Assembly (NCBI RefSeq): GCF_007991735.1
Contig: NZ_BJYX01000023.1
Location: forward strand, 1-52,070
Length of the DNA stretch: 52,070 nucleotides
From: Terrabacter aerolatus
GTDB lineage: Bacteria; Actinomycetota; Actinomycetes; Actinomycetales; Dermatophilaceae
Reading direction: 5' to 3'
The stretch's first letter is position 1, and the number at the start of each line of letters is the position of its first letter. The position numbers were made by a program, and so were the translations under genes. Below, piece after piece: positions 1-52,070 of the stretch. The notes below the pieces were generated by a model. It was not told where the DNA came from, did not search any database, and saw only the letters and a list, made by a program, of their open reading frames with translations.

Positions 1-157
1 GGACCCGCCACACCGGGTCCTCCGGGGAGAACCACCGCTCGCCCTGGGCACCCCAGATGCGCTGCGCGCGGGCCGGCGCGTCGTCGCCGGCGACCTTGCT
101 GCGCAGCATCTTCCCCAGCTGGCGCTGGACCAGCCGGGCTCCTGCGGTGGGACTCAT
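1..157 (-). CDS. N-terminus of DUF2236 / MpaB-type oxygenase family protein (partial)
   Basis: The first ~52 residues of a minus-strand gene whose 3' part lies outside the window. The reading frame contains RIWGAQGERWFSPEDPVWRV, which I recognise as typical of the N-terminal region of DUF2236 (MpaB / latex-clearing-protein-like, putative heme) proteins. The ATG at 155-157 was chosen; an in-frame ATG at 167-169 adds four residues. Catalytic or heme-binding residues are not in the window, so function beyond family membership is not claimed. Confidence 0.6.
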   Translation of the reverse strand, partial: MSPTAGARLVQRQLGKMLRSKVAGDDAPARAQRIWGAQGERWFSPEDPVWRV

Positions 158-248
158 GCCCTTCAACATAACCGCAGGTCAGCGGCTCACGGAATCGTCT
201 TGTCCAACGTTTGTCCGAAGTCTCGAACAGGTGTTTGAGCCGAGCCGC

Positions 249-644
249 TCACCCGAGGGTGATCCTGATGGCAGCGCGTGGGGCGCGCGGGCGCACCCGG
301 TCGGTGACGGCGGCGACCGCATCACCGAGGCGGGCCAGGACGTACTTGCGCCCGAGGGCGCGCTTGACCGCGGCCACGCCCTCCGCGCTCCGGTCGACGA
401 CGGCCGTGCCGGCATACGTCGGCGCTCCCTCGGCCACCCGGCCACGCAGGTCGCACGGCCGCAGCTCGACCCGCGCCGTGTGGGCGAGCCGCTTGAGCTT
501 GCCGGCGGGGTCGACGCTGACGACGACGAGGTCGGAGCCGTCGCGCGCGATCCACACCGGGGTCGGCACGGGCGCCCCGTTGCGGCGGAAGGTCGTCAGC
601 GACACGTAGCGCTGGGCGTTGACGACGTCGAGGTCGCTCGGCAT
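249..644 (-). CDS. PPOX-class F420-dependent oxidoreductase-like protein
   Basis: 131 aa, single small split-barrel domain. The motif TFRRNGAPVPTPVWIARDG followed by GKLKRLAHTARVELRPCD is the characteristic start of actinobacterial PPOX-class (pyridoxamine-phosphate-oxidase fold) enzymes that use F420 or flavin; the substrate cannot be told from sequence. The ATG at 644 opens the conserved domain immediately; a TACGCT -10-like box lies about 15 nt upstream. It is divergent from the 2H phosphoesterase gene at 694, sharing a 49-bp promoter region. A clear paralogue lies at 19223-19624 with the same GKLKRL and RPCD/QPCD blocks. Confidence 0.8.
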   Translation of the reverse strand: MPSDLDVVNAQRYVSLTTFRRNGAPVPTPVWIARDGSDLVVVSVDPAGKLKRLAHTARVELRPCDLRGRVAEGAPTYAGTAVVDRSAEGVAAVKRALGRKYVLARLGDAVAAVTDRVRPRAPRAAIRITLG

Positions 645-682
645 GGGGCTCACGGGCCCAGCGTAGGCCGCGCTCCCGTGTC

Positions 683-688
683 CACAAT
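683..688 (+). promoter_or_regulatory. candidate -10 box (CACAAT) of a leaderless promoter
   Basis: CACAAT ends 5 nt before the ATG at 694, the spacing expected when transcription starts at or next to the start codon. No Shine-Dalgarno sequence is visible for this gene. Confidence 0.35.
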
Positions 689-693
689 GGGCC

Positions 694-1230
694 ATGGCGC
701 TCGCGCTCTGCCTCCTGCTCGACCCGGCGTCCGACCGGCTCGTCCGCGCGCTGTGGCGCCGGCTCGAGGAGCAGGGCGTCCCGACCCTGCTCACGCACAC
801 CCACGGGCGGCACGTCCCGCACGTGTCGTATGCCGTCCTGCTGGCCGCCGAGCGCCAGGCGGTGCTGTCCGCGGCCGCCGGGTTGGGCGACGAGCTGGAC
901 GACGAGGGGCCGCTCGGGATGGCCGTCCAGGGCGTCGTGGTCTTCCCGCGTGGTCGCGCGGCGCTGGCCGGCTCGACGACGGCCGCCCTCGCCACCCGCC
1001 AGGCGCGAGCGGTCGAGGCGCTGCGGGCGACGGGCGCCGTGATCCACCGGCACTACGAGCCGGGCCATTGGATGCCCCACGTGTCGCTGACGACCGGCGT
1101 GGCCGGCGCGCGCCTGCCGTCCGTCGTCGAGGCGGTGTCGGACCGGCTGCCCCTCACCCTGCGGTGCGACCGGGCGGCGATCATCGACACGACCGACGGT
1201 ACGACGTGGGAGCTCACCTGCGTGCCGTGA
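694..1230 (+). CDS. 2'-5' RNA ligase / 2H phosphoesterase superfamily protein
   Basis: 178 aa. Two copies of the H-x-[ST] signature, VPHVSY near residue 45 and MPHVSL near residue 129, in a protein of the usual 2H phosphoesterase size. In the family the paired histidines act on 2'-5' or cyclic phosphodiester bonds in RNA or nucleotides. The physiological substrate of the many bacterial single-domain members is unknown. It is monocistronic and divergent from the PPOX gene. A 300-bp non-coding stretch follows. Confidence 0.7.
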   Translation: MALALCLLLDPASDRLVRALWRRLEEQGVPTLLTHTHGRHVPHVSYAVLLAAERQAVLSAAAGLGDELDDEGPLGMAVQGVVVFPRGRAALAGSTTAALATRQARAVEALRATGAVIHRHYEPGHWMPHVSLTTGVAGARLPSVVEAVSDRLPLTLRCDRAAIIDTTDGTTWELTCVP

Positions 1231-1261
1231 GGTCGGCTCCGTCGCAACGGCGCCCGGTGGT

Positions 1262-1300
1262 CCGGAATGGTCACCCGGAATGGTCACCCGAAATGGTCAC
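1262..1300 (+). repeat. three tandem 13-bp repeats in an intergenic region
   Basis: Units CCGGAATGGTCAC (1262-1274), CCGGAATGGTCAC (1275-1287) and CCGAAATGGTCAC (1288-1300) follow each other without gaps in the 300-bp gap between 1230 and 1539. A related TGGTCCG/TGACCAG stretch follows. Iterated binding sites for a regulator of the downstream gene are possible; no protein can be named. Confidence 0.8.
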
Positions 1301-1454
1301 CTCTGGTCCGTTATGACCAGATCTGTCCATTTCGAACCATCACCGCCGCGTCGGCGTGTCACTCTGTCGCAGTCGCCCCCGGACGGGACACTCGTTGGCA
1401 GGGGACAAGAACTTCCGACGGTTGGCCCGTTGTGGTACGTGAACCGTCACTGGT

Positions 1455-1483
1455 AGCCCGGCATCGCGATCGCGAGCCGGGCT
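1455..1483. other. intergenic hairpin, 8-bp stem
   Basis: AGCCCGGC (1455-1462) pairs with GCCGGGCT (1476-1483) around a 13-nt loop containing GATCGCGA. No T-run follows, so it may be a weak terminator for the gene ending at 1230 or a regulatory structure ahead of 1539. Confidence 0.4.
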
Positions 1484-1525
1484 CCATCATGTCCGGATCG
1501 CCCTGATCGGCAACGGGATCCGGTC

Positions 1526-1531
1526 TACGGT
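1526..1531 (+). promoter_or_regulatory. candidate -10 box (TACGGT) of a leaderless promoter
   Basis: TACGGT is followed by exactly 7 nt and the ATG at 1539, which argues for 1539 rather than the overlapping GTG at 1530 as the start. Confidence 0.4.
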
Positions 1532-1538
1532 GGGAAGC

Positions 1539-2192
1539 ATGAGGAGAGGCGCCGGGCCGCTGCTCGCAGCGGTCGTCGGCGGGGTCGCCGCCCTGGGGGT
1601 GGTGACGCTGCGCTGGTCCGCGCTGCACTGGGGCGCGACGACGGAGGAGACGCGCGAGCGCCTGCCCGGCGACGAGATCCTCCCCGATCCCGGCCTCGTC
1701 GCGACCCGCGCCGTCACCATCGAGGCCCCGCCCGAGGAGGTCTGGCGGTGGGTCGTGCAGATGGGGTCCGACCGGGGCGGCTTCTACAGCTACGACGGGC
1801 TCGAGAACCTCGCCGGTTGTCACCTGCACAGCGCCGACGCCGTCGTCGAGGCCTGGCAGCACCTCGAACCGGGCGACCGCGTGCGCCTGCACCCGCGGGT
1901 CGCGCTCGCCGTGGCCTCGATCGACCCCGGGCGCGCGCTCGTGCTGCACGCCGGGCCGGCCATGCCCGGTGACCCGGAGGCTGCCCCCTACGACTTCACG
2001 TGGTCGTTCGTGCTGCGCCGCCACCCCCACCGAGCGACCCGGCTCATCACCCGTGAGCGCTTCTCGTACCCGCACCGGTGGTCGCCGCTCCTCGTCGAGC
2101 CGATGTCGGTCGCGAGCTCGGTCATGAGCCAGAAGATGCTCCGCGGCATCCGCGACCGCGCGGAGGGCGCGGCCCGCTCGTCGGGCAGGTGA
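1539..2192 (+). CDS. SRPBCC-family protein with N-terminal membrane anchor
   Basis: 217 aa from the ATG at 1539 (an in-frame GTG at 1530 would add three residues). Residues ~5-25 form one hydrophobic segment (signal anchor); from about residue 55 a START/SRPBCC-like domain begins with VTIEAPPEEVWRWVVQMG, the usual polyketide-cyclase/SRPBCC opening, followed by a GGFYSYDGLENL block common in actinobacterial members. SRPBCC domains bind hydrophobic ligands; no specific ligand can be inferred. It is convergent with the small membrane-protein gene ending at 2197, with almost no gap. Confidence 0.65.
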   Translation: MRRGAGPLLAAVVGGVAALGVVTLRWSALHWGATTEETRERLPGDEILPDPGLVATRAVTIEAPPEEVWRWVVQMGSDRGGFYSYDGLENLAGCHLHSADAVVEAWQHLEPGDRVRLHPRVALAVASIDPGRALVLHAGPAMPGDPEAAPYDFTWSFVLRRHPHRATRLITRERFSYPHRWSPLLVEPMSVASSVMSQKMLRGIRDRAEGAARSSGR

Positions 2193-2196
2193 CGCG

Positions 2197-2448
2197 TCAG
2201 GCCGGTGAGGAGAGCTGCTTCGGAGGGATCCGACGCCCTCGTGCGAAGTAGGCGATCGGTCCGAAGAAGTTGACCGCGATGACCGCCGCCCACATCGCCT
2301 TGCTCCCGTTGACCTCCTCGGCGGGGCGCCGGGCCAGGTCGGTCCACGCCGTCGCGGCGAGGGACAGCTGCAGGCATCCGACCACGAGCACTACGGTCTG
2401 CTGGCCGCTCGTCAGGTCCGACCACTTCTTCTTCGTCCTCTTCGGCAT
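2197..2448 (-). CDS. small membrane protein with PLDc_N-like domain
   Basis: 83 aa, two transmembrane segments (about residues 15-35 and 50-70) after a basic N-terminus MPKRTKKKW. The second half, with GSKAMWAAVIAVNFFGPIAY followed by FARGRR, matches the short phospholipase-D N-terminal (PLDc_N) domain found in many small actinobacterial membrane proteins. A strong Shine-Dalgarno sequence (GAGGAGG) lies 6 nt upstream of the ATG at 2448. Function unknown. Confidence 0.7.
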   Translation of the reverse strand: MPKRTKKKWSDLTSGQQTVVLVVGCLQLSLAATAWTDLARRPAEEVNGSKAMWAAVIAVNFFGPIAYFARGRRIPPKQLSSPA

Positions 2449-2605
2449 GAGTCCTCCTCAGGTCCGGTGACACCCGTCCCCTCCGGACTAGCAGGTCCCG
2501 GCCGCGGCCATCGAGCGATGTGACGCACGAGACGCCCTGCGCGAGAGCCGGACCCGGGCGTCGGTGTCACGCTGGAGAGGCCAGGGGAGTCGGTTGGGAG
2601 TCCTC

Positions 2606-3304
2606 ATGAAACGCGCCTTCGCCGTCGCGGCCGTCCTCGCCGCGCCACTCGTCCTCGGAGTGCTGGCCACGGGATCCGCCGGCGCGGCCCAGCCCCGGAT
2701 CTACCACACCATCGGCGCCACGTCGGCGTCCGCCGTCGTCGCGACGACGCAGGGCTGTGAGCTGACCGAGGTCTTCCTCTCGTCGAGCACGGCGATGTAT
2801 GCCGGACAGCCCGGTCCCGTGGGCAAGCAGGGGCTCACCGCGGTGTTCGTCCGCGTCACCGACTCCTGTGCGGCTTCCGGTGCACGGGTCGCCCCAGCCG
2901 CAGGTGGTGGTGGCGGACCGGTCGTCTTCCAGGCGGACGTGCAGAACGGCGCCCCGCTCGTCGTCGACCCGCGCCTGACCCGGGCCTCGGTCACCACCGA
3001 CCTCACCGGCACCGATGGCGACGGCAACCCGGTCACGGTGCACCTCACCGCGTCGTGGACCGGCTCCGGGCCTCTGGAGCACACCACCGACTCGACCCAC
3101 GTCCACTTCGCCGACGGCAACGTCAGCTCCACCGCCAACGACCTGCGCCGTGCCGCCTCGGCCCAGGTCGCGGTCGAGGTCGCCGGCCGGTCGGCCACGG
3201 GCACCGACCCCTCCGCGGTGCTCGAGCAGGCGCGGTCGCACTGCATCGAGGTCCCCCGTCCCGGCGTCGAGGGCTTCTTCCCCTGCTTCGGCTTCCCCGC
3301 CTGA
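2606..3304 (+). CDS. secreted protein of unknown function
   Basis: 232 aa. The ATG at 2606 gives a textbook Sec signal peptide: MKRAF, a hydrophobic stretch to about residue 22, then SAGA-AQ as a likely cleavage site. GGGAG lies just upstream as ribosome binding site. The mature part is rich in Thr, Ser, Val and Gly, has a GGGG turn near its middle and four to five Cys residues, suggesting a disulphide-stabilised beta fold. I do not recognise a family. The next gene is on the opposite strand, 76 bp away, with one GTATGCCG-type octamer in the gap. Confidence 0.6.
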   Translation: MKRAFAVAAVLAAPLVLGVLATGSAGAAQPRIYHTIGATSASAVVATTQGCELTEVFLSSSTAMYAGQPGPVGKQGLTAVFVRVTDSCAASGARVAPAAGGGGGPVVFQADVQNGAPLVVDPRLTRASVTTDLTGTDGDGNPVTVHLTASWTGSGPLEHTTDSTHVHFADGNVSSTANDLRRAASAQVAVEVAGRSATGTDPSAVLEQARSHCIEVPRPGVEGFFPCFGFPA

Positions 3305-3380
3305 CGGCGCGAGATCTGCCGGGCGCGAGCAGCGCGCGGGCGGGGACGGCATACGAGCCCCCCGCCCGCGTGCACGGCGC

Positions 3381-4634
3381 TCAGCGCAGGATCGCGGCGA
3401 AGGCGTCGAGGAGGAGCTGGATCTCGACCTCGCCGACGACGAGCGGCGGTGCGAGGCGCACCGTCGAGCCGTGGGTGTCCTTGACGAGGACGCCGTGCTC
3501 GAGCAGCCGGTGCGACGCCTCGCGCCCGGTCATGAGGCGCGGGTCGATGTCGACCCCGGCCCAGAGCCCGCGGCAGCGCACCGCGTCGACGCCGTGGCCG
3601 ATGAGCTCGCGCAGCCCGGCGTCGAGGATCGCGCCGAGCCACCGCGCCCGCTGCTGGAACTCGCCTGTCGCGAGCAGCCCGACGACGGCCTGGCCGACGG
3701 CCGCGGCGAGCGGGTTGCCGCCGAAGGTCGACCCGTGGCTGCCGGGCGTGATGACGCCGAGGACGTCCCGGTCCGCGACGACGGCCGACACCGGGACGAT
3801 GCCGCCGCCGAGCGCCTTGCCGAGCACGTAGACGTCGGGCACGACGCCCTCGACGTCGCAGGCGAAGGTCGTGCCGGTGCGGCCCAGGCCCGACTGGATC
3901 TCGTCGGCGACCATGAGCACGCCCCGCCTCCGGGTCAGTTCGCGCACCTCGCGCAGCCAGCCGTCGGGCGGGAGGATGACGCCGCCCTCGCCCTGGATCG
4001 GCTCGAGCAGCACCGCCACCGTGTCGTCGGTGACGGCCGCCTCGAGCGCCTCGAGGTCGCCGAAGGGCACGGTGTCGAAGCCCGGCGTGTAGGGGCCGTA
4101 GTGGTCGTGGGCGACGGGGTCGTCCGAGAAGCTGATGATCGTCGTCGTGCGGCCGTGGAAGTTGCCGGCCATGACGACGATGCGCGCGCGCCCGTCGGGG
4201 ACGCCCTTGACCTCGTAGCCCCAGCGCCGCGCCGTCTTGATCGCGGTCTCGACGGCCTCGGCGCCGGTGTTCATCGGCAGCACGAGATCCTTGCCGGCGA
4301 GCGTCGCGAGGTCCCGGCAGAAGGGGCCGAGCCGGTCGCTGTGGAAGGCGCGGCTCGTCAGGGTCAGCCGGTCGAGCTGCGTCCTCGCCGCGCCGACGAG
4401 GGCGGGGTGCAGGTGCCCGAAGTTGAGGGCCGAGTAGCCGGCCAGCGCGTCGAGGTAGCGACGCCCCTCGACGTCGGTGACCCAGGCACCCTCGGCGTGC
4501 GAGATGACGACGGGCAGCGGGCTGTAGTTGCTCGCCACCCAGTCCTCGGCGAGGGAGACGTGCTCGTGGGTGGGGGTGCCAGGGGTCGGGCCGTTCCGCT
4601 CGCGGGCCCCGGGTCGTGCGGCCGTGTCGCTCAC
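3381..4634 (-). CDS. rocD: ornithine--oxo-acid aminotransferase (class III PLP)
   Basis: 417 aa, full length for ornithine aminotransferase, which converts ornithine and 2-oxoglutarate to glutamate semialdehyde and glutamate in arginine/ornithine catabolism. Visible class-III features: NTGAEAVETAIKTAR (cofactor phosphate region), GNFHGRTTTIISFS, the DEIQSGLGRTG block with the PLP-pyridine Asp, and LGKALGGG carrying the Schiff-base Lys (about K273). The GTG start at 4634 is preceded by a CACGAT box at 6-nt spacing. Acetylornithine aminotransferase is the main alternative, but the motif wording is closer to RocD and no arg biosynthetic gene is nearby. Divergent from the P-loop operon at 4810. 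Confidence 0.85.
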   Translation of the reverse strand: MSDTAARPGARERNGPTPGTPTHEHVSLAEDWVASNYSPLPVVISHAEGAWVTDVEGRRYLDALAGYSALNFGHLHPALVGAARTQLDRLTLTSRAFHSDRLGPFCRDLATLAGKDLVLPMNTGAEAVETAIKTARRWGYEVKGVPDGRARIVVMAGNFHGRTTTIISFSDDPVAHDHYGPYTPGFDTVPFGDLEALEAAVTDDTVAVLLEPIQGEGGVILPPDGWLREVRELTRRRGVLMVADEIQSGLGRTGTTFACDVEGVVPDVYVLGKALGGGIVPVSAVVADRDVLGVITPGSHGSTFGGNPLAAAVGQAVVGLLATGEFQQRARWLGAILDAGLRELIGHGVDAVRCRGLWAGVDIDPRLMTGREASHRLLEHGVLVKDTHGSTVRLAPPLVVGEVEIQLLLDAFAAILR

Positions 4635-4640
4635 CTCTCG

Positions 4641-4646
4641 ATCGTG
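4641..4646 (-). promoter_or_regulatory. candidate -10 box (CACGAT, minus strand) for rocD
   Basis: On the minus strand CACGAT is followed by 6 nt and the GTG start of rocD, consistent with leaderless transcription. The box is weak, so confidence is low. Confidence 0.3.
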
Positions 4647-4809
4647 GCACCGCGGCCTCGCGGCGGCACCGGAATGTGAGGTGATCCCGCTCTCGGACCG
4701 GCGCCGGCCCCGGGCCCCGGTGGGAGACTCGAAGAGGCGGGTCCCGCAGCCAGGACTACCCGCAGTGGGGTGTGTCGGTCACGTCGGCGACCCAGCCGCG
4801 GAGACCGCC

Positions 4810-6246
4810 ATGAGCACCCCCACGACGACGAGCACGACGAACCCCGGCAGCCCGGCCACCGCTCCCGCCCATCGCACCCGCGTCGTCGTCCTCGGCGCCG
4901 CGGGACGCGACTTCCACGACTTCAACGTCGTCTTCCGTGACGACCCGGCCTACGAGGTCGTCGCCTTCACGGCGACGCAGATCCCCGACATCGACGGGCG
5001 CCGCTACCCACCCGATCTCTCGGGATCGCTGTACCCACAAGGCATTCCGATCGTCGCCGAGAGCGAGCTGGCTGCCCTGCTCGAGCGGGAGCACGTCGAC
5101 GTCGTCGTCTTCGCCTACTCCGACGTGCGGCACGAGCAGGTCATGCACCTCGCCTCGACGTGCATCGCCGCCGGCGCCGACTTCCGGCTGCACAGCGCAC
5201 GCCACACGATGCTGCGCAGCACCCGGCCCGTCGTCGCCGTCACCGCCGTGCGCACGGGCGTCGGCAAGAGCCAGACCACCCGCTACCTCGCCCGGATGCT
5301 CGTCGACCTCGGGCTGCGCGTCGTCGCGGTCCGTCACCCCATGCCCTACGGCGACCTCGCCGCCCAGGCGTGCCAGCGCTTCGCGACGTATGCCGACCTC
5401 GACCGCCACGAGTGCACCATCGAGGAGCGCGAGGAGTACGAGCCCCACCTCGACGCGGGCGTCGTCGTCTACGCCGGCGTCGACTACGAGCGGATCCTCC
5501 GCGAGGCCGAGCAGGAGGCCGACGTCATCCTCTGGGACGGCGGCAACAACGACCTGCCGTTCTACGTCCCCGACCTGCACGTCGTCCTCGCCGACCCGCT
5601 GCGCCCTGGCGACGAGACGGCATACCACCCCGGCGAGGCGAACGTCCGGATGGCTGACGTCGTCGTCATCGCCAAGTGCGACTCGGCGCGGACCGCGGAC
5701 GTCGAGGCCGTCGAGCGGTCCGTCCGTGCCGTCAACCAGCGCGCCATGATCCTGCGCGCCGACAGCCCGGTCACCGTGGACGACCCGGCCGCGGTCGCCG
5801 GCCGCCGCGTCATCGTCGTCGAGGACGGCCCGACCCTCACCCACGGGTCGATGACCTACGGCGCCGGCGTCGTCGGGGCGCGCGCGGCCGGTGCCGCGCA
5901 GCTGCTCGACCCGACGACGTATGCCGTGGGGTCGATCGCCGCGACCTACGCGAAGTATCCGAATGCCCGAGGTGTCCTGCCCGCCATGGGCTACGGCGCC
6001 GAGCAGGTCCACGACCTCGAGGCCACGATCCGCGCCGCCGTCGAGGCGGGGGAGTGCGAGGACGTCGTCAGCGGCACCCCCATCGACCTGACCCGCGTCC
6101 TGTCGGTGCCCGCGCCGATCGTGCGGGCCCGCTACGAGCTGCGCGAGGTGGTGCCGGGCGGTCTCGCGGCCGCGCTGCGCTCCGCGCTCGCGCTCGAGAC
6201 CACCGGCGCCGACGCCGACGCCACGTATGCAGGGAGCAGCTCATGA
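4810..6246 (+). CDS. cyclic 2,3-diphosphoglycerate synthetase-like P-loop NTPase
   Basis: 478 aa from the ATG at 4810 (GGAGA upstream). Residues ~23-135 form a Rossmann-like domain starting RVVVLGAAGRDFHDFN; residues ~142-330 a P-loop domain with the Walker A motif TGVGKSQTTR (K153) and a Walker-B-like DVILWDGGNNDLPF. This two-part arrangement matches the family of archaeal cyclic 2,3-diphosphoglycerate synthetase (CpgS), which closes 2,3-DPG to its cyclic form with ATP. In bacteria homologues are usually labelled GTPase and their reaction is not established. ATGA overlap with the membrane-protein gene at 6243 implies one transcript; the divergent neighbour is rocD. Confidence 0.7.
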   Translation: MSTPTTTSTTNPGSPATAPAHRTRVVVLGAAGRDFHDFNVVFRDDPAYEVVAFTATQIPDIDGRRYPPDLSGSLYPQGIPIVAESELAALLEREHVDVVVFAYSDVRHEQVMHLASTCIAAGADFRLHSARHTMLRSTRPVVAVTAVRTGVGKSQTTRYLARMLVDLGLRVVAVRHPMPYGDLAAQACQRFATYADLDRHECTIEEREEYEPHLDAGVVVYAGVDYERILREAEQEADVILWDGGNNDLPFYVPDLHVVLADPLRPGDETAYHPGEANVRMADVVVIAKCDSARTADVEAVERSVRAVNQRAMILRADSPVTVDDPAAVAGRRVIVVEDGPTLTHGSMTYGAGVVGARAAGAAQLLDPTTYAVGSIAATYAKYPNARGVLPAMGYGAEQVHDLEATIRAAVEAGECEDVVSGTPIDLTRVLSVPAPIVRARYELREVVPGGLAAALRSALALETTGADADATYAGSSS

Positions 6247-6728
6247 CCACCCCGACCGAACACCTCCCCTCCGACTCCCGCGACCACCGCACCGGTCACC
6301 TCCACGAGGCGGACCACGTCACGCGGGTCTCCAACCGCCGCGGCGGCTACGTCGGGTCCGTGCTCGTCAACCTCATCGTGCTGTGGCTCGTCAACGGCTG
6401 GCCGGGCTGGCATGCCGTGCCCTTCCTCACCGGCCGCACCGTGCTCGTCATCGGCGCCGTCAACGCCGCGATCATCGCCCGCGCCGTGGCCGACGCGGTC
6501 AACGTCGTCCTCGACCTGCCCCGGCCGCGAGCCCTCGGCGACATCGTCTCCATCGGTTTCGGGCTCGCCGCGATCGTCCAGGTCTGGCGGGTCTTCCCCC
6601 TCGACGTCGTCGGCACCGGGTGGGAGACCGTTGCCCGGGTCCTGCTCGTCATCGGCTTCGTGGGCAGCTGCATCGGGATCCTCGAGGCCCTCGTCCGGCT
6701 CGTCCGCGGCCGCTTCCCCAGGATGTGA
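6243..6728 (+). CDS. four-helix integral membrane protein, unknown function
   Basis: 161 aa. ATG overlaps the TGA of the preceding P-loop gene (ATGA). After a polar ~35-residue N-terminus containing HEADHVTRVSNRRGGYVG there are four predicted membrane helices (about residues 37-55, 63-85, 98-118, 125-150). I do not recognise the family. Translational coupling suggests it works with the upstream NTPase or the downstream DUF4389 protein (gene starts 6 nt after its stop). Confidence 0.65.
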   Translation: MTTPTEHLPSDSRDHRTGHLHEADHVTRVSNRRGGYVGSVLVNLIVLWLVNGWPGWHAVPFLTGRTVLVIGAVNAAIIARAVADAVNVVLDLPRPRALGDIVSIGFGLAAIVQVWRVFPLDVVGTGWETVARVLLVIGFVGSCIGILEALVRLVRGRFPRM

Positions 6729-6733
6729 CCGTC

Positions 6734-8398
6734 ATGACCACCACCGGCGTTCCCTCGTCCGACCTCGACACCACCGGCAGGTCCCATCCGGCCGGCCGCC
6801 ACCTCGTGGCCCTCGTCATCGGCTGCCTGCTGATCCTCCCCGGGGTGGGCCTGCTCCTCGGCGGAGCCGGACTCGCGATCACGTATGCCGTCGCGCGTGA
6901 CGGCGCCGGCTACCTCATCCTGACGATGCCCGTCCTGTCGAGCTCGTCCCCGGCCCTCACCGCCGAGGACGCCGTCGTCGCCACGAGCTCCGACGTGCCG
7001 AGCTGGGTGCTCGACCGGCTCGAGTTCGACATCCGGATGACCGCCCGCCCGCTCGCCTCCGGCAAGACCGTGTTCCTCGGCGTCGCCCCCGCGAGCAGCC
7101 TCACGGCATACCTCGGCGGCGTCGCCCACGACCAGGTCGTGGGCATCACCGACCCGCGCACCGGCGGCGAGCGCACGGCGGTGCTGCGGGCGACCCCGGG
7201 TGCCGACCGGGCGCCCGCCCCGACGAGCCAGACCTTCTGGACCGCGGCGGCCACCGGCCCGGGGCAGCAGCAGCTGACGTGGCGCGTCTCCGGCGGCCAG
7301 TGGGGCGCGGTCATCATGAACGCCGATGGGAGCAGCGGGATCGCCGTCGCGTCGTCGATCGGCGTCCGCGCCGGCTTCCTCCTGCCGCTCGCGTTCCTCA
7401 TGCTCGGAGTCGGGATCGTCGTGGCCGGCGCAGCCGTGGCGCTCATCATCATCGGCGCCAGCGGCACCCGGCGCCCGGCCGGTGGCCCCGGAGCGGGCTC
7501 GGCGACCGGCACCGGCGGGACTCCGGTCGTGGCCGTCCCGCCCGACCGGGTCGTGGGGGACGCCCCCGTCGCCGCGGCACCGAGCCTCTGGCACCCGCAC
7601 CCGCGGGCCGTCAGTCCGGTCGCCCTCGACGCGCGCCTCGACGAGCCGCTCTCGCGGTGGCTCTGGCTCGTCAAGTGGTTCCTCGCGATCCCGCACTTCG
7701 TCGTGCTGGGCTTCCTGTGGCTCGCGTTCTCGGTCGTCAGCCTCGTCGCGTTCTTCGCGATCCTCTTCACGGGGCGCTACCCGCGCGGGCTCTTCGACTT
7801 CAACGTCGGTGTCCTGCAGTGGTCGTGGCGCGTGTCGTACTACTGCAGCAGCGGCGGCCTCGGCACCGACCGCTACCCACCGTTCAGCCTCGGGCCGGAG
7901 CCGGACTACCCGGCGCGGCTCGACGTCGCCTACCCGCAGCGGCTCTCGCGCGGCCTCGTCCTCGTCAAGTGGTGGCTGCTCGCGATCCCGCACTACCTCA
8001 TCGTCGGGCTGCTCGTCGGGGGTGGCACGTGGGCGTGGAACCGCACGAGCCAGGGGAATCCGCGCCTCGACGTCATGGGCGGCGGCATCCTCGGCCTGCT
8101 CGTCCTCGTCGCGGGGCTCTCCCTCCTCTTCGCGGGCCACTACCCGCGGGCGCTCTTCGACCTCGTCATCGGGCTCAACCGCTGGGTCTACCGCGTCATC
8201 GCGTATGCCGCGTTGATGACGGACGTCTACCCGCCGTTCCAGCTCGACGAGGGTGGGTCCGAGGTGCTGCCCGGGCCCCCGCCGCCCCCGCCACCGGTCC
8301 CGGCGGACCGTGTCGAGCCCGTGGCGCAGCGTCCCGAACAGCCTGTCGGGCAGCCTGGCGAGCGCTCGGGCGAACAGCCCCGTCAGCTCAGCGGTTGA
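6734..8398 (+). CDS. DUF4389-domain multi-pass membrane protein
   Basis: 554 aa. N-terminal transmembrane segment (~residues 22-48), an extracytoplasmic-looking Ser/Thr-rich domain of about 150 residues, a second membrane segment (~215-245), a Pro/Gly linker, then the C-terminal membrane region. That region holds two similar halves: LSRWLWLVKWFLAIPHF with YPRGLFDFNVGVLQWSWRV, and LSRGLVLVKWWLLAIPHY with YPRALFDLVIGLNRWVYRV, each ending near YPPF. These are the hallmarks of DUF4389. A proline run and Gln/Pro-rich tail end the protein. Its job is unknown; the operon context links it to the CpgS-like NTPase. Confidence 0.75.
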   Translation: MTTTGVPSSDLDTTGRSHPAGRHLVALVIGCLLILPGVGLLLGGAGLAITYAVARDGAGYLILTMPVLSSSSPALTAEDAVVATSSDVPSWVLDRLEFDIRMTARPLASGKTVFLGVAPASSLTAYLGGVAHDQVVGITDPRTGGERTAVLRATPGADRAPAPTSQTFWTAAATGPGQQQLTWRVSGGQWGAVIMNADGSSGIAVASSIGVRAGFLLPLAFLMLGVGIVVAGAAVALIIIGASGTRRPAGGPGAGSATGTGGTPVVAVPPDRVVGDAPVAAAPSLWHPHPRAVSPVALDARLDEPLSRWLWLVKWFLAIPHFVVLGFLWLAFSVVSLVAFFAILFTGRYPRGLFDFNVGVLQWSWRVSYYCSSGGLGTDRYPPFSLGPEPDYPARLDVAYPQRLSRGLVLVKWWLLAIPHYLIVGLLVGGGTWAWNRTSQGNPRLDVMGGGILGLLVLVAGLSLLFAGHYPRALFDLVIGLNRWVYRVIAYAALMTDVYPPFQLDEGGSEVLPGPPPPPPPVPADRVEPVAQRPEQPVGQPGERSGEQPRQLSG

Positions 8399-8428
8399 CC
8401 TCGGCCGGGGTCGTCGGGAGCGGAGTCC

Positions 8429-8617
8429 TCAGGGCTGGCGCCGTGGTCGGGAGAGCGCCAGCCCGAGGCCACCGACGGCGACGATCGGCCCGATGACCGC
8501 CCACAGCGTGACGCCGGACATGGCGCTGCCGCCGATGTAACCCAGTCCCTGCAACGTCCACAGCGCCCCGACGAGCAGCACGATGACGCCGATGATGATG
8601 CGCACGGGCCGAGTCAT
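8429..8617 (-). CDS. small two-helix membrane protein
   Basis: 62 aa with two hydrophobic segments (about residues 5-25 and 36-56) separated by GLGYIGGSAMSG, ending in the basic tail SRPRRQP. The LWTLQGLG...GSAMSG pattern recurs in many short actinobacterial membrane proteins of unknown function. Start ATG at 8617. The tandem hairpin repeat begins 35 bp upstream of its start. Confidence 0.6.
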   Translation of the reverse strand: MTRPVRIIIGVIVLLVGALWTLQGLGYIGGSAMSGVTLWAVIGPIVAVGGLGLALSRPRRQP

Positions 8618-8651
8618 GACGGGGCCTGCAGCGATGTACTCATGTCCCGAC

Positions 8652-8815
8652 GCTACGTCACTGCTCCCGTGAGCGGAGCAGTGACGTAGCGACCGGAGGG
8701 TGTTCCCCGGGATCTCCTACGTCAGTGCTCCCCTGGGCGGAGCAGTGACGTAGCGGGGGGAGGGTGTTCCCTCGGGACCTCCTACGTCAGTGCTCCCATG
8801 GGCGGAGCAGTGACG
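8652..8815. repeat. three tandem ~65-bp hairpin repeats (terminator / REP-like array)
   Basis: Three units, starting near 8652, 8717 and 8782, each hold an inverted repeat of the form CTACGTCANTGCTCC - 7-nt loop - GGAGCAGTGACGTAG. Unit 1 is perfect over 16 bp (8652-8667 with 8675-8690). Unit 2 has one mismatch (8717-8731 with 8739-8753). Unit 3 (8782-8796 with 8804-8815) has lost the outer end of its right arm. Linkers share GGAGGGTGTTCC and CGGGANCTC. The array lies just after the stop codon of the lipase-like gene (minus strand), so transcription termination is the simplest role, but three copies are more than one terminator needs. Confidence 0.85.
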
Positions 8816-8825
8816 GAGGGATCCG

Positions 8826-9755
8826 TCAGGCTGGGGCAGCGACGAGGTGGGCGTCGAGCCAGTTGACGATCTCGACCTCGACCTCGTCGCGGTTGGTCTC
8901 GTTGAGGATCTCGTGGCGGGCCTCCGGCCACAGCGTCATCGTCACGTCGCGGACGCCGAGCCGGCGCAGCTGGTCGGCGACCTGGCGCACGCCCTTGCCG
9001 TTCGCGCCGACCGGGTCCTTGTCGCCCGAGGCGAGGTGGACCGGCAGGTCCTTGGGCACCCGGGCGGCCACCGCGTCGGTGTTGACGGACTCGAGGCCAC
9101 GGAGCAGGTCGGCGAATCCGCCTGCGCTGAAGACGAATCCGCAGTCGGGGTCGTTGACGTACTTGTCCACCTCGGCGGTGTCGCGCGAGAGCCAGTCGAA
9201 GTCGGTGCGGGTCGGCTTGAAGGCCTTGTTGTACTGCGCGAAGCTCAGCGTGTTCATGAGCCCGCTCGCGTGGGCGTGACCCCGCAGGCGCGCCTGAGTC
9301 GAGGCCAGGAAGATGCCGACCCGGCCGATCGCGCCCGAGCCCCCCGCGGTGCCGGTCAGCACGAGGCCCGCGAGCTCGGAACCGTACTGCGCGGCATACC
9401 CCCGCGAGAGGAACGAGCCCATGCTGTGACCGAGGAGGTAGACGGGCACTCCCGGCTGCTCCTCGCGCGCCCGGGCGGTCACGGCGTGCAGGTCGTCGAT
9501 GACGGTCTGCCACCCGTCGCGCTCGGCGAAGAGGCCGCGGGCGCTGGAGGTCTTGCCGTGCCCACGGTGGTCCGAGCCGTACACGGCATACCCGTGGTCG
9601 GTGAGGCGCTGGGCGAAGCGGGCGTAGCGGCTCGAGTGCTCGGCGAGCCCGTGCGCGATCTGCACGACCGCCTTGGGGGCGTCGTCGGGCAACCAGCGGT
9701 TGACGAAGACCTCGGTGCCGTCGGGCGTGGTCAGCGTGAAGGTGCTGCTCTGCAT
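8826..9755 (-). CDS. monoacylglycerol lipase-like alpha/beta hydrolase
   Basis: 309 aa from the ATG at 9755. Serine aminopeptidase S33/Hydrolase_4 type fold: QIAHGLAEHSSRYARFAQRL and YAVYGSDHRGHGKT are characteristic of monoacylglycerol lipases; nucleophile elbow GHSMGS with Ser about 111; Asp in SGDKDPVG; His in EARHEILNE. Likely hydrolyses monoglycerides or lysophospholipids; a phospholipase/carboxylesterase role is the alternative. No signal peptide, so cytoplasmic. A GTATGCCG octamer lies 10 bp upstream of the start and the triple hairpin array follows the stop. Confidence 0.8.
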   Translation of the reverse strand: MQSSTFTLTTPDGTEVFVNRWLPDDAPKAVVQIAHGLAEHSSRYARFAQRLTDHGYAVYGSDHRGHGKTSSARGLFAERDGWQTVIDDLHAVTARAREEQPGVPVYLLGHSMGSFLSRGYAAQYGSELAGLVLTGTAGGSGAIGRVGIFLASTQARLRGHAHASGLMNTLSFAQYNKAFKPTRTDFDWLSRDTAEVDKYVNDPDCGFVFSAGGFADLLRGLESVNTDAVAARVPKDLPVHLASGDKDPVGANGKGVRQVADQLRRLGVRDVTMTLWPEARHEILNETNRDEVEVEIVNWLDAHLVAAPA

Positions 9756-9947
9756 GGCCGAACTGTATGCCGCGACGGCGCTGCGCTGACCCGAACCGCC
9801 CGAGGTGCCCGGTGACCGTTTCGGTGGGCTTCTGCCCGACCCCACAAATACGGGTGCCCGAATCTATTTACATGAGACCGAACGGGTGGTTTCCTAGGTG
9901 AAGCGGCCCGATGGGGGACCGACAGTCAACGAGGACGAGGGAGTCCG
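9756..9947. promoter_or_regulatory. control region between lipase and fructose PTS operon
   Basis: 192 bp without a gene, including an unusually A/T-rich stretch (9841-9898). TTTACA at 9867-9872 and a TAGGTG at 9895-9900 could be promoter elements, but their spacing (22 nt) is too long to call. ACCG/CGGT-type inverted motifs recur (ACCGTTTCGGT near 9823 and ACCGAACGGGTGGT near 9877); they are candidate operators for the DeoR-type repressor encoded next door. CCCACAAATAC at 9841 falls in the same low-GC patch. Confidence 0.35.
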
Positions 9948-10709
9948 ATGTACGCAGCGGAGCGCCAGCAGCGGATCATCGCCGAGGCGCGTCGTGCCGG
10001 CCGCGTCGAGGTCACGGCGCTCGCCGACTCCCTCGGGGTCGCCGCCGAGACCGTCCGTCGCGACCTGACGGCCCTCGAGCGCCGCGGCTCCCTGCGCCGG
10101 GTGCACGGCGGTGCGATCCCCGTCGAGCGCCTCGAGGTCGAGCCGACGCTCGCCACCCGCTCCGGTCGGCTCGCCGACGTCAAGCGCCGCATCGCCGCCC
10201 GTGCCCTCGACGAGCTCCCCAGCGGCGGCAGCATCATCCTCGACGCCGGGTCGACGACCCTCGCCGTCGCCGAGATGCTCCCGCCCGACCTCGACCTCAC
10301 GGTGCTGACCAACAGCCTCGCCGCCGCGACGGTGCTCTCGACGCACCCCGGCATCTCCCTCTACCTCCTCGGCGGCCGCGTCCGCGGCACGACCGGCGCC
10401 GCCGTCGGCGACTGGGCCACCGGGGCCCTGGCCGACATCGTCGTCGACGTCGCGATCATCGGGACCAACGGCCTCTCCGTCGCTCGCGGCCTGACGACGC
10501 CCGACCAGTCCGAGTCGCTCGTCAAGCGCGCCATGGTCCGTGCCGCCCGCAAGTGCGTGGTCCTCACCGACTCGAGCAAGACCGGCGACGACCACCTCCA
10601 CCGATTCGCCCAGCTCGCCGACGTCGACGTCGTCATCACCGACACCGACCTCGACGACGACGTCGCCGCCGAGATCCGCGCGGCCGGACCGGAAGTGGTG
10701 ACCGCATGA
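9948..10709 (+). CDS. fruR: DeoR-family transcriptional repressor of the fructose operon
   Basis: 253 aa. N-terminal DeoR HTH (residues ~1-57): MYAAERQQRIIAEARRAGRV, then VTALADSLGVAAETVRRDLTAL, then LRRVHGGAIP. C-terminal sugar-phosphate-sensing DeoRC domain with ILDAGSTTLAVAEMLP and VDVAIIGTNGLS. Members encoded at the head of fruK-fruA operons typically repress them and are released by fructose-1-phosphate or a related sugar phosphate. ATGA overlap with fruK at 10706. A different sugar-phosphate effector cannot be excluded. Confidence 0.85.
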   Translation: MYAAERQQRIIAEARRAGRVEVTALADSLGVAAETVRRDLTALERRGSLRRVHGGAIPVERLEVEPTLATRSGRLADVKRRIAARALDELPSGGSIILDAGSTTLAVAEMLPPDLDLTVLTNSLAAATVLSTHPGISLYLLGGRVRGTTGAAVGDWATGALADIVVDVAIIGTNGLSVARGLTTPDQSESLVKRAMVRAARKCVVLTDSSKTGDDHLHRFAQLADVDVVITDTDLDDDVAAEIRAAGPEVVTA

Positions 10710-11668
10710 TCGTGACCCTGACCCCCAACCCGAGCATCGACCGGGCCGTCCTCATCGACGCGCTCCGGCGGGGCGAGGTGCACCGGGCCAGCAGCAGCCG
10801 GATCGACCCGGGCGGCAAGGGCGTCAACGTCTCCCGGGCCCTCGCGGCCCAGGGCGGCTCGACCGTCGCGGTGCTGCCGAGCGGAGGCCCCGAGGGGCAC
10901 CTGCTCGAGGAGCTCCTCGACGCGGCCGGCGTCGCCTACGCGTCCGTCCCGGTCCGCGGTTCGGTGCGGATGAACATCAGCGTCCTCGAGCCCGACGGCA
11001 CGACGACCAAGCTCAACGAGCCCGGTCCGGACCTGTCCGCCGACGAGGTCGAGGCGCTGCTCGCCACGACGCTCGAGCGCGCCGCCGGCGCCGGCGCGGC
11101 GCGCGGCGCCGAGTGGGTCGTCGGGTGCGGGAGCCTGCCGCCCGGCGCCCCCACCGAGCTGTATGCCGTCCTCGTCAGCCGGGTGCGCGAGCGCGGTGGG
11201 CGCGTCGCCATCGACTCCTCCGGCGCGCCCTTCGCGGCCGCCGTCGCCGCGAAGCCGCACCTCATCAAGCCCAACCACGAGGAGCTCGCCGAGCTCGTCG
11301 ACCACGAGCTGCCCACCCTGGGCGACGTGCGCGACGCGGCCCGCGAGCTCGTGAGGTCCGGCATCGACGTCGTGGCCGTCAGCCTCGGCGGCGACGGTGC
11401 CCTGCTCGTGACGGCCGACGAGTGCGCGCACGCACGGGCCACCATCACGGCCCCCCAGTCCACCGTGGGCGCCGGCGACTGCATGCTCGCCGGCCTGCTC
11501 CACGGCCTGTCCACCGGCCTCGACCCGGCGGACGCCCTCATGACGGGGGTGACGTGGGGCGCCGCGGCGGTCACCCTCCCCGGAAGCCGCGTGCCCACAC
11601 CCGACGACCTCGACGGCATACGCGCTGTGCTGAGCCGCGAGCCCGACCTCGACCGCGTCCTCTCGTGA
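10706..11668 (+). CDS. fruK: 1-phosphofructokinase
   Basis: 320 aa PfkB-family kinase that phosphorylates fructose-1-phosphate to fructose-1,6-bisphosphate. Opening IVTLTPNPSIDRAV is typical of FruK/LacC/PfkB; the substrate motif DPGGKGVNVSRAL and the C-terminal PfkB signature STVGAGDCMLAGLL, with the catalytic Asp in GAGD, are intact. Start overlaps the fruR stop (ATGA); fruA begins 49 nt downstream. The neighbouring fructose EII fixes the substrate as fructose-1-phosphate. Confidence 0.93.
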   Translation: MIVTLTPNPSIDRAVLIDALRRGEVHRASSSRIDPGGKGVNVSRALAAQGGSTVAVLPSGGPEGHLLEELLDAAGVAYASVPVRGSVRMNISVLEPDGTTTKLNEPGPDLSADEVEALLATTLERAAGAGAARGAEWVVGCGSLPPGAPTELYAVLVSRVRERGGRVAIDSSGAPFAAAVAAKPHLIKPNHEELAELVDHELPTLGDVRDAARELVRSGIDVVAVSLGGDGALLVTADECAHARATITAPQSTVGAGDCMLAGLLHGLSTGLDPADALMTGVTWGAAAVTLPGSRVPTPDDLDGIRAVLSREPDLDRVLS

Positions 11669-11717
11669 CGCGCCCAAGACGCCGAACCACTGATCGTCCC
11701 TCCGGAAAGGAAATCCC

Positions 11718-13772
11718 ATGTCCCTGATCACCGAAGAGCAGGTCATCCTCGACCTCACCGGTGCCGATCGCCACGAGGCGACCCGGAGGCTCGGCGAGCG
11801 CCTCGTCGCCTCCGGCCGGTGCACCGACCTCGACCAGTTCCTGGCCGACGTGCGCAAGCGCGAGGAGACGATGGCGACCGGGCTGCCCGGCGGCATCGGC
11901 ATCCCGCACGCCCGCAGCACCGCCATCACCGAGCCGTCGCTCGTCTTCGGACGCGCGGCTGACGGTGGCGGCATCGACTGGGGCGCCAAGGACGGCCCGG
12001 CCACGCTCATCTTCCTCATCGCGGCCCCCGAGGGCGGCGGCGACGCGCACATGCAGATGCTGCCCAAGCTCGCCCGTGCCCTGATGAAGAAGGACTTCAA
12101 GGCCGCGCTCGCAGCCGCGACGACGGAGGCCGAGGTCGTCCGCATCGTCAGCGCCGAGGTCGAGCTCGACCAGCCGGCTGCTGCCGCCGACGCCGACCGC
12201 ACCGGAGCCGCAGCCGCGGCCCCGGCCGCCAAGCGCTCGCTCACCCTCGTCGGCGTCACCTCGTGCCCCACCGGCATCGCCCACACCTACATGGCGGCCG
12301 AGGGTCTCGAGAACGCCGCCAAGGCCGCCGGCCACACGATGCTCGTCGAGACGCAGGGATCCGCTGGGTCCAAGCCGCTGAGCGCCGCCCAGATCGCCGC
12401 GGCCGACGCCGTGATCTTCGCCCACGACCTGCCCGTCAAGGACGCCCGCCGCTTCGCCGGCAAGCCCCTCGTCGACGTCGGCGTCAAGAAGGGCATCTCG
12501 GACGGTCCTGCCCTCGTCACCCAGGCCGAGCAGCTCGTCGCCGAGTGGGACGCCGACCCGAGCAAGCGCGACGCCGCCGTCGCGGCAGCCGGTGCCGCCG
12601 GCCCCACCGGTGGGCTCGTCTCGAAGGTCGAGGAGGGCGCGAGCACGGGGACCAAGATCCGCCAGTGGCTCATGACCGGTGTGTCCTACATGATCCCGTT
12701 CGTCGCCGCCGGTGGCATCCTCATCGCCCTGTCGTTCATGCTCGCCCAGGTCGCCCTCGGCCAGCAGGGCGCCATCGAGATCGTCAAGTACAACCTCAAG
12801 CCCGGCGACCCGCTCAACATCGCGACGACCTTCAGCCCGACCAGCCTCACCTCGTGGGCGGCGCTGCTCTTCGTCATCGGTGGCGCGTCGTTCGGCTTCC
12901 TCGTCCCGATCCTCTCGGGCTTCATCGCCTTCGCCATCGCCGACCGGCCCGGCCTCGTGCCCGGCATCGTCGGCGGGTCCATCGCCGCGACGATGGGTGC
13001 CGGCTTCCTCGGCGGTCTCGTCACCGGTCTGCTCGGCGGCTTCGTCGCCCGCTGGATCTCCGGCTGGAACGTCGCCAAGGGAGTCCGGGGCGTCATGCCC
13101 GTGGTGGTCATACCGCTGCTCAGCTCGTTCATCACGGTCGGCCTCTTCATCACCGTCCTCGGTCGCCCCATCAAGGGCCTGACCGACGGGCTCAACAGCT
13201 GGCTCACCGGCATGAACGGCGCGAGCGCCGTCGTCCTCGGCCTCATCCTCGGCGCCATGATGGGCTTCGACCTCGGCGGCCCGGTCAACAAGGTGGCCTA
13301 CGCCTTCGCCACGACGGGCCTGGCCGCGGCCGGCGCCTCCACCGACGCGCCCCAGCTGAAGATCATGGCCGCGGTCATGGCCGCCGGCATGGTCGCCCCG
13401 CTCGCCATGGCCCTCGCCACGACGGTCCGTCCGCACCTGTTCACCGAACCGGAGCGCGAGAACGGCAAGGCGGCCTGGCTGCTCGGGTTCTCGTTCATCT
13501 CCGAGGGAGCGATCCCGTTCGCCGCGGCCGACCCGGTGCGCATCATCGCCTCCTCGGTCGTCGGCTCGGCGATCACCGGGGCGCTCGCGATGATGTTCGG
13601 AGCCACCCTCCGGGCCCCGCACGGAGGCATCTGGGTGCTGCCGCTCATCGGCAACTTCCTGATGTTCCTGCTCGCACTCGCCCTCGGCGTGCTCGTCATG
13701 ACGGGCCTCGTCGTGGCGCTGAAGTCCCGCGAGCACAACCTTGCGCAGATCGAGGCGACCGCTACGGTCTGA
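11718..13772 (+). CDS. fruA: PTS fructose transporter subunit IIABC
   Basis: 684 aa fused permease that imports fructose as fructose-1-phosphate. EIIA domain ~1-150 with phosphorylated His in GIGIPHARS (H64); Ala-rich linker ~155-172; EIIB domain ~173-275 with VGVTSCPTGIAHTYMAAEGL, the phosphocysteine at C183; EIIC membrane domain ~310-670 beginning GVSYMIPFVAAGGILIALSF and containing the GFDLGGPVNK loop and SEGAIPFAAADP. Ribosome binding site GGAAAGGA 8 nt before the ATG. Directly follows fruK and precedes ptsH, so the whole phosphorelay can be expressed from one locus. Confidence 0.95.
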   Translation: MSLITEEQVILDLTGADRHEATRRLGERLVASGRCTDLDQFLADVRKREETMATGLPGGIGIPHARSTAITEPSLVFGRAADGGGIDWGAKDGPATLIFLIAAPEGGGDAHMQMLPKLARALMKKDFKAALAAATTEAEVVRIVSAEVELDQPAAAADADRTGAAAAAPAAKRSLTLVGVTSCPTGIAHTYMAAEGLENAAKAAGHTMLVETQGSAGSKPLSAAQIAAADAVIFAHDLPVKDARRFAGKPLVDVGVKKGISDGPALVTQAEQLVAEWDADPSKRDAAVAAAGAAGPTGGLVSKVEEGASTGTKIRQWLMTGVSYMIPFVAAGGILIALSFMLAQVALGQQGAIEIVKYNLKPGDPLNIATTFSPTSLTSWAALLFVIGGASFGFLVPILSGFIAFAIADRPGLVPGIVGGSIAATMGAGFLGGLVTGLLGGFVARWISGWNVAKGVRGVMPVVVIPLLSSFITVGLFITVLGRPIKGLTDGLNSWLTGMNGASAVVLGLILGAMMGFDLGGPVNKVAYAFATTGLAAAGASTDAPQLKIMAAVMAAGMVAPLAMALATTVRPHLFTEPERENGKAAWLLGFSFISEGAIPFAAADPVRIIASSVVGSAITGALAMMFGATLRAPHGGIWVLPLIGNFLMFLLALALGVLVMTGLVVALKSREHNLAQIEATATV

Positions 13773-13846
13773 TCAGGGCGTGATCGCGATCGCCGTCTGA
13801 CCACCAACGACGCACGAACACCCGTTTCCAACGAAGGAGCACGTCC

Positions 13847-14116
13847 ATGGCAACCCGCACCGTCACCATCGCCTCCTCGGTGGGCCTCCACGCCCGCCCG
13901 GCCGCCCTGTTCGTCGAGGCGGCCAGCGCGTCCGGGCTCGACGTCGAGATCGCCAAGCCCGGCGAGGACCCGGTCGACGCGACGAGCATCCTCGGCGTCA
14001 TGGCCCTCGGGGCCAGGCACGGCGAGGAGGTCGTCCTGACGGCCGACGGCGACGGCGCCGACGAGACGCTCGACTCGCTCGTCGAGCTCCTCTCGCGCGA
14101 CCTCGACGCGGAGTAA
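13847..14116 (+). CDS. ptsH: PTS phosphocarrier protein HPr
   Basis: 89 aa, normal HPr length. Active-site His15 in VGLHARPAALF; the Ser46-type regulatory site lies in DATSILGVMALG. AAGGAG sits upstream of the ATG. 74 bp separate it from fruA and only 5 bp from ptsI. Transfers phosphate from enzyme I to EIIA of FruA. Confidence 0.95.
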   Translation: MATRTVTIASSVGLHARPAALFVEAASASGLDVEIAKPGEDPVDATSILGVMALGARHGEEVVLTADGDGADETLDSLVELLSRDLDAE

Positions 14117-14121
14117 GGACC

Positions 14122-15828
14122 ATGGCCGAGTCGGACACCCAGCCGGACACCCAGCCGGAGACCCGGCACGGCATCGGCGTCAGCCCGGGCACGGCATACG
14201 GACCGGTGGTGCAGGTCGCACCGCCGGTCCGGCCGCCGGCCGACGAGAAGGCGGTCGACGACGAGGAGGCCGCGCTCGCCGACGTGCGCGCGGCCTTCGA
14301 GTCGGTCGCCGTCTCCCTCGAGGAGCGGGCGACACGGGTCGACGACACGGCCCAGCAGATCCTCAAGGCGACCGCCCTCATCGCGCGCGACAAGGGGCTC
14401 GTCAAGGCCGCCGCCAAGGAGCTCGCGGCCGGCCACGGCCGGGCGCACTCGATCGAGAACGCGGTCGAGACGTATGCCGCGCAGTTCGAGGCGCTCGGCG
14501 GCTACTTCGCCGAGCGGGTCGCCGACCTGCGCGACGTCGGATCCCGTGCCGTCGCAGCGGTGCTCGGCGTCCCGGCGCCCGGCGTGCCGCCCTTCTCCGA
14601 GCCGAGCGTCATCGTCGCGGAGGACCTCGCGCCCGCCGAGACGGCGACGCTCGACCGGCGCCTCGTCGTCGGCATCATCACCGAGGCAGGCGGTCGCACG
14701 AGCCACACGGCGATCCTCGCGGCCCAGATGGGCATCCCGGCCGTCGTGCAGCTCGCCGGCGCCACCGAGATCGCGCCCGGCACGCCGGTCGCGCTCGACG
14801 GCGACACCGGCGAGGTCACGATCGCCCCGGACATGGAGCTCGTGACGGCACAGCGCGAGCGGGCCGCCCGGCGTGCCGAGGCGCTCGGGCGGCTCTCCGG
14901 TCCGGGACGCACGTCCGACGGCGCCGAGGTGGCCCTGCTCGCCAACATCGGTGGGGTCGAGGACGCCGTCGCCGCGGGCGCCCAGGACCTCGAGGGCGTC
15001 GGGCTCTTCCGCACCGAGTTCGTCTACCTCTCCGCGGCCAAGGCGCCGACGGTCGAGGAGCAGACCGAGATCTACCGTGGCGTCTTCGCGCCGTTCGAAG
15101 GGCGCCGGGTCGTCGTGCGCACCCTCGACGCCGGCGCCGACAAGCCGCTGAAGTTCGCCGACCTCGGCCCGGAGGAGAACCCGGCCCTCGGGCGACGCGG
15201 ACTCCGGCTCTCGGCCGAACGGCCCGACCTGCTCGACGCGCAGCTCGAGGCCCTCGCCATCGCCGCTCGCGAGACGGGCGCCGACGTCCGCGTCATGGCC
15301 CCGATGGTCGCGACGGCCGAGGAGGCGGCCTGGTTCGCCCGGCGCGTCCGCGAGAACGGCCTGCCCAAGGCCGGCGTCATGATCGAGGTGCCGGGGGCCG
15401 CGCTCCGGGCGCACCACGTGCTCGGCGAGGTCGACTTCGGCTCGCTTGGCACCAACGACCTGGCGCAGTACACGATGGCCGCCGACCGCATGCAGGGCGC
15501 GCTGTCCGACCTGCTCGACCCGTGGCAGCCCGCCGTGCTCGATGTCGTCGGGCTCGCCTGCGACGGCGCCGCCCGGGTCAACCGCCCCATCGGGGTGTGC
15601 GGTGAGTCGGCGGGTGACCCGCTGCTCGCCCTCGTGCTCGTCGGGCTCGGCGTCTCGTCGCTGTCGATGGCCCCGAGCAAGGTGCCGGTCGTCCGGCTCG
15701 CGCTCTCGCTCCACTCGGTCGCCGAGTGCCAGGCGATCGCCGTGGCCGCCCGCAGCGCCCGGACGGCCGTCGACGCCCTCACCGCCGTCCGCGAGGCCGC
15801 GAGGACCGAGCTCACCGACCTGCTCTGA
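14122..15828 (+). CDS. ptsI: PTS enzyme I (phosphoenolpyruvate-protein phosphotransferase)
   Basis: 568 aa, usual enzyme I length. N-terminal HPr-binding/phosphohistidine part with GGRTSHTAILAAQMGIPAVV (H195), PEP-binding TIM-barrel part with GVGLFRTEFVYL, RTLDAGADKPL, the SLGTNDLAQYTMAADR metal/PEP site, and the catalytic Cys in GVCGESAGD. A short Gln/Thr/Asp-rich N-terminal extension (SDTQPDTQPETRHG) precedes the conserved GIGVSPG start. Starts the phosphorelay from PEP to HPr. Confidence 0.95.
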   Translation: MAESDTQPDTQPETRHGIGVSPGTAYGPVVQVAPPVRPPADEKAVDDEEAALADVRAAFESVAVSLEERATRVDDTAQQILKATALIARDKGLVKAAAKELAAGHGRAHSIENAVETYAAQFEALGGYFAERVADLRDVGSRAVAAVLGVPAPGVPPFSEPSVIVAEDLAPAETATLDRRLVVGIITEAGGRTSHTAILAAQMGIPAVVQLAGATEIAPGTPVALDGDTGEVTIAPDMELVTAQRERAARRAEALGRLSGPGRTSDGAEVALLANIGGVEDAVAAGAQDLEGVGLFRTEFVYLSAAKAPTVEEQTEIYRGVFAPFEGRRVVVRTLDAGADKPLKFADLGPEENPALGRRGLRLSAERPDLLDAQLEALAIAARETGADVRVMAPMVATAEEAAWFARRVRENGLPKAGVMIEVPGAALRAHHVLGEVDFGSLGTNDLAQYTMAADRMQGALSDLLDPWQPAVLDVVGLACDGAARVNRPIGVCGESAGDPLLALVLVGLGVSSLSMAPSKVPVVRLALSLHSVAECQAIAVAARSARTAVDALTAVREAARTELTDLL

Positions 15829-15852
15829 GGTCCCTGCGAGAAGGAGGCCGCG

Positions 15853-16371
15853 ATGACGCTGCCCGATGCACCACGTCGGAGGGTGAACTACTTCGAGGGG
15901 CGCCTCCTCAGCGCCGACGACTTCCGGGACGAGCAGCAGGCCGGCCGTGAGCGATCGTGGCTGCACAACCGGATGCTCCACGGCTCCGGTGTCGTCGAAG
16001 GGCTCGACGTCTCGGTCGACGGCGATGTCGTCGTCGTGTCACCGGGCATGGCCATCGACGCGGTCGGTCGGGAGATCGTGCTGACCGAGCGCGCCGGGGT
16101 CGACGGGAGCGCCGTCACCCCCGACAGCCACGGGCGCGTGCACCTCGCGGTGGCGTGGGACGAGGTGCCCGACGACGAGGTCGTCGGCCCTGACGGTCCG
16201 GTGCCGGGACACTACGTCGAGCGCCCCCGGCTGGCGCTCTTCGAGAGCGGAGCGGGCGGGCCCGACAGCGCGGGCGTGGTCCTGGCCCGCGTCCACCGAG
16301 CCGGGGCCGTCCTCGTCGCGGACGGTTCGGTCCGGCGTCACGTCCGGCGCTCGGGGCACGGGGACCGCTGA
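15853..16371 (+). CDS. orphan baseplate/tail-like conserved protein, function unknown
   Basis: 172 aa with a strong ribosome binding site (AAGGAGG) 24 nt after the ptsI stop. The N-terminus RRRVNYFEGRLLSADDFRDE, followed by RSWLHNRMLHGSGVVEGLDV, is a pattern I associate with proteins of phage tails and contractile injection systems (a YF-G-LL-DF-Q element followed by an LHG-GVV-GL turn). The rest is beta-rich (VVVSPGMAIDAVGREIVL). No other tail, sheath or baseplate gene is present here, so it is either a domesticated member or a domain used in another context. The family assignment is from memory of motif shape, hence the modest confidence. Confidence 0.45.
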   Translation: MTLPDAPRRRVNYFEGRLLSADDFRDEQQAGRERSWLHNRMLHGSGVVEGLDVSVDGDVVVVSPGMAIDAVGREIVLTERAGVDGSAVTPDSHGRVHLAVAWDEVPDDEVVGPDGPVPGHYVERPRLALFESGAGGPDSAGVVLARVHRAGAVLVADGSVRRHVRRSGHGDR

Positions 16372-16489
16372 GCCGCTCGACCTCCCGGGTGAGCACTCTC
16401 ATAGCCGCCGGAGGGACTGGCCCCCGAGGCCGCTCGATAGACTCGAGATGGACGTCGAGCACGGCGCCCACGCGGCAAAGGAGCTCGGC

Positions 16490-16831
16490 ATGAGCACGTC
16501 CAGCCTGTACATGGAGCGGGTCCGCCTCGAGGACGGGTACCACGAGGACGACCTCCCCTTCATCGAGCACGCCCTGACCCAGCTGTTCACCCAGCTGGAG
16601 CGCTTCGACCCGTCGATGGTGCACATCGGTCTGCGGGTCAAGGACCGCGGGCAGCCGGGCATGCACACCTCCGTCGAGGTCTGCATCAGCGGACTGCCGA
16701 CCGTCATCGGCGTCTCCAACCTGGACGACACCAAGGCCGCCCTCAACGACGCCGAGGCCAAGGTCGTCGCGCAGCTGCGCGAGGCCGCCGACCGGCACCA
16801 CGACCGCCGACCGCGCCAGGCCCGCCACTGA
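16490..16831 (+). CDS. S30AE/HPF-like small protein (putative ribosome-associated factor)
   Basis: 113 aa from the ATG at 16490, chosen because AAAGGAG lies 7 nt upstream; an in-frame ATG at 16448 has no such site. The order of elements (helix with ALTQLFTQLERF, strands HIGLRVKDR and TSVEVCISGLP, final helix AALNDAEAKVVAQLREAADR, basic His/Arg tail) resembles the beta-alpha-beta-beta-beta-alpha S30AE fold of hibernation factors HPF/YfiA. It lacks the long C-terminal dimerisation domain of actinobacterial long HPF. The assignment is structural guesswork; a TAGACT box at 16438-16443 may be its -10. Confidence 0.45.
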   Translation: MSTSSLYMERVRLEDGYHEDDLPFIEHALTQLFTQLERFDPSMVHIGLRVKDRGQPGMHTSVEVCISGLPTVIGVSNLDDTKAALNDAEAKVVAQLREAADRHHDRRPRQARH

Positions 16832-16901
16832 GACACGCCCTCCGGGCGCCGAGGTATGCCGTCGCGCCCGGGCGCGAGGCCACACCTCGACCCGCGAGGG
16901 C

Positions 16902-19100
16902 TCAGTCGGACCCGGCGGAGAGGACGTCGGCCAGGTCGTAGCTGACCGGCTCGTCGAGCTGCTCGAAGGTGCACGACTCGGGGGTGCGGTCCTCGCGCCA
17001 CCGGACGAACTGGGCGGTGTGCCGGAAGCGCGCGCCCTCCATGTGGTCGTAGCGCACCTCGACGACGCGCTCGGGGCGCAACGGCACGAAGGAGAGGTCC
17101 TTGCCGTTGTTCCACCGGGAGTACTCGGACGAGCGCGGCGTGCGCAGGCTGCCGTCGTCGGTGGGCTGGCCCCAGTTCCACGGGTGCTCGTCCCACTCGG
17201 CCACGAGCGGCTGCAGCTCCTCGAAGAGCTCCTTGCGGCGGGCTATCGGGAACGCCCCGATGACGCCGACCGAGGCGAGCTGTCCGTCGTCGCCGTAGAG
17301 CCCGAGCAGCAGCGAGCCGATGGCGTCGGGCCCGCTCTTGTGCACGCGGTAGCCGGCGACGACGCAGTCGGCGGTGCGCTCGTGCTTGATCTTGAACATC
17401 AGGCGCTTGTCGGGCTCGTACGCGATGTCGACGGGCTTGGCGATGACGCCGTCGAGGCCGGCGCCCTCGAACTCGGTGAACCAGCCCTTCGCGACGTCGC
17501 GGTCGGCCGTGGCTGCCGTCAGGTGGACCGGGGCCTCGGCGCCCGCCAGTGCCTTCTCCAGCGCCGCGCGCCGCTCGGCGAACGGCTTGTCGAGGTAGGA
17601 CTCCTCGCCGAGAGCCAGCAGGTCGAAGGCGACGAACGACGCCGGCGTCTCGGCCGCGAGCTTCTTGACGCGTGAGGCGGCCGGGTGGATGCGCTGCTGG
17701 AGCAGGTCGAAGTCGAGCCGGTCGCCGGACTCGGGAGAGACGAGGACGATCTCGCCGTCGATGACGCACTTGTCGGGGAAGTTCGCGAGCACGGCCTCGA
17801 CGACGTCGGGGAAGTAGCGCGTCATCGGCTTCTCGTTGCGTGAGCCGATCTCCACGAGGTCGCCCGAGCGGAAGATGATCGACCGGAAGCCGTCCCACTT
17901 CGGCTCGTAGAGCACGTCGACCTTGACGGCCGAGAAGTCCTTGACCGGCTTGGCGAGCATCGGCGACACCGGCGGGACGACCGGCATACCCCACGTCGTG
18001 CGGAGGTCGGCATCACGCTCGGCCTTGGGTGCCATGTACTCGGCGTCCGCCTTGTCGCTCCGGCGCTTGCTCGGCTGCACGCGCGGCGGCTCGCCCGGCA
18101 TCTTCGGGTAGTCCGGCGGGAAGTTCAGCTCTCCGAGGCCACGCTCCTCGAGGTCCTTGTCCCACAGGGCGATCGCCGCGGCCACGTCGCCGACCTCGTC
18201 GTCGATGCCAGCCCAGGCGTCGCCCCTCGAGGCCACGAGCTCGGGGACCGTGCGCACCGTCAGCTCCTTCGGGTCGACCGACCCGAGCTCGTCCCACGTG
18301 ACCGGCGTCGACACGGGCGCACCCGGCAGCGGACGTGGAGAGTAGGCCGAGGCGATGGTCCGGTCGCGGCAGGCCTGGTTGAAGTCGACGAAGACCTTCT
18401 GGCCGCGCTCCTCCTTCCACCACGACGTCGTGACGAGGTCGGGCAGCCGGCGCTCGAGCTCGCGGGCGATGCCGATGACGCCGTGCCGCACGTCGAGGAA
18501 CTCGTGCGTCGGCGCGACCCGCGCATAGACGTGCACGCCACGGTTGCCGGACGTCTTGGCCCAGGCCGTGAGCCCGATCTCGGCCATCACCTCGCGCAGG
18601 GCGACGGCCGCCTCGACAGCGTCCTTGAAGCCCCGCCCCGGCTGCGGGTCGAGGTCGATGCGCAGCTCGTCGGGGTTGTCGACGTCGGCGGTGCGGACGG
18701 GCCACGGGTGGAAGGTGATGGTGTTCATCTGGGCCGCCCACACGGCATCGGCGATCTCGTCGATGACGAGCTGCGGGTGCCTGCGGCCCGACGGATACGT
18801 GCACATGACGGTGCGGGTGCCCTCGGGAACGCCCTTGGGCGGGTTCTTCGAGAAGAACTCCTCGCCCTCGATGCCCTCGGGGAAGCGCTGGAGCGTGACC
18901 GGCCGGTCGCCGAGGGCGCGCAGCATCGGGTCGGCCACCGTGACGAGGTAGGTCGCCATGTCGAGCTTGGTGACCGGCCTGCCGTCGGCCATCCCGGCCG
19001 CCGGCCACAGCACGCGGTCGGGGCTGGAGACTCGCACCTCCCGCACCCCGGACGGGCTCGACGGACTGGGCGCTTCGACGACGGCGGGCTTGGCGCTCAC
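16902..19100 (-). CDS. ligD: primase-polymerase / ATP-dependent DNA ligase fusion (LigD-like, NHEJ)
   Basis: 732 aa. Residues ~20-310 are a LigD-type polymerase (PolDom, archaeo-eukaryotic primase) domain: RVLWPAAG start, FFSKNPPKGVPEG, metal-binding pair in RIDLDPQPG (D149/D151), SGNRGVHVYARV, and VFVDFNQACRDRTIASAYS. Residues ~375-715 are an ATP-dependent ligase with motif I YEPKWDGFR (adenylated K401), IDGEIVL (motif III) and the MFKIKHERTADCVVAGYR region (motif V). No phosphoesterase domain with its HHHxxR-type signature is visible between them. Bacterial PolDom-ligases act with Ku in non-homologous end joining; no ku gene is in the window. GTG start preceded by TACGAT at 6 nt. Confidence 0.9.
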   Translation of the reverse strand: MSAKPAVVEAPSPSSPSGVREVRVSSPDRVLWPAAGMADGRPVTKLDMATYLVTVADPMLRALGDRPVTLQRFPEGIEGEEFFSKNPPKGVPEGTRTVMCTYPSGRRHPQLVIDEIADAVWAAQMNTITFHPWPVRTADVDNPDELRIDLDPQPGRGFKDAVEAAVALREVMAEIGLTAWAKTSGNRGVHVYARVAPTHEFLDVRHGVIGIARELERRLPDLVTTSWWKEERGQKVFVDFNQACRDRTIASAYSPRPLPGAPVSTPVTWDELGSVDPKELTVRTVPELVASRGDAWAGIDDEVGDVAAAIALWDKDLEERGLGELNFPPDYPKMPGEPPRVQPSKRRSDKADAEYMAPKAERDADLRTTWGMPVVPPVSPMLAKPVKDFSAVKVDVLYEPKWDGFRSIIFRSGDLVEIGSRNEKPMTRYFPDVVEAVLANFPDKCVIDGEIVLVSPESGDRLDFDLLQQRIHPAASRVKKLAAETPASFVAFDLLALGEESYLDKPFAERRAALEKALAGAEAPVHLTAATADRDVAKGWFTEFEGAGLDGVIAKPVDIAYEPDKRLMFKIKHERTADCVVAGYRVHKSGPDAIGSLLLGLYGDDGQLASVGVIGAFPIARRKELFEELQPLVAEWDEHPWNWGQPTDDGSLRTPRSSEYSRWNNGKDLSFVPLRPERVVEVRYDHMEGARFRHTAQFVRWREDRTPESCTFEQLDEPVSYDLADVLSAGSD

Positions 19101-19106
19101 CCGCCG

Positions 19107-19112
19107 ATCGTA
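19107..19112 (-). promoter_or_regulatory. candidate -10 box (TACGAT, minus strand) of a leaderless promoter
   Basis: On the minus strand TACGAT is followed by CGGCGG and the GTG start of the ligD-like gene, a 6-nt spacing; no ribosome binding site is otherwise visible. Confidence 0.45.
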
Positions 19113-19210
19113 GCCACGCGGTCCGACACGCGCCGTCGGGCGCGCACGGTGACCCGGGGCTGACGTGCGAAGGGCCGCGGGCGCGATGAGGTGGATGAAG
19201 CGTCAACGGG

Positions 19211-19216
19211 TATGTC
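19211..19216 (+). promoter_or_regulatory. candidate -10 box (TATGTC) of a leaderless promoter
   Basis: TATGTC is followed by 6 nt and the ATG of the PPOX gene at 19223. No Shine-Dalgarno sequence is present. Confidence 0.35.
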
Positions 19217-19222
19217 TCCGCC

Positions 19223-19624
19223 ATGACCCAGGCGCCCACCCTCCACAACCTCGGCGGCGAACGCTTCGTGCTGATGACGACCTACCGCCGCAACGGCGAG
19301 CCGGTCCCGACCCCGGTGTGGGTGCTGCCCGACGCCGGAGCCGCCATCGTCAGCACGCCCGAGGGTGCCGGCAAGCTCAAGCGTCTGCGCCACGACCCGC
19401 GCGTCAGCCTCCAGCCGTGCGACCGTCGCGGAAAGGTCAAGGAGGGCGCCCCGGTCGTCGAGGGGACCGGCGAGATCATCACCGACTCGGCCGCCTCCGA
19501 CGCCGTGAACCGCCGCCTCGCGCGCAAGTACGGCGTCGAGTTCCGCATCTTCATGGCGATCGAGTGGGTCGTGCGCCGCGGCAACAGCAGGCGTGTCGTC
19601 GTGCGGATCACCCCGACCGTCTGA
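19223..19624 (+). CDS. PPOX-class F420-dependent oxidoreductase-like protein
   Basis: 133 aa. MTTYRRNGEPVPTPVWVLPD, GAGKLKRLRHDPRVSLQPCD, GKVKEGAPVVEGTGEII and the closing RKYGVEFRIF block are the standard small PPOX/F420 split-barrel layout. Same fold and order as the protein at 249-644, but clearly diverged. Substrate unknown. Divergent from the ligD-like gene with a 122-bp shared region. Confidence 0.8.
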   Translation: MTQAPTLHNLGGERFVLMTTYRRNGEPVPTPVWVLPDAGAAIVSTPEGAGKLKRLRHDPRVSLQPCDRRGKVKEGAPVVEGTGEIITDSAASDAVNRRLARKYGVEFRIFMAIEWVVRRGNSRRVVVRITPTV

Positions 19625-19690
19625 CCTCTGCGGGGTGGCGCTCGCACCCTTTCGGCCGATCCGGACCGGGCCGGACGCCGCGCTGGTTTC

Positions 19691-21745
19691 ATGGGAGGTA
19701 TGCGGCCCTCCGGCGTCGCCGAACCGTCTGACCCTCCGGACGCCATCGTCGTCCGGGGACGTGACCCCGCGCTCCTCGCAGCAGCGGTGCGCCGGCTGCT
19801 GCCCCCGGCGCCACTGCCCGGCGCGGCGGTCGTACTCGTGCGGCTCTCACCGCCGACCCCGGCCTCGTCGACCGTCGTGCACGTCGTCGTGGACGCCCTC
19901 GTGGAGGCGGGGTGCGAGGTGACCGTCGCGGGTCTGCTCGCGAGCCGGGACCGCGACCGCGGGCACCGCGACGTCGGCGCGCTCGCGCACGCGGCGGGCC
20001 TCACCGGCCGCACGGCTCGCGGGCGGTCGTATGCCGTCATCGACCTCGCCGAGGACCTCGTGCCCTCCCTGGCCCCCGCGACGAGCGCCCTCGCCGGTCA
20101 GCCGGTCTCGACGGCGTGGCTGACCGCCGGGACCCGAGTCGTCGTCGGTCGCGCCGTCACCGACCTCGTCGACACGTATGCCGGGTGCCTCGACACGCTG
20201 CTCCGAGCCGTCCCGGAGGTGGCCGGGTGCGAGCCGGCGGACGTGGCCGTCGAGGTGGCACGGCACCTGCGCCCGCACCTGGCGGTGCTCGATGCCCTCT
20301 CGACGAGCGGTGGCGCCGACGGCAGCCGACTCCCGGACGAGACGGAGACCGACACGGTCGTCGTCGCCCGCGACCCGGTGCTGGCGGACGTCACGCTCGC
20401 GGGGCTGCTGGGCGTGGACCGGTCGAGCTCGTCGCTGGTCGAGCGGGCCGTGGCGGCGATCGGCGCGCCGGCCGGGTCGGTCGAGGGTGACCTACGGCCC
20501 TTCGGCGCCGTGGCCCACGCTCATCCGCTGGCGGTCAGGGCAGCTCGTCGAGTGGCTCGGGACCTCCGCCTGGCGCGGGTCCTCAGCGCGGCGACGGGCG
20601 GCCCGGATGCCGGGTCGGTCCCGGCCGACCCCGTGCTCGCGGCCCTGAGACCGGTCGTGACCGAGGCGGTCCGCGCCGCCACCGACCCGGTCGGACAGGC
20701 CGGGCTCGTGGGGCTGCTCGGCCTGGCCGCGACAGTGGCCGCCGGCGGTGAGGCGTGGGGCGCGACGATGGACAAGTCCACGGTCGAGCGACGGGTCGTC
20801 TCCCTCGGCTTCGACCCCGCCGCCCACCCGGACGACGACTACGACGGGCTGCCCGAGCAGCTCGCCGCGGTCGACGCGGTCATCGACCGCCTGCCGGTGT
20901 CGGACGACCCGGAGGCCCTGCGGTGGTGCCTCGTCGACGGCGCCACCGTCTTCGAGGTCCGACGGCTCGTACCGGCCGACTTCGACGCGTGGGTCGAGCG
21001 CGTCGACGTCGCCGAGGGCATCAGCCTCATGGCCGACTACGTCGGTGGCCGGCGAGTGCCCGTCGGAGATCCCGTCGTGGCCGACGGAGGAGGGGACACG
21101 CGACAGCGTCAGGCCGAGCGCAACCTCTACCTGCCGCAGCCGAACTACCTCGCCGCGTGGGGCGGTGAGCCCATCGACGTCTGCAAGATCGAGCTCGTCG
21201 AGCGCGGCCCGGACCGCCACCGGCTGCTGTGGCGCACCGTCTCGAGCCCCAACGGCTCGGCCGTCCACGACGACGGCACCCTCACCTTCGAGCGGGCCGG
21301 TGCGACCGGGCCCGACGGTGGCGACGGGCCCGACGGTGGCGCCGGCACCATGGTGACGATCCGGGGCCGGCAGCTCTTCACGCTTCCCGCGGCGCTCGAC
21401 GCGGTCGACCTGCCGTCGGTGCCCGAGCTGCACCGGCCCCTCCTCGAGGAGGCCTACCGCCGGTTCTTCACCGCGACCTTCGACAACCTCGAGGCGTGCT
21501 TCGAGGGGCGCGAGCACCGCATCGGCCGTCCGCCTCCGGACCCGTCGGGGCCCCTGCTCACGGAGTCGGTGCGCATGGTCGTCGACGGCCTCACCGCTCG
21601 ACTCGTCGGCGACGTAGCTGGGAGCAGCGTCCGATCGCCTGCGCCCGACCCGGCCCTCGACCAGCACGGCTTCCGGCACGTCCGTGGCTCGCGCCCGGGC
21701 CCGCGCCGGGCCGTGCCTCCAGACCCCGAGGTGGCGGGTCCATGA
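19691..21745 (+). CDS. DUF362-like / SRPBCC-like two-part protein
   Basis: 684 aa. The N-terminal ~330 residues show a DUF362-type course: VVLVRLSPP followed by VVHVVVDALVEAGCEVTVAGL, a middle AVTDLVDTYAGCLDTLL element, and VVVARDPVLADVTLAGLLGVD, like the DPVAvDavaarllG element of DUF362. The C-terminal ~250 residues (VFEVRRLVPADFDAWVERVD, ERNLYLPQPNYLAAWGGEPI, ending with a YRRFFTATFDNLEACFEGRE helix) look like a helix-grip SRPBCC domain. No cysteine cluster for an Fe-S ferredoxin segment is seen. ATG 19691 used; ATG 19700 is an alternative. ATGA overlap with the epimerase at 21742. Family call tentative. Confidence 0.5.
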   Translation: MGGMRPSGVAEPSDPPDAIVVRGRDPALLAAAVRRLLPPAPLPGAAVVLVRLSPPTPASSTVVHVVVDALVEAGCEVTVAGLLASRDRDRGHRDVGALAHAAGLTGRTARGRSYAVIDLAEDLVPSLAPATSALAGQPVSTAWLTAGTRVVVGRAVTDLVDTYAGCLDTLLRAVPEVAGCEPADVAVEVARHLRPHLAVLDALSTSGGADGSRLPDETETDTVVVARDPVLADVTLAGLLGVDRSSSSLVERAVAAIGAPAGSVEGDLRPFGAVAHAHPLAVRAARRVARDLRLARVLSAATGGPDAGSVPADPVLAALRPVVTEAVRAATDPVGQAGLVGLLGLAATVAAGGEAWGATMDKSTVERRVVSLGFDPAAHPDDDYDGLPEQLAAVDAVIDRLPVSDDPEALRWCLVDGATVFEVRRLVPADFDAWVERVDVAEGISLMADYVGGRRVPVGDPVVADGGGDTRQRQAERNLYLPQPNYLAAWGGEPIDVCKIELVERGPDRHRLLWRTVSSPNGSAVHDDGTLTFERAGATGPDGGDGPDGGAGTMVTIRGRQLFTLPAALDAVDLPSVPELHRPLLEEAYRRFFTATFDNLEACFEGREHRIGRPPPDPSGPLLTESVRMVVDGLTARLVGDVAGSSVRSPAPDPALDQHGFRHVRGSRPGPRRAVPPDPEVAGP

Positions 21746-22860
21746 GGGTCGCGGTGACCGGCGCCACGGGCCTCGTCGGCCACCACGTCGTCGCGGCCGC
21801 CCTGGCCGGCGGCCACGAGGTGGTGGCCGTGACCCGGCGTGGACGCCGGCTGCCCGAGCGGTTGCTCGCTCTCGGCGAGATCGGTCAGACCCGCGCCGAC
21901 CTCGCCGATCCGCCCTCCCTCACCCGGGCCCTCGACGGGATGGACGCCGTCGTGCACTGCGCTGCCGTCTACTCCTACGACTCCGCCGCGACGGCCGAGC
22001 TCACCGACGTCAACGTCACCGGGACGGGCGCCGTGCTCGAGGCGGCGGCCGCAGCCGGCGCCGCCCGGGCCGTCGTGACGAGCTCGGCGGTGACCCGCGG
22101 ATCGAGCCTGCAACCGCTGCCTCGCGACGAGCGGCACCACCTCGGCACCGAACCGGCGCCTGCCTACTACGCGAGCAAGGTCCGGCAGGAGCAGGTGGCC
22201 CTCGAGGTCGCCGAGCGCACCGGGCTCGAGGTGGTGCTCGCCCTGCCGACCGTCGTCCTCGGCGGCCCCTACGACCGGCTCGGCCCGAGCAACGCCATCG
22301 TGCTGCGCTACCTCCTCGACGCCACGCGCAGCACCTTTCCCGGCGGCTGCAACGTCGTCGACGCCCGCGACGTCGGTGCGGGTCACGTGGCCCTGCTCGA
22401 ACGCGGTCGGCCGGGCGAGCGCTACCTCCTCGGCGGCGAGGACGTCTCGTGGCGCACGTTGCACGGCCTCGTCGCCGACCTGGCCGGCGTCGGTCAGCCG
22501 GTCCTCGAGCTGCCCGCTGCGGCAGCCTGGCTGGCGGCCGGCGCTGCCGAGGCGTGGGCCAGGCTCACCTCGACGCCGCCGCTGTCGACCCGCGAGGAGG
22601 CCACGACGGTCGGTCGCTACTACTGGTACGCGTCGGGCCGTGCCCGGGAGATCGGGTATGCCGCCCGCCCCGCCCGCGAGGCCGTGGCCGCCTCTCTCGC
22701 GTGGCTCGCCATCGGACCCGACCTGCCGCGGGTCGTGCGGGAGTCGCTGCGCCTCGCTCCTGCGGTGCGCGCGGCGCGGCCGCTCGGGCCCCGGCCGGTC
22801 ACTCCTCGACGACGACCGCCACGTCCAGCTCCGCCTCGACGCCGCCCGTCACCTGGATGA
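21742..22860 (+). CDS. NAD-dependent epimerase/dehydratase (extended SDR)
   Basis: 372 aa. Rossmann motif TGATGLVGHHV at the N-terminus, DxxD-type second strand, YYASKVRQEQ carrying the catalytic Tyr and Lys, and LPTVVLGGPYDRLGPSN, typical of the dihydroflavonol-reductase/3-beta-HSD-like atypical SDRs. Coupled to the upstream DUF362-like gene by ATGA, so both probably act on one substrate. The last ~20 residues are Pro/Arg-rich (TPRRRPPRP...) and lie antisense to the end of the convergent gene that stops at 22799; the functional enzyme probably ends before this tail. Confidence 0.8.
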   Translation: MRVAVTGATGLVGHHVVAAALAGGHEVVAVTRRGRRLPERLLALGEIGQTRADLADPPSLTRALDGMDAVVHCAAVYSYDSAATAELTDVNVTGTGAVLEAAAAAGAARAVVTSSAVTRGSSLQPLPRDERHHLGTEPAPAYYASKVRQEQVALEVAERTGLEVVLALPTVVLGGPYDRLGPSNAIVLRYLLDATRSTFPGGCNVVDARDVGAGHVALLERGRPGERYLLGGEDVSWRTLHGLVADLAGVGQPVLELPAAAAWLAAGAAEAWARLTSTPPLSTREEATTVGRYYWYASGRAREIGYAARPAREAVAASLAWLAIGPDLPRVVRESLRLAPAVRAARPLGPRPVTPRRRPPRPAPPRRRPSPG

Positions 22861-23599
22861 CGCCCTCGTAGCGCTCACCCGGACGCACCACGCCGGGGTT
22901 CAGGTCGACCTCGAGCAGCACGTCGTGCTCGGATCCCGCCGGGATCGTGACGCCGTCGGGATCGAGCCGCAGCTCGAGCTCGACGTGCCGCCCCGTGTCG
23001 GGTTGCAGCCGGCCGGCCGAGAGCAGGACCCTGCGGGCTCGCGGGTGGGCGTTCGACAGGGTGACCGTGCCCGTCGCCGTGTCTCCCGGGCGCCCGTGCA
23101 GCGTCACCCCGGCCCGTCGTATGCCGTCACCGGGCTCGTGCGCCCCGGCCCCGTCGCCCTCCGCGGGCCGACCGGTCACGACGACGTCGGCGGGATGGTC
23201 GTGGTGGTGGTCGCGGTCGTCGTCGGGGCCGTGGCGGTGGGCCCGGTGCGGTGCCGGGCCGGCTGTTGGCCGACGCCCCGGCTCGGCGCGGGTGGCGCCC
23301 CGCGTCGCGGACCGGGTGTCGGAGATGACCCGGGCCATGCTCCGGCTCCCGATCGCGACGAGGCTGCCGGCCACGTCGAGGCCGAGCTCGCCCACGTCCT
23401 TCCAGTAGCGGGCGCCCTCACGGCTCACCGCCTCCATCCACGCCCGCCCGGCGGTGGTCGGGTCGACCTCGGACGTCAGCGTGGCACGGCCCAGCTCGAT
23501 CGACTGGCGGGCGAAGCTGGCCTGCGCCGACCAGGCGTCGCGCGCCAGCTCGGTGATCCTCGCCAGCATCTCGTCCTGGCTCCTCGCGTTCGACGACAT
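22799..23599 (-). CDS. phasin-like helix + His/Asp linker + Ig-like domain protein (operon gene 5)
   Basis: 266 aa from the ATG at 23599 with GAGGAGG 7 nt upstream. Residues 1-95 are amphipathic helix (ITELARDAWSAQASFARQSI, VGELGLDVAGSLVAIGSR), reminiscent of granule-binding phasins. Then comes a His/Asp-rich linker (HRAHRHGPDDDRDHHHDH), then an Ig-like beta domain (residues ~160-266: GDTATGTVTLSN, RLDPDGVTIPAGSEHDVLLE, GERYEGVIQVTGG). Last gene of a tight five-gene minus-strand operon; starts 11 nt after the previous stop. Same helix-linker-Ig plan as the upstream 337-aa protein, so the two are probably paralogous in design. Function unknown. Confidence 0.6.
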   Translation of the reverse strand: MSSNARSQDEMLARITELARDAWSAQASFARQSIELGRATLTSEVDPTTAGRAWMEAVSREGARYWKDVGELGLDVAGSLVAIGSRSMARVISDTRSATRGATRAEPGRRPTAGPAPHRAHRHGPDDDRDHHHDHPADVVVTGRPAEGDGAGAHEPGDGIRRAGVTLHGRPGDTATGTVTLSNAHPRARRVLLSAGRLQPDTGRHVELELRLDPDGVTIPAGSEHDVLLEVDLNPGVVRPGERYEGVIQVTGGVEAELDVAVVVEE

Positions 23600-23610
23600 C
23601 GCGGGCCTCC

Positions 23611-24624
23611 TCAGCAGCAGCCGCAGTCGCAGCCGGCCTCGACCGGATGGCACGGCGCCGGGCTCACGACCACGGCGACGCGAAGCGGGCGCGAGCAGCC
23701 CTCGAAGCGGACGTCGGCGTAGGCGGATGCGCACGCGTCGAGGTCGCCGGGCATCCGGCCCTGACCCATCCCCACGTGCGTGTCGAGGTGGACGTCGGAG
23801 CCGCCCTGGTTCTCGCTCGGGCCGTTCGCGTCAGAGCTGCCTCCGGGCTTGCCCGGGTCGCCGGCACCTCCCGAGCCGTCGCCGGGCTTGCCACCGGCGC
23901 CCGTCGTGGTCGTGACACCGATGACGAGCCGCACGATGCGGTCCTCGCACGGCGCCAGGGTCACCTGCTCCTCCTCGAGCACCGCGACGACCACGAGGTC
24001 CGTGTCGCTGCCGACGTGCCACGGGCCGACCGCGAGGGTGACCGGGCGCTCGCGGCGCCACGCGTTGTGCAGGGCGAGCGGGACGATGCGGCGCTCGCCG
24101 ACGCGGGTGTGGACCACGACGTCGGCGTCGGGCACGCAGCAGGAGCAGGCGCCTCCACAGCCGCACGTCGAGCCACCGCGGGCGTCACCGTGCTCCCCGC
24201 AGCCCCAGCCGCAGCCGCACTCGCCGCGGCACTCGCCGCAGCCCCGGCTGCCACCGCAGCCGCCGCACTCACGGCCTTCACCGCACCCGTGGTGGCCGTG
24301 GTGGTGTTCGTCGTGCCGGTGGCCGTCGTGCCCGTGGTCGTGGCCGTGGTCGCGTGGTTCGTCATGCTGTGGCCCGTGGTCGTGACCGTGGTCGTGCCGG
24401 TGGTCGTGCCGGTGGTCGTGTCCGTGGTCGTGCGTCGGCCGGGAGCGCTGCTGGCCCCACGCCGGCCACGCGGTCCACGCCGAGCCGGACGGCGCGCTGC
24501 CGCCGCCCGTGAACGGCGCGGCGACCTCGTCCCACAGCGACTGGGAGGCGTCGGTCCACTGCTGGAGGGCGTCGACCCAGCCGTTGCGCAAGGAGGTGAA
24601 CAGGTCCGGCGTGGAGGTGCTCAT
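23611..24624 (-). CDS. His/Asp-rich and Cys-rich protein with Ig-like domain (operon gene 4)
   Basis: 337 aa. Residues 1-45 form a helix (FTSLRNGWVDALQQWTDASQ). Residues ~65-115 carry about 22 His mixed with Asp and Gly as repeats such as HDHGHDHRHDH. Residues ~115-170 carry 13 Cys in CG/CGEC-type spacing. Residues ~170-240 form an Ig-like beta domain (VVHTRVGERRIVPLALHNAW), then a Gly/Asp/Pro-rich linker and a second beta segment. The C-terminus ends in CDCGCC. About 21 Cys in total. His plus Cys density suggests binding of Zn, Ni, Co or Cu, which is inference. ATGA overlap with the preceding gene at 24621. No signal peptide seen. Confidence 0.6.
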   Translation of the reverse strand: MSTSTPDLFTSLRNGWVDALQQWTDASQSLWDEVAAPFTGGGSAPSGSAWTAWPAWGQQRSRPTHDHGHDHRHDHRHDHGHDHGPQHDEPRDHGHDHGHDGHRHDEHHHGHHGCGEGRECGGCGGSRGCGECRGECGCGWGCGEHGDARGGSTCGCGGACSCCVPDADVVVHTRVGERRIVPLALHNAWRRERPVTLAVGPWHVGSDTDLVVVAVLEEEQVTLAPCEDRIVRLVIGVTTTTGAGGKPGDGSGGAGDPGKPGGSSDANGPSENQGGSDVHLDTHVGMGQGRMPGDLDACASAYADVRFEGCSRPLRVAVVVSPAPCHPVEAGCDCGCC

Positions 24625-25331
24625 GACTTCGACTCCGATCGGTCTCGCGGAAGGATGACGACGTCCAGGTCGGCGACGCCGACGGGGACGGAGGCGGTGT
24701 GGCGCCGTGCGGCCTCGAGCCCGGCGGGCACCTCGAGGCGGGCGGCGAGGGTGACGGTCGCGCCGGGCTCGACGACCACGGGGGCTTCGAGCGTGAGGAC
24801 GACGTCGGGGCCGGGGTCGGGTCCACCGTCGTCGGTGCGGGCCATCGTGACCGAGGCCAACGGCATACGCACGTTGCCGGTGTTGGTGACGACGAGTGCC
24901 ACGTCCTGGCTCCCCCCGACCGCGAGGACGCGGCGCGGGCTCAGGTCGAGCGAGAGGTGGGGGGCCACGTCGACGACGACCCGGTGGCGCACTCCGCCCA
25001 GCTCCATCTCGGCCTCGTGCCGACCGGGTGGCGTGGTGGCCGGGAGCGGCACGACGACGGGAACCTCGACGGTGCGGCCCGCCGGGATGATGGCGCTCGC
25101 GGCGCCGGTCACGGCCTCCCCGTCGAGGTGCAGCGTGGGGCGCCGGACGACGAGCCGGTCGGCGGTGAGGTTCTCGACGGTCACGGTGGTCGTGAGCCGC
25201 CCCGGCGGGCCCGACAGCACGACGGCGTCGTCCGGGTGGTCGGCCTTGGCCGAAGGAGGGCGCCGGCGCGGGGGACGGCCCCCGGTCGAGGAGGTCTTCG
25301 CGGCGGTCGGCCTGCGGCGTGGGGTCGGCAT
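24621..25331 (-). CDS. double Ig-like-domain protein (operon gene 3)
   Basis: 236 aa. Arg/Pro-rich basic N-terminus (MPTPRRRPTAAKTSSTG), then two consecutive Ig-like/NEAT-like beta sandwiches. The first is ~residues 38-125 with LTTTVTVENLTADRLVVRRP and IPAGRTVEVPVVV. The second is ~125-225 with VAVGG..DVALVVTNTGNVRMPLAS and VVVEPGATVTLAARLEVP. The NTGN turn is common in such domains. No membrane segment or signal peptide. Gap of 9 nt from gene 2, and 4-nt ATGA overlap with gene 4. Function unknown. Confidence 0.6.
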   Translation of the reverse strand: MPTPRRRPTAAKTSSTGGRPPRRRPPSAKADHPDDAVVLSGPPGRLTTTVTVENLTADRLVVRRPTLHLDGEAVTGAASAIIPAGRTVEVPVVVPLPATTPPGRHEAEMELGGVRHRVVVDVAPHLSLDLSPRRVLAVGGSQDVALVVTNTGNVRMPLASVTMARTDDGGPDPGPDVVLTLEAPVVVEPGATVTLAARLEVPAGLEAARRHTASVPVGVADLDVVILPRDRSESKS

Positions 25332-25340
25332 GGCCAGACC

Positions 25341-25805
25341 TCAGAGGTCGATGACGACGGGGCCGCCGGGGACCGGTCGCACGTGGGTCGACGTGCGACC
25401 GCGCACGGTGACGGCGAAGACCTCGAGGCCCAGCACGGACCAGCTCCACTGCTGCTCGTAGGGCGTCGACACCTCCGTCGCGGGCGGGGGCGCCAGCTCG
25501 AGACGCACGCACGAGTCGACGGCCACGGGCCGCAGGTCGACGACGGCCGCCGAGTCGATCTTCGAGGTGGTGTCGACGGCCGAGGTCGAGTCGAGCTTGG
25601 ACGTCGTGTCGAGCTCGGCGGTCGAGGCGACGGTCGACGTCGTCGTCACCGGGGCGAGCGCGACGCTGGAGTCGGTGTGGACCGTGTTGTCCCCGGCGAG
25701 GGTCAGCCTCATGTCGTCGAGGCCGGCCAGCTGGCTCGTGACGTCGGCCGTGACGTCGCTGCCCACGCTTCCGCTCAGGGCGGTGTCGATCGAGTAGGTG
25801 GCCAT
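25341..25805 (-). CDS. acidic repeat protein with beta C-terminus (operon gene 2)
   Basis: 154 aa. MATYSIDTALSGSVGSDVTA opens a Ser/Thr/Asp-rich first half with a degenerate 8-9-residue repeat (AELDTTSKLDS, SAVDTTSKIDS, AAVVD). The second half is aromatic- and Val-rich (EQQWSWSVLGLEVFAVTVRG, STHVRPVPGGPVVIDL). I do not recognise a family. It starts inside the stop of the beta-propeller gene (ATGA at 25805) and is 9 nt from gene 3, so it is co-translated with them. Confidence 0.55.
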   Translation of the reverse strand: MATYSIDTALSGSVGSDVTADVTSQLAGLDDMRLTLAGDNTVHTDSSVALAPVTTTSTVASTAELDTTSKLDSTSAVDTTSKIDSAAVVDLRPVAVDSCVRLELAPPPATEVSTPYEQQWSWSVLGLEVFAVTVRGRTSTHVRPVPGGPVVIDL

Positions 25806-27082
25806 CAGTGCTCTCCTGCCTGGGCGGTGCGCTGCGGGTGGGACGTGCGCTCTGGTCTCACGGGGGTGTCTGGGCTGACGAGGTAGGAGTGGTGGAAGCC
25901 GAGCCTCGGGTCGGCCCAGTCCGACAGGCCGGCGTCGATCTCGCCGAGCTCGGGCATGACGACGCGGTCGCGCAGCTCGAGTGAGGGGTAGTCGTAGACG
26001 CTGATGTGGTTCTGGCCCCGGTTGGCCGTGAAGAGCAGTGTCTGGTCGGCCGAGAGCTGGCACGCGTAGATGCCGTCGATGAGCGAGCCGCGGCTGACCC
26101 GGAACGACTCGGCGAAGAGGTTGGCGTTGCCGACGACGTTGGCCCGCATGAAGGACTCGGCGAGCGTGTTGAGCGACTGGCGCGGGTAGGCCCAGGACTC
26201 GAGGCTCCCGGGGTGCTCGTCGACGAGGCGGTGGTGGCTCATCGTGTCGAGGTCGACGAGGACGACCGTGTGGCTGCCGCCGGTGCAGAAGATCAGCTCG
26301 GAGTCCGAAATCGTGACGTCGGAGTTGATGTGGGCCGGCACGTCGCGGTCGGCGACCCAGTGGCGCAGCACCTGGCCCTGCTCGGCGTCGATCTCGAACG
26401 CATACTGCCGCAGCCACGCCATGCCCCAGTGCGCGTAGTCGCTCCGGTCGGCGGGATGCACGCGGAAGGAGACGGCGTAGAAGACGTCGAGCACCGGGTG
26501 GCACACGACGTGCCAGCAGGTCGTCGGCAGCGTCACGGTGCGGACCTCGCCCGAGACCGTGTCGAGGATGCCGACCTCGCGCGCCTCGCCGCGGGACGGG
26601 TGGTCCATGCCGCCGTAGACGATGAAGCGCCCGGACGCCGTCCGCTTCATCGCGTGCGGCACCTTGAGCCCGTGCGGCGCGACGACCTCCGCCTTGGTGA
26701 GCCGGTTGACGTCGAAGCGCCACAGGTGCTCGCCGATCGCGGTGACGAACTGGGTGTCGTCGAGCCACACGAGGTGGGTGCTGCCCTTGATCGTCGTGTC
26801 GGGCACCTCGAAGCGCAGCGTCGAGACCCGGTCGACCTCCTCGAGCGTGGCGAGGTCGTAGAAGAGCAGGTGCTGACCGGTGTTGCCGAGGAAGCCGACG
26901 CGCCGGCTCGGGTCGACGCTCGGCGCGTGCCCGCCCGAGGCGCCGGGGAAGTAGCTGACCTTGTAGGAGTGGTCGCCCGTCACCGGGTCGTAGCGGAAGA
27001 GGCACACGCCCGCCCGGCCCTCGAGGCCGTTCAGACCGTTCCCGTCGAGGGCGACGTGGAACGCGTAGGGGTACTCACGCAT
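25805..27082 (-). CDS. beta-propeller (YVTN/WD-like) protein (operon gene 1)
   Basis: 425 aa, no signal peptide. Repeated beta-sheet blades can be followed: VGFLGNTGQHLLFYDLATLE, HLVWLDDTQFVTAIGEHLWR, RFIVYGGMDHPSRGEAREVG, SELIFCTGGSHTVVLVDLDT and LLFTANRGQNHISVYDYPSL, the last close to YVTN-type repeats. Several exposed His (MSHHR, LGFHHSY, CWHVVCH) may line the propeller axis. First gene of the operon; the ATG at 27082 is 122 bp from the divergent UbiA gene. No enzymatic signature found; a scaffold, lactonase-like or ligand-binding role is possible. Confidence 0.55.
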   Translation of the reverse strand: MREYPYAFHVALDGNGLNGLEGRAGVCLFRYDPVTGDHSYKVSYFPGASGGHAPSVDPSRRVGFLGNTGQHLLFYDLATLEEVDRVSTLRFEVPDTTIKGSTHLVWLDDTQFVTAIGEHLWRFDVNRLTKAEVVAPHGLKVPHAMKRTASGRFIVYGGMDHPSRGEAREVGILDTVSGEVRTVTLPTTCWHVVCHPVLDVFYAVSFRVHPADRSDYAHWGMAWLRQYAFEIDAEQGQVLRHWVADRDVPAHINSDVTISDSELIFCTGGSHTVVLVDLDTMSHHRLVDEHPGSLESWAYPRQSLNTLAESFMRANVVGNANLFAESFRVSRGSLIDGIYACQLSADQTLLFTANRGQNHISVYDYPSLELRDRVVMPELGEIDAGLSDWADPRLGFHHSYLVSPDTPVRPERTSHPQRTAQAGEH

Positions 27083-27192
27083 CGGCAGCCCCGACTGCTT
27101 CGGTTCCGCGGATCCGGCGCGCGGTCGTCACGCCGACTCCTCAGGCTAGCGCCGGGCCGTGGCACCCTGCCGGGAAACGGGGATTCGCGCCG

Positions 27193-27198
27193 TAGGCT
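27193..27198 (+). promoter_or_regulatory. candidate -10 box (TAGGCT), leaderless start of prenyltransferase operon
   Basis: TAGGCT is followed by 6 nt and the GTG at 27205. It lies in the 122-bp divergent region whose other strand carries a TAGCCT box at about 27143-27148 for the five-gene operon. Confidence 0.45.
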
Positions 27199-27204
27199 CG
27201 GCGG

Positions 27205-28020
27205 GTGCCGGCCGGGCGAGGGAGAGCGACGCTGCAGGGTCTGGCGCTCGCGTGCCATCCCGGTCCGACGGTGGCCGTCACCGTCCTCACGGCCCTGCTC
27301 GCGTCGTCGGCGGGACACACGCTCGGTCGCGGGCTGCTCGTGACCGCAGCGGTCCTCACCGGCCAGCTCTCCATCGGCTGGAGCAACGACCTGCTCGACG
27401 CCGCGCGCGACCGGGCCGTGGGGCGCGTCGACAAGCCGATCGCGCGGGGCGTCGTGTCCGAGGGGACGGTGCGCGCCGCCACCGCGGTGGCCCTCGTGGC
27501 CTGCACCGTGCTGTCGCTGGCGTGCGGCGTCGCCTCCGGGCTCGTCCACCTCCTGCTGGGCGTCGCCTCGGGGTGGGCCTACAACGTCTGGTTCAAGCGG
27601 TCGGTGCTCTCCCCGCTGCCGTATGCCGTCGCCTTCGCCGCGCTGCCCGCCGTCGTGACGCTCGCCCTCCCGGCCCCCGTGTGGCCGTCGACCTGGGTCA
27701 TGGTGACCGGGGGACTGCTCGGGGTCGGGGCGCACCTGCTCAACGCCCTGCCGGACCTCGCCGACGACGAGGCCACGGGGGTCCACGGGCTCCCGCAGCG
27801 GCTGGGCGCACGGACCGTGCGGTGGCTGGCACCCGTGGTGCTGCTGGCGGGGACCGCCGTGGCGGCCATCGGCCCGGGTCTCGATGCCACGGGCGCCCTG
27901 CTGCTCGGGGTCTGCGTCGCGCTCGCGGGAGTCGCGGTCCTCGCGCGCGGCCGGCTCCCCTTCGTGGCCGCGATCGGCATCGCGCTCGTCAACGTCGTGG
28001 CCCTCGTCGCCCGCCGCTGA
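27205..28020 (+). CDS. UbiA-family aromatic prenyltransferase
   Basis: 271 aa, about eight membrane helices. First Asp-rich motif [20 protein letters not shown] (the N-D-x-x-D-x-x-x-D form with following DKP) and second motif [15 protein letters not shown] are those of UbiA enzymes, which bind Mg-diphosphate and transfer a prenyl chain to an aromatic acceptor within the membrane. Followed 80 bp later by a type III PKS and then a methyltransferase, FAD oxidoreductase and IPP isomerase, so its acceptor is probably the PKS product. Corresponds in role to AgqC of the Actinoplanes alkylquinone cluster (from memory). Confidence 0.8.
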
Positions 28021-28087
28021 GACGCACGGCCGTCGACCTGGGACGCAGGCTGTCCAGCGTCGGGACCTCGTCGGGCCACCGGCCACC

Positions 28088-28093
28088 TAGGGT
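28088..28093 (+). promoter_or_regulatory. candidate -10 box (TAGGGT), leaderless start of type III PKS
   Basis: TAGGGT is followed by GGGCAGG (7 nt) and the GTG at 28101. This would give the PKS its own promoter 68 bp after the prenyltransferase stop. Confidence 0.4.
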
Positions 28094-28100
28094 GGGCAGG

Positions 28101-29171
28101 GTGAGCCACCTAGCGGCCGTCCGAGGAGTCCTCCCGGAGCACACCTACGCCCAGGCCGACGTCACGGCCGCCTTCGCCGAGGTGCTCGGCTCGGTCGGCT
28201 CCGACCGGGCGCTGCTCGAGCGGTTCCACGCGAACGCGGGGGTGAGCCGGCGCCACCTCGCCCTGCCGCTCGAGCGCTACTGGCAGCTCGCGGACTTCGG
28301 CGCCGCCAACGACGAGTTCATCCGCGTCGCCACCGAGCTCGGGTCGCATGCCGTCACCAAGGCGCTCGCAGCCGCGGGTCTCACCCCGCGGGACGTCGAT
28401 CTCATCGTGTCGACGACGATCACCGGCCTCGCCGTGCCCTCCATCGAGGCCCGGGTCGCCGCCGAGATCGGGTTGCGCGACGACGTGAAGCGCATCCCGC
28501 TCGTCGGGCTCGGCTGCGTGGCCGGTGCCGCCGGCGTCGCCCGCGTCCACGACTACCTCGTCGGGCACCAGGACGACGTGGCGGTGCTGCTCTCCGTCGA
28601 GCTCTGCAGCCTCACCGTCCAGCGCGACGACCGCTCGGTGGCCAACCTCGTCGCGAGCGGCCTCTTCGGCGACGGCGCCGCCGCCGTCGTCATGGTCGGG
28701 GCCCACCGTGCCGCCGCCCTCGCGCCCACCCAGCCGCACGTCGTCGCGACCCGCAGCCGCCTCTACCCCGAGACCGAGCGCGCCATGGGCTGGGACGTCG
28801 GTGCCACGGGCCTGCGCATCGTCCTCGGGGCCGAGGTGCCCGACCTCGTGCGCGAGAACGTACGTGACGACGTCGACCGCTTCCTCGCCGACCAGGGCCT
28901 GACCCGGGCCGACATCGGCTGGTGGGTCGCCCACCCCGGCGGCCCCAAGGTGCTCGAGGCCATGCAGGAGGCGCTCGAGGTCGACCGCGAGGCTCTCGGC
29001 GTCACGTGGCGCTCGCTCGACCGCATCGGCAACCTCAGCTCCGCCTCGGTGCTGCACGTGCTCGCCGACACCCTCGCCGACCACACGCCGGAACCCGGGT
29101 CGTGGGGCGTCCTCCTGGCGATGGGCCCAGGCTTCTGCCTCGAGCTCGTGCTGCTGCGCGCGGCCGACTGA
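28101..29171 (+). CDS. type III polyketide synthase (chalcone/alkylresorcinol synthase family)
   Basis: 356 aa, full length. The Cys-His-Asn triad is intact: C139 in [12 protein letters not shown]278 in WVAHPGGPK and N311 in GNLSSASVL. The GxGPG-type C-terminal loop reads [15 protein letters not shown]. The family condenses an acyl-CoA starter with malonyl-CoA extenders and cyclises the chain to resorcinols, resorcylic acids or pyrones. Neighbours (UbiA, ICMT-like methyltransferase, FAD enzyme, Idi) point to a prenylated, O-methylated alkylphenol or quinone. GTG 28101 used; GTG 28092 is an in-frame alternative. Confidence 0.92.
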
Positions 29172-29178
29172 GGCGCCG

Positions 29179-29730
29179 ATGACCTCCCAGTGGCTCTTCA
29201 CCGGCCTCGTCCTGCTCGTCGGGATCGAGCGGCTCGCCGAGCTCGTCGTCTCGAAACGCCATGCGGCGTGGGCGTTCTCGCGGGGCGGAGTGGAGCGTGG
29301 CCAGTCGCACTACCCCGTCATGGTCGTGCTCCACACGGCCCTGCTCGTCGGGGCCGTGGCCGAGGTGTGGCTCGCCGACCGGCCCTTCGTCCCGGCCCTG
29401 GGCTGGGTCATGCTGGGGCTCGTCGTCGCGAGCCAGGCGCTGCGCTGGTGGTGCATCCGGACGCTGGGCAACCAGTGGAACACCCGCGTCATCGTCGTGC
29501 CGGGCCTCACGCTCGTGCGCCGCGGACCCTACGGCGTCCTCCCGCACCCCAACTACGTCGCCGTCGTCGTCGAGGGCCTCGCCCTCCCCCTCGTGCACAC
29601 GGCCTGGGTGACGGCGCTCGTCTTCACCGTCGCCAACGCGGCGCTGCTCACCGTCCGGATCCGTGTCGAGGACGCCGCCCTGCGCGAGATCGCCTCCCTC
29701 GCAGGCTCGCCCAGCGGAGCGCCGTCGTGA
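29179..29730 (+). CDS. isoprenylcysteine carboxyl methyltransferase (ICMT)-family O-methyltransferase
   Basis: 183 aa membrane protein with about five hydrophobic segments. The SAM-binding C-terminal motif RGPYGVLPHPNYVAVVVEGL is the ICMT/YpbQ signature, preceded by TLGNQWNTRVIVVPG. In type III PKS clusters such enzymes methylate a phenolic hydroxyl of the lipidic product rather than a protein. Seven nt after the PKS stop and GTGA overlap with the FAD gene show co-transcription. Confidence 0.85.
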   Translation: MTSQWLFTGLVLLVGIERLAELVVSKRHAAWAFSRGGVERGQSHYPVMVVLHTALLVGAVAEVWLADRPFVPALGWVMLGLVVASQALRWWCIRTLGNQWNTRVIVVPGLTLVRRGPYGVLPHPNYVAVVVEGLALPLVHTAWVTALVFTVANAALLTVRIRVEDAALREIASLAGSPSGAPS

Positions 29731-30809
29731 CCGCTGACGTCGTCGTCATCGGCGGCGGCCCCGTCGGGCTCGCCACGGCGCTGTATGCCGTCCGCTCGGG
29801 CCTGACGCCCGTCGTCCTCGAGCCCCGGGCCGGTTCCATCGACAAGGCGTGCGGCGAAGGGCTCATGCCGGGCGGCCTGCAGGCACTGGCCGGCCTCGGG
29901 GTCGACCCGGTCGGCCACGACCTGCGCGGCATCCGCTACCTCGCCCGCGGCCGCGTCGCCGAGGCCGACTTCACGACCGGCCCGGGACGCGGCATCCGGC
30001 GCACCACCCTGCACGACGCGCTGGCCGCCGCGGTCGCGTCGGCCGGCATCGAGGTGCTGCCGTTCGGCGCCGCCGAGGTGACCCAGGACGACCACCTCGT
30101 GACGGTGCACACCGACGGACCGAGTGGCAACGGGCCGGATCTCACCGCGCCCTGGGCCGTCGCAGCCGACGGCCTGCACTCGCCCACGCGCCGGGCCCTC
30201 GGTCTCGACCGGGACCACGCCGACGGGCGCTCGACGCAGGCGCGCCCCCTGCGGCGGTACGGGCTGCGCCAGCACTACGGCATACGTCCGTGGGGCGACC
30301 ACGTCGAGGTGCACTGGGGCACCCACGGGGAGGCCTACGTGACTCCGGTGGGGGACGACCTCGTCGGGGTGGCCGTGCTGAGCAAGCAGCGGAGCCCCCT
30401 GTCCGAGAGCCTCGCCGAGTTCCCCGAGCTGCGTGAGCGCCTCGACGGGGCGCCGGTCGTCACGTCGGTGCGCGGCGCCGGCCCGCTGCGGCAGCGGACG
30501 ACGCACCGGGTCGCCGGCCGCGTCCTGCTCGCCGGCGACGCGAGCGGCTACGTCGACGCCCTGACGGGAGAGGGCATCTCGCTCGGCCTCGCCCACGCGC
30601 GAGCGGCGGTCGCGGCCGTCGTCGCGGAGGACCCGCAGTCCTACGAGCAGTCATGGCGTGCTGCGACCCGGCGCTACACCCTGCTGACCCACGCTCTCCT
30701 GCACGTCACCCGCCCGGCATGGACCCGCCGGCTGCTCGTCCCGGCTGCGGCCACCCTGCCCCCGGTCTTCCGCGGCGCGGTCAACGAGCTCGCGAGGCCG
30801 GCCCGGTGA
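29727..30809 (+). CDS. FAD-dependent oxidoreductase / monooxygenase of the PKS cluster
   Basis: 360 aa. N-terminal dinucleotide-binding motif DVVVIGGGPVGLATAL; substrate/FAD loop KACGEGLMPGGL typical of geranylgeranyl-reductase and aromatic-hydroxylase-like flavoproteins; second FAD motif LLAGDASGYVDALTGEGISL. Could hydroxylate the polyketide ring (to hydroquinone) or reduce a prenyl double bond; the known alkyl-O-dihydrogeranyl quinones carry both kinds of change. GTG start overlaps the previous stop and its stop overlaps the idi start. Confidence 0.82.
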   Translation: MTADVVVIGGGPVGLATALYAVRSGLTPVVLEPRAGSIDKACGEGLMPGGLQALAGLGVDPVGHDLRGIRYLARGRVAEADFTTGPGRGIRRTTLHDALAAAVASAGIEVLPFGAAEVTQDDHLVTVHTDGPSGNGPDLTAPWAVAADGLHSPTRRALGLDRDHADGRSTQARPLRRYGLRQHYGIRPWGDHVEVHWGTHGEAYVTPVGDDLVGVAVLSKQRSPLSESLAEFPELRERLDGAPVVTSVRGAGPLRQRTTHRVAGRVLLAGDASGYVDALTGEGISLGLAHARAAVAAVVAEDPQSYEQSWRAATRRYTLLTHALLHVTRPAWTRRLLVPAAATLPPVFRGAVNELARPAR

Positions 30810-31432
30810 CGCCCGAAACGTCCGGCGCGAGCGCCGACGACGAGGAGCTCGTCGTCCTCGTCTCGGCCGACGGCCACGCCACCGGCACCGCGCCCAAGGC
30901 GACGGTGCACCATGCCGACACCCCGCTCCACCTGGCCTTCTCCGTCTACCTCTTCGACGACGCCGGATCCCTTCTCGTGACCCGGCGGGCGCTCGCCAAG
31001 GCGACCTTCCCCGGCGTCTGGACCAACTCGGCCTGCGGGCACCCGGCACCGGGTGAGCCCGTCGAGGACGCCGTCGGCAGGCGTGCCCGCGACGAGCTCG
31101 GGCTCGACGTCCACGACCTCCGGCTCGTGCTGCCGCGCTTCTCGTACCGGGCCGAGATGGACGGCGTCGTCGAGTGGGAGCTCTGCCCCGTGCTCGCCGG
31201 ACGGGTCGACGGCCTCGCCCCCCGGCCCGCCCCGGACCCCACGGAGGTCGAGGCGGCCGAGTGGGTGCCGTGGCGTGAGTTCGCCGACGACGTCCGGAAC
31301 GGGAGGCGAGAGGTCTCCTCGTGGTGCCGCGAGCAGGTGATCGAACTGGTGGACCTCGGTCCCGAACCGGTGGACTGGCCCACCGGCGACGTGATCGACC
31401 TCCCGGCCGCCATGACCACGCGCCTGCCATGA
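30806..31432 (+). CDS. idi: isopentenyl-diphosphate delta-isomerase, type I
   Basis: 208 aa. Type I (Nudix-related) isomerase: LHLAFSVYLFDDAGSLLVTR, active-site Cys77 in TNSACGHPAPGE, Nudix-like GEPVEDAVGRRARDELGL, and the catalytic Glu in GVVEWELCPVL. Interconverts IPP and DMAPP, supplying prenyl-diphosphate precursors for the UbiA enzyme encoded in the same operon. GTG start in a GTGA overlap with the FAD gene. Its last codons form part of a short tandem duplication (31411-31447). Confidence 0.92.
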   Translation: MTPETSGASADDEELVVLVSADGHATGTAPKATVHHADTPLHLAFSVYLFDDAGSLLVTRRALAKATFPGVWTNSACGHPAPGEPVEDAVGRRARDELGLDVHDLRLVLPRFSYRAEMDGVVEWELCPVLAGRVDGLAPRPAPDPTEVEAAEWVPWREFADDVRNGRREVSSWCREQVIELVDLGPEPVDWPTGDVIDLPAAMTTRLP

Positions 31433-31447
31433 CCACGCGCCTGACAT
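31411..31447 (+). repeat. 18-bp tandem duplication at the 3' end of idi
   Basis: ATGACCACGCGCCTG is repeated with an 18-bp period (starting at 31411 and 31429) and a third truncated ATGACCAC copy follows at 31447. The idi stop codon falls inside the second copy, so the duplication changed only the tail and 3' flank. Confidence 0.7.
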
Positions 31448-31542
31448 GACCACCCGAGTGCTTGCGTCACGGACCCGGCCGACGCACGATGTGCGCATGT
31501 CCGCTCGGCCCGACGAGTGGCTCGGGCCCCAAGGAGCGATCC

Positions 31543-31599
31543 CGTGACCGACGACCCCACCCCCGGCCTCGACCCCGTCACCGGGGTGGCGGCGTCGTG
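31543..31599 (+). CDS. possible 18-codon leader peptide
   Basis: GTG at 31543 has an excellent ribosome binding site (AAGGAG, 7 nt upstream) and encodes VTDDPTPGLDPVTGVAAS before TGA at 31597-31599 region, which overlaps the GTG start of the reductase-like gene (GTGA). The longer gene has no Shine-Dalgarno of its own, so translation through the short ORF may couple to it. Alternatively it is the remnant of a longer gene. Confidence 0.35.
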
Positions 31600-32253
31600 A
31601 GCGCCGCACCGGAGCAGCTCCTGCGGGTGCAGAACTTCATGCTCTCCACCGACGGGTTCGGCACGGGTGAGGGCCAGAGCCTCGAGCGGCCCTTCGGGCA
31701 TGCCGACCCCGCCCGGCTGTCCGCGTGGGCGGCCGCCACCGCGAGCTGGCCCAACCGGGCCGACGCGGGCGGCACGCGCGGCCTCGACGACTACTTCACC
31801 CGCGACTTCTCGCACCACATCGGCGCGGAGATCATGGGGCGCGGCAAGTTCGGCCCCCAGAAGGGACCGTGGACCGACCTCGAGTGGGAGGGCTGGTGGG
31901 GCGACGAGCCGCCGTTCCACACCCCGGTCTTCGTGCTGACCCACCACGTGCGGCCGGCCCTCACGCTGTCGGACACGACCTTCCACTTCATCGACGCCGA
32001 CCCGCACGAGGCCCTGCGCCAGGCCAAGGCAGCGGCGAACGGCAAGGACGTGCGCCTCGGAGGGGGAGTCTCGACCCTGCGCGCCTTCCTCGAGGCTGAC
32101 CTCGTCGACACGATGCACGTCGCGGTGGCCCCGATGGAGATCGAGCGCGGGGGCCGGCTGTGGGACTCACCCGACGAGCTGCTCGACCGCTTCCACCTCG
32201 AGCGGGTGCCCAGCCCGAGCGGGGTCGAGCACCTTCTCTTCTGGCGGCGCTGA
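31597..32253 (+). CDS. dihydrofolate reductase-family protein (RibD C-terminal domain-like)
   Basis: 218 aa. RVQNFMLSTDGFGTGEGQSL at the start, the EIMGRGKFGP element, PVFVLTHHVRPALTLSDTTF and GKDVRLGGGVSTLRAFLEADLVDTMHVAVAP are diagnostic of the RibD-C/DHFR-like NADPH reductase family. Substrate unknown; stand-alone members are common in actinobacteria. The GTG at 31597 is taken as start because the conserved domain begins about 10 residues later and a leader ORF stops over it. Confidence 0.8.
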   Translation: MSAAPEQLLRVQNFMLSTDGFGTGEGQSLERPFGHADPARLSAWAAATASWPNRADAGGTRGLDDYFTRDFSHHIGAEIMGRGKFGPQKGPWTDLEWEGWWGDEPPFHTPVFVLTHHVRPALTLSDTTFHFIDADPHEALRQAKAAANGKDVRLGGGVSTLRAFLEADLVDTMHVAVAPMEIERGGRLWDSPDELLDRFHLERVPSPSGVEHLLFWRR

Positions 32254-32295
32254 CCCGTCAGGGGAGGGGCGCCGGGAGGGCCGGCGGGAGGATCG

Positions 32296-32736
32296 TCAGA
32301 GCACCTCGTCGGCGAGGGCCTCGAGGGCCCGTCCGTCACACCCCGCCGTGAGGGCCTCGTACGTCGCGCCGCGGGCCGCGTCACGGGCGTCCGGGCTCAG
32401 GGCTGCGATCACCGCGGCGACCGCCCGGGCCTCGATGCACTCCGAGGTCAGCTGCAGCTCCTCGAGCGGGCGGCTGCTGGGGGCGGCGCCGAGCTGGCTC
32501 TCGCACGCTGCGTCCAGGTCCCGCTCGAGCTGCCACAGGTGGACGAGCTCGTCGATCTCGGGGTAGCGCTCCAAGCCGCCCCGCGCGACCTCGAGGGCGT
32601 GGACGTCGTGGACACCGGCCACCGAGCAGGCGAGGCGCGCGACCCGGAAGGCGTAGGTGCGGGCGCGCCCCGGTTCGGCGCCCGCGATTCGGGCGGCGAG
32701 GCCGGGCGCCACCGCCTCGACCTGGTGCAGCTCCAC
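32296..32736 (-). CDS. hypothetical helical protein
   Basis: 146 aa, almost entirely predicted helix, acidic, with MELHQVEAVAPGLAARIAGA, YPEIDELVHLWQLERDLDAA and ALAAVIAAL-like stretches. GTG start at 32736 with GAGGAGA upstream. No family recognised. Convergent with the reductase-like gene (43 bp apart). Confidence 0.55.
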   Translation of the reverse strand: MELHQVEAVAPGLAARIAGAEPGRARTYAFRVARLACSVAGVHDVHALEVARGGLERYPEIDELVHLWQLERDLDAACESQLGAAPSSRPLEELQLTSECIEARAVAAVIAALSPDARDAARGATYEALTAGCDGRALEALADEVL

Positions 32737-32887
32737 GGGCTCTCCTCAAGGGTCACGGTCAGCGCTGCAGTCACAGCCCTCCGGGCCATACCCGTTGCGC
32801 GGCGTGCCCACCCGGTGCCCGGCCCGTCGCGCCACCGCGGGACGGGCCGGACCCCCACGAACACCCACGATTCGCCGCGGGATCAGG

Positions 32888-33235
32888 TCACGCGTCCTGC
32901 AGCGCCCGCACCTCGACGGGGCCGCGGCAGGCCGCGGAGCCCTCCTGCGCCAGGGCGAGGGCGGCGTCGAGGTCGGCGGCCTCGACGATCCAGAAGCCGC
33001 CGAGCCACTCGCGCGCCTCGCTGAAGGGGCCGTCGGTGACCGCGGCCTCGCCGGCCGACGCGTCGACGACCTTGGCCTCGCTCACGTCGGTCAGGCCGCC
33101 GGCGAGCACCCAGGCGCCCGACGACTGGAGCTTCTGGTTGAAGGCGTCGACCGAGGCGTACATCTGCTGGATCTCGTCGGCGGACGGCATGGCCGCGCCC
33201 TCGCGGTGGTGGACGGAGAGAAGGAACTGCGTCAT
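32888..33235 (-). CDS. YciI-family (DGPF domain) protein
   Basis: 115 aa. MTQFLLSVHHREG start, the SSGAWVLAGGL segment and the VTDGPFSEAREWLGGFWIVE motif define the DGPF/YCII family, often encoded next to ECF sigma factors (none adjacent here). ATG at 33235 with AGGAG upstream. Enzymatic role, if any, unproven in the family. Confidence 0.85.
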   Translation of the reverse strand: MTQFLLSVHHREGAAMPSADEIQQMYASVDAFNQKLQSSGAWVLAGGLTDVSEAKVVDASAGEAAVTDGPFSEAREWLGGFWIVEAADLDAALALAQEGSAACRGPVEVRALQDA

Positions 33236-33366
33236 GGGAGTGCTCCTGCGTGTCGGTGGTGCGGTTGCTGGCCGGTGGCCTGTCGGCGTGATGGCCGGTA
33301 CGTCACTGCGTCGAACGGGGGGCCGTCGTCTCGACAGGCCACCGCGACATTTCTGGGCCTCGCCCG

Positions 33367-34077
33367 TCAGGCGACGGGCAGCCGCTCCCGGAGGAACTCG
33401 ACGGTCGTCGCCCAGGCGAGCGTCGAGGAGGCGGGGTCGTGCCACGGCATGTCGTCGTTGTCGAAGGCGTGGTCCGCGCCGGCATACGTCTCGAAGACGG
33501 TCTCGGGCTGCTCGGTCACCGACGCCTCGATCCGGCGCACCGTCTCGGTGTCGATGAAGGAGTCGGCGAGGCCGAAGTGGTGCAGGCTCGGCGCCGTCAC
33601 CGTCAGGGTCTCGTGCAGGCCGGGCAGCGCCGAGCCGTAGTAGCTGACGAGGGCGTCGAGCGGGGCGCTCTCGCCGGACTCGAGGTGCGCGGCGACGGCG
33701 TAGCCGAGCCCCCCGCCGAAGCAGAAGCCGACCGCGCCGACCCCGGCGGTGACCTCGTCGCGGGCGCGGAGCCACTCGACCGTCGCGGCCGCGTCGGTGA
33801 CCGCCGCGTCCCAGTCGAGACGTTGGACGAGCCCCATGCCCTGCTGGAGCGCGTCGTCGCCCTCGACCGGGGAGGTGACCCCGAGGCGCCAGAAGATCTC
33901 CGGCGCCACGACGACGTAGCCGATCTCGGCGAGCTGCGCGGCGCGGCGCTGGATGTAGTCGCTGACGCCGAAGATCTCCTGCAGCACGACGATCCCGGGC
34001 CCGTGTCCGGTCGGCGGGAGCCAGAGGTGCGCGGGCAGGTCGCCGGCGTCGGTCGTGACGGTCACGTGTTCGGTCAT
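33367..34077 (-). CDS. dienelactone hydrolase family protein
   Basis: 236 aa. IVVLQEIFGVSDYIQRRAAQ with catalytic-pocket Glu, nucleophile Cys119 in VGFCFGGGLGYA, and His in YAGADHAFDN are the DLH triad motifs. Hydrolyses cyclic ester or related bonds; the usual chlorocatechol pathway genes are absent, so substrate is open. The ATG is preceded by CATACT at 6 nt. Confidence 0.88.
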   Translation of the reverse strand: MTEHVTVTTDAGDLPAHLWLPPTGHGPGIVVLQEIFGVSDYIQRRAAQLAEIGYVVVAPEIFWRLGVTSPVEGDDALQQGMGLVQRLDWDAAVTDAAATVEWLRARDEVTAGVGAVGFCFGGGLGYAVAAHLESGESAPLDALVSYYGSALPGLHETLTVTAPSLHHFGLADSFIDTETVRRIEASVTEQPETVFETYAGADHAFDNDDMPWHDPASSTLAWATTVEFLRERLPVA

Positions 34078-34083
34078 GCCGTC

Positions 34084-34089
34084 AGTATG
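34084..34089 (-). promoter_or_regulatory. candidate -10 box (CATACT, minus strand) of a leaderless promoter
   Basis: On the minus strand CATACT is followed by GACGGC (6 nt) and the ATG of the dienelactone hydrolase gene. Confidence 0.4.
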
Positions 34090-34201
34090 ACGAGACGGCC
34101 GGGGCCGCGACCGCGTGGCCGCGGCGTGTCCCGACCGTCCCGCGCGGGTGGCCGTGTGCCGGGTGCCCGGACGGGTGCCCCGGGCGTGCGTGGCCGGCCG
34201 G

Positions 34202-34652
34202 TCAGCGTCGTGGACGCAGCTCGAGCAGCCGGGCGTCGTACATGCGGACCCGCTCGGCGAGGGCGTCGTGCTCACGCTCGTGGCTGCGCAGCACGCCGAC
34301 GAGCGCGACGATGGTGACCACCGTCAGGGCGCCGAGGACGGTGAGGGTCAGGACGCCGGACCGGGTCTCGGCCCGGCCCGTGGCGAGGACGACGAGCGCG
34401 GCGGCGAAGAGCAGGGCCACGACGCCCCCGAGCCCTCCGACGCGACGCGAGGCGGACCGGTCCACGGCGGCGAGCGACTCCTGGGCGATGGCGCGCTCCT
34501 CGCGGGCGACGCTGAGGCACAGGTAGGTCGCGGCGGGGAAGCGGTGCGTGTCGCCCCGGCGACCACGCACGTGCGGGCGGTAGTCCGTCGACGAGGCGCG
34601 GGTGGGGTGCGGTGCCGGTCGTCGGCACCGGGATGGTGGTCAGCGCGGTCAT
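34202..34652 (-). CDS. two-helix membrane protein gene with suspected frameshift
   Basis: The frame stopping at 34202 encodes THRFPAATYLCLSVAREERA, then two membrane helices (about 50-70 and 78-98 of the 122-aa reading from the GTG at 34570) and a charged tail. That GTG has no ribosome binding site, and protein-like sequence (RASSTDYRPHV) continues upstream of it. A good start (ATG 34652 with AGGAG 8 nt before) lies in the other frame and reads MTALTTIPVPTTGTAPHP. Dropping one base of the CCCC run near 34606 would join them into a ~149-aa protein. Sequencing error, mutation or real frameshift cannot be separated here. Confidence 0.45.
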
Positions 34653-34732
34653 CTGCGGGCTCCTGTCTGTCGACCGCTGGGTGCCCCTCGTGTTCAGGGT
34701 GCACCCAGCGGCCGTCCGGCGGTGAGGTTTCG

Positions 34733-35281
34733 TCAGTCGTCGGAGCCGGGGTGCAGCCGGGCGCCGAGGGCGTAGGCGGCGACGACGAGGGCCGATGCGG
34801 CGAGGACGATGTCCTTGAGGACGTACTGGCCCATGAGCGTCGGACCGTGGGGGAAGAGCTCGGCGGTGAAGAGCGCGAGCGGCGACATGATGCCGATGAG
34901 GGCGCCGCCGAGCACGACGATGCCGACGCGGAGGAACTTGCCGGTGACGAGCGTCAGGCCGATGACGGTCTCCGTGACCGCCGTGAGCAGCACCGCCGGG
35001 TGACCCGACACGAGCCCGAAGGTGAGCCGGTCGATGGTCGCCGAGGCGATGGCCTCGGCGGGGCTGAGGCCGGGGACCAACTTGATGACGCCGAAGCCGA
35101 GGAAGACGAGCCCGAGGCAGATCCGCAGGACCTGGAGGCTGTGGGCGACGAGGAACGCCTGGAGGCGGTCGACGGCGGCCCTGGCCGTCCGGGTCGCCTG
35201 ACGGCGCAGGCCGGTCGCTCGACCCGTCCGGAACGGACGGCCGGTCTCGGGCTGGAGGTTGTCGATGACGAGCTGGGACAT
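34733..35281 (-). CDS. DoxX/DUF417-like membrane protein
   Basis: 182 aa; four membrane helices. VLRICLGLVFLGFGVIKLVP at helix 1, VTETVIGLTLVTGKFLRVGI, and the MSPLALFTAELFPHGPTLMG...YVLKDIVLAASA block resemble DoxX-like/YkgB (DUF417) proteins, linked to oxidative-stress or respiratory functions in some organisms. ATG 35281; a TAGGTA box on the minus strand at 35371-35376 may be its -10. Confidence 0.7.
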   Translation of the reverse strand: MSQLVIDNLQPETGRPFRTGRATGLRRQATRTARAAVDRLQAFLVAHSLQVLRICLGLVFLGFGVIKLVPGLSPAEAIASATIDRLTFGLVSGHPAVLLTAVTETVIGLTLVTGKFLRVGIVVLGGALIGIMSPLALFTAELFPHGPTLMGQYVLKDIVLAASALVVAAYALGARLHPGSDD

Positions 35282-35475
35282 GGTGGTTGCTCCTGTGAGG
35301 TCGAACGTGTCGAGACCTCAGAAGCGGCGGGGCGCCGGCAGATACGCGGCGACGGCCGGATGAGTCGATCTACCTAGCCCAAACGACGCCCTAACCGGGC
35401 AAAACCGGCGGGGTCACCTTGGTCATCAATTCGCTTGACATGACAGGGGATTGGCGATCGTCCGAGTCCGGACAG
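35282..35475. other. intergenic region upstream of DoxX-like gene
   Basis: 194 bp with lower G+C than the surroundings (CAAACGACGCCCTAACC, CATCAATTCGCTTGACATG). It holds the presumed DoxX promoter on the minus strand. A TTGACA at 35434-35439 on the plus strand has no matching -10 at normal spacing. No gene seen. Confidence 0.4.
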
Positions 35476-35510
35476 CCGTATGCCGCCGAGGGAGGGTCGG
35501 CGGCATACGG
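35476..35510 (-). terminator. terminator hairpin built from two inverted GTATGCCG octamers
   Basis: CCGTATGCCGCCGA (35476-35489) pairs perfectly with TCGGCGGCATACGG (35497-35510), a 14-bp stem with a 7-nt loop, 18 bp after the stop of the minus-strand gene ending at 35529. No long T-run follows, which is normal in high-GC actinobacteria. Each arm contains one copy of the window-wide octamer. Confidence 0.7.
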
Positions 35511-35528
35511 TTCCTTGCAGGTGCCGGC

Positions 35529-35894
35529 TCAGGTGGGGTTGCCGGCGGGGGAGTCCTCGTCGAAGGCGCTGTGCTTGTCGTCGGGCACGGCAGAGGCGGC
35601 GGGAGTGGGAGGAGCCGCCTTGTCGCTCTGCTCGACGAGCCTGTCAATGCCCTTGTCGACCGAGGCGCGAACCTTGGTCACCGTGTCGGCGTGCTTGCCG
35701 CCGGTCTTCTCGTCGATCTTGGCCTCGGCCTTGTCGAGGGCGTCCTCGACCTTGTCCCGGTTGTCCTGGGCGTAGCCCGCCGCGGCGGACATGACGGCCT
35801 TGGCCATCTCGACGACAGCGTCACCGAAGTCCTTGGCCTTCTCCTGGAAGTGGACCTCGTCCGCCTTGTGCTTCAGCTGCTCACCGAATGACAC
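35529..35894 (-). CDS. MT0933-like antitoxin-family protein
   Basis: 121 aa, helical and highly charged. The segment DNRDKVEDALDKAEAKIDEK followed by TGGKHADTV is the hallmark of the small MT0933-like antitoxin family (Pfam MT0933_antitox); the C-terminal part is disordered (APPTPAASAVPDDKHSAFDE). No partner toxin gene is adjacent, so a toxin-antitoxin role is doubtful. GTG start at 35894 with GAGGAGA upstream. Confidence 0.7.
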   Translation of the reverse strand: MSFGEQLKHKADEVHFQEKAKDFGDAVVEMAKAVMSAAAGYAQDNRDKVEDALDKAEAKIDEKTGGKHADTVTKVRASVDKGIDRLVEQSDKAAPPTPAASAVPDDKHSAFDEDSPAGNPT

Positions 35895-36195
35895 GGTGTC
35901 TCCTCGTCTCGCACTGGCCCGACCCGCGTCGGGCTCACTGCTTCCACGCTCATACCCGGTGGTCCCTCCGCACAACCGGGGTCGACCCCGATTTCGACCC
36001 CGATCGACCCTGAAAGGCGCTGCAGCACAGGCTTTTGCCGCTTTTGTCCGACATGTCCGTATGGCTCCCGTGAGCCCGTGTCTCTTCGGTCACTCCGGTC
36101 GGAATGTGACGTGACGGACTGCGCCGCCGGCGTCGTCAGGACGAGACTGGAGGGGAGGCAGGACCCTGAACCACCAGCGATATGGAGTGATCCCC
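35895..36195. other. divergent intergenic region
   Basis: 301 bp between the MT0933-like gene (minus) and the SDR gene (plus). It contains G+C-poor stretches (CAGGCTTTTGCCGCTTTTGTC, in parts of up to 20 nt) and GTCCGACATGTCCG near 36048, presumably both promoters. No ORF with a plausible start and no octamer copy seen. Confidence 0.4.
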
Positions 36196-36948
36196 ATGAA
36201 GCGTCTCGAAGGACGGGTGGCGCTCGTGACGGGCGCCGCGAGCGGCATCGGCAGGGCCACGGCACACCGGCTGGCGGACGAGGGGGCGGCGGTCCTGCTG
36301 ACCGACGTCAACGAGTCGCTCGGCGCGACGACGACCGGGGAGCTGCAGGCCAGCGGTGCCCGGGCCGCCTTCCTGCGGCACGACGTGACGAGCGAGGCGG
36401 ACTGGGAGGCCGCGGTCGCCAGGGCCGTCGACGAGTTCGGCTCGCTCGACATCCTCGTCAACAACGCCGGCATGGGTGACCTGGCGCCCATCGAGGAGAC
36501 GAGCCTCGCCGACTGGGAGCGCACCATCGCCATCGACCAGACCGGCGTCTTCCTCGGGATGCGGACCGCGGCCGCGCAGCTCAAGGCCTCGGGCCACGGT
36601 GCCGTCGTCAACATCAGCTCGATCTTCGGCACGAGCGGCGGGTTCGGCACGTCGCCCGCCTACCACGCCGCCAAGGGCGCGGTCCGGACCCTGACGAAGA
36701 ACATCGCCCTGCACTGGGCCGCCGAGGGCGTGCGGGTCAACTCGATCCACCCCGGCTTCATCGACACCCCGATCCTCGACGGTGCACGCGGCACCCCGTT
36801 CGAGCAGGCGATGATCGACCTGACCCCGATGGGACGCCTCGGTCGGCCCGAGGAGGTCGCGGCGGGCGTCGCCTACCTCGTCAGCGACGACGCGGCCTTC
36901 GTCACCGGGCTCGAGCTCTACATCGACGGCGGCTACATCGCCCGCTGA
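36196..36948 (+). CDS. short-chain dehydrogenase/reductase (classical SDR)
   Basis: 250 aa from the ATG at 36196 (GGAG 8 nt upstream). Cofactor motif TGAASGIGRA, NNAG (ILVNNAGMGD), catalytic Ser in VVNISSIFGTSGG, Tyr-x-x-x-Lys in YHAAKGA, and HPGFIDTPIL are all present. Asp in LLTDVNES suggests NAD(H). The layout resembles 3-alpha-hydroxysteroid/cyclohexanol dehydrogenases; substrate not determined. Confidence 0.9.
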   Translation: MKRLEGRVALVTGAASGIGRATAHRLADEGAAVLLTDVNESLGATTTGELQASGARAAFLRHDVTSEADWEAAVARAVDEFGSLDILVNNAGMGDLAPIEETSLADWERTIAIDQTGVFLGMRTAAAQLKASGHGAVVNISSIFGTSGGFGTSPAYHAAKGAVRTLTKNIALHWAAEGVRVNSIHPGFIDTPILDGARGTPFEQAMIDLTPMGRLGRPEEVAAGVAYLVSDDAAFVTGLELYIDGGYIAR

Positions 36949-36962
36949 CCCGAGCGCCCGCG

Positions 36963-36989
36963 CCGGCCCCGGCGGTGTGACGGGGCCGG
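36963..36989. terminator. bidirectional terminator hairpin
   Basis: CCGGCCCCG (36963-36971) pairs with CGGGGCCGG (36981-36989), 9-nt loop, in the 66-bp gap between the convergent SDR gene and the gene stopping at 37015. Confidence 0.6.
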
Positions 36990-37014
36990 GTCGGTGGGCA
37001 GGGACCGCCTGCGG

Positions 37015-38046
37015 CTACCGGCCGCGGGCGGTCGACCACACCCAGTCGAGGACCGAGCGGTGCCGCGACCACGACGGGTCGCCCGTGGACGGGGCCTGCG
37101 GGTCGCCGTCGACCGCCGCGCCGTCCGGGGCCCCGTCACCGGCGCGCGTCGTGGCGAGCGAGCGCGACACCGCGTCGGCCACCCCCACCCGGCCTCCGGG
37201 AGGTTCGCCGAGGACGTCGGCCGCGTCCCGCTCGCCGACCATGTCGTGACCGAGGCTCGGGATGAGCGACTGCACCGTGCCGCTCGGGACGTCGACGAGG
37301 ACCCCGGCCACGCGCGCGACCGTCTCGACGGGCGCCAGCCACACGGGCAGCTGGACCCGGACCAGCCGGGCGCGGGCGGCATACGTGCGCAGCAGGGAGA
37401 CGTAGCTGAGACGGTCGGGCCCGACGACGTCGAGGTGACCGGTCACCTCGGGTCGCTCGAGCGCCTCGGCGAGGAACCACACGGCGTCCGCGACGGCGAC
37501 CGGCTGGATCACCGAGCCGCCCATCCAGGCCGGGACGGTCTGCACGACGCCGAGCCGGGTGGACATCTGCCGCATCACCTCGAAGCTCGTCGACCCCGCC
37601 CCGACGACCATCGAGGCCCGCAGGGTCAGCACCGAGCAGTCCGCGGTCGCGAGGATCTCCTCGACCTCGAGCCGGGACAGCAGGTGGTCCGACAGCTCGT
37701 CGTCGGGCAGGTCGGGCACGATCCCCGAGAAGTAGACGAGGCGCGACGCGCCGACGACGCCCGCGGCATACGCGACGTTGTCGGCCGCCTGGCGGTCGAG
37801 CCGCATGAAGTCGGGGTCGTCCAGCCCGTGCACGAGGTAGCAGATCGCGTCGACGCCGTGCAGCGCCTCGACGACGCGCTCCTCGTCCTGCACGTCGACG
37901 CGCCGCCACTCGACGTCACCAGACCAGGGGTATGCCGTCGACGGGCTCCGGTGGTGCGTGGCCACGACGTCGTGGCCGCGTCGGAGCAGCTCGGGCACGA
38001 GCCGGGACCCGACGTAGCCGCTCGCGCCGACGACGGCGACCCTCAT
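37015..38046 (-). CDS. NAD(P)-binding atypical SDR (NmrA/epimerase-like)
   Basis: 343 aa. Rossmann start VAVVGASGYVGSRLVPELLR, VDVQDEERVVEALHGVDAIC, YFSGIVP and a DAVWFLAEAL region; no classical YxxxK, so an atypical SDR. Three octamer copies lie within the gene. Its ATG overlaps the stop of the CoxG-like gene upstream (ATGA at 38043-38046), so the two are an operon. Confidence 0.75.
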   Translation of the reverse strand: MRVAVVGASGYVGSRLVPELLRRGHDVVATHHRSPSTAYPWSGDVEWRRVDVQDEERVVEALHGVDAICYLVHGLDDPDFMRLDRQAADNVAYAAGVVGASRLVYFSGIVPDLPDDELSDHLLSRLEVEEILATADCSVLTLRASMVVGAGSTSFEVMRQMSTRLGVVQTVPAWMGGSVIQPVAVADAVWFLAEALERPEVTGHLDVVGPDRLSYVSLLRTYAARARLVRVQLPVWLAPVETVARVAGVLVDVPSGTVQSLIPSLGHDMVGERDAADVLGEPPGGRVGVADAVSRSLATTRAGDGAPDGAAVDGDPQAPSTGDPSWSRHRSVLDWVWSTARGR

Positions 38047-38594
38047 CGTCGTTTGCGCTCGCGCCGGTCCCGCCGGAAGGAGCCGAACAGGTCGGTGGCC
38101 GAGCGCACGAGGTCGAGCGAGCCGTCGTCGTCCGCCTCGGCGTCCGGGACCGGACCCGCCACGGACATGCAGGTGAGGAACCGCTCGATGAGCGGGTCGG
38201 AGGCACGCTGGACGAGGCCGGTGCCGAAGTCCATCGGGAAGCCGAGGAAGACGAGGTCGGTGACGAGGTGGGCCTTCGTGCGCTCGCCGGTGCCGACGGG
38301 GCGCAGCTTCAGCGTGATGTCGATGGTCGCCCTGCCGAGACCGTGCCGCTCCTGTCCCGTGGCCGTCAGGCGTGCCCGGCCGCCGGACTCGTCGCGCTCG
38401 ACCATGGAGCCGGTGCCGTCGAAGTACATCGACAGCGGGCCGAGCTTGGCCTTGATCTCACCGACGAAGTCGTCGCCGTCGACCTTCGTCACCTTGGCCC
38501 CGGGGAAGCAGCGGCCGATGCGGTGCAGGTCCATGAAGTTCGCCCAGACCACGTCCTGCGCCGCGTCGAGCTCCTGCTCGTGAGCGAGTCTCAT
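38043..38594 (-). CDS. CoxG/SRPBCC-family protein
   Basis: 183 aa. MRLAHEQELDAAQDVVWANF followed by CFPGAKVTKVDGDDFVGEIK and KLGPLSMYFDGTGSMVERDE is typical of carbon-monoxide-dehydrogenase subunit G (CoxG)-type SRPBCC proteins; no cox genes are here, so the name only marks the fold. Basic C-terminal tail RRDRRERKRR. GAAGGA before the ATG at 38594. Confidence 0.8.
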   Translation of the reverse strand: MRLAHEQELDAAQDVVWANFMDLHRIGRCFPGAKVTKVDGDDFVGEIKAKLGPLSMYFDGTGSMVERDESGGRARLTATGQERHGLGRATIDITLKLRPVGTGERTKAHLVTDLVFLGFPMDFGTGLVQRASDPLIERFLTCMSVAGPVPDAEADDDGSLDLVRSATDLFGSFRRDRRERKRR

Positions 38595-38726
38595 CGGGGT
38601 GTCCTTCCGTCGGCCGCGCCGCCCGGCTCGTGGCGGGCGGCGCTTGGGGTCAACGGTCGCATACCCGTACGGCCCCCGCACCGCCCGCCGTCGTCCATGG
38701 GTCTGTCCAGGGTCGGCAGGTGCCCG

Positions 38727-39911
38727 TCAGTCGGTCGCGCCGTCGGGCAGGAGCTCCCAGTGCAGCCCGTCGCCCCAGCCGCCGCCGGCGACCCGGTCGA
38801 CCGCGTGCTCCCGGCCGAAGGGGACGAAGCCGGCCGAGCGGAGCACCGCGTTGCTCGCCTCGTTGTCGGCCGCCGTCTCGCCGACGAGGCGGCGCACCCC
38901 GAGACCCCCCTCGGAGGCCGGGGCCAGGGCGTGGGCGACGGCGAGGCGGGCCGCCTCCTTCGCGGCGCCGCGCCCCCGGGCGCTCGGGAAGAGCTGGTAG
39001 CCGAGCTCGGCGGTGTCGCCGATGGGGCCGACACGGCTGAAGAGGGTCACGCTGCCGAGGGCGCGGTCGGTCTCGACGTCGGCCACGCACCAGTCGACCG
39101 CCGTCCCCTCGGACATCCGCTCCTGCCGCGTCAGCAGCCAGGCCGCGAAGGTCTCGCGGCGCAGGATCGAGCGGGACGGCATCCAGTGGTCGGGGTCGTC
39201 GCGCGGCTCGATGGCGTCGACGTCGTCGGGTCGCCAGGGCCGCAGCCGTACGCGCTCACCGGTGACCTCGGTCGGGGCGAGCCACGGCGTCCGCGCCGAG
39301 AGGGTGTCGCCGGGGGTGATGCTGGCCGTCCACGTGTCGAGGGCCAGCGGGCCGCCCTCGGGGTCGGGGTGGCTGCCGGGGATCGTGCCGTGGAAGGTGA
39401 AGCCCGCGGCCCACGCGGCCCGGCGCGAGCCCCAGTTGCCGACGACGGCACGCCAGTGGATGCGCCCGACCGGCGCGCCCCAGACGGGTGTCGAGAAGGC
39501 GTGACCGACGACGAGCCGGACCGCGCGCGACATGAGGCCCCGGCCGCGGGCGTCGGGGTGCAGCCCGAAGCCGAGCTCGCCGGTCGACGGAGCCGCGCCC
39601 GGGCGCAGGTCGATGGTGCCGCCGTAGCGGGCGGCCCCCGTCCCGTCCGTCCACTCGATGGCCCACGACCGGGTGCCGCCCGGCTCGGCCCACGCGGCGC
39701 TGTTGCGCTCGATCCAGCCCAGCGCGTCCGCGCGCGAGTACGGCCGCGGGACCGTCGTCCAGCGCAGGCTCGCGGGGTCGCTGCTCTGCTCGACGATGGC
39801 GTCGGCGTCGTCCACCGAGTGCGCCCGGAGGGTCACGACGCCGTCGCTGAGGATGACGACGGGAGTGGTCGCAGATGTCGGGGCGACGGGCGGCTGGGAG
39901 GTCTCGGTCAC
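38727..39911 (-). CDS. tandem GNAT-family N-acetyltransferase
   Basis: 394 aa holding two RimJ/RimL-type GNAT domains. Domain 1 (residues ~20-200) has VTLRAHSVDDADAIVEQSSD and GELGFGLHPDARGRGLMSRA; domain 2 (~205-390) has VRLRPWRPDDVDAIEPRDDP and ELGYQLFPSARGRGAAKEAA, each with the R-x-x-G-x-G/A acetyl-CoA loop. Probably arose by duplication; acceptor unknown. GTG 39911 is preferred (GGCAGG upstream) over GTG 39947. Confidence 0.85.
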   Translation of the reverse strand: MTETSQPPVAPTSATTPVVILSDGVVTLRAHSVDDADAIVEQSSDPASLRWTTVPRPYSRADALGWIERNSAAWAEPGGTRSWAIEWTDGTGAARYGGTIDLRPGAAPSTGELGFGLHPDARGRGLMSRAVRLVVGHAFSTPVWGAPVGRIHWRAVVGNWGSRRAAWAAGFTFHGTIPGSHPDPEGGPLALDTWTASITPGDTLSARTPWLAPTEVTGERVRLRPWRPDDVDAIEPRDDPDHWMPSRSILRRETFAAWLLTRQERMSEGTAVDWCVADVETDRALGSVTLFSRVGPIGDTAELGYQLFPSARGRGAAKEAARLAVAHALAPASEGGLGVRRLVGETAADNEASNAVLRSAGFVPFGREHAVDRVAGGGWGDGLHWELLPDGATD

Positions 39912-40112
39912 GGCGTCAGCCTGCCAGCCGGCATACGCCTGCGTCACCGAGGTTTGCGTCCGGGACGGCGTCGGGAGGGAGCCGGAGACGAGGCCGGAGA
40001 CGAGGTTGGACCGGGAGCCAGCAAGCCGGCTCCCGGTCCAATGGCCCGCTTCCCCTCCACAGGCTGCGTACCGAGGCCTACCGTACCCAATGGACCGTCA
40101 GGACGAACGCGC

Positions 40113-40139
40113 GTTGCGTGCCGTCCTGACGCGCGCAAC
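40113..40139. promoter_or_regulatory. inverted repeat GTTGCG-N15-CGCAAC, copy 1 (candidate operator)
   Basis: GTTGCG (40113-40118) and CGCAAC (40134-40139) have starts 21 bp apart, two helical turns. The same arrangement recurs at 40355-40381, both upstream of the HTH-domain gene at 40418. Confidence 0.4.
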
Positions 40140-40157
40140 TCGGGGGAGGGCGCAGGC

Positions 40158-40424
40158 ATGGCCACAGCGGTCGCCGGCCGGGTGAAGGGGGTCGCCGTGG
40201 GTTCGCTGACAGGGGTCGCACCGACGTGCGGGCGGACCCGGGACCCCGGGGTGCCCGATGGCGGGACGGGAGCCTCCCCCTGGCCACGGCTCCCGTCCCC
40301 GAGCATCGGGCTCGACCGCCACCCTACGAAGGTCGTGTGCCGTGCCCGTCCCGCGTTGCGCAGGTTGGTCGAGCGCGCAACAGCCGCAACGGCCCCGGCG
40401 GACTGCGGGAGTCCGACGTGCTGA
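40158..40424 (+). CDS. possible small ORF upstream of HTH gene (weak)
   Basis: ATG 40158 with GGGGGAGGGCG before it opens an 88-codon frame (MATAVAGRVKGVAVGSLTGV...) whose TGA overlaps the GTG of the next gene. Composition is Pro/Arg/Thr-rich and not clearly protein-like, and it would cover the second inverted repeat. Listed because the stretch 39912-40417 otherwise holds no gene. Confidence 0.2.
   Translation: MATAVAGRVKGVAVGSLTGVAPTCGRTRDPGVPDGGTGASPWPRLPSPSIGLDRHPTKVVCRARPALRRLVERATAATAPADCGSPTC
40355..40381. promoter_or_regulatory. inverted repeat GTTGCG-N15-CGCAAC, copy 2 (candidate operator)
   Basis: GTTGCG (40355-40360) and CGCAAC (40376-40381), again with starts exactly 21 bp apart, 37 bp before the GTG at 40418. 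A further GCAAC half-site follows at 40386-40390. Confidence 0.4.
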
Positions 40425-42037
40425 GCGAGGAGGTGCGCTGGGTGCTGCGCAACGCGCGGCTGCACGCGACCGACCCCACCCTGCGCTCCGCAGCCGGTTT
40501 CGCCGACGGGGCCGGGCGGGCCGACCCGGTCCACCGCGCCCAGGTCGGACGATGGGAGAACGGTGACGTCGAGGTGACCCGGGTGCTCGTGCGCCGCTAC
40601 GAGACGGTCCTCGACCTGCCCGAGGGGCAGCTGCTCAGCGCCATCGACTTCTTCGCGCGCTCCCGCAACCCGATCCGCTCGGCCGCGACCCTGCCGCCGC
40701 GCACCGAGCCCGACGTCGACACGACGTTGGCCCTCCTCGAGCGCGCCCTCGGCGACGACCGGATGACGGGGCTCGACTGGGACCGCCTCTCGGGCGACCT
40801 CGGCCGGATGCCGCACGCGATGGTCCGCGCGTCGGACTGGGAGCACGTCTTCGGACGCCTGCTCCGAGAGCTCAGCCTCTCGCTCGACCTCGACTACGCC
40901 CAGCGGGCGGAGGCCCTCGCACGCCTCGCCGGGCACCCGCGGAGCGGCGCCGTCGTGGCCGGGCTGGCGGCCGAGGTCGTCGGCCGGCCCGACGCGCAGT
41001 TCTACAACGACACGCTGAGCCTGCTGCAGTTCACCCGCGACCCGCAGGCCCTCTCGATCCTCCTCGGCCAGCTGCGGGCGCCGACCAACGCGAGCTCGCT
41101 ACGGGCCTGCCTCATCGTCCTGACGACCCTCGTGCGCGGGACCCGCCTCGACCCGGAGACCAGGCTCGAGGCGGTCCGGCTCGCGGTGCGGCACCTGCGC
41201 GACCCCGACCAGCCCTACCTCGTGCACCGCGGCGCCGCCAACCTCGTGCGCACCCTCGGACCGGCCGGCAGCCAGCGCGTCGCAGCCGTCCTCACGGCGG
41301 AGGACCGCCGGGCCGTCGCCTCGATCATCCGCGACGGGCGAGCCATCACCTCGCAGGCGATCCGCGAGGCACGACAGCGGATCCGGTCGATGCTCGAGAC
41401 CGGCGAGGGACGGGCCGCCGCCGGGGAACCCGTCCTCGGCGACCTGCTGCAGACCGCGCTCGGAGAGACCAACGAGGAGGACCGCTCCAACGCCCTCTGC
41501 ATCCTCATGCTCTCGCCGCAGAGCACGGTCATCGGCCGGGTGCACGCCGCGGTGTTCGCCGATGCCATGGCGAGAGGCGACCACGTGGCCGCGCACGAGA
41601 GCGCCACCGTGCTGACGTGGATGGGGCAGCCGGAGGACCTCGACCTCGTCGAGCGGGTCGCCCTCTCGTCGGCCACCCCGCCCGCCGTCGCGATGGAGGC
41701 CGGCTACGTCGTCGGCAACACGCTCGAGGCTCCGGGACGGCGGCGCGACGACCGGGAGGCGGCCTTCGCCCGGCGCGTCGCCGAGGTCGCCGTCGGCGGG
41801 AACGGCGACGCGCCGGCCGAGCCGTACGCCGAGCTGCTGCGCGGCCTCGTCTACGTGCTCGGCATGCGGGGGCGGCGCGACCTGCTCACCGCCCTCCTCG
41901 ACAGGCTGCCCTCACCGGGGACCGACCCGCACGCCATGCCGGAGATCGCTCGCGGCGTGCTCGGGTGGTGGCTCGCCGTCCCGGAGCACCTGCGCCCCGG
42001 AGCACCTGCGCCCGGCACGTCGAGCCGGGGTCGCTAG
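40418..42037 (+). CDS. HTH-domain protein with long helical-repeat C-terminus
   Basis: 539 aa. Residues ~1-75 look like an XRE-type helix-turn-helix (VRWVLRNARL, AQVGRWENGDVEVTRVLVRR with the W-E-x-G typical of XRE helix 3-4, LPEGQLLSAIDFFAR). Residues ~100-530 are alpha-helical repeats with HEAT/ARM-like periodicity (LARLAGHPRSGAVVAGLAAE, LRACLIVLTTLVRGTRLDPE, HRGAANLVRTLGPAGSQRVA). GTG 40418 with GGGAG upstream. Possibly a regulator with a protein- or ligand-binding solenoid; no known regulator is matched. Two equally spaced inverted repeats upstream could be its operators. Confidence 0.55.
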   Translation: MLSEEVRWVLRNARLHATDPTLRSAAGFADGAGRADPVHRAQVGRWENGDVEVTRVLVRRYETVLDLPEGQLLSAIDFFARSRNPIRSAATLPPRTEPDVDTTLALLERALGDDRMTGLDWDRLSGDLGRMPHAMVRASDWEHVFGRLLRELSLSLDLDYAQRAEALARLAGHPRSGAVVAGLAAEVVGRPDAQFYNDTLSLLQFTRDPQALSILLGQLRAPTNASSLRACLIVLTTLVRGTRLDPETRLEAVRLAVRHLRDPDQPYLVHRGAANLVRTLGPAGSQRVAAVLTAEDRRAVASIIRDGRAITSQAIREARQRIRSMLETGEGRAAAGEPVLGDLLQTALGETNEEDRSNALCILMLSPQSTVIGRVHAAVFADAMARGDHVAAHESATVLTWMGQPEDLDLVERVALSSATPPAVAMEAGYVVGNTLEAPGRRRDDREAAFARRVAEVAVGGNGDAPAEPYAELLRGLVYVLGMRGRRDLLTALLDRLPSPGTDPHAMPEIARGVLGWWLAVPEHLRPGAPAPGTSSRGR

Positions 42038-42040
42038 GTT
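42035..42040 (+). promoter_or_regulatory. candidate -10 box (TAGGTT) of a leaderless promoter
   Basis: TAGGTT is followed by GGGGGC (6 nt) and the GTG at 42047; it overlaps the stop codon of the upstream gene. Confidence 0.45.
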
Positions 42041-42046
42041 GGGGGC

Positions 42047-42847
42047 GTGCAGACGGACGAGGTGCTGAGCCTCCTGAAGGACGTGGCCGAGCAGGTCATC
42101 AACCCCCGGTTCCGGGCGCTCGCCGACGGCGAGATCCACGAGAAGCGGCCCGGTGACCTCGTCACCGACGCCGACCGGGAGGCCGAGGTGCTCATCACCG
42201 CGGCGCTCAACGAGGCCTACCCCGACGCCGTCGTGCTCGGGGAGGAGACGTTCGCCGGCGACCCGGCGCTCATGGACCGCTACGCCGCAGCCGAGCACGC
42301 CTTCACCGTCGACCCCGTCGACGGCACGAAGAACTTCGTGCACGGCTCCAAGGACCACGCCGTCATGGTGAGCGAGACCGTCGCCGGTGAGGCGGTGCGC
42401 GCCTGGATCTGGCAGCCGCAGCACGAGGTCGGCTACGTCGCGGAACACGGCTCCGGCACGTGGCGCCACGACGCCGACGGCACGCAGCGCCTGACGGTCC
42501 CCGAGCGCGGCGACGCGCAGCTGCGGGGCCGCACGTCGCGGCGCGCGTGGATCGGGCAGTCGCTCGCCGGTCTCGAGCCGATGACCCTGACCTGGGTGTC
42601 GTGCGGCATCGACTACCCCAAGCTCGTCGAGGGCGAGGCCGACTACATCCTCTACGCGGGCGCCGCCCCCTGGGACCACGTGCCGGGCTCGCTCCTGCTC
42701 GCCGAGGCCGGCGGCCGCCTCGGCACGACCGAGGGCGTCACGTACTCCCCGCGCGACATCGCGCCCCCCGGCCTCGTCGCCGCCGGCAGCCCCACGGCAT
42801 ACGACCACGTATGCCGTGCGCTCGCCTCGAGCGCCCACCTGCCCTGA
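42047..42847 (+). CDS. inositol monophosphatase-family phosphatase
   Basis: 266 aa. Metal-binding motifs LVTDADREAE, GEET (E66/E67), DPVDGTKNF (D89/D92) and the C-terminal GAAPWDHVPGSLLLAEAGG are intact, so an active Mg-dependent phosphatase is expected. Substrate could be inositol phosphate, histidinol phosphate, fructose-1,6-bisphosphate or PAP; no neighbour decides. The last codons contain an inverted octamer pair (42795-42818). Confidence 0.9.
   Translation: MQTDEVLSLLKDVAEQVINPRFRALADGEIHEKRPGDLVTDADREAEVLITAALNEAYPDAVVLGEETFAGDPALMDRYAAAEHAFTVDPVDGTKNFVHGSKDHAVMVSETVAGEAVRAWIWQPQHEVGYVAEHGSGTWRHDADGTQRLTVPERGDAQLRGRTSRRAWIGQSLAGLEPMTLTWVSCGIDYPKLVEGEADYILYAGAAPWDHVPGSLLLAEAGGRLGTTEGVTYSPRDIAPPGLVAAGSPTAYDHVCRALASSAHLP
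42795..42818. other. hairpin of two inverted octamers inside a gene end
   Basis: ACGGCATACG (42795-42804) and CGTATGCCGT (42809-42818) form a perfect 10-bp stem with a 4-nt loop in the final codons (TAYDHVCRAL) of the phosphatase gene. The right arm is read as GTA-TGC-CGT, unusual codons here. It sits 30 bp before the stop, where a terminator or pausing structure would act. Confidence 0.65.
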
Positions 42848-42854
42848 CGCGGCC

Positions 42855-44045
42855 GTGACCACCCAGCCGGCCGCGGGCGGCTCGACGGCGCACGCGGTGC
42901 TGGCCGGTGTCGTGTGCGGCCTCGTCGGCTTCACCAGCTCGTTCGCCGTCGTCCTCACCGGCCTGCGGGCGGTGGGGGCGAGCCCGGACCAGGCGGCGTC
43001 GGGCCTGCTCGTGCTGTGCGTGACGATGGGCCTCGGCTGCGTGCTGTTCTCGTGGCGGCTGCGGATGCCGATCACCATGGCCTGGTCGACACCGGGGGCG
43101 GCGCTGCTGGCGGCGGCGACGGTGCCGGCCGGCGGGTTCGCCGCTGCGGTGGGCGCGTTCGTCGTCTGCGGGCTGCTGCTCGCCCTGTGCGGTCTCGTGC
43201 GTCCGCTCGAGCGGCTCGTCGAGCGCATCCCGGCGCCGCTCGCCAGCGCCATGCTCGCCGGCGTGCTGCTGACGCTGTGCATCGCACCGTTCCGGGCGGT
43301 CGTCGCGTCACCGGCGGCGATCGCGCCGGTCATGGTGACGTGGCTCGTCCTCGTCGCGGTCGCGCGCCGGTGGGCGGTGCTCGGCGCCCTGGGCGCGGCG
43401 CTCGTCGTCATGGCCGTGCAGGGCGTCTTCGGGCGGCTCGACCTGCGTGCAGCCGCCCCGTCACTCGTGCTCGTGACGCCGTCGTGGGACGTCACGACCC
43501 TCGTGGCGGTCGCCGTCCCGCTCTTCGTCGTGACGATGACGAGCCAGAACATCCCGGGCATGGCGGTGCTCGCGTCGTTCGGCTACCGCCCCGGGATCAA
43601 GGCGCCGCTGCTCTACACCGGCGGCGCGACGGCCGTGGGCGCCCTCGGCGGCGCCCACGCGATCAACCTCGCCGCCATCTCCGCGGCGCTCGCGGCGGGT
43701 CCCGAGGCCCACCCGGACCGCAACCGTCGCTGGGTCGCCGGCGTCGCGTGCGGGTGCACCTACCTCGCGTTCGGGCCGCTCGCCGGGATCGTCACGGCCG
43801 CAGCGCGGTCCGCGCCGGCCGGGCTCATCGAGACGATCGCCGGCCTGGCCCTGCTCGGGACGTTCGCCGGAGCGGCCGCGAGCGCTCTCGGCGATGCCGC
43901 GTCGCGGGAGGCCGGTGCCGTGACCCTCGTGGTCGCAGCGTCCGGCATCACCGTCGCCGGCATCGGTGCGGCGTTCTGGGGCCTCGTCGCCGGCGTCCTC
44001 GTGCTCCTCGCGCTCCGCCTCCACCACCACCGCGACCGACCCTGA
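42855..44045 (+). CDS. BenE-family benzoate/H+ symporter-like transporter
   Basis: 396 aa, about twelve membrane helices. VLTGLRAVGASPDQAASGLL, MPITMAWSTPGAALL, VPLFVVTMTSQNIPGMAVLA and GALGGAHAINLAAISAALAA correspond to conserved BenE elements. Probable proton-coupled uptake of an aromatic carboxylate; no benzoate-degradation genes are nearby. GTG start 8 nt after the phosphatase stop, so co-transcription is likely. Confidence 0.88.
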   Translation: MTTQPAAGGSTAHAVLAGVVCGLVGFTSSFAVVLTGLRAVGASPDQAASGLLVLCVTMGLGCVLFSWRLRMPITMAWSTPGAALLAAATVPAGGFAAAVGAFVVCGLLLALCGLVRPLERLVERIPAPLASAMLAGVLLTLCIAPFRAVVASPAAIAPVMVTWLVLVAVARRWAVLGALGAALVVMAVQGVFGRLDLRAAAPSLVLVTPSWDVTTLVAVAVPLFVVTMTSQNIPGMAVLASFGYRPGIKAPLLYTGGATAVGALGGAHAINLAAISAALAAGPEAHPDRNRRWVAGVACGCTYLAFGPLAGIVTAAARSAPAGLIETIAGLALLGTFAGAAASALGDAASREAGAVTLVVAASGITVAGIGAAFWGLVAGVLVLLALRLHHHRDRP

Positions 44046-44080
44046 CCCTCCCCGGTCGAGTGGGCACGTCGACACGGGGG

Positions 44081-44713
44081 CTACTCCTCCGACGCTGCCG
44101 CGGACGCCTTCTTGGACCGGGCGGCACGGGCCGGGGCCGTCTTGGCGGCCTTCCTGGCCTGGGCCGCCGCCTTCTTGGCCGTGGGTGACGCCTTGCTCGT
44201 CTTCTTCGCCGCGACGTAGCCCTTCGGGTCCTTGTCCTTGGGGGTGATCCCCTCGGCCCAGCGCACCGCCTCGTAGCGCAGGAACTGGAGCGCGATCTCG
44301 TGGCGCAGCTCGAGGCTGGAGCGCTGCCGGAAGTCGGCGAGGTCCTGACGCTCCTCCTCGCCCATGTGGTCGCTGTTGTGGACGTTGGCGTCGGTGACGG
44401 CCGTCCACCACGCGTCGGACCCGGTGCGGCAGCGCCCGACCTTGCGCACCGAGGCACGGATCTCGTTGTGGTCCTTGACGGCGTCCTCGACCTCCTCGCC
44501 GGCCGACTCGGCGTCGGCGCCACCCGTGCCGATGCGCAACAGCTCCGGGTAGAAGTAGAGCTCCTCGGCCTCGGCGTGCGTCTCGAGGAGGATCTCGAGC
44601 CGCTTCCAGATCGCGGCGAGGCCCTCGTGGTCGTCACGCGGCCACTCCTCGAGCATGGCGAACATCCGTCGCTGCTCGTCGTGCTGGCGGAGGATGACGT
44701 CGGTGATGTCCAC
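44081..44713 (-). CDS. hemerythrin HHE-domain protein with Lys/Ala-rich tail
   Basis: 210 aa. Residues 1-150 are a hemerythrin-like four-helix bundle: VILRQHDEQRRMFAML, LLETHAEAEELYFYPEL, AVKDHNEIRASV and RHEIALQFL supply the His/Glu ligands for a di-iron centre (O2, NO or redox sensing in the family). Residues ~165-210 are a histone-H1-like tail (KKTSKASPTAKKAAAQARKA, APARAARSKKA) absent from ordinary HHE proteins. GTG 44713 with GAAAGG upstream. Convergent with the BenE-like gene. Confidence 0.8.
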   Translation of the reverse strand: MDITDVILRQHDEQRRMFAMLEEWPRDDHEGLAAIWKRLEILLETHAEAEELYFYPELLRIGTGGADAESAGEEVEDAVKDHNEIRASVRKVGRCRTGSDAWWTAVTDANVHNSDHMGEEERQDLADFRQRSSLELRHEIALQFLRYEAVRWAEGITPKDKDPKGYVAAKKTSKASPTAKKAAAQARKAAKTAPARAARSKKASAAASEE

Positions 44714-44868
44714 GGTGGGCCTTTCTCTCGTCCGGAGGCTTCCGGATCCACTGTGCCGCATCCATACCCGATGCCGTCCGGGCTTGGCCGTTTCGCGTAT
44801 CACCGGGCCGCTCCGGTGCCACCGTGGGTGGGAGAGTTCACCGGCGCACGGATGGGTGGTGGGTCCGC

Positions 44869-46290
44869 ATGACGAGCAACGACCTGGTCGTGGTGCTTCC
44901 CGGGATCACCGGCAGCACCCTCGGGGTCCGCGGTGACGACGGCTCACCGGCGAGCGAGCACCTCATCTGGGCCCCGAGCGGCGGGGCCGTCTGGAAGCTG
45001 CTGACCGGCGGCCAGTCCATCCTCGACAAGGCGCTGCCCGAGGGCATCGGCGACGGTCACCCCGACGACGGTGTCGAGCCGGTCGGGCTCATGCCCGACG
45101 TCCACGTCCTGCCGGGCATCTGGACGCCGGTGCGCGGCTACGACGTGCTCATCGGCGCCCTGGAGCAGCAGGGCTACCAGCAGGGCGGCGCCGACCGGCC
45201 GGCGAGCCTCATCGCCTTCGCCTACGACTGGCGGCTGTCGAACCGCTACAACGGGGAACGGCTGGGGACCGTCGTCGAGCCGGCGCTGGAGCAGCTGCGT
45301 GCCCGGGGCGGTGCGTACGCCGACGCCAAGGTCGTCTTCGTCTGCCACTCCATGGGCGGCCTCGTCGCCCGCTGGTACATCGAGAAGTGCGGCGGCGCCG
45401 AGGTGACCCGCAAGCTCATCACCCTGGGCACCCCCTGGCGCGGTGCGACCGACGCGCTGGAACAGCTCGTCAACGGGGTCAAGAAGGGGATCGGCCCGTT
45501 GTCGGTCGACCTCACCGACTTCTCGCGCAGCATGCCCTCGCTCTTCCAGCTGCTCCCCGAGTTCGCGTGCATCAGCAACGCCGGCGACTGGGCCAAGACG
45601 ACGGAGGTGCCGGTGCCCAACGTCAGCACCGCGATGGTCGCCGACGCGATGGCCTTCCACACGGACCTCCAGGCGGCCGAGGCGGCCCGACCGGAGAGCC
45701 ACACGATGACGCACATGGTGGTCGGCATCCGGCAGCCGAGCCAGACCACGGTGACCTTCCAGGACGGCCGGGCGATCACGTCGACGACCTTCGGCTCCGA
45801 CGACGACTACGGGGACGGCACGGTGCCGCTCACGGGGGCGGTCGGGCTGGGCGAGGCGCTCGACACCAATCTCGCCGTCCGGGTCCCCGAGCAGCACACG
45901 AACCTCCAGTGCAACCAGTTCGTCCTCGACCAGGTGCAGGAGATCCTCTCCGCCCAGCCGGTGCGGCGACGCGAGATCACCGACACGAGCCTGCGTGCGA
46001 CCGTGCCCGACCTCGTCACGGACGGCCGGCCGCTCGAGGTGGCGTTCGACCTCGAGTCCGACGTGCCCGGCGCCGACCCGCCCCACAAGGCGGTGACCGT
46101 CACGGTGCGCACCGCCCGGGGAAAGGTGCTCGCCGCGGCTGAGCCGACCCTGAGGGCCGGTCACGGCCGCGCGAGCTTCGCCGACCTCCCGGCCGGGACG
46201 CACACGGTCACCATCGGTGGCAGCGGCCCCGACTCGACCGTCCGCCCGGTCACCTCGACGACCCTCGTCTGGCCCGAACCGACGCGCTGA
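44869..46290 (+). CDS. LCAT/PDAT-family lipase or acyltransferase with C-terminal Ig-like domain
   Basis: 473 aa. VVVLPGITGSTLGV opening, PVRGYDVLIGAL, FAYDWRLSNR and the nucleophile motif VCHSMGGLVARWY (S161) match lecithin:cholesterol acyltransferase-like enzymes; Asp in DYGDGTVPLTGA, His in PEQHTNLQ. The elbow has Cys where most have Gly. No signal peptide, so action is cytoplasmic unless exported otherwise. Residues ~375-470 form a beta domain (RATVPDLVTDGRPLEVAFDL). Could esterify or deacylate lipids; which is not decidable. Confidence 0.8.
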   Translation: MTSNDLVVVLPGITGSTLGVRGDDGSPASEHLIWAPSGGAVWKLLTGGQSILDKALPEGIGDGHPDDGVEPVGLMPDVHVLPGIWTPVRGYDVLIGALEQQGYQQGGADRPASLIAFAYDWRLSNRYNGERLGTVVEPALEQLRARGGAYADAKVVFVCHSMGGLVARWYIEKCGGAEVTRKLITLGTPWRGATDALEQLVNGVKKGIGPLSVDLTDFSRSMPSLFQLLPEFACISNAGDWAKTTEVPVPNVSTAMVADAMAFHTDLQAAEAARPESHTMTHMVVGIRQPSQTTVTFQDGRAITSTTFGSDDDYGDGTVPLTGAVGLGEALDTNLAVRVPEQHTNLQCNQFVLDQVQEILSAQPVRRREITDTSLRATVPDLVTDGRPLEVAFDLESDVPGADPPHKAVTVTVRTARGKVLAAAEPTLRAGHGRASFADLPAGTHTVTIGGSGPDSTVRPVTSTTLVWPEPTR

Positions 46291-46302
46291 CCCGCCGACG
46301 TC

Positions 46303-46336
46303 ACCCGACGCCCGACGCCCGACGCCCCCGACGACA
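46303..46336 (+). repeat. short CCGACGC tandem repeat between convergent genes
   Basis: ACCCGACGCCCGACGCCCGA continues as CGCCCCCGACG: three 7-bp units in the 58-bp gap between the genes ending at 46290 and 46349. No hairpin seen. Confidence 0.5.
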
Positions 46337-46348
46337 CCCCGGACCGGC

Positions 46349-47131
46349 TCAGCCGAGCACGATCCCGAAGTGCTCGACCAGGGCGGCCAGCACGGCGTCC
46401 TCGTCGGGCAGCGCGGACTCGTGCCGTCGTCCGTGCGTCGTCGTGATGAGCCGCTCGCCGCTCAGGGTGACCCGCCCGGTGGGCGTGAGGCGGGAGGCCA
46501 CCCGGGAGCGCGTGAAGTGGCTGTCGGGCGAGGTCTGCTGCCACACGTTGCGCTCCTCGAAGTCCGACAGCGGGTGCGGTGCGGGGTCGAAGACGTACTG
46601 CGTGCGCCACTCGCTCCCGGGCCGGCGCTCGCGGTAGTGCCAGTCGCCGTCCGCGCGCACGAGACCGACGTCCTTGCCCGGCTCGGCGCGCCGCTCGCCG
46701 TCGCGCAGGACGAGCGGCTCGATGAACGCGTCGCCGAAACCGACGTCGGCGAGCACCGGGACGTCGAGGCCCCCTCCGGTCACGATGAGCGCGAGGTGGT
46801 CGAAGTCGTCGGTGAGCCCGCCGTCAGCCGTCGCGACGCGCGCGGAGACGAGGTCCACGGCATACCCCAGGCTGCGCAGCAGCAGCGCGAAGAGGCCGTT
46901 CAGCTCGTAGCAGTAGCCGCCCCGGCGCGCGCCGACCACCTTGTCGAGCAAGGCATCCCGGTCGAGATGGATCGGTCGGCCGAGCGGGATGTCGAGGTTC
47001 TCGAAGGGCACGGCCAGCAGGTGTGCCCGGTGCAGCGAGGCGAGGGCGGCTGCGGTCGGTGCCTCGGGCGCGGCAGCGCCGACCCGGGCGAGGTAGTCGG
47101 CCGTCTCGTCGGCCGTGAGTGGTGCGGTCAC
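46349..47131 (-). CDS. nat: arylamine N-acetyltransferase
   Basis: 260 aa, normal size. Catalytic triad visible: Cys74 in ARRGGYCYELNGLF, His112 in DDFDHLALIV, Asp129 in LADVGFGDAF; VPFENLDIPLGRPI precedes it. Transfers acetyl from acetyl-CoA to arylamines, arylhydrazines or similar. GTG 47131 is used; a GTG at 47158 would add nine residues. Confidence 0.92.
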   Translation of the reverse strand: MTAPLTADETADYLARVGAAAPEAPTAAALASLHRAHLLAVPFENLDIPLGRPIHLDRDALLDKVVGARRGGYCYELNGLFALLLRSLGYAVDLVSARVATADGGLTDDFDHLALIVTGGGLDVPVLADVGFGDAFIEPLVLRDGERRAEPGKDVGLVRADGDWHYRERRPGSEWRTQYVFDPAPHPLSDFEERNVWQQTSPDSHFTRSRVASRLTPTGRVTLSGERLITTTHGRRHESALPDEDAVLAALVEHFGIVLG

Positions 47132-47164
47132 CGGACCATGCTCGGACCTCGAGCCCACTGGAGG

Positions 47165-48193
47165 TCAAGCGGGCGCGGGGAGGGGGAGGGCGACGCCGAC
47201 CATCGTCACGCCGCGCCCGTCGCTCTCGTATGCCGTGCGCTCGAGCAGGTGCCCGGCCGCGGCCCGCAGGGCGGCCGGGTCGAGACCGGGGGTCTCGAGC
47301 GGTCCGCGCTCGAGCACCTGGGCGCCGTCGTCGTAGCGCACGAGGACCTCGAGCCGGCTCGGGAGGCGAGGCGGGTCGTCGAGCCCGAGCACGCGGGTCA
47401 CGGCCCGCTCGACGCAGTCGTCGAGCACCGCGACGACCTTGGACCGGGTGCGGGTGGCGGCGAAGGACCGGCTCGCGCTCACCGAACGGCGCGGCCCCGG
47501 CAGGCGCACCGTCGCATCGTCGGTGCCGCGCGCGATGGACACGAGACGCCGGGCCATCGCCGTCGTGACGATGCGCTTGAGGTCGTCCTCGTCGAGGCCG
47601 TGGAGGTCCGAGACGACGAAGAGGCCTGCGGCGTGGAGCTTCTCGTACGTCGTGGGCCCGATGCCCCAGAGCTCGTCGAGGCGCAGGCGGGGGCGCACGC
47701 GCTCCTCGAGCCCCGCGTCGACGACGACGATCCCGTCGGGCTTGGCGCGGCGGCTCGCCAGCTTGGCCATGAGCTTGGTGCGTCCGACGCCGACGGAGAC
47801 CGGGAGACCGACCTCGTCACGGGCCGCCGCGCGCAGGGCGACGGCGAGGCCGTGCGGGTCGCCCCGGTCGCGACCGGTCACGTCGAGGAAGGCCTCCTCC
47901 ATCGAGCCGGGCTCCACGAGGGGCGTGAAACGGCGGAAGATCTCGAACAGCCGCACCGACGCCTCCTCGTGGACCTCCGGGCGGTAGCCGGTCACGAGCA
48001 CGTCGGGCCAGCGGCGCCGGACCTGGCGCAGCGGCATACCGGCGTGGATGCCGAGAGCCCGTGCCTCGTAGGACGGGCAGGCGACGACCTCGTGGGCCAC
48101 GACGATCGCCCGCCCGCGCAACGACGGGTCGTCGCGCTGCTCGACCGAGGCGAGGAACGCGTCGGCGTCGGCGTGCAGGAGGACCACGGCCAC
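47165..48193 (-). CDS. dinB: Y-family DNA polymerase (DinB/Pol IV-like)
   Basis: 342 aa. HADADAFLASVEQRDDPSLR (catalytic Asp near residue 9), CPSYEARALGIHAGMPL, SVGVGRTKLMAKLASRRAKP, DELWGIGPTTYEKLHAAGL and a little-finger domain are all Y-family. The second catalytic block reads EPGSMEEAFLDVTG, with Glu at the position that is Asp in the usual S-x-D-E motif. No QLSLF-type clamp-binding tail at the C-terminus. Translesion synthesis is the expected role; the active-site change may alter activity. GTG start. Confidence 0.88.
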   Translation of the reverse strand: MAVVLLHADADAFLASVEQRDDPSLRGRAIVVAHEVVACPSYEARALGIHAGMPLRQVRRRWPDVLVTGYRPEVHEEASVRLFEIFRRFTPLVEPGSMEEAFLDVTGRDRGDPHGLAVALRAAARDEVGLPVSVGVGRTKLMAKLASRRAKPDGIVVVDAGLEERVRPRLRLDELWGIGPTTYEKLHAAGLFVVSDLHGLDEDDLKRIVTTAMARRLVSIARGTDDATVRLPGPRRSVSASRSFAATRTRSKVVAVLDDCVERAVTRVLGLDDPPRLPSRLEVLVRYDDGAQVLERGPLETPGLDPAALRAAAGHLLERTAYESDGRGVTMVGVALPLPAPA

Positions 48194-48240
48194 AGTCTCC
48201 GCCCGCCCACCGACAGCCTCACGGAGGAAGCAGTGGCGAC

Positions 48241-49242
48241 TCAGTAGCCGGCGTGGTCGAGGGCCTCGGTCGTCAGGAGTCGGCCGAGCTCGATCATCTC
48301 GGCGGCCCGGTGGAAGTCGAGGGTGCGCACGGCGTTCGACGGCACCGTGACGAGCACGTCGGGCGGGTTGCTCGCCATCCGGTAGCGCGAGATGAGCGCC
48401 GACATCGTGTCGAACGACATGTTGAGCAGGTCGACGAGCCCGACGTCGGCGTGACGCGTCACGAGGGCCTCGGTCGGGGTGTGCGGGACCTCGTCGACCG
48501 CGGCCGGCGGCAGGGTCGCGTCCGAGTCCACGTCACGCGCGTGACCGGCGAAGCGGCTCGTGATCGCCCGCACCCGCTCGGAGTCGAGCACCTCGGTCGC
48601 GCTGCGGCGCAGCCGGCTCGTCCACTCCTCGCGCGGGCGCGGCTCGGAGGACTCCTTGACCGGCGTCGTCGGTCCGCCGGTCGCACGCATGCCGGAGAGC
48701 GACACCGCGATCGTCAGGTCGGCGGACGACGCGGCCGTCGGCTCGATCGGGATCGGGTTGATGAGGCCGCCGTCGACGAGGACCCGCCCGTTGATGACGG
48801 CCGGGGTGATGACGCCGGGGATCGCGATCGAGGCCCGGATCGCGTGCTCGACCGGGCCGCGCTGGAACCACACCTCGCGACGCGCGTTGATGTCGGTCGC
48901 GACCGCCGTGTAGGGGATCGGCAGGTCCTCGATGTTCGCCCCCTCGAGGATCTCGCCGACCTTGCCGATGATGCGCTCGGCGCGGATGGCGCCCCCGGCC
49001 GTGCTCAGGGTGAGGTCGAGCAGGCGCCAGACCTCGCGCTGGGTCAGGCTCCGCGCCCACTCGGTGTAGGCCTCGAGCCTGCCCGCTGCGGCGACCCCTC
49101 CGACGAGTGCGCCCATCGACGTGCCCGCGATCGACACGACCTCGAAGCCCCGCTCGCCGAGCACCTCGAGCGCCCCGATGTGGGCGTACCCGCGGGCCCC
49201 GCCCGAGCCGAGCACGACCGCCGTACGCATCCCGTCTGCCAC
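48241..49242 (-). CDS. patatin-like phospholipase (RssA/NTE family)
   Basis: 333 aa. Oxyanion motif GSGGARGYAHIG, nucleophile elbow GTSMG (S42) and the dyad Asp in VDGG (D157) are intact; AIRASIAIPGVITPAVI precedes the dyad. Likely lipid acyl hydrolase. Residues ~190-330 are a helical extension with disordered GGPTTPVKESSEPRPREE. The GTG at 49242 is supported by TATCGT 7 nt upstream; ATG 49230 is an alternative. Confidence 0.88.
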   Translation of the reverse strand: MADGMRTAVVLGSGGARGYAHIGALEVLGERGFEVVSIAGTSMGALVGGVAAAGRLEAYTEWARSLTQREVWRLLDLTLSTAGGAIRAERIIGKVGEILEGANIEDLPIPYTAVATDINARREVWFQRGPVEHAIRASIAIPGVITPAVINGRVLVDGGLINPIPIEPTAASSADLTIAVSLSGMRATGGPTTPVKESSEPRPREEWTSRLRRSATEVLDSERVRAITSRFAGHARDVDSDATLPPAAVDEVPHTPTEALVTRHADVGLVDLLNMSFDTMSALISRYRMASNPPDVLVTVPSNAVRTLDFHRAAEMIELGRLLTTEALDHAGY

Positions 49243-49249
49243 GCCTTCG

Positions 49250-49255
49250 ACGATA
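49250..49255 (-). promoter_or_regulatory. candidate -10 box (TATCGT, minus strand) of a leaderless promoter
   Basis: On the minus strand TATCGT is followed by 7 nt and the GTG of the patatin gene. Confidence 0.4.
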
Positions 49256-49274
49256 GCCCGCGCGCGGGGCGTCC

Positions 49275-50192
49275 TCAGGCGGGCAGGTAGTAGATCTCCA
49301 TCGCCGTGAGGCGCGCACGATCGGCCACCATCTCGATCCCGGTGACGTGGTCACCCTCGACCGTGAAGCGGAAGGCCACCTGGGGCTCCCCGTGGAGCGT
49401 CCACACCGCGCCCACGCCGCCGTCGAAGGCCGCGAGCCGCGCGGACCTCGCGCCGCCGTTGAAGCGCCGGGCCACCGCGTCGGGTCCGCGCAGCGCCTCG
49501 GGGGCGCCCATCGCGACGGCGGCGGCGTCGGCCGTCAGCACGACGTCGGGGTCGAGCATCTCGAGCAGCGCCGCGAAGTCACCGCCGCGGGCGGCGGCGA
49601 GGAAGGCGCCCACGACCTCGCGCTGCCTCGTGCGGGCCGGGCTGGACTCGGTGGCGTCGGCGGACCGCACCCGTCGTCGGGCGCGGCTCGCGAGCTGGCG
49701 CGTGGCCGCGGGTGAGCGGTCGAGGATGTCGGCGATCTGCTCGAAGGGCATGCCGAAGAGGTCGTGGAGCACGAAGGCGAGACGCTCGGCGGGGGCCAGC
49801 GTGTCGAGCACGACGAGCAGGGCGAGGCCGATGCTGTCGGCGAGCTCGGCCTCGCTCGCGGGGTCCGGGGGCTGCTGCATCTGCGAGGCCGGGGCGACAC
49901 GGGCGTCACCGGTCCCTACGAGATCGGCGAGGCCGGCGTCCCAGCTGTCCTCGCGCCGGGACCCGCGCGACCGCAGCATGTCGAGGCTGATCCGGCCGAC
50001 GACGGTCGTCAGCCAGCCGGCGAGGTTGGCGACCTCGGTCGTGTCGCTCCGGCTCAGTCGCAGCCACGCCTCCTGCACGGCGTCGTCCGCGTCGGCCGCC
50101 GACCCGAGCACCCGGTAGGCCACGGCGCGCAGCCGCGGTCGCTGCTGCTCGAAGTCCCGCGCCAGCCAGTCGTCTCGGGAGTCGTCGTCCAT
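49275..50192 (-). CDS. SigJ/ECF41-type RNA polymerase sigma factor with SnoaL-like domain
   Basis: 305 aa. Sigma region 2 (RLRAVAYRVLGSAADADDAV, QEAWLRL, LAGWLTTVVGRISLDMLRSR) and region 4 (LAPAERLAFVLHDLFGMPFE, QIADILDRSPAATRQLASRA) are followed by a SnoaL-like C-terminal domain (residues ~190-305: VVGAFLAAARGGDFAALLEM, LTADAAAVAMGAPEALRGPD), the ECF41/SigJ layout in which the C-terminal domain tunes activity. The protein stops at MEIYYLPA, without the NPDKL-type ending seen in many relatives. ATG 50192; GTG 50201 possible. Divergent from the VOC gene. Confidence 0.88.
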   Translation of the reverse strand: MDDDSRDDWLARDFEQQRPRLRAVAYRVLGSAADADDAVQEAWLRLSRSDTTEVANLAGWLTTVVGRISLDMLRSRGSRREDSWDAGLADLVGTGDARVAPASQMQQPPDPASEAELADSIGLALLVVLDTLAPAERLAFVLHDLFGMPFEQIADILDRSPAATRQLASRARRRVRSADATESSPARTRQREVVGAFLAAARGGDFAALLEMLDPDVVLTADAAAVAMGAPEALRGPDAVARRFNGGARSARLAAFDGGVGAVWTLHGEPQVAFRFTVEGDHVTGIEMVADRARLTAMEIYYLPA

Positions 50193-50310
50193 CGTCGTCA
50201 CATCCTCGGGTCGTGATCCGTCATAGCACTGACGAGCCGGTGCCACCGGATGTGACACCGGATGTGACACCGCACGACGCACCCACACCACACCATGCAA
50301 GGAGAGACCG

Positions 50311-50649
50311 ATGTCCGCCGTGAACACCCTGATCTACCCCGTCGCCGACCTCGACGCAGCCAAGAAGGTCTTCGGGATCCTGCTCGGCGCGCAGCCGCAC
50401 ACCGACGAGTCCTACTACGTCGGCTACAACGTCGACGGACAGGAGATCGCGCTCGACCCGAACGGGCACCGCAGGGGCCTGACCGGCGGCACGCCCTACT
50501 GGTCGGTCGCGGACCTCGGGGCGTCGCTCGCCGCCCTCGTCGCGGCCGGTGCGACGGTCTGCCAGTCGGCCACCGAGGTCGGCGGAGGGCGCACCGTCGC
50601 CGTCCTCGCGGACGCCGACGGCAACATGATCGGCCTCATGCAGGGCTGA
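50311..50649 (+). CDS. VOC-family (glyoxalase-like) protein
   Basis: 112 aa. One vicinal-oxygen-chelate unit: NTLIYPVADLDAAKKVFGIL, SYYVGYNVDGQEIALDPNG, and DADGNMIGLMQG. AAGGAG before the ATG. Proteins of this type often sit beside ECF41 sigma genes as putative targets, and this one is divergent from such a gene. Enzymatic activity unproven. Confidence 0.85.
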   Translation: MSAVNTLIYPVADLDAAKKVFGILLGAQPHTDESYYVGYNVDGQEIALDPNGHRRGLTGGTPYWSVADLGASLAALVAAGATVCQSATEVGGGRTVAVLADADGNMIGLMQG

Positions 50650-50855
50650 GCTGCCGAGGCCGGACCGGGCCCACCGAGGGCGTATGCCGGCCGCCGGGCG
50701 AGGTGCCCGCCTGACCTCGCCCGGTCGGTCGCGTCCGCGCCACCACCCAAGCCGAATCCGCCTGTGCTGCAACCGATCAGCCGACCCGATGGGAGGCCGG
50801 AGATGTGCGTCGGAGTCGCGTGACGGCATACGCCAGGGGGTGTGCGAAAGGGGCT
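50650..50855. other. non-coding stretch downstream of the VOC gene
   Basis: 206 bp with no credible ORF; contains two octamer copies (50682 and 50824) in opposite orientation, 135 bp apart, too far for a simple hairpin. Together with 50856-51056 it makes a 407-bp gap before the lacI-type gene. Confidence 0.5.
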
Positions 50856-50908
50856 CCGACGAGGGGCCGGACGAGGTGTCGACGACACCCTGACCGGCCC
50901 CTCGTCGG
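50856..50908 (+). terminator. long nested hairpin upstream of the LacI gene
   Basis: CCGACGAGGGGCCGG (50856-50870) pairs perfectly with CCGGCCCCTCGTCGG (50894-50908), 15 bp. The 23-nt interior carries its own GGTGTC-GAC-GACACC hairpin. It lies just upstream of the promoter of the LacI gene and probably insulates it from upstream transcription. Confidence 0.6.
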
Positions 50909-50930
50909 CGTCCGAGGGAGGGGTGGCCCC

Positions 50931-50959
50931 TTGCGCGATCCGCCGGACCTGTGCACTAT
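50931..50959 (+). promoter_or_regulatory. candidate sigma-70 promoter of the LacI-family gene
   Basis: TTGCGC (50931-50936) as -35 and CACTAT (50954-50959) as -10 with 17-bp spacing. The operator at 50971-50984 would start about 5 bp past the expected transcription start. Confidence 0.5.
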
Positions 50960-50970
50960 GGGAACGCAGA

Positions 50971-50984
50971 TGTAAGCGCTTACA
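50971..50984. promoter_or_regulatory. perfect 14-bp palindromic LacI-family operator
   Basis: TGTAAGCGCTTACA is a perfect palindrome with the central CG typical of LacI/GalR-family sites, placed between promoter and gene of a LacI-type regulator, so autoregulation is the natural reading. Confidence 0.8.
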
Positions 50985-51056
50985 GAGCCGGGGAGCCCCG
51001 GTCGGGGGCCTGGTCGCGACACATCACTCAACGACGAGACGCGAGAGGTGGGACCC

Positions 51057-52070
51057 ATGGCGACAGTACGCACGCACGACGGCGGATCGGTCCCGATCGC
51101 GTCCTCGGCACCCACGCCCGGCCCTGCCCAGCAGACCTCGGTGGGCGCGACGATCTACTCCGTCGCCGAGCACGCGGGCGTCTCCATCGCCACCGTCTCG
51201 CGGGTGCTCCAGGGCGCCGGCACGGTCTCGGCGAAGACGACCCAGAAGGTCCTCGACGCCGTGGAGGAGCTCAACTACGTACCGCTCGGCGCTGCCCGCA
51301 GCCTCGCCGTCCGCCACCACGAGGCGCACGGCCTCGTGCTCCCGGAGCTCTCCGGTCCCTACTACTCCGAGCTGCTCATGGGCTTCGAGTCGCGCGCCGC
51401 CGAGCTCGGGCAGAGCGTCACGCTCATGCTCACCGGCGGCAAGCCCGACCTGGCCCGCGCCGTGCGCCAGCTGGCCACCCACGTCGACGCCATCGCGGTG
51501 CTCGGGTCGGCAGCGATGCCGCCCGCCGTCGCCCGCGCCCTCCACGGCCAGAAGCCCGTCGTCATCATCGCCGGCTCGCCGCAGGACGGCATCGAGAGCG
51601 TCCGGGCCGAGAACGCCCACAGCGCCGAGCTGCTCACGGAGCACGTGCTGGCCCACGGCCGCACCCGCCTCCTCTTCGTCGGCGACCCCGACGGCGCCCC
51701 CGACATCGGTGAGCGCCACGCCGGCTTCGTCGCCGCCCACCACGCCCGCGGGCTCGAGGCCGCCCCGGCGGTCCGCGTGCCGTTCCGCGAGGGGGAGGGC
51801 GAGGCGGTCGCCGAGCGCATCCTCGCGGGCGAGATCGAGGCCGACGCCCTCGTCTGCGCCAACGACGAGCTCGCCCTCGCCATCATGACCCACCTGCAGG
51901 ACGCGGGGCGCGACGTCCCCGGTGACATCGCCGTCGTCGGCTGGGACGACGTCATGACCTCCCGCTACGTCCGGCCCGGCCTGACCACCGTGCGCCAGCC
52001 GGTCCGCGAGCTCGGCGTCATCGCCGCCGAGCGCCTCCACCAGCGCGTCTCGGGCGGCCAGCCCCGCCTC
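51057..52070 (+). CDS. LacI-family transcriptional regulator (3' end outside window)
   Basis: 338 codons are visible, open at the window edge. After a ~30-residue Ser/Pro-rich N-terminal extension comes the LacI HTH: IYSVAEHAGVSIATVSRVLQ, GAGTVSAKTTQKVLDAVEEL, NYVPLGAARSLA with the hinge helix. The periplasmic-binding-like sensor domain follows (HEAHGLVLPELSGPYYSELL, DALVCANDELALAIMTHLQD, VVGWDDVMTSRYVRPGLTTV). The effector is probably a sugar; the regulated genes probably lie to the right. Its own promoter carries a perfect palindromic operator. Confidence 0.92.
   Translation, partial: MATVRTHDGGSVPIASSAPTPGPAQQTSVGATIYSVAEHAGVSIATVSRVLQGAGTVSAKTTQKVLDAVEELNYVPLGAARSLAVRHHEAHGLVLPELSGPYYSELLMGFESRAAELGQSVTLMLTGGKPDLARAVRQLATHVDAIAVLGSAAMPPAVARALHGQKPVVIIAGSPQDGIESVRAENAHSAELLTEHVLAHGRTRLLFVGDPDGAPDIGERHAGFVAAHHARGLEAAPAVRVPFREGEGEAVAERILAGEIEADALVCANDELALAIMTHLQDAGRDVPGDIAVVGWDDVMTSRYVRPGLTTVRQPVRELGVIAAERLHQRVSGGQPRL

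Follow-up and report, generated by a model that had tools for sequence, protein, structure and literature searches.

A short non-palindromic word iterated across the genomes of Terrabacter aerolatus and its relatives: a candidate self-DNA uptake signal in actinobacteria

In this work we ask why a single octamer, GTATGCCG, recurs so often in a 52,070-nucleotide stretch of Terrabacter aerolatus DNA (contig NZ_BJYX01000023.1; hereafter the window), and what kind of signal it may represent. An earlier note on this DNA had counted 41 copies, 21 on the plus and 20 on the minus strand, far above chance. The count was confirmed: exact matches run from 410..417 to 50824..50831, while 100 dinucleotide shuffles of the window gave a mean of 0.64 and a maximum of 3 copies. 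Markov models of order 1, 2 and 3 expected 0.62, 1.03 and 2.33 copies, respectively; orders 4–6 expected 13–41, because those orders contain pieces of GTATGCCG itself. Every occurrence of TATGCC and, as had been claimed, of the heptamer GTATGCC lay inside the octamer (41/41 in the window). Single-letter neighbours were present in 0–6 copies, near expectation, with the exception of GGATGCCG (12 copies vs 4.9 expected). The G+C content of the window was 73.4% and not about 72% as given earlier.

Copies were assigned to coding or intergenic DNA on the basis of gene calls from a home-made caller. Those in coding sense on the plus strand are located at 828..835, 2797..2804, 5388..5395, 5919..5926, 6883..6890, 8203..8210, 11161..11168, 14472..14479, 20029..20036, 20176..20183, 22656..22663, 27621..27628, 29783..29790 and, in the GTA-TGC phase, 42809..42816; on the minus strand they are located at 410..417 (TAT-GCC phase), 9392..9399, 9584..9591, 33480..33487, 37377..37384, 37764..37771, 39929..39936, 46858..46865 and, in the ATG-CCG phase, 17982..17989, 24861..24868 and 48032..48039. 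Coding antisense copies occupy the GCA-TAC phase at 5618..5625, 7104..7111, 14192..14199 and 42795..42802 (minus) and 37930..37937 and 47228..47235 (plus), and the GGC-ATA phase at 11614..11621 and 30278..30285 (both minus). Eight of the 41 copies are not wholly within a predicted gene, which agrees with the earlier statement that the word is also found between genes: 9765..9772, 16854..16861, 23119..23126 and 50682..50689 on the plus strand and 3347..3354 and 50824..50831 on the minus strand are intergenic or at a gene edge, and the remaining two, at 35478..35485 (plus) and 35501..35508 (minus), are the left and right arms of an intergenic hairpin. This inverted pair (35476..35510, between predicted genes) has a 14-bp stem and a 7-nt loop; the RNA fold of 35470–35520 reached −33.7 kcal/mol (z −5.9), and a simple scan did not flag the hairpin as a T-tailed terminator.

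The enrichment is real and far bigger than the window. In the 4.42-Mb genome of the same strain (G000) we found 2163 copies, 1072 forward and 1091 reverse, as compared with 195 copies of the reversed control word. The obvious doubt is that a codon, dipeptide or composition preference produces the word. It had been noted earlier that several reading frames are used, and all of them do occur, but two phases dominate: among 183 coding copies of this genome, 114 were in the sense TAT-GCC phase, 40 in the antisense GCA-TAC phase and 29 in others, so that the Tyr-Ala and Ala-Tyr phases hold 84% of them. The abundance of the related word GTACGCCG in a Kribbella record from outside the family (20 copies in 22 kb) points in the same direction, and this particular variant may be partly codon-driven. 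For GTATGCCG, an artefact of this kind has a negligible chance of being correct and is refuted by two controls applied to a 452-kb sample of the genome. A synonymous-codon shuffle that preserves every protein plus codon usage predicted 5.5 coding copies vs 185 observed, and a second-order Markov model expected 1.7 intergenic copies vs 70 observed. Thus, neither the Markov check nor the Tyr-Ala codon-pair check proposed in the earlier note overturned the observation.

Intergenic density of the word in G000 was 1.375 per kb vs 0.458 per kb in coding DNA; in the relative G068 the two were equal (0.877 vs 0.859 per kb). Gaps between convergent genes carried 2.79 copies per kb, tandem gaps 1.45 and divergent gaps 0.74, and 11 of the 13 close pairs in G000 were inverted, some of them able to form hairpins. 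The convergent and tandem excess and the hairpin pairs would suit a word acting purely as a transcription terminator or regulatory element. We consider this very unlikely, since most copies stand alone and 183 of 258 lie within predicted genes. The terminator-only reading is contradicted by this coding majority, and known uptake words likewise include a minority of inverted repeats (PMC1939737).

Copies in G000 are also spaced evenly (collapsed CV 0.776 vs 0.941 simulated, p 0.0016), and the flanks around them are weak. Of 10 genomes, 8 had a variance-to-mean ratio of 10-kb counts below 1, and G068 and G060 had one above 1; only G000 (45) and G068 (40) offered more than 8 bins. Replichore polarity was assessed in G068 only, a one-contig relative, our own genome being a draft; no two-half split gave polarity above chance (largest departure 0.026, p 0.90), in line with the earlier argument from lack of polarity against Chi- and KOPS-type signals. 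As an over-represented and conserved octamer, GTATGCCG does resemble polar signals for recombination or segregation of the Chi, KOPS or AIMS type, but given this result such a role is highly improbable; moreover, adjacent copies in G000 are more often in opposite than in the same orientation, while Chi is polarised on one strand (PMC8022716). A site for a chromosome-organising or DNA-repair protein, with specificity drifting between genera, would be consistent with the even spacing and with the presence of the word in each of 20 stretches sampled along the chromosome of G068, although L068 had just one copy. We find this unlikely as well, since there is no polarity, a Wadjet-bearing island is free of the word (a single island, picked for being low), and loss of the word or its replacement by a variant in sister genera is unexpected for a conserved nucleoid or repair protein. 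Evidence on foreign DNA is thin: besides that island, one phage, taken without its host's own word count, fits depletion of the word, and the two lowest 10-kb bins of G000 contain flagellar-type and housekeeping-type genes rather than mobile ones, as judged by eye.

We counted GTATGCCG in 71 genomes of the family Intrasporangiaceae (Dermatophilaceae in GTDB): 40 were rich, with 939–4724 copies, and the remaining 31 had at most 293. The 46 genomes from other families of the order had at most 167 copies, and in a class-wide sample of 246 genomes only 3, all from this same family, exceeded 386. Each of the 11 genera with at least two genomes was uniformly rich or poor (11/11). From this family we chose 26 samples so as to include genomes both rich and poor in the word. 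In 13 of them GTATGCCG, or a word no more than two letters off, ranked within the first three octamers, as it did in 1 of 7 samples from other families; 8 of the 26 had no convincing over-represented word. Sites are also conserved between congeners: in G005 11/11 were retained vs 46.5% of comparable octamers, and in G003 8 of 10 aligned sites vs 44.5%.

Several family genomes poor in GTATGCCG are instead rich in a variant, GGATGCCG, GTACGCCG, GTATGCGG or CGATGCGG. GGATGCCG reached 3949 copies in G034, 3816 in G024 and 2195 in G052, the last of which carries two words, and G011 tolerates C, A or G at one position. The variants exceed the codon-shuffle expectation and most also exceed the intergenic one; CGATGCGG in G065 reaches no higher density in intergenic DNA (3 in 6 kb). 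Variant levels differ within some genera: CGAWGSGG was found 3302 times in G065 and 1301 times in G016 (genus g9), and GGATGCCG 1336 times in G009 and 614 times in G061 (genus g2). A second large family, probably Microbacteriaceae, is rich in GGATGCCG, with 45 of 120 genomes having at least 300 copies per Mb and five times the control, and up to 4491 copies. This maximum was in G106 and stood against 485 in G247 within the same genus (g79), and DNA of a named Microbacterium contained 46 copies in 50 kb vs 7.9.

Replacement of one word by another recalls HIP1 of cyanobacteria, with which the earlier note had compared the octamer. On this view GTATGCCG could be recognised, and created or maintained, by a methyltransferase coupled to a bias in mismatch repair, and dialects would track methyltransferase exchanges. 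Like HIPs, the word is a highly iterated octamer, is genome-wide, lies in both coding and intergenic DNA and gives way to alternates in some genomes; yet HIPs are palindromic and methyltransferase-linked (PMC4390886), and neither GTATGCCG, which differs from its own reverse complement, nor its dialects are palindromes. Variants one or a few letters apart and the tolerance seen in G011 resemble a drifting receptor more than a swapped methyltransferase, and the excess at gene convergence is left unexplained. We therefore hold this explanation to be improbable.

In our estimation GTATGCCG is quite likely a self-DNA uptake word, comparable in function to DUS of Neisseria and USS of Haemophilus. 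The uptake-like behaviour suggested in the earlier note is supported by the genome count, the codon-shuffle control, the intergenic excess, the hairpin pairs, the even spacing and the dialects, all obtained by sequence analysis. The competence machinery would include a receptor at the cell surface that binds the word on double-stranded DNA, and fragments bearing it would be preferentially imported via ComEA/ComEC and then recombined into the chromosome. Because uptake would favour tagged over untagged alleles, the word would accumulate to about one copy per 2 kb, evenly spread, tolerated where codons permit and commoner between genes. Receptor specificity may drift, with the genome slowly following, which would give rise to the dialects GTATGCCG, GGATGCCG, GTACGCCG, GTATGCGG, GTATGNCG, CGATGCGG and perhaps CGAAGGGG. 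We infer that the word raises uptake, that this is the route of its accumulation and that the receptor exists, as either a Tad component or ComEA.

Of the genes suggested earlier for inspection (comEA, comEC, type IV pilus), our genome has ComEC with an SLBB+HhH ComEA upstream, as well as a Flp/Tad locus in which two Flp/Fap pilins, RcpC/CpaB, a CpaE-like ATPase and a TadA-type ATPase lie side by side. The type IVa pilus protein PilM (PilM_2) is absent from it, and therefore GTATGCCG cannot be filed with the known systems based on type IVa pili; among the 40 rich genomes only G033 has PilM_2. Nearly every genome of either family has ComEC and T2SSE/TadA-type ATPases, word-free genomes included, so the presence of ComEA, ComEC and a filament in our genome does not discriminate. 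Of 20 small second-family genomes with little of the word, 18 still match ComEC. A ComEC match was missing in the rich genomes G037, G041 and G042, which are 58, 81 and 95% complete and in 330–760 contigs. The most likely uptake filament would be the Flp/Tad pilus, on which transformation of Micrococcus luteus also depends; a type IVa pilus is less probable. On balance we lean towards self-DNA recognition having arisen independently in Gram-positive actinobacteria, with dialects in at least two families, read by a Flp/Tad-pilus receptor or ComEA and not by a type IVa minor pilin.

A paper of 2025 describes DNA uptake sequences as known only from Neisseriaceae and Pasteurellaceae. If the proposed reading is true, these two families would be joined by a third case, this one Gram-positive and with many dialects spread over two families, implying that the trait evolves repeatedly. 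Dozens of genera could then be used for mapping the receptor by co-variation, the word would indicate which actinobacteria are probably capable of natural transformation, and it would serve as a practical tag in the transformation of strains resistant to genetic work.

Among known systems, USS of Pasteurellaceae is a longer motif with structured flanks, and its sequence is unrelated to GTATGCCG. For its receptor a type IV minor pilin has been proposed (PMC12616744). Within the same order as Terrabacter, transformation of Micrococcus luteus requires Flp/Tad pili, and its genome has comEA and comEC, which, together with a Flp/Tad locus, our genome likewise possesses; the available portions of PMC6370729 and PMC12849477, which report this, mention no uptake word, and the terms 'uptake sequence' and 'DUS' are absent from PMC12849477 and PMC4322843. 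Another close parallel is DUS of Neisseriaceae, which likewise is short and non-palindromic and occurs in thousands of copies on both strands, with hairpin-forming inverted pairs; N. gonorrhoeae, counted with the same script, had 52 copies of GCCGTCTG in 50 kb, a density similar to that of GTATGCCG. DUS dialects lie a few letters apart across the family and two may share a genome (PMC3630211), as two words do here in G052. GTATGCCG and the neisserial ATGCCGTCTGAA (PMC2346458) have ATGCCG in common, extended to ATGCCGTC once the preferred 3' flank of GTATGCCG is counted, an overlap that we treat as coincidence. The differences are that the core of GTATGCCG, at 8 bp, is shorter than known DUS/USS (10–12 for DUS), and that its hosts are Gram-positive actinobacteria, our genome being devoid of PilM and thus of a ComP-type setting.

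The octamer GTATGCCG (the word) is present in 41 copies in the window, from position 410 to 50831, 21 on the plus and 20 on the minus strand, exactly as the earlier note had counted, and 100 dinucleotide shuffles of the window gave a mean of 0.64 copies and a maximum of 3. All copies of GTATGCC, as previously noticed, and all copies of TATGCC are part of the octamer. Its one-letter neighbours occur 0–6 times in the window, close to expectation, with the exception of GGATGCCG (12 vs 4.9 expected). Eight copies of the word in the window are non-coding. The excess extends to the whole genome (G000; 4,420,518 bases, 62 contigs), where 1072 + 1091 copies (2163) were found vs 195 for the control word, which in all genome counts is the pattern read backwards and gives a rough expectation only.

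For closer analysis we used 452 kb of G000 (the window plus 400 kb), with genes called by a home-made codon-usage script, which called few genes in G010 and none in G022. Of the copies of the word in this sample, 183 are coding and 72 intergenic (0.458 and 1.375 per kb, respectively), and 3 lie at edges; the codon-shuffle run tallied 185 and 70, because of the home-made gene calling. Among the coding copies 131 are sense and 52 antisense, TAT-GCC accounting for 114 and antisense GCA-TAC for 40. When synonymous codons were permuted across genes, with all proteins and codon usage preserved, 5.5 coding copies were expected and 185 observed, while an order-2 Markov model predicted 1.7 intergenic copies vs 70 observed. 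In the one-contig relative G068 the corresponding values were 288 vs 19.0 and 58 vs 1.6, the density being the same in coding (0.859 per kb) and intergenic DNA (0.877 per kb). The enrichment is neither a codon nor a composition effect, and the earlier claims that the octamer does not reflect a dipeptide or codon pair and that it also lies between genes both hold.

The sites are kept between congeners. In the part of the window at 36000-52070, 11 of 11 sites are retained in G005 and 8 of 10 aligned sites in G003 (one site is unaligned), whereas of octamers with three A/T 46.5% and 44.5%, respectively, are identical. In the reverse comparison, 11 of 13 aligned sites of G005 and 8 of 11 of G003 were kept in the window. 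Separately, window 36195-36950 has 78% DNA identity with MT838127.1, described as 'Bacteriophage sp.' from human faeces; the match may be to a bacterial gene, the record being unannotated.

Among 71 genomes of the Intrasporangiaceae (Dermatophilaceae in GTDB), 40, including G000, contain 939-4724 copies of GTATGCCG and 31 at most 293, with a gap between. All nine counted genomes of Terrabacter are rich (1423-2358 copies), and each of the 11 genera with at least two genomes counted is uniformly rich or poor. No genome of other families of the order (46 genomes, 19 families) exceeded 167 copies, and in a class-wide sample of 246 genomes more than 386 copies were found only in G000, G040 and G043, all of this family. 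A MAG with the isolate label TET1, which may or may not be a relative, carries 16 copies in 22 kb.

Within the family the word has dialects. We ranked over-represented octamers in 26 genomes of the family, picked to cover rich and poor ones, using 40-452 kb of each. In 13 of these at least one of the three leading octamers was GTATGCCG or differed from it by no more than two letters, as in one of seven genomes from other families. Dialect samples comprised 40-80 kb per genome (452 kb for G000, 400 kb for G068), expectations coming from the codon shuffle for coding and from the Markov-2 model for intergenic counts. GGATGCCG is enriched in G034 (coding 54 vs 12.5, intergenic 30 vs 1.0), G024 (24 vs 3.7 and 8 vs 0.5) and G009 (37 vs 10.9, with 4 intergenic copies), and GTACGCCG in G031 (46 vs 10.4 and 9 vs 0.7) and G048 (28 vs 6.9, 7 intergenic); in G032 the excess is limited to intergenic copies of CGTACGCC, which overlaps with GTACGCCG (11 vs 0.6). 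GTACGCCG is kept as a weaker dialect, since high-G+C genomes favour the codon pair TAC-GCC and the octamer is also present in a Kribbella record. GTATGCGG appears in G028 (coding 11 vs 1.2, 4 intergenic), and G011, itself rich in GTATGCCG, is enriched in three words that begin with GTATG, end in CG and have C, A or G in between (46, 31 and 29, respectively, vs 4.0, 2.4 and 3.7). Further words are CGATGCGG in G065 (coding 81 vs 19.9, only 3 intergenic) and CGAAGGGG in G045 (33 vs 4.7 and 9 vs 0.4), the kinship of the latter with the other dialect words being uncertain. Samples of G049, G022, G010, G036, G069, G053, G057 and G016 (8 of 26) gave no convincing word, and that of G018 a palindrome only.

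Whole-genome counts agree with the dialect samples: GGATGCCG is found 3949 times in G034, 3816 in G024 and 2195 in G052, which has two words (1217 copies of GTATGCCG in addition), and CGAWGSGG 4316 times in G045, 3239 in G046 and 3302 in G065 (controls 630-942). Both words can differ in abundance within a genus, CGAWGSGG between G065 and G016 (1301 copies, control 574) and GGATGCCG between G009 (1336) and G061 (614).

Several other repeats were observed. In G023 (L117-L120) GTATGCCG lies inside a longer conserved stretch, approximately CGTATGCCGCTGGGCTCGCTC, half of 28 copies being intergenic, and G011 (L113-L116) has a second intergenic repeat around AAGTCGCCGAT, whose octamers have 18-30 copies each within 16 kb of intergenic sequence. 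Two genomes without the word contain possibly HIP-like palindromes: GACGCGTC in G036 (L153-L155; coding 40 vs 9.9, intergenic 12 vs 1.7) and GGACGTCC in G018 (L121-L123; 24 vs 3.2, both strands counted). In the family f10, three genomes of one genus (G079, G097, G113) hold 1966-2399 copies of CGAWGSGG vs 538-695 for controls; type IVa PilM is present in this genus.

In a second family, f19, GGATGCCG reaches 4491 copies in G106 vs 159 for the control, and 45 of 120 genomes have at least 300 per Mb and five times the control (per-Mb figures are based on genome sizes rounded to 0.1 Mb). The 20 f19 genomes of 0.9-1.8 Mb show a median of 70 and a maximum of 258 per Mb, and the remaining families (44 genomes) at most 241. 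GGATGCCG is uneven even within the genus of G106, G247 having 485 copies. Since a Microbacterium record is rich in GGATGCCG (46 copies in 50 kb vs 7.9 expected), and given the size profile of its genomes, f19 is probably Microbacteriaceae. The PLSDB plasmid entries NZ_CP119142.1 (N. gonorrhoeae, 2.17 Mb) and NZ_CP072877.1 (Microbacterium, 465 kb) look chromosomal, the latter containing uvrC, whiA and ribosomal protein genes.

A polar signal of the Chi or KOPS type was rejected: 20 stretches of G068 carry 173 forward and 179 reverse copies, and no half-chromosome split of this genome shows polarity (p 0.90), which bears out, for G068 only, the lack of polarity noticed in the window. Over 360 kb of contig C1 of G000 the copies are spaced more evenly than at random (collapsed CV 0.776 vs 0.941, p 0.0016), and in 8 of 10 genomes the variance of the counts per 10 kb is smaller than their mean, G068 and G060 showing the opposite, with more than 8 bins available only in G000 and G068. 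Intergenic density in G000 decreases from convergent (2.79 per kb) through tandem (1.45) to divergent gaps (0.74). Neighbouring copies less than 60 bp apart are inverted in 11 of 13 pairs; the pair at 35476-35510 folds well (35470-35520, -33.7 kcal/mol, z -5.9), and a simple scan found no T-tailed terminator there. Beyond 300 bp, neighbours in G000 (L041-L060 and the window) are in opposite orientation 145 times vs 74 in the same, which could mean polar uptake starting at the word. The excess is also seen in G023 and G034, and the DUS of N. gonorrhoeae gives 28 vs 17 over all distances, but it is missing in G068 (138 vs 119) and G065 (27 vs 28); not being general, it is not used as main evidence.

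Low density of the word as a mark of foreign DNA gave a mixed picture: it matches one island of G068 but not the two lowest bins of G000. The poorest of the 20 G068 stretches (L068) has 1 copy vs a mean of 17.6, and its word-free part, L068:1626-20000, encodes a DDE (IS630-like) transposase, an OLD/Gabija-like ATPase, Wadjet JetA-D, an SNF2 helicase and a Cad-type transporter. Another G068 stretch has 1 copy in its first 10.9 kb, of lower G+C and with sugar/polysaccharide-like genes by eye. In G000 the two poorest 10-kb bins (1 copy each, unremarkable among 45 bins) contain flagellar-type and housekeeping-type genes by eye. Phage TJE1, whose host Tetrasphaera jenkinsii belongs to the Intrasporangiaceae, carries the word twice in 49 kb, vs 0.6 copies expected.

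G000 encodes ComEC (L060:1623-3797, minus strand; Pfam Competence, TIGR00360 over and TIGR00361 below cut-off) and, adjoining it, a ComEA-type SLBB+HhH protein (L060:4214-4954; Pfam over, TIGR01259 below cut-off). Six kb of contig C29 encode two Flp/Fap pilins, RcpC/CpaB (Pfam over cut-off) and two ATPases, one CpaE-like and one of the TadA type; for the latter the best NCBIfam model was TIGR03819, whose score of 325 bits is under the cut-off of 373. ComEC is present in 111 of 117 genomes, the six misses including the rich, fragmented G037, G041 and G042, and in 118 of 120 f19 genomes; T2SSE ATPases occur in 117 of 117, and all but one of the 120 f19 genomes (119) match TIGR03819, 81 of them over cut-off. 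Being nearly universal, these three were rejected as discriminators; they are permissive. G000 lacks PilM_2 of type IVa pili, which was found in 22 of 117 genomes, a single one of them rich in GTATGCCG, and the type IVa pilus was rejected as the uptake machine.

Among the literature matches listed there was no paper on GTATGCCG as a genomic motif, and none of those listed in open-access PMC literature described an actinobacterial uptake word; our claim of novelty is based on the latter and on one passage of the literature. N. gonorrhoeae, put through the same script, gave 52 copies of GCCGTCTG in 50 kb. We propose that the word works like known uptake-word systems. We do not file it with them, because minor pilins of type IV are the receptors known or proposed there, whereas G000 lacks type IVa PilM and has a Flp/Tad locus. 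In Micrococcus luteus, a member of the same order as T. aerolatus, transformation requires Flp/Tad pili, and comEA and comEC are present, according to passages of two papers (PMC6370729, PMC12849477).
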